From contig JAFZOS010000067.1 of NCBI GenBank assembly GCA_017550535.1, positions 1 to 45,252 of the forward strand: DNA of 45,252 nucleotides, written 5' to 3'. The notes beneath the pieces are model-generated. The model searched no databases. It was not told where the DNA came from and saw nothing but the letters and a program-made list of their open reading frames with translations. Shown here piece by piece: positions 1 through 45,252 of this stretch. This DNA is from Lachnospiraceae bacterium (GTDB lineage Bacteria > Bacillota > Clostridia > Lachnospirales > Lachnospiraceae). Position 1 is the first letter of the stretch. Every line of letters begins with the position of its first letter. Position numbers and translations under genes: made by a program.

Positions 1-525
1 GTTAAGAGATATTTCGCAACAGGTATCGCAGGTCTTTCAATCGTTGCTGACTCACTTTCAGCTATCAAGTATGCTAAGGTTGAGGTTATCAGGGATGAGG
101 ACGGACTTATCGTTGACTTCAAGACAACAGGCGAGTTCCCTAAGTACGGTAATGATGATGACCGTGTTGATTCGATCGCTCAGGAGATCGTTCATAAGTT
201 CATGACAGCCATCAGGCGTCATCACACCTACAGGAACGGTGTTCCTACGACATCAATCCTTACAATTACTTCTAACGTAACTTATGGTAAGGCTACAGGT
301 AATACACCTGACGGACGTCGTGCAGGACAGCCTTTCGCACCCGGTGCTAACCCGATGCACGGCCGTGATACCCACGGTGCTGTTGCTTCACTTGCATCAG
401 TATCAAAGCTTCCTTTCAAGGATGCTCAGGACGGTATCTCAAATACCTTCACCATCATCCCCGGCGCACTCGGCAAGGAAGATAAGGTATTCGCAGGCGA
501 TATCGAGTTGGATCTTAATAAGTAA
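1..525 (+). CDS. pflB: Pyruvate formate-lyase catalytic core, C-terminal part (5' end outside window)
   Basis: The frame is open from base 1 to the TAA at 523-525 and gives 174 residues of the formate acetyltransferase core, the enzyme that cleaves pyruvate with CoA to acetyl-CoA and formate in anaerobic cytoplasm. Recognisable PFL stretches are [20 protein letters not shown], the [14 protein letters not shown] block and [16 protein letters not shown]. In ordinary PFL the chain then runs on about 80 residues into the glycyl-radical domain (RVSGYAV). Here it stops at ELDLNK, and that domain is encoded separately at 775-1023. The gene is therefore a split PFL rather than a truncated one: the stop is followed by two well-placed ribosome sites and no frameshifted remnant is needed. 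Identity of the family is secure; which GRE subclass is inferred from motif similarity to PflB. Confidence 0.93.
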
Positions 526-557
526 GAATCACTCAAATATAAGAAGGAGGTATGACC

Positions 558-758
558 ATGGATAGCAAGAACATTGACGATCTCGTTGCATTCTTAGACG
601 GTTCGGTAGGCAAGGGCGTAGGCCATATCAACGTGGATACGGACGATAATGTTGAAGAAGCCGTAAATGTTGAGACCATGGGATGTACCGACTGTTCAAG
701 GACACCCCTCGCATGCAGCGTTCCGACGTTACATCAGGGGCTGGACGATTATTCATAA
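558..758 (+). CDS. Small Cys-containing protein between the two PFL halves
   Basis: A 66-residue ORF with the ribosome site GAAGGAGG at 543-550. The ATG at 558 (7 nt away) is preferred over the ATG at 552, which is only 1 nt from the site. The first 30 residues ([20 protein letters not shown]) align with the opening of the downstream glycyl-radical subunit ([20 protein letters not shown]). The protein then diverges into a tail with three cysteines, [12 protein letters not shown], followed by [13 protein letters not shown], and has no RVSGY radical-glycine motif. It looks like a repurposed paralogue of the start of the radical domain. Possible roles are a spacer or regulatory subunit, a metal or redox binding peptide, or a decaying duplicate. 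Position within the operon and good translation signals support a real gene; function is unknown. Confidence 0.75.
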
Positions 759-774
759 AAAGGAGGAAATAACA

Positions 775-1023
775 ATGGCAGCAGAAGCTAATCAGCAGCA
801 GATCGATAACCTCGTATCATTGTTGGACGGATATGCAACAAAGGGCGGACATCATCTTAATGTTAACGTACTTAACAGGGACACCCTTCTTGATGCTCAG
901 AAGCATCCTGAGAACTATCCCCAGCTGACGATCCGTGTTTCGGGTTATGCAGTTAACTTCATCAAGTTAACACCCGAGCAGCAGGCTGACGTTATCTCAA
1001 GGACATTCCACGAGGCAATCTAA
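775..1023 (+). CDS. grcA: Stand-alone glycyl-radical subunit of pyruvate formate-lyase (GrcA/YfiD-like)
   Basis: An 82-residue protein with AGGAGG at 761-766 and ATG at 775. It covers the C-terminal PFL domain: [20 protein letters not shown], the [11 protein letters not shown] block, and RVSGYAV with the radical glycine at residue 57. It ends in the usual [17 protein letters not shown] tail. In the known family the PFL activase abstracts hydrogen from this glycine. E. coli GrcA can replace an oxygen-damaged PFL C-terminus, but there it complements a full-length enzyme. Here the upstream core lacks the domain altogether, so this subunit should be obligatory for activity. An open frame runs upstream to 667 but has no ribosome site of its own and overlaps the preceding gene, so the longer start is rejected. 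Confidence 0.9.
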
Positions 1024-1045
1024 GCTTATTGATCTTAAGAGTATC

Positions 1046-1080
1046 ATCCCCCGGTTCATTGAGCCGGGGGATTTTGCTTT
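1046..1080 (+). terminator. Rho-independent terminator of the pfl operon
   Basis: The arms at 1046-1057 and 1061-1072 form a 12-bp stem (ATCCCCCGG core, one G-T pair) with a 3-nt loop, followed by TTTTGCTTT. It begins 22 nt after the glycyl-radical subunit stop codon. Confidence 0.9.
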
Positions 1081-1102
1081 ATTATCATATATCTGTTATA
1101 CT
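1074..1102 (+). promoter_or_regulatory. Predicted sigma-A promoter for the GH18 gene
   Basis: TTGCTT at 1074-1079, 17-nt spacer, TATACT at 1097-1102 with an extended TG at 1094-1095. The -35 box overlaps the T-rich tail of the preceding terminator. It leaves a leader of about 65 nt before the TTG start. Confidence 0.5.
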
Positions 1103-1175
1103 TGACTGAGTGCGTAACATAATCGTTACAGTTTGGTATGGAGTTAATAAACGGGGAGAATAAGGAGGACCGGTT

Positions 1176-3149
1176 TTGCGGCGCGATGATTTTGATCTTA
1201 ATGACGGATATATAGAAAGGCCGAAGAAAAAAAAGAAGAGGCCGGCTACATACGATGATTTAAGCTATGACCGCAGCATGCAGGGAAGGCAGTCAAGGAG
1301 CGGTACCACAAGGCACAGGAAGATGTCCAAAAAGCAGAAAAAGAAGGAACTTCTGCATGCGATCCTTCCACCCATCATTGCGATAATACTCATAGCGATA
1401 GTGGCAGCCGTGGCGCTCACGACGGGTGCGCTTGACAGCCTTAAGTATTCATCAAAGACGGCCAACCTTTATTCGTATCTTGAGCAGCCGGATGATTCTG
1501 CTGCCCTGATCATAACGTATAAGGAAGTTACCGGTGATAAGATACCGGTCTTTGACGGCAAGCCCTATGTCGCTTTATCCGAAGTCAATAAGGAATTCCA
1601 TGACCGTTTTTATTATGATACAGAGTCGGATTCATATCTGTATACGAGGGCTGATTCTTATGACCAGGCCCGAATAGGCGATAAAAGCGTAACTTATAAG
1701 GGCAGCAAAAAGGACCTTGAGTGTGATGCTCTCTTAGTTGACGGCGACACCGTTTATATTGCCCTTGATTACCTTATGCTTTATAAGAAGCTTTCCTACA
1801 GGATATACGGCGGGGACGGCGAGCCATACAGGATGTGGCTGTCGCTTTATGAGGATGCAGGTTCTATTAAAAAGGACACCGTAAAGAAAGCGCAGGCTGT
1901 AAGGGCGGCCGAGGATAAGAAGAGTGATATAGTTAAGGATCTTAAGGTCGGCGACAGTGTGATCGTCATTGATAAAGGAAAGGAATGGTCCAAGGTTGAG
2001 ACTGAGGACCTTTTAATAGGTTATATCGAGAACAGATATCTTACGGGTTCTCCTACAGAGGAGAGCACGGGGATAGCTCCTGATGAGGGCAGCAATGAGG
2101 ACCTTGGGATAGTATCCAACTCATTCGGTGAGCCGGTTATCCTTGCCTGGCATAATGTGGTCAATTCATCGGGTGAGGATGATATCGCCGGGATACTCGG
2201 GCGGTCCCAGGGTATAAATGTGATATCACCCACGTGGTTTACGGTCGTCGATGATAACGCAAATATTGATTCTATCGGCAGCAAGGCATATGTTGATCTT
2301 TGCCATGCTGCAGGCGTTAAGGTGTGGGGGCTGTTTGATAACTTACAGCACCTGGAAGTAAGTTCGTTTGAGATATTCTCGAAGGCATCAAAGAGGGAAA
2401 AACTCATATCGCAGCTTATCGCATATGCGAAGGAATACGGCCTTGACGGGATCAATATCGATGTGGAATCCATACCCGTAGAATCAGGCGTCCACTTTGC
2501 CCAGTTCATAAGGGAACTGTCGATGGTATGCCGGAATGAAGGCATCATTCTCTCGGTCGACAATTATGTTCCGAAGGACTTTAATGACCACTATAACCGT
2601 TATGAGCAGGGCGTGTATGCGGACTATGTCATCATCATGGGATATGACGAGCATTATTCGGGGTCCCCGATCGCAGGATCGGTCGCTTCGATCGATTTTG
2701 TTAAGTCGGGCATTGAGAACACGATCGAAATGGTGCCTTCATCCAAGGTGATAAACGCAGTGCCTCTTTATACAAGGCTGTGGATCGAAACGCCGAAGAC
2801 CGATGAGGAGATCGCGAATGAGATGAACACTACCGATGACGACGGCAATGAGATCCATGTTAACGAGGAAGATATAGTGCCTTACAACCTTGAAGTGCAG
2901 ACTATAAGGATGTCCGAGGGCAGGGAGGCAGCTGCCGCAAATGCCGAGATAACATGGGACGAGGAAACAAAACAGAATTACGCCACATGGGAAAAGGGCG
3001 GCAAGACCTACGAGATATGGCTTGAGGATAAGGATTCGCTTGCGGCCAAGCTTGATGTCATGAAGGAGAATAACTTAGCCGGCGTCGCCGCATGGCAGGT
3101 AAACTACGCCGAGGATTTTGTGTGGGAATTATTTAAAGAATACTATTAA
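1176..3149 (+). CDS. Membrane-anchored GH18 glycoside hydrolase with SH3-like domain
   Basis: 657 residues. TTG start with AAGGAGG at 1162-1168, 7 nt upstream. A basic cytoplasmic N-terminus (PKKKKKR) is followed by one membrane helix (about residues 64-88, PPIIAIILIAIVAAVAL), so the rest lies outside the cell. Next come a copper-amine-oxidase-like/linker region and an SH3_3-like segment (GDSVIVIDKGKEWSKVE, then IGYIENRYLTG). From about residue 310 there is a GH18 barrel with the signature DGINIDVE: Asp424, Asp429 and the proton-donor Glu431. The C-terminal part contains the usual late tryptophan motif AGVAAWQ. Related proteins (SleL/YdhD/YvbX type) cut N-acetylglucosamine-containing glycans of peptidoglycan or chitin. 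Role here, probably cell-wall remodelling, is inferred. The downstream GH31 gene starts 20 nt after its stop. Confidence 0.87.
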   Translation: MRRDDFDLNDGYIERPKKKKKRPATYDDLSYDRSMQGRQSRSGTTRHRKMSKKQKKKELLHAILPPIIAIILIAIVAAVALTTGALDSLKYSSKTANLYSYLEQPDDSAALIITYKEVTGDKIPVFDGKPYVALSEVNKEFHDRFYYDTESDSYLYTRADSYDQARIGDKSVTYKGSKKDLECDALLVDGDTVYIALDYLMLYKKLSYRIYGGDGEPYRMWLSLYEDAGSIKKDTVKKAQAVRAAEDKKSDIVKDLKVGDSVIVIDKGKEWSKVETEDLLIGYIENRYLTGSPTEESTGIAPDEGSNEDLGIVSNSFGEPVILAWHNVVNSSGEDDIAGILGRSQGINVISPTWFTVVDDNANIDSIGSKAYVDLCHAAGVKVWGLFDNLQHLEVSSFEIFSKASKREKLISQLIAYAKEYGLDGINIDVESIPVESGVHFAQFIRELSMVCRNEGIILSVDNYVPKDFNDHYNRYEQGVYADYVIIMGYDEHYSGSPIAGSVASIDFVKSGIENTIEMVPSSKVINAVPLYTRLWIETPKTDEEIANEMNTTDDDGNEIHVNEEDIVPYNLEVQTIRMSEGREAAAANAEITWDEETKQNYATWEKGGKTYEIWLEDKDSLAAKLDVMKENNLAGVAAWQVNYAEDFVWELFKEYY

Positions 3150-3169
3150 GTATTGGGTAAGGAGAAAGT

Positions 3170-3598
3170 ATGAAATACACGGAAGGTTTCTGGCTCACGA
3201 GTGAGCGCGCAAAGATAAGCTACGCATCAGACGCATATGAAATTGAAAAGATTCCCGGAGGCATGCGCGTGCTGGCGCCGACGAGGAAGATAAACGGCAG
3301 GGGAGACACATTAAACCTGCCTGTCATCACCATTGAATTTAAGGCAGCGGGCCGTAACATGATAAGCGTGCGGGCATGGCACTACGAAGCCTATGCTTCA
3401 AACGAGGCACGCTTTTCACTTAATGAAGGATCAGGCAAATGCACGGTTACGATAGATGACGATAAGGCTGTGATGACCGCCGGTGATGTATCCGTTGTAG
3501 TTGATCGTAAGGACTTTTCATACAGCTTTGTCGCGGGCGGTGAAGTCATAACAAAATGCGGTTTCAGGAACCTTTCATATATCATCATGGGCAGGTAA
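3170..3598 (+). CDS. N-terminal beta-sandwich fragment of the split GH31 gene
   Basis: 142 residues from ATG 3170 (AAGGAGA at 3160-3166) to the TAA at 3596. It matches the YicI N-terminal beta-sandwich: KYTEGFWLTSE, VLAPTRKINGRGDTLNLP, and VRAWHYEA in place of the family's VRIEHF. It has no catalytic residues and would be useful only together with the following chain. Confidence 0.6.
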   Translation: MKYTEGFWLTSERAKISYASDAYEIEKIPGGMRVLAPTRKINGRGDTLNLPVITIEFKAAGRNMISVRAWHYEAYASNEARFSLNEGSGKCTVTIDDDKAVMTAGDVSVVVDRKDFSYSFVAGGEVITKCGFRNLSYIIMGR

Positions 3599-3607
3599 TT
3601 ATCAACG

Positions 3608-5455
3608 ATGCTCCCGGGTGATGATTACATGAAGGCTGCAGGAGATCCGCACATGGTCAACGAGCTGTCCATAAGTCCGGGTGAGTGTGTTTACGGTTTC
3701 GGTGAGCGTTTTACCCCCTTTGTAAAGAACGGGCAGAGCATCGAAACATGGAACGAGGACGGCGGTACGGCCTCGCAGGTAACTTATAAATGCGTACCGT
3801 TTTATATGTCCAATAAAGGGTACGGAATATTTGTTGATCATACCGACAACGTATCGTTTGAAGTGGGCAGTGAGAAGGTAGAATGCGTCGGATTCTCGGT
3901 ACCGGGTGAGGAACTCAGATATTACTTTATCTACGGTCCCAAGCCTTCGGATGTAATGAAGGGATACACTTCGCTCACGGGAAAACCTGCACTTCCGCCC
4001 GCATGGTCGTTCGGGCTTTGGCTTTCGACTTCATTTACAACCAATTATGATGAAGAAACAACGAGCTCCTTCATTAAAGGAATGAGCGATCGCGATATAC
4101 CTCTTTCGGTGTTCCATTTTGACTGCTTCTGGATGAAGGAATTTCACTGGTGCGACCTTGACTGGGATGCGCGCGTGTTCCCGGACGTAAAGGGAATGCT
4201 CAAGCGTTATCATGACAGGGGCTTAAAGATATGCTGCTGGATAAACCCGTATGTTGCACAGGGCAATGAGTTCTTTAAGGAAGGCGTTAAGAACGGATAC
4301 TTCCTTATGCGTGCCGACGGCAAGGGCGTTAAGCAGGTAGATGAATGGCAGTGCGGGATGGCGATAATCGACTTTACGAATCCCGATGCCGTTAAGTGGT
4401 TTACCGGAAAATTAAAGAGCATACTTGACATGGGAGTTGACTGCTTTAAGACAGACTTCGGCGAGAGGATCCCAATCGATGTTAAGTATCATAACGGTGC
4501 GGATCCTGAGTCGATGCACAATTACTATACATATCTATACAACAAGGCGGTATTTGAACTGCTTAAAAAGGAAAAGGGAGAGAACGAAGCCGTGCTGTTT
4601 GCGCGTTCCGCAACGGCGGGCTGCCAGCAGTTCCCGGTTCACTGGGGCGGCGACTGCAGCGCCAGCTATGCATCAATGGCGGAGACACTTCGCGGCGGAC
4701 TGTCGTTTGCAATGTCGGGATTCTCTTTCTGGAGCCATGACATATCAGGATTTGAATATACGGCTGCGCCCGATCTTTACAAGCGTTGGGTGGCGTTCGG
4801 TCTCCTGTCTACGCATTCGAGGCTGCACGGTTCGACGAGCTACCGCGTTCCGTGGCTGTTCGACGATGAGAGCAATGATGTCGTAAGGTTCTTCACGAAG
4901 CTTAAGTGCTCACTCATGCCTTACATCTATTCAAAGGCTGCAGAATCACACAATGAAGGCGTTCCGGTAATGCGCCCGATGGTATTTGAGTTCATGAACG
5001 ATCCCGCATGCTCATATCTTGACATGCAGTATATGTTAGGTGACACCCTTCTCGTTGCCCCGATATTTAATGATAAGGGAACCGTTTCATATTATTTACC
5101 CGATGGAATGTGGACCCACCTCCTTACCGATGAAAAACGTGAAGGCGGGCGATTCTACACGGACACCTACGACTACTTCTCGCTGCCATTATATGTGCGC
5201 CCGAATTCGATCCTTGTCCGCGGTAAAACAGATTCGAGGCCGGATTATGATTATACGGATAACATTATCGTGCATATATATGAACTTTCCGATGGGGCCG
5301 AGGCTTCGGCGGATATCGTGAACCTGAAAGGTGAGAAGGTTAACCGGATCACAGCGAGCAGGAGCGGGAAGGTGGTAAGTGTTTCCGCGGAGAAGCCGAT
5401 AGGGAATGTGGAATATGTGCTGCATATGGATAAGGATAAATGCATTATACGGTAG
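3608..5455 (+). CDS. GH31 catalytic domain, second part of the interrupted gene
   Basis: 615 residues from ATG 3608, or 608 from ATG 3629. The latter has GGGTGAT at 3616-3622, six bases upstream, so translational restart is conceivable. It contains VYGFGERFTPFVKNGQ, the (beta/alpha)8 barrel with PPAWSFGLWLSTSFTTNYDE and HFDCFWMKEF, the nucleophile Asp283 (KTDFGE), the acid/base Asp349, and the C-terminal beta domains. Without the N-terminal sandwich, folding is doubtful. GH31 family assignment is certain; production of this chain is not. Confidence 0.6.
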   Translation: MLPGDDYMKAAGDPHMVNELSISPGECVYGFGERFTPFVKNGQSIETWNEDGGTASQVTYKCVPFYMSNKGYGIFVDHTDNVSFEVGSEKVECVGFSVPGEELRYYFIYGPKPSDVMKGYTSLTGKPALPPAWSFGLWLSTSFTTNYDEETTSSFIKGMSDRDIPLSVFHFDCFWMKEFHWCDLDWDARVFPDVKGMLKRYHDRGLKICCWINPYVAQGNEFFKEGVKNGYFLMRADGKGVKQVDEWQCGMAIIDFTNPDAVKWFTGKLKSILDMGVDCFKTDFGERIPIDVKYHNGADPESMHNYYTYLYNKAVFELLKKEKGENEAVLFARSATAGCQQFPVHWGGDCSASYASMAETLRGGLSFAMSGFSFWSHDISGFEYTAAPDLYKRWVAFGLLSTHSRLHGSTSYRVPWLFDDESNDVVRFFTKLKCSLMPYIYSKAAESHNEGVPVMRPMVFEFMNDPACSYLDMQYMLGDTLLVAPIFNDKGTVSYYLPDGMWTHLLTDEKREGGRFYTDTYDYFSLPLYVRPNSILVRGKTDSRPDYDYTDNIIVHIYELSDGAEASADIVNLKGEKVNRITASRSGKVVSVSAEKPIGNVEYVLHMDKDKCIIR

Positions 5456-5470
5456 ATTGATCGTTCCTCA

Positions 5471-5674
5471 GTAACATCCCCCGGCTCATGTTCCTCGCAT
5501 ATCGTTTCCCTAAGATTTGCCACGTAACACTTCGGTGACATACGGGACCGGTTCACATCCGGCATCCATGCCGGTTGTGCTCCTCGTTTCTCCATCCGGT
5601 CGAAACGCCCCTGTCTACAAGGCAAACCTAAGGGAAACTGATACGCTCGTCAAATGTCGCCTTATGGATGTTAC
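5471..5674 (+). ncRNA. Unidentified structured element (long imperfect inverted repeat)
   Basis: This is the main content of the 436-base gap between the GH31 gene and glgC. The outer arms GTAACATCC (5471-5479) and GGATGTTAC (5666-5674) pair perfectly. The inner arms 5504-5521 and 5621-5638 match at 16 of 18 positions (GTTTCCCT..G.TTTGCC type). The enclosed part holds a perfect 7-bp hairpin at 5559-5574 (CCGGCAT/ATGCCGG) and a C(TTCG)G tetraloop hairpin around 5525-5538. The tetraloop favours transcription on the + strand, but no clear promoter or T-tract terminator flanks it. Small ORFs across it look like shadows. I cannot assign it to a known RNA family; a non-autonomous mobile element remnant is the alternative. 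Strand is a guess. Confidence 0.4.
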
Positions 5675-5792
5675 TTCGGTCCTGACTTTATATCCGTATG
5701 GAAAATCTCCGTGCTGCTCGTTCATTTCAAATTATCAGCCAATTAATACGCATATGGTAAAAATGTGCAATTTTTCCCCAAATTCCAAGAAA

Positions 5793-5827
5793 TTATTGTT
5801 CACTATTTATCAAGAATATGATATACT
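5793..5827 (+). promoter_or_regulatory. Probable promoter of glgC
   Basis: AT-rich segment with TTATTG (5793-5798) and TATGAT (5817-5822) at 18-nt spacing. A second -10-like TATACT follows at 5822-5827. It lies about 65 nt upstream of the glgC GTG. Confidence 0.4.
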
Positions 5828-5891
5828 TTTATATAACATATACCCTGAAATGTAACGGGGACACTAATACAATGAGACAAGAGGTGATAGC

Positions 5892-7160
5892 GTGATTAAG
5901 AAAGAAATGATTGCCATGCTTCTTGCCGGGGGGCAGGGCAGCAGATTGGGGATACTCACATCCAAGGTGGCGAAGCCTGCGGTATCCTTTGGCGGCAAGT
6001 ACAGGATCATTGATTTTCCACTGAGTAACTGCATTAATTCGGGCGTTGACACGGTAGGTGTGCTTACGCAGTACCAGCCGCTGAGGCTTAATACCCATAT
6101 CGGCATCGGTATCCCCTGGGACCTTGATAAGAACCAGGGCGGAGTAACCGTTCTCCCGCCTTATGAGCAGGTGGGCAATACCGAGTGGTACACCGGAACG
6201 GCCAACGCTATCTATCAGAACATAGATTACATGGAGATGTTCAATCCCGATTATGTGCTGATCCTTTCGGGTGACCACATTTACAAGATGGACTACGAGG
6301 TTATGCTTGATTTCCACAAGCAGAACAAGTCCGAGGTTACGATCGCGGTTATGCCGGTTCCGATCGAGGAAGCAAAGAGGTTTGGTATCATCATCGCGGA
6401 TGAGAATAAGAAGATCACGGATTTCGAGGAGAAGCCCGAAAATCCGAGGAGTAACTTAGCATCCATGGGTATCTATATCTTTAACTGGAATACCCTTAAA
6501 GAATCACTCATCGCAATGGCTGACCAGCCGGCGCTTGACTTTGGCAAACACATCATACCGTACTGCCACAAGAAGGGCATGCCTGAGTACGCGTATGAGT
6601 TCAACGGATACTGGAAGGATGTAGGAACGCTTAATTCTTACTGGGAAGCAAACATGGAGCTTATCGATATCATTCCGGAATTTAATCTCTACGAGGAGTA
6701 CTGGAAGATATACACAAAGAGCGATACGCTTCCTCCTCAGTACATCAGCAAAGACAGCGTTATCGAGAAGAGTATCATCGGCGAAGGCAGCACGATCTAC
6801 GGCAAGGTTTACAATTCCGTCATCGGCTGCGGCGTGACCATAGGCAAGGATACCGTTGTTAAGGGTTCGATCATCATGAACGAATCGGAGATCGGTGACA
6901 ACTGCGTTATCGACAAGGCCATCATCGCCGAGAATGCAAAGATCGGAAACAACGTTGAGCTCGGTGCATTTGAGGAAAAAGAAAACGAGACGGATCCCAC
7001 TATCTATTCTCACGGAATAGTTACTGTGGGTGAATGGTCCGAAATACCGGACAATATAAAGATCGGAAAGAACAGCATGGTTTCCGGAATAACGGAAGCA
7101 TCGGACTATGAAGGCGGCGTACTTGACAGCGGCAAGACTTTTATAAAGGCGGGTGAGTGA
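5892..7160 (+). CDS. glgC: Glucose-1-phosphate adenylyltransferase
   Basis: 422 residues, GTG start at 5892 behind GAGGTGAT (5881-5888). This enzyme makes ADP-glucose from ATP and glucose-1-phosphate, the committed step of bacterial glycogen synthesis. The N-terminal nucleotidyltransferase domain shows [35 protein letters not shown], the [14 protein letters not shown] block, [10 protein letters not shown] and DFEEKPENP. From about residue 295 the left-handed beta-helix repeats begin ([20 protein letters not shown], then further I-G-x-x hexapeptides). Length is normal for GlgC. Its stop overlaps the start region of glgD, so the two are translationally coupled, as is usual in Clostridia where GlgC and GlgD form a heterotetramer. 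Confidence 0.97.
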
Positions 7161-7161
7161 T

Positions 7162-8280
7162 TTGAGAGCGATAGGAATTATACTTGCAGGTGGAAACAGC
7201 TTCCGAATGAGAGAACTGTCGCAGAAGAGAGCGATCGCGGCAATGCCCGTTGCGGGAAGCTACAGGGCGATTGATTTTGCCTTAAGTAACATGAGTAACT
7301 CGCATATTGCGAAGGTCGGCGTGCTGACGCAGTACAATGCGAGGAGTCTTAACGAGCATTTGAGTTCATCCAAGTGGTGGGATTTCGGACGTAAACAGGG
7401 CGGCCTGTTTGTGTTCACTCCTACGGTTACGGTTGAGAACAATTTCTGGTTCAGGGGTACGGCGGATGCCATTTATCAGAACCTGACCTTCCTTAAAAAT
7501 TCGCATGAGCCTTATGTGGTGATCGCGAGCGGCGACGGTATCTACAAGATGGATTACAACAAGCTGCTTGAGTATCACATCGACAAGAAGGCGGATATCA
7601 CGGTTGTATGTAAGACACTGGACTGCACGGATGATTCTGAAAGATATGGTATCATGAAGCTTGACAAGGACAACCGTGTTGAGGAATTCGATGAGAAGCC
7701 GATGGCAGCGAAATCAAATATGATATCCTGCGGTATCTATGTCATAAGGAGGAGGCAGCTTATCGAGCTTATCGAGAAGTGTGCCGAGGAGGATCGGTTC
7801 GACTTTGTAAGGGATGTGCTTATAAGGTATAAGAACATCAAGCGAATCTACGGTTACAAGCTCGATACCTATTGGAGCAACATTGCTTCGGTCGAGGATT
7901 ACTACCGTACCAACATGGATTTCCTTAAGCCTGAGGTAAGGGATTATTTCTTCAAAACTTATCCCGAAGTTTACAGCAAGATCGACGACCTTCCGCCGGC
8001 CAAGTACAATGTCGGCACAAGTGTTAAGAACAGCCTTATCGCGAGCGGTTCGATCATCAACGGTACTGTTGAGGATTCGATCATATTCAAGAAGGTGTTC
8101 GTCGGCAACAACTGTGTGATCAAGAATTCGATCGTTCTTAATGATGTCTATATCGGAGATAATACATACATTGAGAACTGTATTGTTGAGAGCAGGGATA
8201 CGATCCGCGCCAACTCTTATTACAAGGGCGAGGACGAGATAAAAATCGTATTGGAGAAAAATGAAAGATACGTCTTCTAA
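7162..8280 (+). CDS. glgD: ADP-glucose pyrophosphorylase regulatory-type subunit GlgD
   Basis: 372 residues if translation starts at TTG 7162 (MRAIGIILAGG, the usual GlgD opening; GGGTGAG at 7151-7157). A GTG at 7153 in the same frame, overlapping the glgC stop by 8 nt, is the alternative. The protein keeps the nucleotidyltransferase fold (SFRMRELSQKRAIAAMPVAG, YRAIDFALSNMSNS, ASGDGIYKMDY) and a beta-helix tail, and is shorter than GlgC. In characterised Firmicutes GlgD is weakly active or inactive alone and increases GlgC activity in the complex. Tight linkage to glgC supports this role here. Confidence 0.95.
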   Translation: MRAIGIILAGGNSFRMRELSQKRAIAAMPVAGSYRAIDFALSNMSNSHIAKVGVLTQYNARSLNEHLSSSKWWDFGRKQGGLFVFTPTVTVENNFWFRGTADAIYQNLTFLKNSHEPYVVIASGDGIYKMDYNKLLEYHIDKKADITVVCKTLDCTDDSERYGIMKLDKDNRVEEFDEKPMAAKSNMISCGIYVIRRRQLIELIEKCAEEDRFDFVRDVLIRYKNIKRIYGYKLDTYWSNIASVEDYYRTNMDFLKPEVRDYFFKTYPEVYSKIDDLPPAKYNVGTSVKNSLIASGSIINGTVEDSIIFKKVFVGNNCVIKNSIVLNDVYIGDNTYIENCIVESRDTIRANSYYKGEDEIKIVLEKNERYVF

Positions 8281-8312
8281 GAGGCGCAACATTATTTTAG
8301 GAGGTTAATGTA

Positions 8313-8567
8313 ATGAATATCACGGATGTAAGGATTCGCAAAATAGATCAGGAGGGTAAACTTAAAGGAGTTGCATCGATAACGATCGATGATGTGTTTG
8401 TAGTACATGATATAAAGGTGATCCAGGGTGATCACGGATTGTTTATCGCCATGCCTTCGCGCAAGACAGCCGAGGGTGATTACAGGGATATCGCACATCC
8501 CATTACTTCGGCCGCAAGGGAGCAGATCCAGACAGCGATAATCGACGCATATGAGAAGGCGGAGTAA
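8313..8567 (+). CDS. spoVG: Septation/regulatory RNA-binding protein SpoVG
   Basis: 84 residues, ATG at 8313 with TAGGAGG at 8298-8304. Matches SpoVG along its length: [54 protein letters not shown]. In other Firmicutes SpoVG binds nucleic acids and affects septation, sporulation and capsule or virulence gene expression. It is a common neighbour of glgD and pth in Lachnospiraceae and does not by itself show that the organism sporulates. Confidence 0.95.
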
Positions 8568-8592
8568 GAACAAGTTAGAAAACTAAGTAAAA

Positions 8593-8667
8593 GTCAGGAC
8601 ACGGGGACGGTTCTTCCGTCTGGTCTTATCATAAAACCAGACGGAAGAACCGTCCCCGTGTCCCGAC
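8593..8667. repeat. 28-bp perfect palindromic stem (REP/MITE-like)
   Basis: The arms 8597-8624 and 8636-8663 are perfectly complementary over 28 bp around an 11-nt AT-rich loop. Three more pairs follow at the base after one mismatch (8593-8595 with 8665-8667). The arm sequence contains GGACACGGGGACGGTTCTTC. No T-tract follows on either strand, so it is not a standard terminator. Such GGGGACGGTTC palindromes resemble dispersed REP-like elements associated with IS200-type transposases; that family link is from memory, not from a search. It sits between spoVG and pth. Confidence 0.8.
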
Positions 8668-8690
8668 CCACCAAATTATGAGGGACACAA

Positions 8691-9293
8691 ATGTACATGA
8701 TCGCGGGCCTTGGGAACCCCGGCAGGGAGTACGCCCACACAAGGCATAACGTAGGATGGGATACGCTGGACATTCTGGCGGACAAAAACAACATAAGCAT
8801 AGACACGGGTAAGTTCAAGGCGCTTATCGGAAAGGGCATTATCGAAGGGGAGAAGGTCATCCTTGTAAAACCCCTTACATATATGAACCTAAGCGGTGAG
8901 AGCCTGCGCCTTGCTGCGGATTATTTTAAGATAAATGTCGAAACTGAGCTTATAGTCGTATACGATGATATTTATCTGTCGCCAGGAAATGTCAGGATAA
9001 GAAAGCAGGGCAGTGCCGGCGGTCATAACGGGATGAAGAGCATCATCGGACACCTTGGCACCGAAGAATTCATGCGGGTGCGCATCGGCGTCGGCGAAAA
9101 GCCTAAGGGCTACGACCTTAAGGATTATGTTTTGAGCCACTTTTCGGATGAGGAACGCGCGGCCGTGGAAGAAGGCCTTATAAAAGCGGCAAATGCGGTG
9201 GAGACAATACTTTCAAATGGCGTGGATGCAGCCATGACGGAGTTTAACCGGAAGGAGGTTGTGGACACCTCATCCGGGAGTGATGAGGTGTAA
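8691..9293 (+). CDS. pth: Peptidyl-tRNA hydrolase
   Basis: 200 residues, ATG at 8691 with GAGGG at 8680-8684. It releases tRNA from peptidyl-tRNAs that drop off the ribosome. Visible motifs: MYMIAGLGNPGREYAHTRHN with catalytic His19 and Asn20, KPLTYMNLSGES, VVYDDIYLSPGNVRIRK (catalytic Asp), and GSAGGHNGMKSI. The last few residues are a variable acidic tail. mfd starts 4 nt after its stop, so the two are probably cotranscribed and coupled. Confidence 0.97.
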   Translation: MYMIAGLGNPGREYAHTRHNVGWDTLDILADKNNISIDTGKFKALIGKGIIEGEKVILVKPLTYMNLSGESLRLAADYFKINVETELIVVYDDIYLSPGNVRIRKQGSAGGHNGMKSIIGHLGTEEFMRVRIGVGEKPKGYDLKDYVLSHFSDEERAAVEEGLIKAANAVETILSNGVDAAMTEFNRKEVVDTSSGSDEV

Positions 9294-9296
9294 TCA

Positions 9297-12200
9297 GTGA
9301 ACACATTACTTGCACCACTCCGGGAAATGGCGGAGTATGAAGAGGGAAGGGCCCGGATAAAACGCTCTCCCGGCATAATTGAAATAAATGGCTGTGTCGA
9401 TTCGCAGAAGCTCCATGTCGTTTACGGATTAAGCGAAGGCTTCCGCTATAAGCTCATTGTTACCTACAGCGAGCAGCGGCTTAAGGAGATATCCGAGGAC
9501 TACGCTTTTTACGATAAGAACGTGGAAATGTACGGCGCAAGGGACTTAATATTCTATCAGGCCGATGTACACGGCAACCTGTTGACAAAGCAGAGGATGT
9601 CGTGCCTTAAGCCACTCATCGAAGGCGAGCCGGTCACGATAGTAACGACCTTCGATGCCCTGATGGAGCACATAGTCCCGATTGAAACGCTTGAAGCCCA
9701 TATAACGGATATAAGCGTCGGCGATCGTGTCGACTTAAAGGATCTGCAAAAACAGCTCACTACGCTCGGATACACCCGCAGCTATCAGGTTGAGGAAAGC
9801 GGGCAGTTTTCAGTGCGCGGCGGTATCATAGACATCTATACGCTGACGGGCGACAACCCCGTGCGTATCGAGCTGTGGGGTGATGAGGTTGATTCTATCC
9901 GCAGTTTTGACGTGTTAAGCCAGCGCTCGATAGAAAAGCTTGAGAGCATTATGATATTTCCGGCATCCGAGATCATCCTTACCGATGATGAAAAGGAAGC
10001 CGGTATCGACAGGCTGCTTGCGGATGCGAAAAAGTACGAGAAAAAGCTTATAAAGGATGAAAAGGCGGAAGCCGCGGCCCGTGTTAATTCACAGGCTCAG
10101 GAGATAGCGGAACAGGCTAAATATCTCGGAGTCAGCAGCCTAAACCTTGAAAGTTATGTAAACTACTTCTACAGCGAGGAAGTATCATTCCTCGACTATT
10201 TTGATACAAATAATACCCTGCTCATCCTTGATGAACCGGCCCGCCTTAAGGAAAAAGGCGACGTGACCGAGGCTGAGTTTAAAGAGTCAATGGAGTCAAG
10301 GCTTTTAAAGGGTTATATCCTTCCGGGGCAGACTGATATACTGTTTTCAAGGGCACAGATTATGGCTAAGGCAGCTCTTTTCCATGCGGCCGCCCTTTCC
10401 GCTCTGCCCGTTAACAAAAACGTATATAAGCCCGAGGAACGTTACTCGATGATCGCCAAGTCGATGAATTCATACAACAATTCATTCGAGGCGCTTAAAA
10501 AGGACCTGTTAAGGTTTAAGAAAAACGGTTACCGCGTACTGCTTCTGTCGGCTTCGCGCACAAGGGCAAAGAGGATAGCGGAAGACCTGATGGATGGCAG
10601 TTCTGGGGGAAGCCGGACGGATTTGGCGAGCGAAAATGATCCGGGCAACAGGGCTTCGGCAGGCACCGGCATCAGCGCCTTCTACACCGAGGATTTCACA
10701 CATGAGATAAAACCAGGCGAGATCATGGTTTCATACGGGCGGATAAGGCAGGGCTTTGAGTACCCGCTCATCAAGTTCGTTGTCATATCCGAATCCGATA
10801 TCTTTACCGCGCAGAAGAAAAAGAAAAAACACAAAAAGTACGAGGGCGGAAAAAAGATACAGGATCAGGCGGAACTTAACGTAGGCGATTACGTGGTCCA
10901 TGAGAGTCACGGGCTGGGTATCTACCGCGGTATCGAGCAGGTGAGCGTCGATCATGTGACCAAGGACTACATGAAGATAGAGTACAGGGACGGAGGAAAC
11001 TTATACATCCCTGCAACAAACCTGGATGCCATACAGAAATACGGCTCGGCAAAGGGCAGTACACCGAAATTAAACAAGCTTGGCGGAAGTGAATGGACAA
11101 AGACCAAGACAAGGGTCAAAACCGCAATAGATGAGATAGCAACGGACCTTGTAAAGCTGTATGCGGTAAGGCAGCTTAAGGAAGGCCACAGGTACGGTGA
11201 GGATACCGTATGGCAGGCCGAGTTTGAGGAGAGGTTCCCGTTTGAGGAGACCGAGGACCAGCTGGCTGCGATAGAAGCCACAAAGAGGGACATGGAATCC
11301 TCAAAGATTATGGACAGGCTCATTTGCGGGGATGTGGGCTACGGCAAGACAGAGATTGCCCTGCGCGCCGCATTCAAGGCAGTCCAGGATAACAAGCAGG
11401 TGGCATATCTTGTACCGACTACGATACTTGCGCAGCAGCATTACAATACCTTCATGCAGAGGATGAAGGATTATCCCGTGCGCATAGACATGCTGTCAAG
11501 GTTTAACTCACCCGCGCAGCAGAGGAAGACGATAAACGACCTTAAAAAGGGCATGGTGGATATAGTCATCGGAACACACCGCCTGCTTTCAAAGGACGTT
11601 GACTATAAGGATATAGGGCTGCTCATAATCGATGAGGAGCAGCGCTTCGGAGTACGGCATAAGGAAACGATAAAGAAGCTTAAGGAAAATGTGGATGTAC
11701 TGACTCTTACCGCAACTCCCATCCCACGTACACTGCACATGAGCCTTATCGGGATAAGGGATATGAGCGTACTTGAGGAGGCGCCGCAGGACCGTATGCC
11801 TATACAGACCTTCGTCATGGAATACAACGAAGAGCTTGTCAGGGAAGCGATCAACAGGGAACTTGCAAGGGACGGCCAGGTTTTCTATGTGTACAATAGA
11901 GTGGACACAATAGTCGAGATGACAAATTTCGTTCAGAAGCTTGTACCCGATGCAAACGTGGCGTTCGCTCACGGGCAGATGAAGGAGCAGGAGCTTGAAC
12001 GGATAATGGCCGATTTCATAAACGGCGAGATAGACGTCCTTGTGTCAACGACCATAATCGAAACAGGCCTTGATATATCGAATGTCAATACGATGATCAT
12101 ACATGATTCTGACAGGATGGGGCTTGCACAGCTGTACCAGCTGCGGGGCCGTGTCGGACGTTCAAACAGGACAGCCTATGCCTTCCTTATGTACAGGCGG

Positions 12201-12911
12201 GATAAGCTGCTTAAGGAGGTTGCGGAAAAGAGGCTGCAGGCCATACGTGATTTCACGGAATTAGGATCCGGTTACAAGATAGCCATGCGCGACCTTGAGA
12301 TAAGGGGCGCCGGCAACCTGTTAGGAGAAATGCAGAGCGGGCATATGGAAGCAGTGGGATACGACCTTTACTGCAAGATGTTAAGCGAAGCCGTGCGCAG
12401 CTTAAAGGGCATCGAGGCGCCCGATGACAACGAGGTTTCGGTCGACATCAACGTGGACGCATACATACCCGACAGCTATATAATGAATGAGAATCAGAAG
12501 ATCGACATCTACAAGCGCATCGCGGGCATCGACAGCGAGGGCGAGCGTGAGGAGATGAGAGATGAGTTAAGTGACCGTTTCGGAGAACTCCCTCAGGCGG
12601 TGTTAAACCTCCTTGACATAGCGAACATGAGGATGCTTGCAAGGCAGGTGTATATAAAGGATATAAAGGAAGAGAACAGGGCGATAAAGCTTTCCGTATA
12701 CGAAAAGGCAAAGTACGATCCCGTAAAGATAGCGCCGTTCATACAAAGCTTTAAGGGCGCGATGGTTTTAAAGACCGGCGAAAAACCCTACTTCCTGTAC
12801 CGGTTCCCTAAGGGGGAGGTGTATGAGAACGGAAGTTTAATACACCTTATAGAGGAACTGCTTACCGGGATGCGGGAGCTTAGGGAAAACGAGGAGATAG
12901 AAACGGCATAA
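9297..12911 (+). CDS. mfd: Transcription-repair coupling factor
   Basis: 1204 residues, GTG at 9297 behind GATGAGGTG (9282-9290). Mfd is an ATP-driven translocase that removes RNA polymerase stalled at DNA lesions and recruits UvrA. In order: UvrB-homology module (about 20-340), a linker with an insert rich in G/S/D (about 440-460), the RNA-polymerase-interacting CarD-like domain (about 520-600: LNVGDYVVHESHGLGIYRGI), and the RecG-like helicase core with Walker A GDVGYGKT (678-685) and DEEQ (779-782). Motif VI (QLRGRVGRS) and the C-terminal TRCF domain follow. It is slightly longer than the usual 1150-1180. The next gene starts 47 nt later with no terminator between. Confidence 0.97.
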   Translation: MNTLLAPLREMAEYEEGRARIKRSPGIIEINGCVDSQKLHVVYGLSEGFRYKLIVTYSEQRLKEISEDYAFYDKNVEMYGARDLIFYQADVHGNLLTKQRMSCLKPLIEGEPVTIVTTFDALMEHIVPIETLEAHITDISVGDRVDLKDLQKQLTTLGYTRSYQVEESGQFSVRGGIIDIYTLTGDNPVRIELWGDEVDSIRSFDVLSQRSIEKLESIMIFPASEIILTDDEKEAGIDRLLADAKKYEKKLIKDEKAEAAARVNSQAQEIAEQAKYLGVSSLNLESYVNYFYSEEVSFLDYFDTNNTLLILDEPARLKEKGDVTEAEFKESMESRLLKGYILPGQTDILFSRAQIMAKAALFHAAALSALPVNKNVYKPEERYSMIAKSMNSYNNSFEALKKDLLRFKKNGYRVLLLSASRTRAKRIAEDLMDGSSGGSRTDLASENDPGNRASAGTGISAFYTEDFTHEIKPGEIMVSYGRIRQGFEYPLIKFVVISESDIFTAQKKKKKHKKYEGGKKIQDQAELNVGDYVVHESHGLGIYRGIEQVSVDHVTKDYMKIEYRDGGNLYIPATNLDAIQKYGSAKGSTPKLNKLGGSEWTKTKTRVKTAIDEIATDLVKLYAVRQLKEGHRYGEDTVWQAEFEERFPFEETEDQLAAIEATKRDMESSKIMDRLICGDVGYGKTEIALRAAFKAVQDNKQVAYLVPTTILAQQHYNTFMQRMKDYPVRIDMLSRFNSPAQQRKTINDLKKGMVDIVIGTHRLLSKDVDYKDIGLLIIDEEQRFGVRHKETIKKLKENVDVLTLTATPIPRTLHMSLIGIRDMSVLEEAPQDRMPIQTFVMEYNEELVREAINRELARDGQVFYVYNRVDTIVEMTNFVQKLVPDANVAFAHGQMKEQELERIMADFINGEIDVLVSTTIIETGLDISNVNTMIIHDSDRMGLAQLYQLRGRVGRSNRTAYAFLMYRRDKLLKEVAEKRLQAIRDFTELGSGYKIAMRDLEIRGAGNLLGEMQSGHMEAVGYDLYCKMLSEAVRSLKGIEAPDDNEVSVDINVDAYIPDSYIMNENQKIDIYKRIAGIDSEGEREEMRDELSDRFGELPQAVLNLLDIANMRMLARQVYIKDIKEENRAIKLSVYEKAKYDPVKIAPFIQSFKGAMVLKTGEKPYFLYRFPKGEVYENGSLIHLIEELLTGMRELRENEEIETA

Positions 12912-12958
12912 GGTTAAGCAGGCAGGTACGCAGGCTTTAGCCATAAACGAGGTAGACA

Positions 12959-15802
12959 ATGAAATCCATTCAAACAAGGATAAGTATCGTAATAGCGATA
13001 ATAACGATCATAGCAACTGGTACGCTCATGATAACGGCGATGATCAGGAGCAGGTACGTCATTGATTCTGACTCAAATGAGATCATACTTCGGTCTGCGG
13101 AGTATTACGCCAACGAACTGGATGACAGTTTTAAGTCATCGGAACAGTCGGTGGGTTCAATATATAATTACGCGAAAAAGCGGGCAGAATCATACACCGA
13201 TTTTCTTCATGACAAAGATCAGATGGCAAGCTTTACGGAGGACATATCCGAGCTGTCAAAGAGCGTGGCCGAGAACACACGGGGCGCCATGGCAGTATAT
13301 CTGCGCTATAATCCTGATGATTTCGGACCGACCTCGGGTTTCTGGTACACGATTGACCCAAAGGACAATACATGGCATTCGGAAGAGCCGACCGATATGA
13401 GCCTGTATGACAAGGACGATGTCGAGCATGTCGGCTGGTACTATATTCCTATAGCGGCCGGGGAGCCCGTGTGGATGGATCCCTATTATAACAAAAACCT
13501 GGGAGTTGAGATGATCTCATACATCATCCCGTATTTCCATGACGGGTATCCCGTAGGGGTGATAGGGATGGATATAAACTTAGACCTGCTTAAGGAGGAA
13601 GTATCCGGGATAAAGCTTTACGATAGGAGCAAAGCATTCCTTATGTCAAAGGACGGAGACATCATATATCATCCTTCTTATGAAAATGGTGCCCGGCTTT
13701 TAGAAATGCCCGAAAATGAAAGAGAATATTTTACAAAGGTTACCTTAATGGAGCGGGATAAGGTTATATGGGAAAGGAATTTATGGAGTTTGCCTTCCAA
13801 GTTTATTATCAAGGATTTAAGGAACGGCATGAGCTTTTGCATAATGGTACCGAGGGTGACCATAGCACAGCCCCAGATAAGGCTTGTGATCAGGCTGTTT
13901 GTAACATCTGTCCTTATCGTGCTCGTTTCCCTGCTTGTAGGTATAAGGTGGGTTAAATCGATCATAACTCCGCTTAAAAAGATGACCGAGGTCGCCGACC
14001 GATATGCGGAGGGTGATTACAGCGAGAAGATGACAGTTGACAGCAAGGATGAGGTGGGCCGCCTGTCCCGCAGCCTTGAGACCATGTCAGAATCACTCGT
14101 TAAGCAGATCGAGATAGCCGATTCCGCAAACAGGGCCAAGTCTGCCTTCCTTTCAAATATGTCGCACGAGATACGTACGCCCATAAACGCCGTGCTCGGA
14201 CTTAATGAGATGATCCTTCGCGAAACGGAGGATAAGGATATCTTAACCTACTCCGAAAACATAAAGGCAGCAGGCAATACGCTGCTCGGGCTTATTAACG
14301 ATATCCTTGACTTTTCAAAGATCGAAGCAGGCAAGATCGAGATAGTGCCCGTGGATTACGACCTGTCATCTGTCATAAACGACCTTGTAAACATGGTAAG
14401 GATCCGTGCGGATGAAAAGGGACTTGCCCTCGAGCTTGATTTTGACAAAGATATACCAAAGATGCTTAACGGTGATGAGGTCCGCATAAAGCAGAGCATA
14501 ACCAACATTTTGACAAACGCTGTCAAGTATACAGAGAAGGGCTGCGTTACCTTTACGATGGGCTACGAAAAATGTGCGGACAATCCGGATGCGGTGCTTA
14601 TAAATGTAGCGGTAAAGGATACAGGCATCGGCATCAGGGAAGAGGATATGAAGAAGCTGTTCTCGGAGTTTGAGCGCATCGACGTCGAGCGCAACCGAAA
14701 CATCGAGGGCACCGGACTTGGCATGAACATAACCAGGAGCCTGCTTGACATGATGGGTTCGAAGCTCGTGGTCGAGAGCACCTACGGCGAGGGCTCCGTA
14801 TTCTCATTCTCCTTAAGGCAGAAGGTGGTAAAATGGGAGCCTCTCGGAGATTATAAAGAATCATACAACGCAAGCATTGCCGAAAAGGGTAAGTATAAGA
14901 GCGCATTTACCGCGCCCGATGCAAGGGTGCTCATGGTCGATGACAATGAGATGAACCTCCTTGTGTTCAAGAGCCTTGTAAAACAGACTCTTGTCAAGGT
15001 CGATACCGTATTAAGCGGTGATGAGTGCTTAAGTATATGCGGTGATAATAAGTACGATATCATCTTCCTTGACCATATGATGCCGGGCAAGGACGGTGTC
15101 GAAACGCTGCATGAATTAAAGGAGATGAAGAATGCGCCCAATATAGATACGCCGGTCGTATGCCTGACGGCCAATGCTATATCCGGCGCCCGCGAGGAAT
15201 ACTTGCGTGAGGGCTTTGACGATTACCTTACAAAGCCCATCGATCCGGAGCGGCTTGAGAGCATGATGATCGAGTATCTGCCTGAGGAGAAGACGGTCAG
15301 ATCCGGTTCCGGGTCGGTTAATGCGGATGTCAGGCCGGGTGATCCTGCGGATAAGGGTATCGTGCTTGAGTTTGACGCGGGCGGTGATGATGTAGTGCCC
15401 GGAAATGAAGAAGATGCAAAAGCCAACGATGCTTCAGCTGCCGGCCTTGATGCGCTTAATGATCAGGGCATCATAGATACAAAGCTTGGCATTAAGCACT
15501 GCGGCGGTGAAGAGGTATATATCGATATCTTAAAGACGTTCTGTGATGCGGCTGACGAAAACGATAAGCAGCTGCGCGGCTTCATCGAAAGCGGTGAAAT
15601 AAAGGAATATACAATAAAGATCCATTCATTAAAGAGTTCCGCAAGGACAATAGGCGCGGGGCATTTGGGAGAGACGGCAAAGGAACTTGAAGATGCCGGT
15701 AAGCGTGAGGATATGGACTTTATAAGGAAGAATCATGATAAGTTCATCGAAGAATATATGATGGTCAAGGATATGATAGATAAAAGCATAACCGCATCAT
15801 AA
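12959..15802 (+). CDS. Hybrid sensor histidine kinase (Cache-HAMP-HisKA-HATPase-REC-Hpt)
   Basis: 947 residues, ATG at 12959 with GAGGTAG at 12949-12955. First membrane helix about residues 7-29, then a large extracytoplasmic Cache-type sensor (to about 305, with WYTIDPKDN, PYYNKNLGVEMISYIIP and VGVIGMDINL). Second helix about 306-327, HAMP to about 380. HisKA has phospho-acceptor His403 in SNMSHEIRTPINAV. HATPase_c has N-box NILTNAVKYT and G-box DTGIGI. The receiver domain has VDDNEMN and phospho-acceptor Asp705 in FLDHMMPGKDG. A C-terminal Hpt domain carries His889 (KIHSLKSSARTIGA). The full phosphorelay is therefore on one chain, but no response regulator with an output domain is encoded next to it. 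The ligand cannot be told from sequence. Confidence 0.95.
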   Translation: MKSIQTRISIVIAIITIIATGTLMITAMIRSRYVIDSDSNEIILRSAEYYANELDDSFKSSEQSVGSIYNYAKKRAESYTDFLHDKDQMASFTEDISELSKSVAENTRGAMAVYLRYNPDDFGPTSGFWYTIDPKDNTWHSEEPTDMSLYDKDDVEHVGWYYIPIAAGEPVWMDPYYNKNLGVEMISYIIPYFHDGYPVGVIGMDINLDLLKEEVSGIKLYDRSKAFLMSKDGDIIYHPSYENGARLLEMPENEREYFTKVTLMERDKVIWERNLWSLPSKFIIKDLRNGMSFCIMVPRVTIAQPQIRLVIRLFVTSVLIVLVSLLVGIRWVKSIITPLKKMTEVADRYAEGDYSEKMTVDSKDEVGRLSRSLETMSESLVKQIEIADSANRAKSAFLSNMSHEIRTPINAVLGLNEMILRETEDKDILTYSENIKAAGNTLLGLINDILDFSKIEAGKIEIVPVDYDLSSVINDLVNMVRIRADEKGLALELDFDKDIPKMLNGDEVRIKQSITNILTNAVKYTEKGCVTFTMGYEKCADNPDAVLINVAVKDTGIGIREEDMKKLFSEFERIDVERNRNIEGTGLGMNITRSLLDMMGSKLVVESTYGEGSVFSFSLRQKVVKWEPLGDYKESYNASIAEKGKYKSAFTAPDARVLMVDDNEMNLLVFKSLVKQTLVKVDTVLSGDECLSICGDNKYDIIFLDHMMPGKDGVETLHELKEMKNAPNIDTPVVCLTANAISGAREEYLREGFDDYLTKPIDPERLESMMIEYLPEEKTVRSGSGSVNADVRPGDPADKGIVLEFDAGGDDVVPGNEEDAKANDASAAGLDALNDQGIIDTKLGIKHCGGEEVYIDILKTFCDAADENDKQLRGFIESGEIKEYTIKIHSLKSSARTIGAGHLGETAKELEDAGKREDMDFIRKNHDKFIEEYMMVKDMIDKSITAS

Positions 15803-15831
15803 GTGGAATATGTTCAAATGGGTGGTAAAAT

Positions 15832-16545
15832 ATGAACTATGCGATACTTTTGTCGGGCGGGACAGGAACAAGAACAGGTGCAGATAAGCCAAAGCAATAT
15901 GTCCGCGTAAACGGGCATATGATGGTGACATGCGCCCTTTCTGTGCTTTTAAGCAATTCGCAGATAGATAAGGTGATAATTACGGCCGATGAAGCGTGGC
16001 GGGATAAGATAATAAAGGATGCTTCGGATGCCGGGCTTGATACCGGGAAGATGATGGGGTTTGCCGACCCGGGCAAAACAAGGCAGCTTTCGATATTAAG
16101 TGCGCTTGAGTTTATTTATGCTGCTAACGAAAATTCTGCAGATACGGATGACGACACCGTCCTTGTCCATGATGCTGCGCGTCCCTATTTAACACAGGAA
16201 CTTATATCTGACTGCTACGATGCACTTGACGGATACGACGGTGTAATGCCGGTGCTTCCCATGAAGGATACGGTGTATTTAAGTGAAGACGGAAAAGGTA
16301 TCACAGGATTGCTTGACCGTAAGAGCGTATATGCGGGCCAGGCACCGGAATTATTTAAATTAAAACCATACTATGAGGCAAACAAACGCCTTTTGCCCGA
16401 TGATATCCTAAAGATAAACGGGGCCAGCGAGCCTGCGGTCATGGCAGGCATGAAGATAGCCATGATACCGGGCGATGAAACAAACGTGAAAGTAACTTCA
16501 GCCCTGGATCTTGAGAAGTATATTGAATTATCAGAAACAAGATAG
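15832..16545 (+). CDS. IspD/TarI-family cytidylyltransferase
   Basis: 237 residues, ATG at 15832. The IspD fold is clear: AILLSGGTGTRTGADKPKQY (CTP-binding glycine-rich loop), VHDAARPYLTQELI, and GLLDRKSVYAGQAPELFKL. IspD makes CDP-methylerythritol for isoprenoids; the close relative TarI makes CDP-ribitol for wall polymers. The start LSGGTGTRTG and the dehydrogenase directly downstream resemble TarI-TarJ pairs, so a CDP-alditol role is as likely as isoprenoid synthesis. Whether another ispD exists in the genome cannot be seen here. Confidence 0.85.
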   Translation: MNYAILLSGGTGTRTGADKPKQYVRVNGHMMVTCALSVLLSNSQIDKVIITADEAWRDKIIKDASDAGLDTGKMMGFADPGKTRQLSILSALEFIYAANENSADTDDDTVLVHDAARPYLTQELISDCYDALDGYDGVMPVLPMKDTVYLSEDGKGITGLLDRKSVYAGQAPELFKLKPYYEANKRLLPDDILKINGASEPAVMAGMKIAMIPGDETNVKVTSALDLEKYIELSETR

Positions 16546-16575
16546 TGTGATGACGGATTATCCGGAGGGAATGAT

Positions 16576-17652
16576 TTGAAAGCGTGGGTATTACACGATA
16601 TAGGAAATATAATATTTGAAGAAACGGAAAAACCTGTCCCGAAAGCAGGCGAGGTCCTTATAAATGTTAAGGCCGCAGGTATATGCGGTTCAGACATACC
16701 ACGCACCTTTGATACCGGCGCCCATAAGATGCCCATCATCATAGGACATGAGTTTTCGGGGATCGCAGCGGAAACGGGAAAAGGCGTCGATCCTGCATGG
16801 ATGGGAGCAAGGGTTGGCGTGTTCCCACTCATACCCTGCCGTAAATGCCCTCAGTGCCTAAGTGAAAGGTATGAACTGTGCAGGGATTATGATTATTTGG
16901 GGTCAAGGAGCAACGGCGCATTTGCGGAATACGTGGCGGTACCGGCCGGTAACCTTATAAAGCTTCCTGACAGCGTGTCGTTTGAGGAGGCCGCAATGCT
17001 TGAACCCATGGCGGTTGCGGTGCATGCGATACGGGGGATACTTACCGAAGGCGAACTAAACGGAAATGGCGCGGGTACAGACAAAGCAAAGGACTTAAAG
17101 ATCGCGGTTTACGGCCTCGGAACGATCGGTATGTTCGTTACCATGTTCCTTAAGGCAGCAGGCTTTGATAACCTTATCCTTCTCGGAAACAAGCAAAAGC
17201 AGAAGGAAATGATCGTTTCCATGGGCATTCCCGAAAGCTGTTACCGTGACGGAACATCAAATGAAACACTTAAACTAATAAAAGAGGCGGGCGGTGCCGA
17301 TATAATATATGAGTGCGTGGGCAGTCCGGCCTGTTACGAGGGCGCTGTTGATATCGCCGCACCGACGGGCAGGGTGATGCTCATAGGCAATCCCGGCTCT
17401 GATATGACTCTTAACAGGAATACTTACTGGAAGATATTAAGGAACAGCTTAACGCTTAAGGGAACGTGGAATTCATCGTTTACCGGTAAGGATGATGATG
17501 ACTGGCATTATGTGCTGAACCTGCTTGGGGACGGGACGGTGGATCCGAAGCGGTTCATAACCCACAGGTTCCCGCTTGAGGGCCTTAAACAGGGGCTTGA
17601 CATCATGCATGAGAAAAAAGAAGAATACGGCAAAATTGTCACATTGAATTGA
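16576..17652 (+). CDS. Zinc-dependent medium-chain dehydrogenase (GatD/TarJ-like)
   Basis: 358 residues. TTG start at 16576 with GGAGGG at 16564-16569. Catalytic zinc ligands lie in AAGICGSDIPRTF and GHEFSG, and four structural-zinc cysteines in PCRKCPQCLSERYELC. A Rossmann domain follows (AVYGLGTIGMFVTMFLKAAG). The sequence most resembles galactitol-1-phosphate 5-dehydrogenase and other polyol-phosphate dehydrogenases. Next to an IspD/TarI-like transferase, one plausible reaction is reduction of a ketose phosphate to the alditol phosphate that is then CDP-activated, as TarJ does with ribulose-5-phosphate. The substrate is inferred from context only. Confidence 0.88.
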   Translation: MKAWVLHDIGNIIFEETEKPVPKAGEVLINVKAAGICGSDIPRTFDTGAHKMPIIIGHEFSGIAAETGKGVDPAWMGARVGVFPLIPCRKCPQCLSERYELCRDYDYLGSRSNGAFAEYVAVPAGNLIKLPDSVSFEEAAMLEPMAVAVHAIRGILTEGELNGNGAGTDKAKDLKIAVYGLGTIGMFVTMFLKAAGFDNLILLGNKQKQKEMIVSMGIPESCYRDGTSNETLKLIKEAGGADIIYECVGSPACYEGAVDIAAPTGRVMLIGNPGSDMTLNRNTYWKILRNSLTLKGTWNSSFTGKDDDDWHYVLNLLGDGTVDPKRFITHRFPLEGLKQGLDIMHEKKEEYGKIVTLN

Positions 17653-17677
17653 CTTAATGACAGTTTTCCTGTATAAT
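17649..17677 (+). promoter_or_regulatory. Strong predicted sigma-A promoter
   Basis: TTGACT (17649-17654), 17-nt spacer, TATAAT (17672-17677). It overlaps the stop codon of the dehydrogenase gene and starts transcription about 40 nt before the membrane protein gene at 17725. Confidence 0.75.
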
Positions 17678-17724
17678 CTTTATACCTATTTGACAGTTGT
17701 TTTACAACAGGATGGTAGTGCCGG

Positions 17725-18261
17725 ATGAATGAAAAAAAGATCAGGATAATACTGTATGCGATGATGGCCGTTATCATCGTGCTTCTGTGCGTTTCAAGCT
17801 ATATGCTGGGCGTTGCGCATGAAAGGGGCAGGGGAGCACATGCGGCGGCGGCGGTAAGCAGCGATGAATCCGGCAAAAAGCGGGATACCGTCGTAAATAA
17901 GAAAAACGTCGATACCGTGGCTGAGGGCATGGAAAAGGAAAAGTCAAAGCCCACAAGTTACGAGGCGGTCATGAACACCGAATGGAAGCTTGCAGATGAC
18001 GGAATGACCGTTACAAACGCATATGTCGAGAACAGTTACGAGAATAAAGATACCGTAGTGTTTGATGTGACCCTGGGGGATGAGGAGGAACCGCTCTACA
18101 CATCGCCCGAGATACCGGTAGGCGGCAAGGTTACCGAAATAAAGTTTAAAAAGCCGGTTGAGGGTGAGCAGAAAGCTACGGTAACGTATCATCTGCTTGA
18201 TAAGTCCGGTGAGGAGACAGGCATTGTGAAGGCCGGAGTTACGCTCATAAGCGGAGAATGA
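17725..18261 (+). CDS. Single-pass membrane protein, module copy 1
   Basis: 178 residues, ATG at 17725 behind AGGATGG (17709-17715). A short basic cytoplasmic N-terminus is followed by one helix (about 7-27, ILYAMMAVIIVLLCVSSYML), a charged linker, and an extracellular beta-rich domain: NVDTVAEGMEKE, TEWKLADDGMTVTNAYVEN, DEEEPLYTSPEIPVGGKV and VTYHLLDKSGEE. It is paralogous to the protein at 23357: EEPLYTSPEIPVGGKV corresponds to QEPIYQSPVIPLGAVL, and VTYHLLDK to MVYHLVDK. Each copy is followed by a secreted protein, and the two secreted proteins are also related. No known family recognised. A role in assembling or anchoring the secreted partner is inferred. Confidence 0.8.
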   Translation: MNEKKIRIILYAMMAVIIVLLCVSSYMLGVAHERGRGAHAAAAVSSDESGKKRDTVVNKKNVDTVAEGMEKEKSKPTSYEAVMNTEWKLADDGMTVTNAYVENSYENKDTVVFDVTLGDEEEPLYTSPEIPVGGKVTEIKFKKPVEGEQKATVTYHLLDKSGEETGIVKAGVTLISGE

Positions 18262-18273
18262 CGGAGGCAGGTT

Positions 18274-19437
18274 ATGGATAAAAGAAAAATAGGAGTATTG
18301 TTAACAGTGTCATTACTGGCTGTATCACTGCCGCCCGTAAATACGGGCTATGCGGCCGAACGTGACGATATCATAAGCGAAACCCTTGAGACCGTGCCGG
18401 ATGCCGGTTATGAGCTCGGTGATTCTACGGAGCGTCCCGACGGAATAGTACAGAGGACCGTTAAGACAACGGCGGTCGATGAAGACGGCGGCACATCCAC
18501 CGAGGTTGTGGAGGTGACGGGACATTCGTCGATGCCTGATTCTGCAGAGATAGGACTGTATCCCGAGGATGTAGTTAACATGGTGATGCCGGTGATCCCC
18601 GAGGATACGTATGATTTTGTCATGGATTCGCAGGATCTTTTGAGCCAATACAGCATATTCAGGGACACCTACGAGCCGGCAAGCCTGTATTTTACGAATT
18701 CCTACGGGGAAAAGACGCACACCTGCATCTCTGATGTGGCGCTTGCGAAAAACAAGAGCTCGGTGCCGGTCGTGCTGCGTGTGACTCTCCAGATCGAGAA
18801 TGAGAATGACTGGCCCGTAAACTATACGGATATGGATTCGGTCGAGGCCGATGATGAGAAAAACGTATCGTTTGCCCTTATCCCGGTGTCGGTAAATGAG
18901 ATAGATCCGGATGATGCGTCTGATGAAGGAAACATGGACGCTAATGAGGATAGCAACATAGAAGATATCGTGGAAGAGGATATCATAGATGAGGAGCCTG
19001 CAAACGGGATATCGGTCACGAATCATATCACAGATGCCGGCAGTGAAGCTGACAAAACGGAAACCGGTTCGGATTCTGAAGATAATGGCGCTCCTGCGGA
19101 CGAAACCCCGGATTACGAGCTTTATGAAGATAAGATGATATGCGTTGACGAAGAGGGAAAGGCCGAGATGGTCCTGCTTCTTCCCGGAACGCCCGATAAT
19201 TTCGATATAATAGACGGAAGATACATGGCAAAGGATGACGCTGTATGGTCTACGCTCGGATTTGCGGTAAAGGGCGCATGCAACAGGCAGGCCGACTGGA
19301 AGGAGATAGACGAGCGCGCGGCAAACGGCGAGGGCCTTAATATCCGTATCTCGTACCGGATGGATACATTAACCGAAGAAGAGACGGAGCTTTTAAAGGC
19401 CGGAGAATCAATATTTACCATGTTTAACCGCGAATAA
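18274..19437 (+). CDS. Secreted protein, module copy 1
   Basis: 387 residues, ATG at 18274 with GGAGG at 18263-18267, 12 nt after the upstream stop. Sec-type signal peptide (KRKIGVLLTVSLLAVSLPPV, cleavage probably after GYAA). The mature part is very acidic, with a low-complexity stretch at about 210-280. Conserved patches shared with the protein at 24066: PEDTYDFVMDSQDLL (there ADATYAFEIDPEGLL), SDVALAKNKSSVPVVLRVTL (there SNIAKVINKSTKAKTVKVTV), and FAVKGACNRQADW with IRISYRM. No sortase signal or membrane anchor. Probably a surface-exposed or fibre-forming protein working with the preceding membrane protein; family not recognised. Confidence 0.78.
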   Translation: MDKRKIGVLLTVSLLAVSLPPVNTGYAAERDDIISETLETVPDAGYELGDSTERPDGIVQRTVKTTAVDEDGGTSTEVVEVTGHSSMPDSAEIGLYPEDVVNMVMPVIPEDTYDFVMDSQDLLSQYSIFRDTYEPASLYFTNSYGEKTHTCISDVALAKNKSSVPVVLRVTLQIENENDWPVNYTDMDSVEADDEKNVSFALIPVSVNEIDPDDASDEGNMDANEDSNIEDIVEEDIIDEEPANGISVTNHITDAGSEADKTETGSDSEDNGAPADETPDYELYEDKMICVDEEGKAEMVLLLPGTPDNFDIIDGRYMAKDDAVWSTLGFAVKGACNRQADWKEIDERAANGEGLNIRISYRMDTLTEEETELLKAGESIFTMFNRE

Positions 19438-19467
19438 GGTTTGATGATTGATTGACAGTGTGGATGT

Positions 19468-19503
19468 CCCCCTGAGATGTTTATACATTTCAGGGGGTTT
19501 TTG
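19468..19503 (+). terminator. Rho-independent terminator
   Basis: The arms CCCCCTGAGATGT (19468-19480) and ACATTTCAGGGGG (19485-19497) pair over 13 bp (one G-T) with a TTAT loop, followed by TTTTTTG. It ends the module copy 1 operon. Confidence 0.92.
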
Positions 19504-19538
19504 TATGCATGGGAGAGATTTTGCTTTATAATGGAGAT

Positions 19539-20021
19539 ATGAGCGAGAAGATAAAGATCGGTGTCAGCATCGACCCTGAGTGTGAACAGCCGCAGGTGTT
19601 GATAAAGACAGCCGAGAGGAATGAACTTATCGAAAACATAATAAAGGCGGTTGAGCAGTGTGCGCGGGGAGGCGCTCCAAAGATCACGGTCTATGACGGT
19701 GAAAGGATCGTATTTCTTGATGAAGAGGACATTATCCGCGTTTATGTGGAAAACCGTATGCTGACGGTATGCGCCTCGCAGGGAAGGTTCACTTCGAGGA
19801 TGACTCTTAAGGAGTTTGAAGAAAACCTTGACAGCGAGATGTTTGTCCGCGTCAGCAGGTTTGAGATAGTGAACCTTAAAAGGGTGGCAAGCTTTGATCT
19901 GAGCGTTGCGGGTACCATTGCGATCACGTTTGAGGATGGGGGAGAAACCTGGGTTGCAAGGAGATGTGTAGGAAATATCCGGGAGAAGTTAAGCGCAATC
20001 AGTAAGGGGGGGCAGAAATAA
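19539..20021 (+). CDS. LytTR-domain DNA-binding regulator
   Basis: 160 residues from ATG 19539; an in-frame ATG at 19509 lies at the terminator edge and has no ribosome site. The C-terminal two thirds is a LytTR domain: ITVYDGERIVFLDEEDIIRV, YVENRMLTVCASQGRFTSRM, LKEFEENLDSEMFVRVSRFE and IVNLKRVASFD. There is no receiver domain, so it is the small type that pairs with a DUF3021 membrane protein. A TATAAT at 19527-19532 would place the transcript start on the ATG itself, so the mRNA may be leaderless. The stop codon overlaps the next ATG by one base (TAATG). Confidence 0.9.
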   Translation: MSEKIKIGVSIDPECEQPQVLIKTAERNELIENIIKAVEQCARGGAPKITVYDGERIVFLDEEDIIRVYVENRMLTVCASQGRFTSRMTLKEFEENLDSEMFVRVSRFEIVNLKRVASFDLSVAGTIAITFEDGGETWVARRCVGNIREKLSAISKGGQK

Positions 20022-20452
20022 TGAATAAGTTACTTAAAAGAGCCCTGATACTTGGGTGTATAGGATTTTTTCTGGGAACTGCGATAGGCTTTTTCATGTA
20101 TTGCATTACGGATGTCAAGACGCTATGGGAACAGCCGTTTAACGGGCATTCAATGTTTAAACTGTTAGTCGGCGGATTGCAGGGTTTCCTCGCCATGAGC
20201 ACGACGGTTGTATATGATATAGAGAGCTGGAGCATCGCGCGTTCGACGTTCACGCATTTTGTGATCACCGCCGGCGGCTTTTTCACCATGGGATACTTTC
20301 AGGAATGGCTGATACCCGGGGATATCTTCTTCTGTATCATGGCGGTATCTTTTGTCGTAGTGTATTTCATTATCTGGCTGATACAGTACCTTATTTATCT
20401 TCATAATATAAAGCAGATGAACAACGACCTTGAGAAGATGAAGAAGGGCTGA
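20021..20452 (+). CDS. DUF3021-family membrane protein
   Basis: 143 residues with AAGGGGGGGC at 20004-20012. Four membrane helices: LILGCIGFFLGTAIGFFMYC, LLVGGLQGFLAMSTTVVYD, TFTHFVITAGGFFTMGYF and IFFCIMAVSFVVVYFIIWLI, with a charged tail. LytTR-DUF3021 pairs are widespread in Firmicutes. The membrane protein is thought to restrain or inform the LytTR regulator, and the pair usually autoregulates; the target here is unknown. Confidence 0.88.
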   Translation: MNKLLKRALILGCIGFFLGTAIGFFMYCITDVKTLWEQPFNGHSMFKLLVGGLQGFLAMSTTVVYDIESWSIARSTFTHFVITAGGFFTMGYFQEWLIPGDIFFCIMAVSFVVVYFIIWLIQYLIYLHNIKQMNNDLEKMKKG

Positions 20453-20483
20453 CCGGCTATAAGGATATTTGCAATTGTTTTTG

Positions 20484-20546
20484 TTTGACGTGCGTCAAAT
20501 TATAGTGCATAATGATATTAAACACTATTGTTTGACGTGCGTCAAA
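20484..20546 (+). promoter_or_regulatory. Promoter with two identical 16-bp operators
   Basis: The perfect palindrome TTTGACGTGCGTCAAA occurs at 20484-20499 and 20531-20546, 47 bp apart. The first supplies the -35 box TTGACG (20485-20490); after a 17-nt spacer comes CATAAT (20508-20513). The second lies about 11-26 bp after the expected transcript start. A dimeric repressor bound at both sites would block initiation, which suggests autoregulation by the HTH protein of the downstream operon. Confidence 0.8.
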
Positions 20547-20588
20547 TATTTTGCCATTATTTACGGAATCTAAACGGAGAAAACACAC

Positions 20589-21383
20589 ATGATCAAGAAG
20601 GATCTGACTTACCTGCAATGGTCACATGTAAGGAGTTCGAGCGGAACAGCCGGGACTTTCCTTAAGTCGCAGTCATCGCTTAACGGTGAGAAGAAATACT
20701 ACAAGCTGTCAAATTTCGATCCGGTGAAGGGCATTGTGGGCCATGAATGCATTAATGAGATAATTGTCGACCGGCTGCTAACGATACTTGGCGTGGAGCA
20801 TTTAAGCTATGAGCTCATATTTGCCGATGTCGAGATAGAGGGAAATACATACAGTACCTATCTGTGTGCGTCGGGCGACTTTAAAAAGCGGGGCGAAAGC
20901 AAGGCTGCGCTTGATAATTACTATGCGGTCAATGCCTTTAAGGGAGAATCACACTACGATTTCTGCGTCCGCCAGGGCTTCAGGGACTATATCGATACCA
21001 TGATAGCCGTTGATTATATCATCCTTAACAGGGACAGACACGGCGCAAATATCGAAGTGCTGCGGAATGCGGGGGCGCACTCGATAAGGATAGCACCCCT
21101 GTTCGATCATGGATCATCCCTGATGTGCGCATGTTTATCCGAAGATGAGGCGGACAGGTTTGACGTAATGGAAGAAAGGCGCTGTAACAACTTTATCGGA
21201 GGATCATCCTGCCTTGAAAACCTTGAGCTTATAAAGGGAAGAAAGGATCTGTTTAAAGGGAAGCTGTCCCCTGCGGATAAGGATGTCTTATTTAGCGGGC
21301 TTGAAGGAGCCTTGCCCGAGATATTTGTTAACAAAATATGGGACATGATATATGGAAGGTATAAGGTATATGAAAGCCTTTGA
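20589..21383 (+). CDS. HipA-like Ser/Thr kinase, minimal form
   Basis: 264 residues, ATG at 20589 (CGGAG about 10 nt upstream). HipA C-terminal kinase signatures: KYYKLSNFD (nucleotide-binding Lys region), YIILNRDRHGANIEVL with the catalytic loop Asn147-Arg-Asp149-Arg-His151, and PLFDHGSSL with the metal-binding Asp173. The HipA N-terminal subdomain is missing, since canonical HipA is about 440 residues. Known HipA toxins phosphorylate glutamyl-tRNA synthetase and are neutralised by a DNA-binding partner. Here the kinase gene comes first and overlaps the HTH gene by 14 nt, the reverse of classical hipBA. Target and toxicity are inferred. Confidence 0.85.
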   Translation: MIKKDLTYLQWSHVRSSSGTAGTFLKSQSSLNGEKKYYKLSNFDPVKGIVGHECINEIIVDRLLTILGVEHLSYELIFADVEIEGNTYSTYLCASGDFKKRGESKAALDNYYAVNAFKGESHYDFCVRQGFRDYIDTMIAVDYIILNRDRHGANIEVLRNAGAHSIRIAPLFDHGSSLMCACLSEDEADRFDVMEERRCNNFIGGSSCLENLELIKGRKDLFKGKLSPADKDVLFSGLEGALPEIFVNKIWDMIYGRYKVYESL

Positions 21384-22161
21384 GATAATTGATGAAGAAA
21401 GCAGGATACCGGTCGGTGTGCTTATGTATTATGAAGCGGAAGGCGCTTATATCATTGAGCTTAATGATATGCTTGATGAGTGGAGTGCGCCGCTTTTGTT
21501 TACCGGGTATATAAAGCAGGGTCTATATACGATCCCGAGAAATATAAGCGCCATGTGGGTCAGGGAAAGGGTCATACCCAGCAGCAGGCAGAACATAAGC
21601 AATATACTGGCAAACCATAAGCTAAGATCATATGACGAAATGAAGCTCCTCGAGCTGTCGCACGGAAGATGCGCCCAGGACAGCCTGTACATAAGGAAGC
21701 TGGATGAGCTTCCCGGTTATGTTAGGGAAAGGATGACCCGGAACATAAAGGAGTGTATCGTATCGCCCGGAGGGTATATTATATGCTTTTTTGCCGATGA
21801 AACGGTAAAGAGGATAACCCTGTCGGATATTGAGGACGTTGAAGGAGCAGACAAGGTAACAGGGAACAGGGAGCTGTTTATGTCCGGAAAGGTCGGCATT
21901 GGCGGATATTCCGTTGTTTTTAATGACTCTATCGATATCCCCGCACATGTATTATATGGAAGGGGAGCAGACCTGCCGCTAAAGCTGGATGATTTTATTA
22001 CGTTTGTGAAGGATAATATCTTAGATACCACCGAGTGCTGTAAGACCCTCGACTGTTCCCGCCAGAACCTTTCATATATGGTCGGGAAGAATCAATTGCA
22101 CCCGGTTAAGGAAGGCGTCAAAGGTAATTTATACCTTAAGGGTGATGTGTTGACCTTATAG
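21370..22161 (+). CDS. HTH-containing partner of the HipA-like kinase
   Basis: 263 residues from ATG 21370 (GGAAGG at 21354-21359). The in-frame ATG at 21352 is less likely because it has no ribosome site. The N-terminal part is alpha/beta (GVLMYYEAEGAYIIEL), with R/S-rich helices to about residue 125. A DUF2442-like strand-rich segment follows (GYIICFFADETVKRITLSDI, PAHVLYGRGADLPL). At the C-terminus is an excisionase/MerR-like helix-turn-helix (CKTLDCSRQNLSYMV, HPVKEGVKGNLYLKGDVL). It is probably the antitoxin and repressor acting on the paired palindromes at 20484-20546. Domain assignments beyond the HTH are tentative. Confidence 0.75.
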   Translation: MKAFEIIDEESRIPVGVLMYYEAEGAYIIELNDMLDEWSAPLLFTGYIKQGLYTIPRNISAMWVRERVIPSSRQNISNILANHKLRSYDEMKLLELSHGRCAQDSLYIRKLDELPGYVRERMTRNIKECIVSPGGYIICFFADETVKRITLSDIEDVEGADKVTGNRELFMSGKVGIGGYSVVFNDSIDIPAHVLYGRGADLPLKLDDFITFVKDNILDTTECCKTLDCSRQNLSYMVGKNQLHPVKEGVKGNLYLKGDVLTL

Positions 22162-22187
22162 GTGATGCGACAGTCTTTAAATATTCA

Positions 22188-22216
22188 TTGACACACATAC
22201 AAGGATAATTTATACT
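22188..22216 (+). promoter_or_regulatory. Strong predicted promoter for the coiled-coil gene
   Basis: TTGACA (22188-22193), 17-nt spacer, TATACT (22211-22216). The predicted leader of about 180 nt contains the 34-bp element at 22246-22279. Confidence 0.75.
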
Positions 22217-22245
22217 ACAACATATATACAATTGAATTAGATAAA

Positions 22246-22279
22246 CATATAGGCTTCCGGACGTTCGTCCATATTTCCC
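22246..22279 (+). repeat. Shared leader element, copy A
   Basis: 34 bp matching the segment at 39478-39511 at 31 positions. Its centre GGACGTTCGTCC folds as a 5-bp stem with a 2-nt loop and is followed by the conserved TATTTCCC. It lies about 23 nt after the predicted transcript start. Confidence 0.75.
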
Positions 22280-22404
22280 AATAAGTGTTTGATTATTGTT
22301 TCAGGGTAGATTATAATTTTAGCACAAAGCATTATAGATCTTTTCTGTATACATCTTTACCCTATATGATTATCTATCAGTTTTGGGTAAAGGAGGTGAA
22401 AGAA

Positions 22405-22974
22405 ATGGCATTGACAAAGCAAGATCTGCAGGCAATTAAAGAAGTAGTTAAAGAGAGTGTTCAGGGTATTGAGACACGAATGGACGGCCTGGAAACTCAT
22501 ATGGACGGTCTGGAGACTCGAATGGATGGTCTTGAGACACGAATGGACGGCCTGGAAACTCATATGGCCGGTCTTGAGACTCGAATGGACGGCCTTGAGA
22601 CACGAATGGACGGGCTGGAAACTCGAATGGACGGTCTGGAAACTCGAATGGACGGCTTGGAGACTCGAATGGACGGTCTGGAGACTCGAATGGATGGCCT
22701 GGAAACTCGAATGGACAGGGTTGAAACCCGCCTTGATGGAGTAGAAACCCGCCTTGATAACTTGGAGCATGATGTTACGGAAATCAAGGTTGTTCAACTT
22801 GAGAATAGAATTATCCCGCTGCTTGACGAAGTTGCAGCAAACTATATGGCAGCATCGGACAGATTTTTCAAGTATGCGGACATGTTTGAAAAGAAGATAT
22901 CCTATATAGATACTATAGGCGAAGTTGTTACGGAGCATTCAAGACAGATCAGGGAACTTCAGGCCCTGGCATAA
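22405..22974 (+). CDS. Heptad-repeat coiled-coil protein
   Basis: 189 residues from ATG 22405 with a near-perfect AGGAGGTGA at 22391-22399; the open frame upstream to 22285 is leader. The N-terminal helix (LTKQDLQAIKEVVKESVQG) is followed by 14 exact or near-exact 7-residue units of ETRMDGL type (residues about 23-120). Hydrophobic Met and Leu sit at the a/d positions of a parallel coiled coil. A C-terminal helical region follows (EIKVVQLENRIIPLLDEVAA, VVTEHSRQIRELQ). No signal peptide or membrane segment. Probably an oligomeric cytoplasmic rod; function unknown. Confidence 0.85.
   Translation: MALTKQDLQAIKEVVKESVQGIETRMDGLETHMDGLETRMDGLETRMDGLETHMAGLETRMDGLETRMDGLETRMDGLETRMDGLETRMDGLETRMDGLETRMDRVETRLDGVETRLDNLEHDVTEIKVVQLENRIIPLLDEVAANYMAASDRFFKYADMFEKKISYIDTIGEVVTEHSRQIRELQALA
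22471..22764 (+). repeat. In-frame 21-bp tandem repeat, 14 units
   Basis: Fourteen consecutive 21-bp units of the form GARACWCRWATGGACGGYCT, each encoding ETRMDGL or a close variant; the last three units diverge (ETRMDRV, ETRLDGV, ETRLDNL). Synonymous changes are scattered, but the central units are almost identical. That favours recent unit gain or loss by slippage or recombination. Confidence 0.92.
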
Positions 22975-23056
22975 ACTCCTGACCGCTTAGACACCCAAAT
23001 CGACCGCTTAAGCAAATCGTATATTCATTCCCACCCATATGTGATAACATAGGGGC

Positions 23057-23179
23057 ATCAAACATCAATGCCATTTTGAACCCCTGCCCCGTTTCAGGGA
23101 GAAAAAATGGCATTAAATTTCAATTCAGGTATAAAGTATTTCGGAAATGGGCCGATACTATATCTAGTTGATGTTTGAT
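23057..23179 (+). repeat. Nested inverted repeat enclosing a 23-codon ORF
   Basis: The outer arms ATCAAACATCAA (23057-23068) and TTGATGTTTGAT (23168-23179) pair perfectly over 12 bp. The inner arms AATGCCATTTT (23067-23077) and AAAATGGCATT (23104-23114) pair over 11 bp, with a further CCCTG/CAGGG stem inside. Outer and inner arms overlap by two bases. This is the main content of the roughly 380-base gap between the coiled-coil gene and module copy 2. It may be a small non-autonomous element with 12-bp ends or a folding leader; no target-site duplication is evident. Confidence 0.6.
23107..23178 (+). CDS. Possible small ORF inside the inverted repeat
   Basis: 23 residues (MALNFNSGIKYFGNGPILYL followed by VDV) from ATG 23107 to TGA 23176-23178, with CAGGGAG about 6 nt upstream. 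The start codon lies in the 3' arm of the inner stem and the stop lies in the outer arm, so folding would hide the start. No homologue recognised. It could equally be chance. Confidence 0.25.
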   Translation: MALNFNSGIKYFGNGPILYLVDV

Positions 23180-23218
23180 AAATACTTGTCACATTAAGCA
23201 AGAAACTTGATAAAGTTC

Positions 23219-23247
23219 TTGCGAAATCACTCAGTTTCATGTATAAT
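23219..23247 (+). promoter_or_regulatory. Predicted promoter of module copy 2
   Basis: TTGCGA (23219-23224), 17-nt spacer, TATAAT (23242-23247), about 100 nt before the membrane-protein gene. Confidence 0.6.
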
Positions 23248-23356
23248 ATTTACGTGTAACTGAAGATGTATTCACGATTTTTCGTGACGCGCAAACAGAC
23301 GTGATAACGCACGGATGCAAACGGGATCGCGAGAAAGGAGGATGGGGCAGAAAATA

Positions 23357-23935
23357 ATGGGAGACATGAAGGGCCCGGATCAGGTCGTGGAAAAGGGGAG
23401 CAGCAGTGGGAGCGGCTCCAAAAAGAAGTACATCATCATAGGTATCGTGGCAGCGGTCATTATCCTTGCTTTGGTAGGCGTGATAATATTCCTGCTTATG
23501 AAGAAGGACAAACCGGCAGATGCAGCGGCACCCGAGGATGGTAAGAGAGAGGTTCTTGTAACGGAGGAAAACGTGCAGGATGTAGTTGAGCAGATGGAGC
23601 AACAGGAAAACGTTCCTCAAGGCTACTACACCGTAACGCAGAACTATGAATGGCACTTTCCTAAAGGAAATGCAGAATCAAGCGATGCACACGTTGAAAA
23701 CCTCCCGGAGAACACAAACGATGTGTACTTTGATCTATTCCTGGCCGACAACGATCAGGAGCCGATTTATCAGTCACCTGTGATACCGCTAGGAGCGGTA
23801 CTTGAGAACTTCAAGCTTGATAAGAAGCTTTCGAAAGGAACTTATGACTGCATCATGGTGTACCACCTGGTTGACAAGGATCAGAATTCGATCAGCACGG
23901 TAAGCATGAAGGTCAAGGTGATAATCGAAAACTAA
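23357..23935 (+). CDS. Single-pass membrane protein, module copy 2
   Basis: 192 residues from ATG 23357. In-frame ATGs at 23315 and 23342 exist, but AAAGGAGG at 23334-23341 abuts 23342 and is 15 nt from 23357, so the start is uncertain. A Gly/Ser/Lys-rich cytoplasmic segment precedes one helix (YIIIGIVAAVIILALVGVII). The extracellular domain is paralogous to the protein at 17725: VTEENVQDVVEQMEQ, NYEWHFPKGN, DVYFDLFLADNDQEPIYQSP, VIPLGAVL, MVYHLVDKDQNSIS. It is followed by its secreted partner after 130 bases. Function unknown; likely surface assembly or anchoring. Confidence 0.8.
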   Translation: MGDMKGPDQVVEKGSSSGSGSKKKYIIIGIVAAVIILALVGVIIFLLMKKDKPADAAAPEDGKREVLVTEENVQDVVEQMEQQENVPQGYYTVTQNYEWHFPKGNAESSDAHVENLPENTNDVYFDLFLADNDQEPIYQSPVIPLGAVLENFKLDKKLSKGTYDCIMVYHLVDKDQNSISTVSMKVKVIIEN

Positions 23936-24065
23936 CCGGAAGGCTCCAAAGGATGGGTGCATGAAGGGACAGGCTTATCAACAGACGGACTCAATTTAGA
24001 TCAACATGTATTGCAAGGATTGCAACTAAAAACAAACATTTTTAGAAAGGTCAAGGAGGATCATT

Positions 24066-25865
24066 ATGAATTACAAGAAAATTACAGCAACATTATTAAC
24101 AGCAGTTTTAGTAGTAGCTAATTGTGTACCGGCTTTAGCAGCAAGTGGAAATGCTAGCGGTGAAGGTATCGTTGAGTATGATAACTCTAAAGCTATTGCT
24201 TACGATAGCGTAACTGTACCGACGATGGTAGCTGATGCAACTTATGCTTTTGAGATCGATCCCGAGGGATTGCTTAAGGGTTTTGGTGGCGAAGGTTATG
24301 AGACAGGTACTGTATACTTTACAGCGATTGACGATCCTGCAAGCGTTGCCGGAAAAACTACCAAAACCGAGAGTACTACTACGACGGTAACCCTTTATAA
24401 GAAGACGTATGTAGCTCAGGAAGCTTCCAGTGGCAAATGGTCTGGAGTGGTTAAGACATGGACCGACAGCCAAAAGGAAGTAAACGATGGTTTCTTTGTT
24501 TGGACGCCGCTCTCGACGGCACCTAGCGGATTTACCGGCGGAACATCGGGTGAATATACTGCGTTAACCAGTGCTAATATTACAAACTGGTTCTCGGTAG
24601 AAGATGATAAGTCCATAAAGCTGCTTCCTAACTATAAGGCAGGAACGAATGTTTGTGACGGTAAGCTGTACAAGGCTACGTACACTGCATTAACCGATAA
24701 CAAGGTTGAGGATTCTGTAGAAGATCCGATCAGCAATTATGTTACATTGGGAGATGCAAATGCTGTTACAGCAGTAGCTAATCTTTATAAGAACACTGCA
24801 ACATCAGGCGATCCTGTATATGCAGAAGCAACAAAGGACGATGTTACATACACCGCTGCAACTGCTAAGCATTGTGGTACATCCAATATTGCAAAGGTTA
24901 TAAACAAGTCTACCAAGGCTAAAACAGTTAAGGTTACTGTAACTCTTAGCAATGCTACCGGATTAACCATTAAGAATAGCAACAGCTTTACTGATGATAA
25001 TAATGCAAGTATCTATGTAGCAGCTATGAATGGCTCAACTGCAGTTCCTCTCGCAGAGGATAACGGAGTTGTAAAGGCTGAGTTTACTGCTGACATAGCA
25101 GCAGCAACTGATGCAGGTGAAACTCTTTATCAGACCGATGCAAGGGATGAAAAGACCGGCGGTCACATTTATAAGAGATATACCGGTCCGGCACCGTCTT
25201 ATACAAACCATTCATTCAGCTTAACTGCAGCTGCTAATAACACCGCAGGTGCTAAGGATGCATGGAAGGCATATTCTAAGGCTGTTACAGCAGCTACAAA
25301 GCCTTCAATCAACGTAGTATATGATGTAAGCGATTATGTAGAAGCACCTACAACCTATACTGTAACCTACAATGCTAACTACGAAGGTGCTGATCCTGCA
25401 ACTGCTACAGAGACTGTTGAGGTAGGAAGCAATCCTGAAGGTCCTGAAACAGCATTTGAGCGTGAAGGATATCATCAGGATGGTTGGTTAGATGATGCTG
25501 AAGGCGATGCAGTAGATCTTGACGATGTAACATCAGCAACAACGCTGTATGCTAATTGGGTAGAGGATGTTGTAGCACCTACAGTAGCAAAGACATCATA
25601 TAGCAAGACGGAGTATGGTACTTCAGGCGTTGAGATTACCTTTAATCCTGGAACTTATACAGATGGTATAACAGCTGTTAAGTGGAGTTCATCTAATGAT
25701 AGTAGTGCATCTTGGGCCGAATATGGTTCACCTGCAGCATATTACACTATAGATGATAATACAATTGAAGTTGGTACAAAGATATTCACAAGTCCTGGAA
25801 CAAGGTATTGGAGAGTTTACTTTGCTGATGATGTTTACGTAACACTTACATTTACGATGGATTAA
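24066..25865 (+). CDS. Large secreted protein with InlB B-repeat, module copy 2
   Basis: 599 residues, ATG at 24066 with AAGGAGG at 24053-24059. Signal peptide (KKITATLLTAVLVVANCVPA, cleavage probably near ALAA). The conserved module region starts with VPTMVADATYAFEIDPEGLL. A T/A/S-rich body follows. At about residues 432-498 there is a Listeria-Bacteroides (InlB B-type) repeat: YTVTYNANYEGADPATATET, GYHQDGW, TTLYANW. The C-terminus is a beta-rich domain ending in YVTLTFTMD. No LPxTG signal or terminal helix, so retention must be non-covalent or via the partner membrane protein. Thr/Ala-rich composition and low-GC codon use differ from copy 1. Confidence 0.82.
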   Translation: MNYKKITATLLTAVLVVANCVPALAASGNASGEGIVEYDNSKAIAYDSVTVPTMVADATYAFEIDPEGLLKGFGGEGYETGTVYFTAIDDPASVAGKTTKTESTTTTVTLYKKTYVAQEASSGKWSGVVKTWTDSQKEVNDGFFVWTPLSTAPSGFTGGTSGEYTALTSANITNWFSVEDDKSIKLLPNYKAGTNVCDGKLYKATYTALTDNKVEDSVEDPISNYVTLGDANAVTAVANLYKNTATSGDPVYAEATKDDVTYTAATAKHCGTSNIAKVINKSTKAKTVKVTVTLSNATGLTIKNSNSFTDDNNASIYVAAMNGSTAVPLAEDNGVVKAEFTADIAAATDAGETLYQTDARDEKTGGHIYKRYTGPAPSYTNHSFSLTAAANNTAGAKDAWKAYSKAVTAATKPSINVVYDVSDYVEAPTTYTVTYNANYEGADPATATETVEVGSNPEGPETAFEREGYHQDGWLDDAEGDAVDLDDVTSATTLYANWVEDVVAPTVAKTSYSKTEYGTSGVEITFNPGTYTDGITAVKWSSSNDSSASWAEYGSPAAYYTIDDNTIEVGTKIFTSPGTRYWRVYFADDVYVTLTFTMD

Positions 25866-25907
25866 TTACTTTGGTTTTATCGTAGCTAAATACTGCAGAT
25901 TAAGAAA

Positions 25908-25945
25908 AGCACATTTGCCACGCACCTTTAGGTGCGTGGCGTGCT
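25908..25945 (+). terminator. Stem-loop without T-tract after module copy 2
   Basis: GCCACGCACC (25917-25926) and GGTGCGTGGC (25931-25940) form a perfect 10-bp stem with a TTTA loop. Outer AGCAC/GTGCT arms (25908-25912, 25941-25945) add five pairs across a bulge. There is no T-run directly after it, so termination is uncertain; it may protect mRNA ends or attenuate entry into the glycan locus. Confidence 0.5.
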
Positions 25946-25963
25946 GTATCTAGAGGTTTTATA

Positions 25964-27631
25964 ATGGGTAACTATTCAAACGAAATTGCAATTCAAGTTT
26001 TATTACAATTATTGAAAAGAAAAGGGATAAAAAAGGTAATTGTTTCTCCTGGGACAACAAATGCGAGCTTTGTTGCAAGCTTACAGAGTGATGCATATTT
26101 TGAAATGTATTCTTGCATTGACGAACGAAGTGCAGCATATATGGCTTGTGGCTTATCAGCGGAAAGTGGGGAGGTAGTTGTATTAAGTTGTACAGGTGCA
26201 ACCGCATCAAGAAATTATTTGCCTGCCCTTACAGAAGCCTATCATAGTAAATTACCTATTCTAGCAGTTACATCAACTCAGACATCTGTAAGGGCAGATA
26301 ATCTAATTCCGCAATATATTGATAGAAGTTCGTTTCCCAAAGATGCTGTGCGTTATAGTGTTCATATTCCTTTTGTTAGAGGGAGTCTTGATACTAGAGA
26401 TTGTATTTTAAAAATAAATCGTGCCCTATCAGAATTGCATCGGGGTGGTGGCGGTCCTGTTCATATTAATCTTACAACAAATTATACATCAGAGTATGTC
26501 TGCGATTTCAGTGTGGATGTTACTGATATGGATCATTATTATCCATGGAATGATTTACCTCAAATTCCAGAAGAGATTAATAAAATAGCAATAAGTATTG
26601 GAACGCATAAAAAAATGAGTGAAAAACTAACCAATTCCATTGAATACTTTTGCGAAAAATATGGAGCAGTGGTTTTAACAGATCATTCAAGTCATTATTA
26701 TGGAGATTACGGTTGTCAAACTGCATTACTACTTTCTCAGAAAAACTATAATTGTAATAGTTTATTACCGGATTTGCTGATTCACATAGGCGAAGAATCA
26801 GGAGATTATGACACGTATCATTGGCTACATTTAGGCAAAATAGTTTGGCGTGTGAGTGAAGATGGAATAATGCGTGACACATTTGGGCACTTAGATAAAG
26901 TATTTGAAATGAATGAAGCTTATTTCTTTGATTTTTATGCTTCAAATACAAAACATAGAAATAGTAGCTACTTAAAGCAATGGAAATCAGAAATGCTAAG
27001 AGTAAAAGATATTCCTGAAGTTCCATTTTCTAATGTATGGGTTGCAAATCGACTAGCTGGTTTGATACCATCCGATTCAGTGGTTCATTTGGGAGTTAGC
27101 AATACTCTACGAGCGTGGTCGTTTTTTGAGTTTGATAAAAGCATTACTGTTCATACTAATACAGGTACACGAGGAATTGACGGAGCAATGTCCACGCTTA
27201 TAGGTCATTCTTTAGCTGATAGTAATAAGATATGCTATGGAATTCTTGGAGATTTATCATTTTTTTATGATTTAAATGTTTTAGGAAATAGGCATGTAGG
27301 AAAAAACGTAAGACTGCTTCTTATAAATAATAATGGTGGAGCTATGTTTTATCTATACAACCATTATGCAACTACAGTGATTAAGAACAATATTGGTGAA
27401 TACATAGCGGCAGCTGGACATAATGGAAATAAGTCGAGAAAGCTGATCAAAAACTATGCGGAAGAACTGGGATTTGAGTATATATGCGCAGATAGTAAGG
27501 AAAGCTTTGAGAAGAATTTTGGAGTTTTTATTTCGCCGAGAATGACTGAGAAACCTATACTTTTTGAATTGTTTATAGAGAATTCAAGTGAAAGCGAAGC
27601 CTTAGAGTTAATGCATAATATTTATAAGTAG
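25964..27631 (+). CDS. MenD-like thiamine pyrophosphate enzyme
   Basis: 555 residues, ATG at 25964 with AGAGG at 25952-25956. The N-terminal PYR domain shows IVSPGTTNASF and CIDERSAAYMACGLSAESG, whose Glu is the TPP-activating residue. The C-terminal PP domain shows GDLSFFYDLNVLGN and NNNGGAMF, the metal/diphosphate signature in the form typical of MenD. MenD condenses 2-oxoglutarate-derived succinic semialdehyde with isochorismate, but no menaquinone genes are nearby. In a sugar locus with a short-chain dehydrogenase next door, it may add an acyl-derived carbon unit to a nucleotide sugar or other precursor, as the distinct TPP enzyme YerE does for yersiniose. Family is confident; substrate is inference. 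Confidence 0.85.
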   Translation: MGNYSNEIAIQVLLQLLKRKGIKKVIVSPGTTNASFVASLQSDAYFEMYSCIDERSAAYMACGLSAESGEVVVLSCTGATASRNYLPALTEAYHSKLPILAVTSTQTSVRADNLIPQYIDRSSFPKDAVRYSVHIPFVRGSLDTRDCILKINRALSELHRGGGGPVHINLTTNYTSEYVCDFSVDVTDMDHYYPWNDLPQIPEEINKIAISIGTHKKMSEKLTNSIEYFCEKYGAVVLTDHSSHYYGDYGCQTALLLSQKNYNCNSLLPDLLIHIGEESGDYDTYHWLHLGKIVWRVSEDGIMRDTFGHLDKVFEMNEAYFFDFYASNTKHRNSSYLKQWKSEMLRVKDIPEVPFSNVWVANRLAGLIPSDSVVHLGVSNTLRAWSFFEFDKSITVHTNTGTRGIDGAMSTLIGHSLADSNKICYGILGDLSFFYDLNVLGNRHVGKNVRLLLINNNGGAMFYLYNHYATTVIKNNIGEYIAAAGHNGNKSRKLIKNYAEELGFEYICADSKESFEKNFGVFISPRMTEKPILFELFIENSSESEALELMHNIYK

Positions 27632-27658
27632 ACAAATATTTCAAAAAAAGGGGAAAAA

Positions 27659-28435
27659 ATGGAGAATTGTTATCGAGATAATTGTTTTAAGGATAAGAAT
27701 ATTTTCATAACAGGCTCAACAGGTAATATTGGAAGTGCAATAGCCAAAAGATTTGCGAATTTAGGAGCTTTTGTAAGTGTGTGTGGTAGAAATAGAGAAC
27801 AAATACAAAGCATTGTGCAATATATCGAAGATTCTGGAGGTAATTGTATAGGTATAGAATTAGATGTATCCAATAATAATAGTATAAATAATGCAATAGC
27901 AAAATTCTTGAAAGCAACGGATAATAGAATTGATGGCTTAATTAACTGTGCGGGAGGTGGACCAAGAGAGAACAGAGCAACACTTGAAAATCAAACCATT
28001 GATATGATACTTAAAATTATCAACACAAATCTTATTGGGACTATACTATGTACAAAAGAGTGTATACCGTATATTTCAGATGGTGGATTTATTATCAATT
28101 TTTCATCAGTAATTGGACATATGGGAATGGCTGAGTATAGTGAGTATGCAGCGGCAAAAGCAGGAATAATTGGTTTTACTAAAGCGATAGCAAAAGAATT
28201 GGGGAGTAGAAGTATTAGAGTGAATAGTGTTTCATATGGCATGGTATCGAGGTATGGTAAAGAAGGAAAGAGTTTAATTGAACATCAAAAGACTAATTAT
28301 TTAAATGCATTTATGATGGGAGAAGATGTTACAGGCATAATTATGTTTCTTGCAAGTGAAGAGGCAAGCTATATTACTGGTGCAGATATACTTGTTGATG
28401 GTGGCAGAGTACTTGCTTTAAGAGGTACAGATTGA
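27659..28435 (+). CDS. Short-chain dehydrogenase/reductase (FabG-like)
   Basis: 258 residues, ATG at 27659 behind GGGG (27650-27653). Classical SDR: nucleotide-binding loop TGSTGNIGSAIAKRF, NCAGGG, catalytic Ser in INFSSVIGHMG, and the Tyr-Lys pair in SEYAAAKAG. The C-terminal substrate loop and end ITGADILVDGG are also typical. It sits 27 nt after the MenD-like gene, so it probably reduces the keto product of that enzyme. Coenzyme preference cannot be read with confidence. Confidence 0.92.
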   Translation: MENCYRDNCFKDKNIFITGSTGNIGSAIAKRFANLGAFVSVCGRNREQIQSIVQYIEDSGGNCIGIELDVSNNNSINNAIAKFLKATDNRIDGLINCAGGGPRENRATLENQTIDMILKIINTNLIGTILCTKECIPYISDGGFIINFSSVIGHMGMAEYSEYAAAKAGIIGFTKAIAKELGSRSIRVNSVSYGMVSRYGKEGKSLIEHQKTNYLNAFMMGEDVTGIIMFLASEEASYITGADILVDGGRVLALRGTD

Positions 28436-28436
28436 T

Positions 28437-29492
28437 ATGAAGAACTACATATCCTCGCGAACATATGCATGTATTAATGAGAGGTTGTTTTTCTCATCCG
28501 ATAATACCAATGGTTTGTTTAGTTGTAATATGCTATTGAGTGATGTTAAGCTAGAAGGAGTGTTCGATAATGCGTTGATACTTGAGACAAATCTTCACCA
28601 GGCCGTAGCAACAATTGGTTGTAAATTGTATTTTTTTCGCAATAAAGGCGAATTCATTGACATTTATGACATTGAAAAACAACATATGTCTACAATTCCA
28701 TTTACTGAACCGGTGAAAGATGTTCATGTAATAGAGGACGATATTTGGATGATAGCAGGTAAAGGATATAAGCAGCTTTTTAAACTTGATACAAGGGATT
28801 CAAATATTACATTAGTTACAAAACTTCCAGATAGCTGTAATACAAATGGTGTTGGATATGTGAGGTTAGATGGCGATAATAAGCTACTAGTTGTGGGCGA
28901 ACTTGCAACAAATACAATTTTGATTTTTGATACTATAAGCAGTAAGCTTAGGCATATAAGCACAACAATTGATGATATTTTTGCAGCATTTTTACATAAT
29001 AAAACCATATGGATAATTGATAGGAATTCACCTAACATATATTGTATCGATAAGAGAGGGAATATTAAAGATTATTCTGTTGATATACAGTTCAGCTATA
29101 TTGACGACAGATTGAAATTGAAGCGTTATTGGAATAAACTAATAGTGTTTAATGATTCAATTATTGCCATACCAGCTCATGGTGATTCGATAGCAATTAT
29201 TGAAGATGATGTTGTTAAGATTTATAATATATCGAATGTAAACTGGGATATTAACACTACTAAGTTTTATTCACATATAGTAATAGGTGATAAACTATAT
29301 ATATTTTCTCGTGGAGGAAAACGTCACTATGTTTTAGATACAAATGGCAATATAGTTGCTTGTGAAGCTAGTATACAGGATGACTTATTATCATTTTATA
29401 AAAGTCAGTATTTATTAGAGTTAATTAATGAAAGTCCAATAATTGAAGAAACCGATAAATTGAACCTAGTTAATTATCTGGAGTATGTTTGA
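28437..29492 (+). CDS. Predicted beta-propeller-like protein of unknown function
   Basis: 351 residues, ATG at 28437 one base after the SDR stop; AAGAGGT upstream at 28420-28426. There is no signal peptide or membrane helix. The sequence is a regular series of short beta strands with repeated D/N-x-I/L-x-x-x-D elements (IYDIEKQHMSTIPF, FKLDTRDSNITLVTKL, LIFDTISSKLRHIST, IYCIDKRGNIKDY, IAIIEDDVVKIYN), as in kelch- or NHL-like propellers. It is a likely cytoplasmic scaffold or binding protein of the glycan locus. No family recognised. Confidence 0.7.
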   Translation: MKNYISSRTYACINERLFFSSDNTNGLFSCNMLLSDVKLEGVFDNALILETNLHQAVATIGCKLYFFRNKGEFIDIYDIEKQHMSTIPFTEPVKDVHVIEDDIWMIAGKGYKQLFKLDTRDSNITLVTKLPDSCNTNGVGYVRLDGDNKLLVVGELATNTILIFDTISSKLRHISTTIDDIFAAFLHNKTIWIIDRNSPNIYCIDKRGNIKDYSVDIQFSYIDDRLKLKRYWNKLIVFNDSIIAIPAHGDSIAIIEDDVVKIYNISNVNWDINTTKFYSHIVIGDKLYIFSRGGKRHYVLDTNGNIVACEASIQDDLLSFYKSQYLLELINESPIIEETDKLNLVNYLEYV

Positions 29493-29544
29493 TAACACGA
29501 TTTAAAGAGTGATATATGTATTTAGATATAAAGGGTTTTCAACG

Positions 29545-30657
29545 ATGAAGGAAATATGTATATTTGGATGTGGGAAGCATGCATCACATGTGTTTTATAG
29601 GCTGAAGCAGGATGGTTATCAAATAAAATACATATTTGATAATTATATAAAAAAACCATTTTATGGTATGCCTATAACTAGGATTAGCGAATGTCTCGAT
29701 GAATTAAATACTATGATGATTCTAGTTACGAATGATTTATACTATAAAGATGTCAAAGAGCAATTAGAAAAATACGGACTTAAAGAGTTTTGCGATTTTA
29801 TTAAGGCGGATGCATATAATAAAAAAATTGTATTTATTAACGGCAACTGTTATTCAAGATACATAGGAATATTATTGCGTCGTTGCGAAGAATTCAATAA
29901 TATATACTATGTTTATGATGACACGTCAATTCTATCGCATCCTAATGAAATTGATAGTAACTTACTTAGGAATTGCGATGTGTTTATTCACCAAGATATA
30001 CAGATGGGAAACAAGTATAGTGACATTTTTGCGGATGCTATGACAATTCCTAAGCTTAAGAAAGAGTGCATTAGTATTTGTATTCCAAATCTTGTTGGAT
30101 TTGGGGGATTATTGTATCCGCAAGCTTATTTTTCAGATGATTTTGAAAATGATATGTTTCCAAATAGAGATTGTATAGTGGATGGTTTGATTAAGCATGG
30201 ATATTCGATTGATGACATTGTTAATATCGTTTGCACTTGTAAAATATTTTCAGATAGTATGCTAATGAATGAATATAAAACAATAGTTTCTAAATTTAGA
30301 GAAAGAGAAAAAGAATGGGATATAAAGATAATTGACTATATAGTAGAAAACTTTAGAAGCATAAAATGTTTTGTTGATCGAGCACATCCTACAGATATAG
30401 TATTTAGAGTGATAATAAAAGGGATTCTTGAGATACTTAATATTGAGTATAATACGCTGGAATACAGTATTTATAATAGAGATATATTTCAGGGAACGGA
30501 GAATATAATATATCCTGATGTTGCTAGGTTTTTTAAATTACAATACTGGTCCGAAGATTATGAATTACGAAGGTTTTTCCCGCAGAAGATTAGAGCTATG
30601 AATATGGAAGAATATGTGAGAGAGTATATTTTTGAGTATTATGAAAGACTAGTTTAA
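29545..30657 (+). CDS. Rossmann module + WcbI-like polysaccharide protein
   Basis: 370 residues from ATG 29545 (AAAGGG at 29527-29532); the in-frame ATG at 29509 has no ribosome site. Residues 1-90 are the locus-wide Rossmann-like module: ICIFGCGKHASHVFYRL, then YIFDNYIKKPFYGMPI. From about 95 comes a WcbI domain: FINGNCYSRYIGILLRR, CDVFIHQDIQMGNKYS, ISICIPNLVGFGGLLYPQ, and a C-terminal block with VDRAHPTDIVFRVI. WcbI is required for capsule synthesis in Burkholderia and may have acetyltransferase-like chemistry, but its reaction is not settled. First gene in the locus to carry the module. Confidence 0.82.
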   Translation: MKEICIFGCGKHASHVFYRLKQDGYQIKYIFDNYIKKPFYGMPITRISECLDELNTMMILVTNDLYYKDVKEQLEKYGLKEFCDFIKADAYNKKIVFINGNCYSRYIGILLRRCEEFNNIYYVYDDTSILSHPNEIDSNLLRNCDVFIHQDIQMGNKYSDIFADAMTIPKLKKECISICIPNLVGFGGLLYPQAYFSDDFENDMFPNRDCIVDGLIKHGYSIDDIVNIVCTCKIFSDSMLMNEYKTIVSKFREREKEWDIKIIDYIVENFRSIKCFVDRAHPTDIVFRVIIKGILEILNIEYNTLEYSIYNRDIFQGTENIIYPDVARFFKLQYWSEDYELRRFFPQKIRAMNMEEYVREYIFEYYERLV

Positions 30658-30658
30658 T

Positions 30659-32182
30659 ATGAAATTAATGTATGATATAGGAATAATATATAGAAGTAAC
30701 CATAATTATGGAGCAAACCTAACACATTTATCACTTTGTCAGTTTTTAAAAGATATAAGCAAGACTATTTTAATGATTGATGTACCAATTGAGTCAAAGT
30801 TATATCTACCGGCAGACGATCCTGATCCTATGTCCCTTTTTGAAGAGAATCCATACAAAAATGTTGATTTTTATAGAGCTAGGTATTATTGGGATCTGGT
30901 TAAAATTGGAGGGATATGCAATATATATATTGTTAGTTCGGATCAATTATGGAGGAGTTATTTTCTCAAAGCAACAAATTACTATTCTTTACTAGATTGG
31001 ACTGATGATGACAGATTTAGGATGTCATATGCAACGTCATTTGGTGTTGAATGTTTTGAAGGTACAGTTGAGGACACGCATGAATTATCAGTAAGACTAA
31101 GTAGGTTTAATTCAATATCAGTAAGGGAATCGTCGGGTATTGGCATTGTTGAATCAATATGTAAAAATAAAGCTGAATGGGTTGCTGATCCGGTTTTTTT
31201 ACTAGATCGATATCAGTATATTGATATGTTTGCTTTGCATGATAATAATGGGTCTAATGGTGTGTTCATCGGGGCATATTTTCTTGATATGACTGATGAT
31301 AAGATAGAGTTTATCAAAAATATAATTAAATATCTGAGAATAAATAGATGTGAAACGATTCTGGATGCAATGCAGAATCATGAGTTCAATGACATTCAAG
31401 GTGATGATTTTGCGATAAACTTTATAAAACCTAAAGTAGAGGGATGGCTTACGATGATAAAGAATTGTGAATTTTTGGTTACAGATTCTTTTCATGGAAC
31501 GTGTTTTGCGATAATCTTCAGAAAGCCATTTTATGTTGTGTTTTCAGAAAGCAATTCACGCGGATATGCACGAATTCGCGAAATGTTAGGTAGATTAGGG
31601 CTGACCGATCGTATTATTTCGGATGAAGTGATTCTATCATATGGCATAAAAGAATGTATGAAAATTGATTATGATAGCGTTGAAGTCAAGCTATCTGAGT
31701 TCATTAAGCATAGTAAAAAATGGCTAAATAGGTGCTTGAAAAAAGCTGAAGAAATTAATATGAGCGCATTAAGTAGTCGTAACTGTTTTCAGCTCAAACT
31801 GTTGGATGAAAAGATAGTATATAAGGATAGATTAAAAAGCATAAAAGAAAACTGTACAATTATTAATTTTGAAAAACCTGTTGTTCTTTGGGGGGCTGGT
31901 AATTGCTTTAGAGACAATATAAAATGGCTAGTTGATATAATGAGAATAGAATATGTAGTAGACATCAATCCGAACAAATGGAGTAAGAACTATATATTTG
32001 GGTTGATTTGCGATTCGTGGGAGAACATAAAACAAAACTATATGAATCAAGAGATGCAAGTGTTGATTTTAATACTGGATGAAAAGTCAGTATGTGAAAT
32101 TAAAGAATTCTTGGCTGGAGAGGGAGATTTTAGTTGTGCTTCTTATAGGGAATTAGTTGAAAACACATTGCTAGTTGAATGA
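30659..32182 (+). CDS. Polysaccharide pyruvyltransferase + C-terminal Rossmann module
   Basis: 507 residues, ATG at 30659 one base after the previous stop; an in-frame ATG at 30668 is also possible. Residues 1-385 match the pyruvyltransferase family (PF04230): HNYGANLTHLSLCQFL, VSSDQLWR, SYATSFGV, SVRESSGIGIVE, DPVFLLDR, VTDSFHGTCFAIIFRKPFYV. Such enzymes put ketal pyruvate from phosphoenolpyruvate on sugar residues of surface polymers. Residues about 405-507 hold the Rossmann-like module (VVLWGAGNCFRDNIKWL, YVVDINPNKWSKNYIFG, VLILILDE). The next ORF overlaps its stop. Confidence 0.87.
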   Translation: MKLMYDIGIIYRSNHNYGANLTHLSLCQFLKDISKTILMIDVPIESKLYLPADDPDPMSLFEENPYKNVDFYRARYYWDLVKIGGICNIYIVSSDQLWRSYFLKATNYYSLLDWTDDDRFRMSYATSFGVECFEGTVEDTHELSVRLSRFNSISVRESSGIGIVESICKNKAEWVADPVFLLDRYQYIDMFALHDNNGSNGVFIGAYFLDMTDDKIEFIKNIIKYLRINRCETILDAMQNHEFNDIQGDDFAINFIKPKVEGWLTMIKNCEFLVTDSFHGTCFAIIFRKPFYVVFSESNSRGYARIREMLGRLGLTDRIISDEVILSYGIKECMKIDYDSVEVKLSEFIKHSKKWLNRCLKKAEEINMSALSSRNCFQLKLLDEKIVYKDRLKSIKENCTIINFEKPVVLWGAGNCFRDNIKWLVDIMRIEYVVDINPNKWSKNYIFGLICDSWENIKQNYMNQEMQVLILILDEKSVCEIKEFLAGEGDFSCASYRELVENTLLVE

Positions 32183-32202
32183 ATGCTTTGAAGGTGAGAC
32201 AT

Positions 32203-33246
32203 ATGCGAGTTGCTTTTTTTCCATATTCTACAAACGGTGTTAGCTATATTTCTTCAATACAACAGATGTTGCAGCAAAAGTATGAGATAGTTAATTTTGA
32301 TCATTTAAGGAAGGGTGCTTGGAGACTAGCTGAAATTGACTGTATTTACCTAAATTGGATCGAAGGGTATATGGAAGATGGTGACACTGATATATTGAAG
32401 GGTGCCAAAGATTATGGAACAAAGATCATATGGGTGTTTCATAATAAATTGCCGCATATATGTCGCGATGATGATGAAGATTTGAAAAGGATTAAGTTTC
32501 TATCCGAAATTGCTGATGTAATTATACTGCATTCTCATAATAGTGAGGCGGTTTTAATGGGTTATTTTGAAAATGCATTTGAGGGTATTAGAAGAAAGCT
32601 CAGATATTTGCCACATCCCAACTATATTAATGATTATAGAGCGTACAAATATCCTTTGAATAATGAGATACCTCAATGCGAGGATGATAAGCTTACATTT
32701 GCATTTATTGGGCGTATACGGCCGTATAAGAATGTTGATATATTAATAAAGGCTTTTAATTCGATTGGAGATAATACTGACAGTAGGCTTTTATTAGCGG
32801 GCGGCATACACCCAAATGATTATAGAAAAAAAATCGAAAATCTCTTGAATGATAGAGATGATATTGTATTATTTCCATATGATATTGGTTCTATGGAAAT
32901 GGCAAGATTTCTTGGAATGGCGGATGTTATTGTACTGCCATACAGTTTGAGAAGCAGTATGAATTCAGGTAGTATGATGATGGCCTTTTCATATCATAAG
33001 ACAGTCATAATTCCTGATATTTGTATGGCTGATGATTTCCCGGATGAACAAATTTTTATGTATCATTATGATTCTGCTGAAGAACATGTAGAGAGACTTA
33101 AAGATAGTATGATGACAGCATATGCATTGGGTACTGTAAAACTAAAAGAAAAAGGTGATCGGTTATATAATCTTGTTGAAAAAGATTACAGCAAGGAAAA
33201 AGTTCAAGAAACACTATATGAAATAGTTGATAATTTAAGAGGATAA
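32203..33246 (+). CDS. GT4-type glycosyltransferase without Rossmann module
   Basis: 347 residues from ATG 32203, chosen for AAGGTGAG at 32189-32196. An ATG at 32179 overlapping the previous stop (ATGA) is the alternative. GT-B features: VAFFPYSTNGVSYISSI, YLNWIEG, LRYLPHPNYINDY, FIGRIRPYKNVDILIKAF, LLLAGGIHPNDY, IVLPYSLRSSMNSG. It should transfer a sugar from a nucleotide donor to the growing glycan at the membrane face. It is the only large enzyme after 29545 that lacks the Rossmann module, and the gene directly after it encodes that module alone. Confidence 0.88.
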   Translation: MRVAFFPYSTNGVSYISSIQQMLQQKYEIVNFDHLRKGAWRLAEIDCIYLNWIEGYMEDGDTDILKGAKDYGTKIIWVFHNKLPHICRDDDEDLKRIKFLSEIADVIILHSHNSEAVLMGYFENAFEGIRRKLRYLPHPNYINDYRAYKYPLNNEIPQCEDDKLTFAFIGRIRPYKNVDILIKAFNSIGDNTDSRLLLAGGIHPNDYRKKIENLLNDRDDIVLFPYDIGSMEMARFLGMADVIVLPYSLRSSMNSGSMMMAFSYHKTVIIPDICMADDFPDEQIFMYHYDSAEEHVERLKDSMMTAYALGTVKLKEKGDRLYNLVEKDYSKEKVQETLYEIVDNLRG

Positions 33247-33247
33247 T

Positions 33248-33673
33248 ATGAGTGCAGATGATTTTGCCGTATTTAAACAATGTATGATAGATTTGGACAA
33301 TTATAGGTTCAGAGAAAGTGTACTGTCAAGATGGCTTGCAATAAGCATTAAGGGGAATTCTGTTTCTGATTTCTTGATGGTTAATAATCTGAATAGTGTC
33401 ATTGTATATGGCTATGGCGTTGTTGGAAAACTTCTGGTAGAAGAATTGGCGAATAAAACAGGTATAGATATAGTAGCAATAATTGATAAAAACGCCGGAG
33501 TATATGATGAGGTAATTCCGATCATATCACCGGATGACTGCATTCCGAAGCACGATATTATGCTGGTTACCTTTATGGATACTAATTATGCCAAAAATTT
33601 GATGGGTGAACGTAGCTCTAATGTAGTTGGGATCGATGAACTGCTTGATGGCTTTAAGATTTATAATCATTGA
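33248..33673 (+). CDS. Free-standing Rossmann-module protein
   Basis: 141 residues, ATG at 33248 one base after the GT4 stop (AGAGGATA upstream). About 45 N-terminal helical residues (FKQCMIDLDNYRFRESVLSR) precede the module: SVIVYGYGVVGKLLVEEL, IVAIIDKNAGVYDEVIPIIS, HDIMLVTFMDTNYAKNLM. The glycine pattern GYGVVG matches dinucleotide-binding loops. It looks like the C-terminal domain of its neighbours split off as a separate subunit, probably acting in trans with the preceding GT4. Confidence 0.75.
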   Translation: MSADDFAVFKQCMIDLDNYRFRESVLSRWLAISIKGNSVSDFLMVNNLNSVIVYGYGVVGKLLVEELANKTGIDIVAIIDKNAGVYDEVIPIISPDDCIPKHDIMLVTFMDTNYAKNLMGERSSNVVGIDELLDGFKIYNH

Positions 33674-33681
33674 GGTATTAC

Positions 33682-34935
33682 ATGGATAGAGCGCCAATTC
33701 TTTTATTAGCATATAACAGGCCTGATTCTTTAGAAAGGACACTTTCTTCTATTGCTGGTTGCGAAAACAGTGATCAGTACATCATGTATGTTCACATAGA
33801 TGCTCCGAACATATATAAAAGCGCGGATGTTGAATGCAATTTCATAGTAAAAAGGGTTATAGAAAAATACAGGAATAGATTTAAGCAGTTTGTTGTTGAT
33901 GAAGAGAAGTTTCATTGTGGTCTTGCCAATTCTGTAATTAAGAGCGTTCAAAATATCATTTCTATATATGGAAAAATCATTGTTGTGGAGGATGATCTGG
34001 TCGTTTCAAAAGATTGTCTGAATTATCTGAATAGTGCGCTTGAAATATACAAAGATAATAAAAAGATATGGTCGATAACCGGGTATTGTCCGCCGTTGGA
34101 TCATTTGAAGGATTATAAAAAGAGTGTGTTTTTGACTCCCAGGGCATGCAGTTGGGTGTGGGCGACATGGATTGATAGATGGGAAAGAGTGGATTGGGAT
34201 GTTTCCGATTATAATGATTTTGTAAATGATCGCGATGCGCAGGTACGCTTTTGCAGAGGTGGTTATGACCAGCCCTTGATGTTAAAACAGCAAATGGAGG
34301 GGTTTATTGATTCGTGGGGGATACGATGGAGTTACGCTCAAAGTAAGCAAGATATGATGACTGTATATCCGGTACACAATAGAGTCTATCATATAGGTTT
34401 TACAGGTGGCACGCATGTTAATAAAGAATTTCCTCAGACCGGATTATTAGAAGTGTATCCCGAGTGTATATTTGAGGAAAATATCGATGATATATTGATC
34501 AAAGAATATCAGCAGTTCTGTGGAGGAAATCCGGAAGAATGGGATAAATGTTTTGAGCACATTGGTGATAACAGTCGGTTTGAGAGTATGTTCAATGTTA
34601 TGCATCTGTGGAAAGCGTTGAATGAGATTGGACACAGTATTTCAGAGTACTTCTTTAACCGGAATTTTAAGAGAATTGCTATATATGGAAAAGGCAAAAT
34701 CGGTGGACATATTGAAAATGAATTGATGAATTCCGGTGTTGATGTATTGTACTATATAGACAGGAATCTGGATTTGTGTGATGAAATACGTTGCTTTTCT
34801 CCCGATGATGTTTTGCCTGAATGCGATTGCATTATAATTTCAGTAACAACGAATATTAATAGTATAAGAAACATACTGCAATCAAAGCATAAGGGTGCAA
34901 TCAAGAGTATTATGGATGTGTTAAAGGACAGATAA
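33682..34935 (+). CDS. GNT-I-like glycosyltransferase + C-terminal Rossmann module
   Basis: 417 residues from ATG 33682 (TGAGGT at 33671-33676); a TTG at 33670 is less likely. GT-A type fold: PILLLAYNRPDSLERTLSSI, VHIDAPN, IIVVEDDLVVSKDCLNYLNS (metal-binding EDD), ITGYCPP, LTPRACSWVWATW, QPLMLKQQMEGFIDSWGIRW. These resemble GT13-like bacterial sugar transferases. Residues about 329-417 are the Rossmann module (IAIYGKGKIGGHIENEL, YYIDRNLDLCDEIRCFS, CIIISVTTN). Donor and acceptor unknown. Confidence 0.85.
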   Translation: MDRAPILLLAYNRPDSLERTLSSIAGCENSDQYIMYVHIDAPNIYKSADVECNFIVKRVIEKYRNRFKQFVVDEEKFHCGLANSVIKSVQNIISIYGKIIVVEDDLVVSKDCLNYLNSALEIYKDNKKIWSITGYCPPLDHLKDYKKSVFLTPRACSWVWATWIDRWERVDWDVSDYNDFVNDRDAQVRFCRGGYDQPLMLKQQMEGFIDSWGIRWSYAQSKQDMMTVYPVHNRVYHIGFTGGTHVNKEFPQTGLLEVYPECIFEENIDDILIKEYQQFCGGNPEEWDKCFEHIGDNSRFESMFNVMHLWKALNEIGHSISEYFFNRNFKRIAIYGKGKIGGHIENELMNSGVDVLYYIDRNLDLCDEIRCFSPDDVLPECDCIIISVTTNINSIRNILQSKHKGAIKSIMDVLKDR

Positions 34936-34955
34936 TTGGCCAGAGGTGAAGATAA

Positions 34956-36149
34956 GTGAATGTCGTGATATGGGGCACAGGAAAAAAAGCTCTTTGGGTT
35001 GAATTACATATAAAGGATAAAGTGGAAATTAAGGGTATCATTGACTCTGATAAAAACAAGGTCGGGAAGTTTTACTTAATAAATAACATGCAATACCCTA
35101 TTTTAGCGCCTGATGGAATAAATGATTTAGAATGCGATTATTTGATAGTAGCAGTAGAGAATGAGAAATATTGTGCTGAAATTCAGAATCAGCTGAATAA
35201 TTTGGGCTTTGATGATAGCAAAGTCATATTTGTGTCTAAAATCGAACAATATGATGATGTAGTTATTGAAGAATTATTCAATAGTGAGGCGCTTGATAAG
35301 TGTAACGAAGGATTTTTCTTTATAAATGGTAAAAGAATGGTTTGTCCTAAAGATTATCCGTTAGTACGTTTCAAAAAAGAACACTTTATGTATGATGAGT
35401 TTCTGCCTGTACTTGTTTCTAACGCAAAAGCGGATGGAGTGATAATTGATATAGGTGCAAATATCGGAGATACCTGTGTGGCTTTGTCTAAACACAGGAA
35501 TATGAAATTTGTATGTGTGGAACCATCATATTATTTCTATGAGATGTTGGTAAACAATACTGATGAGCTTCGCACGGAAAAAAGGATAGCATATGAGAAG
35601 GCATTTGTTTCCAATAAATCCGGAAACTATGTTGCTGAATTAAAAAACGGAACAGGTATCATGAGACAGGATGCAGCAGGTGCTGAGAGTGAAAATAAAA
35701 CCCTGGATATGATCATAAATGATAATGAAATCGATTATAATGAATTATTTTTGATAAAAATTGATACCGATGGATATGATGGAAGTGTTTTGCTTTCCGG
35801 AAAAGATGTTCTAAAGAGGGGCAGCGCGATCCTCTTTTGGGAAAACCAAATAGATACTTATGAACAGTATTCGGATTATAAGGATGCTTATGACTTGCTA
35901 TCATATTCGGGTTATACCACATATTTTGTTTTTGATAATAGAGGAAATTATCTATGTGATGGCGGTATTGATAATGTCAGGGATATATGCGATTATTTAC
36001 AACGAATTAAAACAGGATGGAGTACTAAAACATTTGAATATGTTGATGTGATGGCATGTAAAAATAATGAGATCCCAATTTGTTTGGCAGCAAAGGATGA
36101 ATATCTTAAGAGATATAAATATCCCGTAATTATTGATGATAGAAACTAA
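34956..36149 (+). CDS. Rossmann module + FkbM-family methyltransferase
   Basis: 397 residues. GTG start at 34956 with AGAGGTGA at 34942-34949. Residues 1-100 are the Rossmann module (VVIWGTGKKALWVELHI, GIIDSDKNKVGKFYLI, YLIVAVENEKYCAEI). Residues about 160-300 form an FkbM SAM-dependent methyltransferase: VIIDIGANIGDTCVALS, FVCVEPSYYFYEML, LFLIKIDTDGYDGSVLLSG. FkbM enzymes O-methylate sugars or other hydroxyls, so the glycan may carry a methyl group. The C-terminal 90 residues are family-specific. Confidence 0.88.
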   Translation: MNVVIWGTGKKALWVELHIKDKVEIKGIIDSDKNKVGKFYLINNMQYPILAPDGINDLECDYLIVAVENEKYCAEIQNQLNNLGFDDSKVIFVSKIEQYDDVVIEELFNSEALDKCNEGFFFINGKRMVCPKDYPLVRFKKEHFMYDEFLPVLVSNAKADGVIIDIGANIGDTCVALSKHRNMKFVCVEPSYYFYEMLVNNTDELRTEKRIAYEKAFVSNKSGNYVAELKNGTGIMRQDAAGAESENKTLDMIINDNEIDYNELFLIKIDTDGYDGSVLLSGKDVLKRGSAILFWENQIDTYEQYSDYKDAYDLLSYSGYTTYFVFDNRGNYLCDGGIDNVRDICDYLQRIKTGWSTKTFEYVDVMACKNNEIPICLAAKDEYLKRYKYPVIIDDRN

Positions 36150-36166
36150 ATATATGTGTGTGAATT

Positions 36167-37654
36167 ATGAATACTATGGCGATTTTAGGAATAGAGAATA
36201 AAAGAATAGTACTTTTTGGCGCTGGCTATTGCGGCAGAAAATGGCTTGAAGTATTATCAAAGCTTGATATAGATGTTGAGGCTTTTATTGATAATGACAA
36301 GGAAAAGCATGGACAGTACATATCTGGCGTACCGGTTTTTTCTTTAGATGAAATATTGGAAAATGATACTACATATACGTTTGTAATTTCGGTGGAAAAT
36401 TCGGCGGATATTATAAGAAATCAATTGGTAAATGCAGGGATTAAAGAATCTAACATCATTATGCTGGACGATCTGTATAATTCAAAACATCTATGTAGAT
36501 TAATAGAAAGTAAGATAATAGATATAGAAAACTATATGAAAGGCAGTATTCCTGTTTATGTTCAGGCAGATATATCATTTAGTGTATTCTATGACGATCA
36601 GGCATTTGCAATGCAGAAATATGGTGGTATTTCAAGGTGTTTTTTTGAACTTGCAGAAGGACTTGAGAGATATGGAAATATAGGGGTTTATATTTATAAG
36701 GGTGTAAATATCAGTGGGTTCAAATTTGGTAGTGGAATACATGATTTGTTCTCATACAGTGCCGATGAAGAACCCCTTTTTGATTATAGAATAAGGCAAA
36801 AGATTAACCGGGATATTTTACGACAGTATTTTAGCAGTAATCCCAAATTCGATATATATCATCCTACATATTACGGTGATTACGGCTTAGCGAATTATAA
36901 GAAGAAAATAATAACAGTTCATGACATGATCCATGAATTGTTTGGGTTGGACAAAAAGACTATTGAAGAAAAAAAGAAGATGGTGGAATCGGCTGACGGA
37001 ATCATTGCCGTGTCCGAAAATACAAAACGAGATCTTATAGATATACTTAATGTTCCGGAAGAGAAGATCAAGGTCATACATCATGGGAATTCTTTAAATT
37101 ACAATGTTAGCAGCGAGCGTTTGATAAAAGAACCATATTTGCTATATGTGGGTGAGCGTGGCGGATATAAGAATTGTGATACACTTTTAAGGGCTTTTGC
37201 GGAATGTACTCATAATAACGATATAAAATTGATTTGCTTTGGTGGGGGTAAATTTAGGGCTTCTGAATTGGAATTAATAAAGAATCTTGGCATTTTAAGA
37301 AGTGTGGAGCAAATAGGTGGGGATGATACTGTGCTTGCGAATTTATATGCTTATGCAGAACTGTTCATATATCCATCTAAATATGAGGGGTTTGGCATTC
37401 CCTTACTGGAGGCGATGCATTACGGTACACCGATAATAACGGGAGATACTTCCTCCATGCCGGAGGTCGCGGGAGATGCTGCCGAGTATTTTAATCCTGA
37501 TTCATATGAGGATCTGAGAGATTGTATCGACTGTCTGTTGGATGACAAGTTGCTAAGAAACCAGTATGTAGAAAAAGGATATAAGCAGAAAAAGTTGTTT
37601 TCGTGGGACAAAACAGTAATGGAAACGTATGATTATTATAAATCATTTTTATAA
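36167..37654 (+). CDS. Rossmann module + GT4 glycosyltransferase
   Basis: 495 residues, ATG at 36167; a second in-frame ATG at 36176. The ribosome site is weak. The module occupies about residues 11-110 (RIVLFGAGYCGRKWLEVL, FIDNDKEKHGQYISGVPV, TFVISVENSADIIRNQL). Then a complete GT4 enzyme: FAMQKYGGISRCFFEL, YHPTYYGDYGL, VHDMIHELFG, GIIAVSENTKRDLIDIL, YVGERGGYKNCDTLLRAF (about 327), and EGFGIPLLEAMHYGTPIITG (about 406) with the E-x7-E donor-binding pair. Group 1 retaining glycosyltransferase of unknown specificity. Confidence 0.9.
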   Translation: MNTMAILGIENKRIVLFGAGYCGRKWLEVLSKLDIDVEAFIDNDKEKHGQYISGVPVFSLDEILENDTTYTFVISVENSADIIRNQLVNAGIKESNIIMLDDLYNSKHLCRLIESKIIDIENYMKGSIPVYVQADISFSVFYDDQAFAMQKYGGISRCFFELAEGLERYGNIGVYIYKGVNISGFKFGSGIHDLFSYSADEEPLFDYRIRQKINRDILRQYFSSNPKFDIYHPTYYGDYGLANYKKKIITVHDMIHELFGLDKKTIEEKKKMVESADGIIAVSENTKRDLIDILNVPEEKIKVIHHGNSLNYNVSSERLIKEPYLLYVGERGGYKNCDTLLRAFAECTHNNDIKLICFGGGKFRASELELIKNLGILRSVEQIGGDDTVLANLYAYAELFIYPSKYEGFGIPLLEAMHYGTPIITGDTSSMPEVAGDAAEYFNPDSYEDLRDCIDCLLDDKLLRNQYVEKGYKQKKLFSWDKTVMETYDYYKSFL

Positions 37655-37734
37655 TTTGGAAATGTACTTACAGTTTCAAGATACAGATTGGAAAAAACAA
37701 ATTAACAAGGGTTTTTGCGTTTTTTGGAGTTTTT

Positions 37735-38916
37735 ATGATTAAGATATCAATAATCACTGTGGTCCTGAATGGTGCCAAAACAATTGAACGGGCAATAAAA
37801 AGCGTTATCGATCAGCATTATGATAATGTTGAGTATATTATCATTGATGGTGGATCTACTGACGGAACCGTAGATATTATCAAAAAATATGAGAGTTATA
37901 TTACATATTGGATAAGTGAACCTGATGATGGTATTTATTCGGCGATGAATAAGGGCCTCAAACATGCAACGGGTAAGTATGTGAATTTTCTTAATAGTGA
38001 TGATTGGTTTGAAGGCGATGTTTTGGGGAAGGTTGCTGATTATATTGAGATAACAGATGCAGATGTGGTGTATGGAGATTATAATCGTGTTCTTTATGAT
38101 GGAACAAAGATAAGGGTTGATTCAAGACCGTTGGATTATATGAATGTCAGTATTCCTTTTTGCCATCAATCTGTTTTTGTAAGGAAAAACCTTGCGCATG
38201 ATTTTGATGAAAGCTATAAGATTGCGGCAGATTATAAAATGTTGTTGGATTTCTATAATGATAATAGGACATTTTGTTATTTGCCGTATGTGATATCAAA
38301 TTATAAATCGGGAGGAGTAGCGGATAAAGGTACATATAATACATTTGAAGAATTGAGTATTATCGCTGCAGAAGGCTTGGTTAAATCGGTAGATAGAGTT
38401 GCGGTGTATGGGCCAATAGTATTGGAGAATCTGATCATTGCTGAAATAAATAAAAAAATAATAAGCGGACTCAATCATAATCTAATAATGAGATATTTTG
38501 ATGAAAGAATAAACAATGTTGATGATGGAGAAATAGTTCTATTCGGAATGGGTGAGTTGCTTAATAAGTATTACAAGCTGATCGAAAGAAATATTAAGCG
38601 AATTAGATATTTTGTTGACAATGATATTTCAAAAGAAGGAACATACGTTTTGGGCAAGGAGGTGCATCTTCCAGGTATATTAAGGAAAGAAGAGAAGCTA
38701 TCGGTAATTATACTGAATGAGAGGTATTGTTATGAAATAGAAAGACAGTTGGAAGACATGAATCTGTCGTCAAGCGTCAAAGTTTATAATTATGTAGATC
38801 TTAAAAGAGATTATATAAAGCGGGAGGGAACAAGAATTTTGGGAGAATTATCTCAAAAAAATGAATGTATAAAGACACTATATGAAATGGTTCGGTCAAC
38901 GAGACAGCGACTTTAA
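37735..38916 (+). CDS. GT2 glycosyltransferase + C-terminal Rossmann module (paralogue 1)
   Basis: 393 residues, ATG at 37735 (GGAG at 37726-37729). GT-A family 2: ISIITVVLNGAKTIERAIKS, EYIIIDGGSTDGTVDII, EPDDGIYSAMNKGLKHATGK, FLNSDDWF (metal-binding), VYGDY, PFCHQSVFVRK, AADYKMLLDF. The module lies at about 262-365 (EIVLFGMGELLNKYYKLI, YFVDNDISKEGTYVLGKEV, VIILNERYCYEIERQL). The protein at 40300 is a paralogue with the same architecture. It makes sense as one of two related inverting transferases of the pathway. Confidence 0.9.
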   Translation: MIKISIITVVLNGAKTIERAIKSVIDQHYDNVEYIIIDGGSTDGTVDIIKKYESYITYWISEPDDGIYSAMNKGLKHATGKYVNFLNSDDWFEGDVLGKVADYIEITDADVVYGDYNRVLYDGTKIRVDSRPLDYMNVSIPFCHQSVFVRKNLAHDFDESYKIAADYKMLLDFYNDNRTFCYLPYVISNYKSGGVADKGTYNTFEELSIIAAEGLVKSVDRVAVYGPIVLENLIIAEINKKIISGLNHNLIMRYFDERINNVDDGEIVLFGMGELLNKYYKLIERNIKRIRYFVDNDISKEGTYVLGKEVHLPGILRKEEKLSVIILNERYCYEIERQLEDMNLSSSVKVYNYVDLKRDYIKREGTRILGELSQKNECIKTLYEMVRSTRQRL

Positions 38917-38991
38917 AGCAACAGTAATAGTGGATTTGGTGGTAGTTATGAAGCCCATAGTGTGGTAAAAACATATGGAGAAGGAGTTTCT

Positions 38992-39246
38992 ATGTGTATA
39001 GCAAAACCGACTGCTTTAGATAAGATGAATGAATTGAAGAATCTATTGTTAATTATTGAAGACAGCTATAATGATTTTGTTCTTGCCATGTTGGATGAGG
39101 CTGAGAAATCGGATTATCGGCGTGATGAGTTGCTTAAATATCTTAGGAGTGATAAAAGCACGTTGTCATCGGATGTTATCAAATTCGTTATGGTTGATCT
39201 GGGATTGTACAACGAGTATAGGAGCAAAGAACATCTGCTGATATGA
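38992..39246 (+). CDS. Small helical protein of unknown function
   Basis: 84 residues from ATG 38992 with AAGGAG at 38981-38986; the in-frame ATG at 38962 lacks a ribosome site. Composition and periodicity suggest a helical bundle (LDKMNELKNLLLIIEDSYND, FVLAMLDEAEKSDYRRDELL, KYLRSDKSTLSSDVIKFVMV). No signal peptide, cysteine cluster or known motif. It follows the GT2 gene by 75 nt. Confidence 0.65.
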   Translation: MCIAKPTALDKMNELKNLLLIIEDSYNDFVLAMLDEAEKSDYRRDELLKYLRSDKSTLSSDVIKFVMVDLGLYNEYRSKEHLLI

Positions 39247-39431
39247 GGCGGGAGATAATCCCGGCTCATGGTATATATAGGAATAATAGTGTTATTAACT
39301 GAAAGAAAGTGTACTTTGACAATTTCATACTTTACATCTGAAGTGGGGATTAAAGCATTTTGGTAAATCTGCACAAGCTTTAATACGTTTTGGGATGCCC
39401 AAAATGGCGGATATTTGTTATGTTTTATGAA
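39247..39431. other. Non-coding stretch
   Basis: Together with the promoter and leader that follow, this makes a gap of 298 bases. It holds a weak GC stem directly after the small gene (GGCGGGA.. with ..TCCCGGC near 39246-39264, no T-tract) and a perfect 7-bp hairpin TTTTGGG/CCCAAAA at 39388-39404. I see no gene in it. Confidence 0.5.
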
Positions 39432-39460
39432 TTGACAGTGTGGTGAGAAGCCTATAAGAT
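39432..39460 (+). promoter_or_regulatory. Predicted promoter of the 39545-40226 gene pair
   Basis: TTGACA (39432-39437), 17-nt spacer, TAAGAT (39455-39460). The expected start near 39467 gives a leader of about 78 nt that contains the 34-bp element at 39478-39511. Confidence 0.6.
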
Positions 39461-39477
39461 TTAATAGTCAGATATAT

Positions 39478-39511
39478 CATATAGGTGTCCGGACGTTCGT
39501 CCCTATTTCCC
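39478..39511 (+). repeat. Shared leader element, copy B
   Basis: 34 bp, 31 identical to 22246-22279, including the GGACGTTCGTCC hairpin and trailing TATTTCCC. It lies about 11 nt after the predicted transcript start and 33 nt before the likely TTG start codon. Confidence 0.75.
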
Positions 39512-39544
39512 TGCTATTATTCGGTTGTTATGAAGGAGTTGCGA

Positions 39545-40024
39545 TTGGCTGAGTTTATTGAAAATGATAACAAACATGATATAATTAATACAGAGGCGCT
39601 AAGAAAAAAGGAACATAAAAGAGAAGGATACAGTTTTATAAGTGATCGTAGATTCAAGCAATTAACAGCAAATGTGCGAAAGAAAGGCGCAGTTATCCTT
39701 CGCGGCGGGGAGGATATAGAAGAATACCTTGACTTAAGAAAAGCGGATGCATTGACGATAGAAAAGGTGATGATGTTCAGACAGCAGGTTACTTTAAGTG
39801 AAGTGCTGGAGGAAATCCATCATTTTGAGCAGAATCTTGAAGGGCTTAATGAGGATAAGGATGCGATTTTGCGCGGAATATTGAATGAGATTGATGCCAA
39901 GGAATTTCTGATTAAGAATGCCAAAACTTTTCGAATACCAAGAAAAGAAACGCGGGAAACGATGATGCAGTTAAATATGTATTATCGGATGCTTGAGGAA
40001 TGGAGGGAGGCTCACAATGTGTAA
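39545..40024 (+). CDS. Uncharacterised protein, first of an overlapping pair
   Basis: 159 residues from TTG 39545, chosen because GAAGGAG at 39532-39538 is six bases upstream. The frame is open further up, with ATG 39530 and GTG 39485, but the latter lies inside the leader element. Basic N-terminal third (LRKKEHKREGYSFISDRRFK), a short beta segment (GAVILRGGEDIEEYLDLRKA), then long helices (EVLEEIHHFEQNLEGLNEDK, MMQLNMYYRMLEEWREAHNV). No recognised family, signal peptide or membrane helix. Overlaps the next gene by 8 nt, which indicates coupled translation. Confidence 0.7.
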   Translation: MAEFIENDNKHDIINTEALRKKEHKREGYSFISDRRFKQLTANVRKKGAVILRGGEDIEEYLDLRKADALTIEKVMMFRQQVTLSEVLEEIHHFEQNLEGLNEDKDAILRGILNEIDAKEFLIKNAKTFRIPRKETRETMMQLNMYYRMLEEWREAHNV

Positions 40025-40226
40025 GGTGAAGGATGAATTTGTTGTCGGAAAGTACAGAATACTTGGGTTGGATGAACCTTTGCCGATGCAGCCTTTTAAG
40101 TTTTTGCTGATAGCGGGAAAAGGGTATAGTGCTCTGAATGTATATGATGCTAAAGACGCTGTTGGCATAGAAGATGAAGGGGATTCGCTTATTGGTGAAG
40201 AGGTTGAGTTTTCAATGACAATATAG
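40017..40226 (+). CDS. Uncharacterised 69-residue protein, second of the pair
   Basis: ATG at 40017 with GGAGG at 40006-40010. Short beta-rich sequence (EFVVGKYRILGLDEPLPMQP, FKFLLIAGKGYSALNVYDAK, acidic end EDEGDSLIGEEVEFSMTI). A small acidic partner translated from an overlap with a larger basic protein is a layout shared by many two-component systems, including toxin-antitoxin pairs, but nothing in the sequence proves that. Confidence 0.68.
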   Translation: MCKVKDEFVVGKYRILGLDEPLPMQPFKFLLIAGKGYSALNVYDAKDAVGIEDEGDSLIGEEVEFSMTI

Positions 40227-40247
40227 AACTTCCCTGGAATGGATCAT

Positions 40248-40299
40248 AAACTCCCGATGTAAAGTATGTGATTGAATTACTTTATAGCGGGAGTTTTTT
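40248..40299 (+). terminator. Terminator/attenuator hairpin overlapping the next ribosome site
   Basis: AAACTCCCG (40248-40256) pairs with CGGGAGTTT (40288-40296), and an inner TAAAGTA/TACTTTA stem extends it. T-run 40294-40299. The GGGAG within the 3' arm (40289-40293) is also the only ribosome site of the gene starting at 40300. The hairpin should therefore end upstream transcription and, in read-through mRNA, hide the site. Confidence 0.75.
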
Positions 40300-41469
40300 A
40301 TGAAGATTTCAATAATCACGGTGGTCCTAAACGGTGCTAAGACAATTGAACAGACAATACGAAGTGTTATCGGGCAGAGTTATCCGGAGATTGAGTATAT
40401 CATTATCGATGGGGGTTCTGTTGACGGTACGGCGGATATCATACGGAATTATGAGGATCATTTGTCATACTGGGTAAGTGAGCAGGATGACGGGATTTAT
40501 GACGCTATGAACAAAGCTCTTTCGCATGTTAGCGGTGATGTCGTAAACTTCCTTAATGCAGGTGATGAGTACTTTGATCGTGATGTGATCGCAAACATAA
40601 GCAGGCATTTTGCTGATGAACCCGATACGGATGTTTTGATCGGGCGTGAGCTGATCGAAGGGAAGGCTTGCAGGTCATATCTAGACGGAAATTGCAGATC
40701 GGTTTATTTTGATACATTTTTCCCTCATCAGGCTACGTTTTCCAAAGCAATACTGTATAAGGATCATGGCCTGTTTGATCAGGGATATAAAATATGTGCT
40801 GATTATGATTGGATACTCGGCGTGTTTAGTAAAGGATATAAGCTAAGATGGTGCGATGAGGTGGTTGCTGTTTATGATCCGAACGGTATCAGTTCGACGC
40901 CTGCAAGCATAGCCGAACAGTATCTTATATCAAAGAAGTATCTGGAGCAGTCAGACGGTAAGGGGCTGATGGATGAGGCTAAAGATCATTACCTTGATAT
41001 GTTCAGGCGTGTTTTTTTCAGGAACCTTATTAAGAACAGAGTATCAAACGACAGCATTAAAGGATGTTTAAATGAGCTTCTCGGTAACCGTACCGTGGAT
41101 ATATGGGGCGCGGGAAATATAGGAAAGCATATAAACGGTTTTCTTGCAGCAAACGGTGTAAGTGTAAGGTACATGCTAGATTCCGACCGATCAAAACACG
41201 GATCGGATTCAAATGGAACTCCGATAAGGGGTTTTGACAGGGATGACAGGGTTTATATCATCATTTCTACCGAGGATTATGAAAATGAAGTTACGGATAT
41301 GCTTGATAAAGCAGGACTAAACGCTGGCAAGGATTATATGACTTACACAGATTTCAGTTCATCGGTAACCGGCTATTTGATAGGGCATGGATATGATGAT
41401 GGCGGATTTGCTTTAATGACGGGGTTAAGATATGCAAGAGTCGGTAGACAGGCTTCAGGAAATATTTGA
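40300..41469 (+). CDS. GT2 glycosyltransferase + C-terminal Rossmann module (paralogue 2)
   Basis: 389 residues, ATG at 40300 directly after the hairpin T-run. Same architecture as the 37735 gene and close sequence: ISIITVVLNGAKTIEQTIRS, EYIIIDGGSVDGTADII, EQDDGIYDAMNKALSHVSGD, FLNAGDEYF, FPHQATFSK, CADYDWILG. The module lies at about 262-360 (VDIWGAGNIGKHINGFLAAN, YMLDSDRSKHGSDSNGTPI, YIIISTEDYENEVTDML). Base composition is noticeably less AT-rich than the earlier glycan genes. The next gene starts 38 nt before its stop. Confidence 0.9.
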   Translation: MKISIITVVLNGAKTIEQTIRSVIGQSYPEIEYIIIDGGSVDGTADIIRNYEDHLSYWVSEQDDGIYDAMNKALSHVSGDVVNFLNAGDEYFDRDVIANISRHFADEPDTDVLIGRELIEGKACRSYLDGNCRSVYFDTFFPHQATFSKAILYKDHGLFDQGYKICADYDWILGVFSKGYKLRWCDEVVAVYDPNGISSTPASIAEQYLISKKYLEQSDGKGLMDEAKDHYLDMFRRVFFRNLIKNRVSNDSIKGCLNELLGNRTVDIWGAGNIGKHINGFLAANGVSVRYMLDSDRSKHGSDSNGTPIRGFDRDDRVYIIISTEDYENEVTDMLDKAGLNAGKDYMTYTDFSSSVTGYLIGHGYDDGGFALMTGLRYARVGRQASGNI

Positions 41470-43588
41470 TGAAAAGTTTCGGCAGTTTAGCGGCATTCCG
41501 ATCGGAATATACGGGGTCGGTAAAAATGCCGGAACAATAGTTGAGAATATTAAAGGGTATGATTTTGCATGTCTTATCGCGGCAGATCATTTCCATGAAA
41601 TGATGTACGGATACGAAGTTCTGCCTTTGGCTGAAGCATTAAAAAAAGTAAAGCTTATCATAATAGCTGCAATCCCCGCATCCACAGCGATAATCTATGA
41701 ACGCATAAGGGAGGAAGTGCCCGGACACATACCGATCTACAATATGCACGGTTACCTGTTAACCGGAGATGATAATTACAGGAACAATGCATATTGGAAA
41801 AGTACGGAACAGGAGTTGCATGATGCGATAGATGCGCATGATACCATCTCATTTGATATATTTGATACGCTGGTGATGAGGCGGGTATTACAGCCAAGGG
41901 ACGTATTCGATCCGGTTGCCGCAGGAATCGATCATGAGCATGTTGCGAAGGTTTTTAAGGATACAAGGATACGGGCTGAAGAGCAGCTGTATGATACGCA
42001 GGTGAGCCCGACAATAGATGAGATCTATGACCTGATCGGACGTGAATTAAAGCTTGAATCTTCGGACATAAAAAAGCTCAGGGACATGGAACTTAAGGCT
42101 GAAATTTCCGTGACAGTTCCAAGGTTACGGATGGTAAATGCGCTTAAATATTCATTTGATAAAGGCAGACGGGTGATTCTTACTTCGGATATGTATTTCG
42201 GAGAGGCTGATATTCGTAAGGTTTTGGCTGCCGCAGGCATCACAGGTTCGTTTGATATGCTGGTTTCGTGTGATCACAGTGCATCTAAGGAAAGGGGAAC
42301 ACTGTACGGAATACTTAAGGAGAAGGCAAACGGATCATCTATCCTTCATATCGGAGATGATGAAATTAACGACATACAAAGGGCGCGCGAAAACGGGATC
42401 GATGCTTTTTATGTAAAAAAGGGCTATGATATACTTGCCCAATCATCCGGTGCATTTCTTCTTGATAAGCAATGTTGTTTTACGGACAGGTGTATGCTCG
42501 GGTATCTTATTTCGGAAATGTTCAATGATCCGTTTGTATTGAATGCTTCGGAAGGAAAGCTACGGGTTTGTGACTATAAGGATATCGCATTGCGCCTGCT
42601 TCCGGTTACTGCCGTATACCTGTCATATATAATTGAAAATGCGCACCTGTATGACATGCTTATGTTTGCGTCAAGGGACGGTTATTTCCTTTACAGGATG
42701 TATGATAAGTATTTAAAGGAACATCCGGATTTAAACCTTCCCGGGGCTGAATATATCTATATGTCACGTTCGGCTGTAAGCAGTGCGGCTGTTCTGTCAT
42801 ATGAAGATATCGATGTTTTGTCAAATAAGGTTTTGGATGATCCGAAGCTTAATCTTAAAAGTTTTTATAAAACCCAGTTCCATGTCGATCTGCCGGATAT
42901 GTTTGATATGACAAATGAGGCGGCGGTTGGTAAGTGGGGGCTTGACGGGCTTAAGGAAAAACTAAGGGCATATTATGATGATATACTTTCCGTATCTGCT
43001 TTGAATCGGGAGAAGTATCTTACATATTTAAGGTCGGCGGGAGTCCTTAAGTGTGAGCATCCGGCTATAGTGGATATAGTAACACAGGGAACCCTGGTTT
43101 ATGGGATGCGGCGGATCCTTAATAAGGATATAGGACTAATCGCAATGGGAACTTCCTGTGTCCCCAACAGTTATATTGATGGTTCAGATGTTCATTCGCT
43201 GTACGGAAACATCACGGAACGGATAGGAAATGCGATACACAGTATGTCTGATTTTTCTGAAAATCATCTGCTGCTTGAAATGCTGTATGGTTCTGACGAT
43301 GGACAGCTTAGCGGATTTGATGATGAGGGAAGGCCGGTATTTGCTAAGGGAACGGAGTATGACAAAGGGCTGCTTGGCGGAGTGCAGGATGAGCTTGAGA
43401 GGATGATCGGTGAATTGTTTGATACAAAGATGTTTAATGGCATCTCAAAAGAATTTGCCATGGATGTTTTGAGGCTGTGCAAAGGGAAGTATTCGGATTA
43501 TGATGAGGATATCGCTTCGGAATTTTCTTTCAGCGATCCGTATGACGGTAGCCTGAGTTCGGTCAATCTTATTGATTATTTGAAGTAA
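41432..43588 (+). CDS. Rossmann module + HAD-like hydrolase (COG5610 type)
   Basis: 718 residues, ATG at 41432 (GGGGTTAAG upstream). The module lies at about 20-110 (IGIYGVGKNAGTIVENI, YGYEVLPLAEALKKVKLIII). A HAD domain follows: motif I SFDIFDTLVM with nucleophile Asp142 and Phe at +2, motif II LTSDMYF, motif III Lys in SASKERGTL, motif IV HIGDDEINDIQRA. The C-terminal half (about 370-718) is a large helical domain with FASRDGYFLYRMYDKY and EYIYMSRSA. Such proteins recur in capsule and O-antigen loci, but their substrate is unknown; a sugar-phosphate phosphatase or lipid-linked intermediate editing enzyme is possible. Confidence 0.87.
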   Translation: MQESVDRLQEIFDEKFRQFSGIPIGIYGVGKNAGTIVENIKGYDFACLIAADHFHEMMYGYEVLPLAEALKKVKLIIIAAIPASTAIIYERIREEVPGHIPIYNMHGYLLTGDDNYRNNAYWKSTEQELHDAIDAHDTISFDIFDTLVMRRVLQPRDVFDPVAAGIDHEHVAKVFKDTRIRAEEQLYDTQVSPTIDEIYDLIGRELKLESSDIKKLRDMELKAEISVTVPRLRMVNALKYSFDKGRRVILTSDMYFGEADIRKVLAAAGITGSFDMLVSCDHSASKERGTLYGILKEKANGSSILHIGDDEINDIQRARENGIDAFYVKKGYDILAQSSGAFLLDKQCCFTDRCMLGYLISEMFNDPFVLNASEGKLRVCDYKDIALRLLPVTAVYLSYIIENAHLYDMLMFASRDGYFLYRMYDKYLKEHPDLNLPGAEYIYMSRSAVSSAAVLSYEDIDVLSNKVLDDPKLNLKSFYKTQFHVDLPDMFDMTNEAAVGKWGLDGLKEKLRAYYDDILSVSALNREKYLTYLRSAGVLKCEHPAIVDIVTQGTLVYGMRRILNKDIGLIAMGTSCVPNSYIDGSDVHSLYGNITERIGNAIHSMSDFSENHLLLEMLYGSDDGQLSGFDDEGRPVFAKGTEYDKGLLGGVQDELERMIGELFDTKMFNGISKEFAMDVLRLCKGKYSDYDEDIASEFSFSDPYDGSLSSVNLIDYLK

Positions 43589-43640
43589 CACTTGTGTGAT
43601 CATCGGTGATATATTTAGTGGATAATGCGGCAGGCGGTGT

Positions 43641-44771
43641 ATGGAAAGGAAATTAAGATACACAAATGAAACTATAAAGCAGATAATGGATGCGGACAGG
43701 ATCGTTATCTATGGTGCGGGGACAATGGGCAGGGCTGTAAGGAAATGTATATCGGAAGAGCCTTATATGCTAAAACCCGAATGTTTTATTGTCCGCAGCA
43801 TGGATGATAATGATAAGGTTGTTGACGGTCTGCCTGTCGTTAAGCTTGCGGATGCGCTTGATCATCGGTCGTCGCTTGTATTGGTTGCGCTTAATGGGAA
43901 ACTGATGCCCGGTGCGGTTACCGGTCTTAAGGCGGAAGGGTTTGAGAGGATACTGCCGGTTTCGTTCGACGGAGATATATGGACTGAGATAAGGAGTAAC
44001 TGGATAATTGCAAATGATGTGCTGCCCGGGGATGTTAAGAGGGTTGATGACATTGAGCCGATGGGGAGACGGAGCGGTGTAAAATTATGTAAACTAAATA
44101 TATATGTTGCACACAGTATATATGATGCTGACCTGCCGATAAAGCCTGAGCTTAAGGATTACGAGTCACCCATCCATGTGGGTGCAGCACTTGCTGATAA
44201 GAAGCTTTTTGAAATAACCGATGCTGACGGAGCGGACAATATTTCTGAAAAGAACAGGCAGTATTGTGAGACTACCGGGATATACCTGGCATGGAAAAAT
44301 GATACGGCGGATTATGTCGGGTTCAGCCACTACAGACGGCGGTTTTGTCTTGATGAAAAGGCTCTGGATGTGATCTTAAGCGGAAACGTTGATGTGGTTG
44401 TGACGGAGCCGATCCTGAATTTTGCAAGTGTTAAGGCCCAGTACGGGAAGGATCATATTATTGATGACTGGCTTGTCCTTATGGATGCGATCTCAAAGGT
44501 CGCGCCTGAATATCTTGAGTCGGCAAAACAGGTGGAGCAGGGTATATACTATTATGCCTATAATATGTTTATAATGAAGCATGACATATTTGACAGTTAT
44601 TGCCGGTTCATGTTCCCTGTACTTGAGTATTGCGTGAAACGCATCGGAAAGCGGGAAGACATATATCAGAACAGATACGCAGGTTTTCTTGCTGAGCGTC
44701 TGTTGACCATATTTTTGAATGAGAATCGGCAATACACCGTTGCTATTGCTGATAAGAAATTTATTGAGTAA
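43641..44771 (+). CDS. Rossmann module + DUF4422 glycosyltransferase-like protein
   Basis: 376 residues, ATG at 43641 (weak AGGCGGTG upstream). The module lies at about 12-105 (DRIVIYGAGTMGRAVRKCI, VVDGLPVVKLADAL, SLVLVALNGK). From about 150 comes DUF4422: IYVAHSIYDADLP, PIHVGAALADKK, GIYLAWKNDTADYVGFSHYR, NMFIMKHDIFDSYCRFMFPV and YQNRYAGFLAERLLTIFL. DUF4422 proteins occur throughout capsular loci and are predicted glycosyltransferases. Last complete enzyme of the locus in this window. Confidence 0.88.
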   Translation: MERKLRYTNETIKQIMDADRIVIYGAGTMGRAVRKCISEEPYMLKPECFIVRSMDDNDKVVDGLPVVKLADALDHRSSLVLVALNGKLMPGAVTGLKAEGFERILPVSFDGDIWTEIRSNWIIANDVLPGDVKRVDDIEPMGRRSGVKLCKLNIYVAHSIYDADLPIKPELKDYESPIHVGAALADKKLFEITDADGADNISEKNRQYCETTGIYLAWKNDTADYVGFSHYRRRFCLDEKALDVILSGNVDVVVTEPILNFASVKAQYGKDHIIDDWLVLMDAISKVAPEYLESAKQVEQGIYYYAYNMFIMKHDIFDSYCRFMFPVLEYCVKRIGKREDIYQNRYAGFLAERLLTIFLNENRQYTVAIADKKFIE

Positions 44772-44796
44772 ATGTCTGAAATACAGCGGCATGACG

Positions 44797-44825
44797 TTGA
44801 CAAACGAACAAATATTCGATACAAT
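44797..44825 (+). promoter_or_regulatory. Promoter of the small-peptide (toxin) transcript
   Basis: TTGACA (44797-44802), 17-nt spacer, TACAAT (44820-44825). The start should fall near 44832, at the GGTGCTATCC repeat. Confidence 0.85.
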
Positions 44826-44939
44826 GTAATTGGTGCTATCCAAACGGTGGCGGTTAGCCCTCGGACACTGTTAACCTTGATCATCCCGCGATAGGGAGGA
44901 ATCGCTTAAGGGAAATAAGACTGAAGGGATTGATGCTCG

Positions 44940-45026
44940 ATGACCATATTGGAGTTCGCTGCATTGTTTACGCTGGTACTTACAGCGTTTGCGGTAGGAT
45001 ATAAAATTGGTAAGAACACAAAATAA
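44940..45026 (+). CDS. 28-residue hydrophobic peptide, putative type I toxin
   Basis: Reads MTILEFAALFT then LVLTAFAVGYKIGKNTK: a single membrane helix (about residues 3-21) with a short basic tail, the design of Fst/TxpA/BsrG-like and holin-like type I toxins. The leader is about 108 nt, unusually long for so small a gene, and the ribosome site is poor (GAAGGGAT about 11 nt upstream). Poor and possibly hidden start sites are common for such toxins. The stop codon lies in the 5' arm of the shared terminator. A dedicated promoter, antisense RNA and inverted-repeat leaders support the call; toxicity is inferred. Confidence 0.72.
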   Translation: MTILEFAALFTLVLTAFAVGYKIGKNTK

Positions 45027-45059
45027 CCGCCCGAGCCTCAGAAACTTGGCGGTTATTTT
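45020..45059. terminator. Bidirectional terminator shared by toxin and antisense RNA
   Basis: AAAATAACCGCC (45020-45031) and GGCGGTTATTTT (45048-45059) pair perfectly over 12 bp around a 16-nt loop. A- and T-rich ends on both sides allow it to work for both strands. Confidence 0.88.
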
Positions 45060-45103
45060 ATAACCAAACTGAGGGCTAACCGTGCTGTACGGGTAGCACC
45101 TTT
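45020..45103 (-). ncRNA. Predicted antisense antitoxin RNA
   Basis: A minus-strand promoter directs a transcript from about 45103 to the shared terminator, roughly 84 nt. It is complementary to the last 40 nt of the toxin mRNA. Its 5' end (GGTGCTACCC, then CGGTTAGCCCTCAG) nearly repeats the toxin leader (GGTGCTATCC at 44832-44841, CGGTTAGCCCTCGG at 44851-44864). The two sets are inverted on the DNA, unlike the direct repeats of the pAD1 par locus. Confidence 0.65.
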
Positions 45104-45109
45104 ATAAGG

Positions 45110-45138
45110 ATAATAACATGAGTTGATAGTATTGTCAA
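45110..45138 (-). promoter_or_regulatory. Minus-strand promoter of the antisense RNA
   Basis: Read on the minus strand: TTGACA (45138-45133), 17-nt spacer, TATTAT (45115-45110). Start expected near 45103. Confidence 0.75.
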
Positions 45139-45153
45139 TTTAGGTGAGGTTGC

Positions 45154-45240
45154 ATGTCTGAATCGTATTATGTTTTCGGTGCGCATCCGAGGGGGCGCAC
45201 ATTATATGAATATTTGAGGACACTTAAGATAAAGAAATGA
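45154..45240 (+). CDS. Short ORF resembling the start of a Rossmann module
   Basis: 28 residues (MSESYYVFGAHPRGRTLYEY then LRTLKIKK) from ATG 45154 with TAGGTGAGG at 45141-45149, ending at TGA 45238-45240. YYVFGAHPRGRTLYEYLRTL has the beta-strand, glycine loop and helix layout of the module in the upstream enzymes (compare VLFGAGYCGRKWLEVLSKL). It may be a gene remnant cut by a stop or frameshift, or a real micropeptide. The window ends 12 bases later, so this cannot be settled. Confidence 0.45.
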   Translation: MSESYYVFGAHPRGRTLYEYLRTLKIKK

Positions 45241-45252
45241 GATTTAGAATAA

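Follow-up and report, generated by a model that had tools for sequence, protein, structure and literature searches.

A half-Rossmann module recurs on unrelated enzymes of glycan loci that are almost free of membrane proteins

Results

The 45,252-nt stretch of Lachnospiraceae DNA analyzed here (hereafter the window) carries, within 15 kb, ten copies of a Rossmann-type module of ~90 residues, which is N-terminal, C-terminal or free-standing and whose host enzymes are unrelated. Modules of this fold are shuffled among enzymes and clustered in loci where membrane machinery is scarce. With a probability of roughly 0.4, we propose that the module is a nucleotide-responsive association domain for membrane-free glycosylation, its mutual association and nucleotide binding being the parts that we infer.

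All features given below lie on the forward strand, and each of the ten segments proposed in an initial annotation of this DNA was present where it had been placed. The series opens with a WcbI-family protein (ORF 29509-30657; N-terminal module at 29548..29817) and a pyruvyltransferase (ORF 30659-32182; C-terminal module at 31871..32155). They are followed by a GT4-type glycosyltransferase (32179..33246) in which the profile found no copy, as the initial annotation had claimed. The free-standing module (33389..33670) lies in a 141-aa ORF (33248-33673), where it is preceded by a 32-residue helix; a pre-helix of the same type is found in the GNT-I-like protein (ORF 33670-34935), which bears the module C-terminally (34663..34932). 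The module is N-terminal in the FkbM methyltransferase (34959..35243; ORF 34956-36149) and in the GT4 glycosyltransferase for which an AlphaFold model was made (36197..36478; ORF 36167-37654), C-terminal in the first GT2 (38527..38793; ORF 37735-38916) and in the second GT2 (41086..41352; ORF 40300-41469), and again N-terminal in the HAD-family protein (41495..41806; ORF 41432-43588), whose leave-one-out score is the weakest of the ten, and in the DUF4422 protein (43695..43970; ORF 43641-44771). Upstream, a TPP enzyme, a short-chain dehydrogenase and a 351-aa protein with no Pfam match at E 0.001 (together 25964..29492) are untagged and have 0 predicted membrane segments.

Leave-one-out profiles recovered nine of the ten copies in whole proteins with 15.7-53.4 bits, the best of 999 shuffles each reaching 4.9-9.9; the HAD copy was weak (6.7 bits vs 5.5 for shuffles). 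This comparison and the clustering of matches led us to reject chance likeness. Beside the HAD copy, the weakest scores were those of the pyruvyltransferase (15.7 bits), DUF4422 (18.4) and free-standing (22.6) copies. Since they do not exceed that of a Rex-like frame from the same genome (26.6 bits with the ten-copy profile), the case for these copies rests on position, fold and clustering. When the ten copies are aligned, the invariant columns are both glycines of G-x-G and the acid ending strand 2; in the larger-profile alignment, this acid is out of register in the DUF4422 and HAD copies. Among 262 sequence-unique modules, 184 keep G-x-G plus acid and 78 miss part of it, including two window copies as aligned, and conservation by position peaks at the nucleotide loop and the strand-2 acid. 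From the G-x-G-x-x-G loop initially described, the first two glycines stand (invariant in the ten) and the third is found in only 58% of modules. Identity to the first row of the ten-copy alignment is 20-28%, which agrees with the low identity noted earlier and rules out recent duplication of one segment.

AlphaFold predicts the module as a confident half-Rossmann of separate fold, with the beta-alpha-beta unit, the G-x-G loop and the acid closing strand 2 that characterize an NADP_Rossmann-type domain (AlphaFold, Foldseek, VIA-align). Fold relatives are the Rex NAD domain, 2g6t, VioB and the WbaP "DUF" (Foldseek, VIA-align, profile search). The best profile match (4e-11) and the top Z (13.0) are those of the Rex NAD(H) domain; Rex is a DNA-binding redox sensor that stands outside glycan enzymes, unlike the proteins tagged here. 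The core fold is also common to the cytoplasmic DUF of WbaP (PF13727; large monotopic phosphoglycosyl transferases), although WbaP is one membrane enzyme per pathway, whereas the module is spread over many soluble enzymes within a locus. According to one report, the WbaP DUF senses uridine nucleotides and sits at the dimer interface, and UMP inhibits WbaP (PMC10942596). The WbaP match to the module covers 145-242 and leaves the dimer-contact hairpin (251-268) outside, so that the common core does not by itself imply dimerization; the AlphaFold models of the module have no hairpin, but they end at that point.

Several Pfam families touch the module. In a smaller alignment of 83 rows, two of which belong elsewhere (L066, by our reading a DapDH-like protein, and L054:10777, a C-methyltransferase domain), eight match PglD_N (PF17836) and six CoA_binding (PF02629), both at E 0.001, and three match Methyltransf_14 (PF08484), one of them strongly (2e-36). 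PglD_N, the N-domain of NeuD/PglD/VioB acyltransferases, is a half-Rossmann as in the module but belongs to one acetyltransferase, whereas the module sits on unrelated enzymes. Methyltransf_14, the C-terminal domain of sugar C-methyltransferases, is a related Rossmann that, unlike the module, is confined to one enzyme family. The window copies stay below the curated PglD_N cut-off of 23.4 bits (three listed matches, at 17, 14.5 and 19.3), which is exceeded by two proteins of locus L134 (32.2 and 27.0). For CoA_binding (cut-off 22.3 bits), the GT4 alone among the window copies passes (24.6; isolated module 28.6). For C2185-like_N (PF22674; cut-off 27 bits), none does (FkbM 22.0 or 24.8, GT4 module 23.9), and another of the 83 modules matches at 2.8e-13. 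The corresponding structure, PDB 2g6t from Clostridium acetobutylicum, which we take to be CAC2185 and to be encoded near flagellar genes, is a single uncharacterised protein, in contrast to the locus-wide set found here. The fold list also holds a VioB entry with bound TDP-sugar, according to its title, the nucleotide presumably being held by the N-domain. As the fold has nucleotide-binding relatives, one common ligand for the modules is plausible by analogy.

In the window and 47 fetched loci, the module is present in 268 of 739 ORFs, a fraction biased, like the other tagged fractions counted in these loci, by the choice of loci mostly for having matches and by the overlap of fetches L053/L054, L057/L058 and L079/L080, which makes some ORFs count twice in locus-wide tallies. 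A neighbor within 20 kb exists for 106 of the 140 matches listed, and all 70 of 70 neighbor pairs are co-directional. Loci with at least three tagged neighbors, for which the initial annotation had proposed a search, recur in related genomes. The recurrence spans families of the window's phylum, the named relatives being Lachnospiraceae, and the module is also found on one Verrucomicrobiota MAG contig. Generic Rossmann proteins are matched by the profile too, among them one DapDH-like protein, a true C-methyltransferase domain and Rex-like frames, and Rex-like frames of ~210-240 aa dominate the phylum-wide match listing. Within the same enzyme family, defined by single-linkage clustering, the module may be N-terminal, C-terminal or absent; for clusters 5, 6 and 12, the contrast between N- and C-terminal placement was not confirmed on direct alignment. 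Because it switches ends inside enzyme families, the module is accessory, which upholds the initial view of an accessory domain common to chemically unrelated enzymes. Transferases and decorating enzymes dominate the tagged proteins (among 25 of 57 families shown), and sugar-nucleotide enzymes are frequent in the untagged neighbors (among 25 of 128 families shown). Free-standing copies exist elsewhere as well, five of them with a hydrophobic N-terminal stretch.

The tagged spans contain a single polytopic ORF in 390 (at least six membrane segments, predicted by a simple hydropathy window), and no polytopic flippase/polymerase or lipid-carrier transferase (PGT) is predicted in the window at 25964-44771. 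The PGT nearest to a tagged cluster is 26.6 kb away. A lipid-carrier (Wzx/Wzy) capsule locus is ruled out by this distance and by the near absence of polytopic ORFs. In 20 PGT loci, which surround 20 of the 126 PGT matches and represent 19 of the 42 genomes that have tagged clusters, 0 of 49 GT2/GT4 homologues are tagged; inside the tagged spans, 20 of 84 ORFs of the GT2/GT4 clusters are untagged.

Flagellin is encoded within 25 kb of 16 of the 42 tagged clusters vs 4.25 expected, a value that treats flagellin genes as independent although some are tandem, the 42 genomes being a selection among those with tagged clusters. The same holds for 2 of the 126 PGT genes, one of the two on a contig edge. 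Six flanks of tagged loci contain flagellar families and Maf (among 25 of 71 families shown). In locus L134, a GT2-TPR protein without the module is encoded between flagellin and the tagged genes and is likely the one contacting flagellin. The TPR repeats of flagellin glycosyltransferases are, like the module, an accessory domain of island enzymes, but their fold differs and, among the L134 enzymes scanned, they occur only on the flagellin-adjoining one. In the window's own genus, none of seven clusters (the window and six congeners; contigs of 16 to 410 kb) shares a contig with flagellin, the window's contig (C87, ending at 45252) included, according to a complete flagellin listing, and the flanks in three of these genomes have no flagellar family among 25 of 115 families shown. 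The flagellin contig of the own genome (C64) carries genes for LicD, GT and DUF4422 proteins, none of them tagged within the fetched stretches. The flagellin link holds for part of the tagged loci; the idea that the tag is a plain marker of flagellin islands is countered by the own-genus clusters and by contig C64.

Modules follow enzyme family, the nearest neighbor being in the same family for 107 of 262 modules vs 16 expected. It is in the same genome for 42 of 262 (7.6 expected), and a nearest neighbor of another family comes from the same genome in 19 cases vs 7.5 expected (maximum of 200 permutations, 16). Between different enzyme families, mean identity is 20.6% within a genome vs 20.3% between genomes, and 100 of 2000 permutations gave a value as large. 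The docking code that had been suggested earlier thus receives, in a locus-specific form, faint support from the 19 same-genome neighbors but hardly any from the mean identities, in which no strong code was found. From this modest likeness within genomes, modules may have been exchanged, or a weak locus code may exist.

Discussion

According to the reading that we favor, a mobile half-Rossmann domain is fused at either end to enzymes that build or decorate glycans, or stands as a small protein of its own. The modules would bind each other as well as a nucleotide (NAD or one of UMP/UDP type), and soluble enzymes lacking a membrane carrier as a meeting place would in this way be kept together and restrained by one shared metabolite. 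This mode would be somewhat like that of the WbaP DUF, but spread over a whole pathway, and those free-standing copies whose N-terminal segment is hydrophobic could serve as anchors. We regard as unlikely the more elaborate proposal of a cytoplasmic "glycan factory", built by a docking module on most chain-building or decorating enzymes and replacing the membrane and lipid carrier as gathering surface, in which free-standing copies, of which some have a hydrophobic anchor, would be hubs or recruiters of module-less enzymes and nucleotide occupancy would switch assembly.

Counted against the favored reading were the WbaP hairpin outside the core, the hardly detectable within-genome excess in mean identity, the peak of conservation at the nucleotide loop and acid, the incomplete G-x-G/acid of 78 of 262 modules, the own-genus clusters without flagellin, the untagged C64 genes and the 20 of 84 untagged GT2/GT4 ORFs in tagged spans.

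Some of these observations also bear on a feedback sensor only, in which each module would tune its own enzyme by binding a nucleotide common to all (UMP, UDP, nucleotide sugar or NAD), with no docking between enzymes. The prominence of the nucleotide loop and acid (both kept in 184 of 262), the position of the WbaP hairpin, the little mean likeness within a genome and the inhibition by UMP of WbaP, whose DUF is related (PMC10942596), all speak for it. An enzyme-less sensor needs a partner, however, and free-standing copies, five of them with the hydrophobic stretch, fit it poorly, as do the unrelated chemistry of the host enzymes and the 78 incomplete signatures; we consider such a sensor possible, if on balance doubtful. 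It is improbable that the module grips an acceptor, i.e. a substrate common to all (flagellin, another exported protein or a nucleotide-carried glycan) that would lead each enzyme to the same growing chain. The tagging of mostly transferases and decorating enzymes next to untagged sugar-nucleotide enzymes (25 families shown each), the few membrane proteins, the flagellin linkage and the TDP-sugar in the VioB entry are consistent with it, but the L134 enzyme likely contacting flagellin has no module, own-genus clusters and flagellin are never on one contig, and an identity of ~20% would be odd for modules recognizing one protein.

A variable placement, and the fact that the clusters also have untagged members in loci of the same kinds, would suit a passenger, a stable fold of little or no function spreading by recombination in hypervariable islands, which are described as recombination hotspots in one source (PMC13317340). 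Against this quite improbable view stand the 0 of 49 tagged homologues in PGT loci, the G-x-G and acid largely kept at ~20% mean identity and the recurrence across families of the phylum. Finally, the matches of the profile to generic Rossmann proteins, such as the Rex-like frames, the DapDH-like protein and the C-methyltransferase domain, might mean that each enzyme family has the segment as an integral Rossmann part or that the likeness to a Rossmann is due to chance. We give this very little credence: terminus swapping inside families is the main ground for ruling out an integral part, and clusters with and without the module, free-standing proteins, the confident separate fold, the neighbors of 106 of 140 listed matches and the 70 of 70 co-directional pairs argue in the same direction.

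Individual glycan enzymes, WbaP for example, are known to carry accessory Rossmann domains; here, the module is shared across a pathway. No account of locus-wide tagging of this kind stood out in the open-access journal literature searched. That tagged clusters have hardly any membrane proteins and in many cases lie close to genes of the flagellum suggests a shared gathering or regulation of soluble glycan enzymes. A pathway-wide module, together with the contrast between membrane-free and lipid-carrier loci within the same genomes, would mark cytosolic glycosylation, including that of flagellin, by sequence, and such a mark would help to annotate many unassigned enzymes. It would also make testable whether one common domain organizes or regulates soluble glycan assembly in bacteria.

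Results

The window is an entire 45,252-base contig of a 2.7-Mb genome, in which positions 29509 to 44771 hold 11 principal ORFs in succession on one strand, with two small ORFs between the GT2 genes. Pfam and NCBIfam matches identify WcbI, pyruvyltransferase, GT4, FkbM methyltransferase, a further GT4, two GT2, HAD-type and DUF4422 proteins, and a GNT-I match scores under its cut-off. A module of ~90 residues is found in 10 of the 11. It begins the WcbI, FkbM, GT4, HAD and DUF4422 proteins (N-terminal), lies at the C-terminus of both GT2, the pyruvyltransferase and the GNT-I-like protein, and stands alone in a 141-aa protein. These are the termini proposed by the initial annotation, and leave-one-out profiles confirm them, 9 of 10 copies clearly beating all 999 shuffles and the HAD copy only barely; the same scan of the window ORFs left the GT4 at 32179 without a module. 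Aligned, the ten copies share G-x-G and an acid following strand 2.

Other features of the contig include a TPP-dependent enzyme (PF02776; 25964-27631) adjoining a short-chain dehydrogenase where the locus begins, and, at 38916-40300, the two small ORFs separating the GT2 genes, the larger of which (179 aa) matches no Pfam family at E 0.001. At 15832-17652, a cytidylyltransferase-like ORF is followed by an alcohol-dehydrogenase-like ORF, together resembling a candidate CDP-ribitol (TarI/TarJ-type) pair, and 22285-22974 encodes a coiled-coil-like protein built from numerous near-identical seven-residue repeats.

The GT4 module was modelled by AlphaFold with 83 alignment rows (pLDDT 93.1), and the suggested fold search on this model returned Rossmann-type relatives among solved structures (3nkl, 2g6t, Rex, VioB and WbaP), with which the sequence profile concurs. 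The 141-aa protein is modelled as a 32-residue helix plus the half-Rossmann of the GT4 module (pLDDT 92.1). This pre-helix subtype is common to free-standing and C-terminal copies, and five free-standing copies have a hydrophobic N-terminal stretch. Where a locus holds at least three tags, free-standing copies whose two neighbours are known adjoin an untagged gene (one without the module) in 13 of 13 cases (12 distinct), versus 146 of 225 for fused copies (P 0.006).

Searched against the rest of this genome, the ten-copy profile gave one more good match (contig C60, 1.5e-12), the remaining ones being weak and including a 218-aa Rex-like frame. Two other contig stretches with glycan genes are almost untagged: a 20-kb stretch of C60 has 1 tagged ORF, and the sole module match in 34.7 kb of C64 is a DapDH-like protein. 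The module profile matches 22 of 41 genomes (this one counted), several with clusters, and 59 of 246 genomes of the order. Among the matches listed in the order survey, 106 of 140 outside the window have another match within 20 kb, at least 21 genomes pack three or more into 20 kb, and 70 of 70 neighbour pairs share direction. Clusters also occur in further families of the phylum (299 genomes), amid numerous single Rex-like matches. Loci with three or more adjacent tagged enzymes, which the initial annotation proposed to look for, do recur. A Verrucomicrobiota contig (L132, an Opitutales MAG) carries three module-bearing ORFs, one with 43% identity to the window's GT4 module region.

An iterated profile on the window and 47 fetched loci, mostly picked for having module matches, detected the module in 268 of 739 ORFs (157 N-terminal, 83 C-terminal, 17 free-standing, 11 mid-protein), with two modules in one protein. 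The 84 tagged representatives include, among 25 of 57 Pfam families listed, methyltransferases, FkbM, GT2, GT4, cytidylyltransferase-like, CDP-glycerol transferase, radical SAM, LicD, hexapeptide, WbsX, carbamoyltransferase, DegT, GT-D, DUF4422 and TupA; further tagged families in one locus are GT10, Gly_transf_sug, DUF5672 and TOD1. The families listed for 134 untagged neighbours include epimerases, dehydratases and CMP-sugar synthetases, yet GT2, GT4 and LicD too. The pyruvyltransferase module, C-terminal in the window, is N-terminal in locus L087, and the end also switches in the HAD family, enzyme clusters 18 and 48, and GT2. Since it switches ends inside enzyme families, the module is accessory, repeatedly gained or moved; together with the partner families, this upholds the initial view of one accessory domain on unrelated enzymes. 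Two untagged GT2 proteins of tagged loci (L053:8026-9597 and L057:4568-6229) have a C-terminal DUF6270 in the module's stead. In a tagged locus of the window's genus, a PEP mutase with a cytidylyltransferase-like domain (L060:13584-14879) suggests possible phosphonate decoration.

Tagged spans were compared with 20 loci of lipid-carrier phosphoglycosyl transferases (PGTs), selected by PF02397. Six or more membrane segments are predicted in 1 of 390 ORFs of tagged spans versus 22 of 322 in PGT loci, and GT2/GT4 homologues are tagged in 64 of 84 versus 0 of 49 cases. Within the PGT loci the module profile matched a single protein, a PGT bearing its own PF13727 domain, and every tagged cluster is more than 26 kb from the nearest PGT.

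Flagellin is present in all 42 tested genomes with tagged clusters and, among the matches listed, in 166 of 246 genomes of the order. Tagged clusters lie within 25 kb of flagellin in 16 of 42 cases (4.25 expected), versus 2 of 126 PGT genes in a complete listing (P 2e-9). Six cluster flanks (93 ORFs) contain flagellin, FliW, CsrA, FlgK, FliD and Maf, and in a goat-caecum Lachnospiraceae MAG (L134:2-19115) flagellin is followed by a GT2-TPR protein and six tagged ORFs, GT2 and radical-SAM proteins included. Flagellar glycosylation islands of this sort are described from Clostridium (PMC13317340). Flagellin proximity as a general rule is nevertheless opposed by the window's own genus, where 0 of 7 clusters share a contig with flagellin (complete flagellin listing), no flagellar family appears among the 25 of 115 families listed for the flanks in 3 of these genomes, and flagellin on C64 adjoins untagged glycan genes. 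An intermediate case is the own-genus locus G010: downstream of its tagged cluster, and next to it, lies an MptE-like protein homologous to Maf flagellin glycosyltransferases (L104:2057-3817, equal to L058:8058-9818), along with a CMP-sugar synthetase-type gene. Because own-genus clusters share no contig with flagellin and the C64 glycan genes are untagged, we term the window locus only a putative membrane-free glycosylation locus and leave its acceptor unnamed.

Discussion

This kind of domain is already known from PglD_N, CoA_binding, C2185-like_N and the WbaP DUF (PF13727), although at E 0.001 each single Pfam family accounts for at most 8 of the 83 modules. What appears to be new is its locus-wide distribution and the contrast with lipid-carrier loci, for which full-text literature searches found no description.

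Conservation is highest at the nucleotide loop and the strand-2 acid, and G-x-G plus the acid are retained in 184 of 262 modules, a predicted pocket that fits a ligand. An association domain is consistent with the distribution, which spans numerous chemistries, either protein end, copies in trans and loci devoid of a membrane carrier. UMP, UDP and UTP stabilise the WbaP DUF, which shares the module's core fold; UMP also inhibits WbaP, and a hairpin at 251-268 makes up most of its dimer contact (PMC10942596). The module matches WbaP over 145-242, and since the hairpin falls outside this range the association reading becomes slightly less likely, and a module that senses nucleotide with no docking between enzymes gains slightly; we consider such a pure sensor rather unlikely. 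In EpsZ, the DUF region is described as part of a modelled, regulated dimer without a WbaP-type hairpin (PMC12802240).

A stronger proposal, that docking modules build a glycan factory replacing membrane and lipid carrier as the gathering surface, seems doubtful. The initial idea of a locus docking code gained only faint support: mean likeness of modules within one genome is hardly above that between genomes, with a modest excess of nearest neighbours from the same genome across enzyme families (19 versus 7.5 expected). Given this weak same-genome likeness, any docking interface would, if the modules dock, be mostly general rather than locus-specific. Joining both roles, the module may associate glycan enzymes and bind a ligand; with a probability of roughly 40%, we infer that it acts as a nucleotide-responsive association domain for membrane-free glycosylation.
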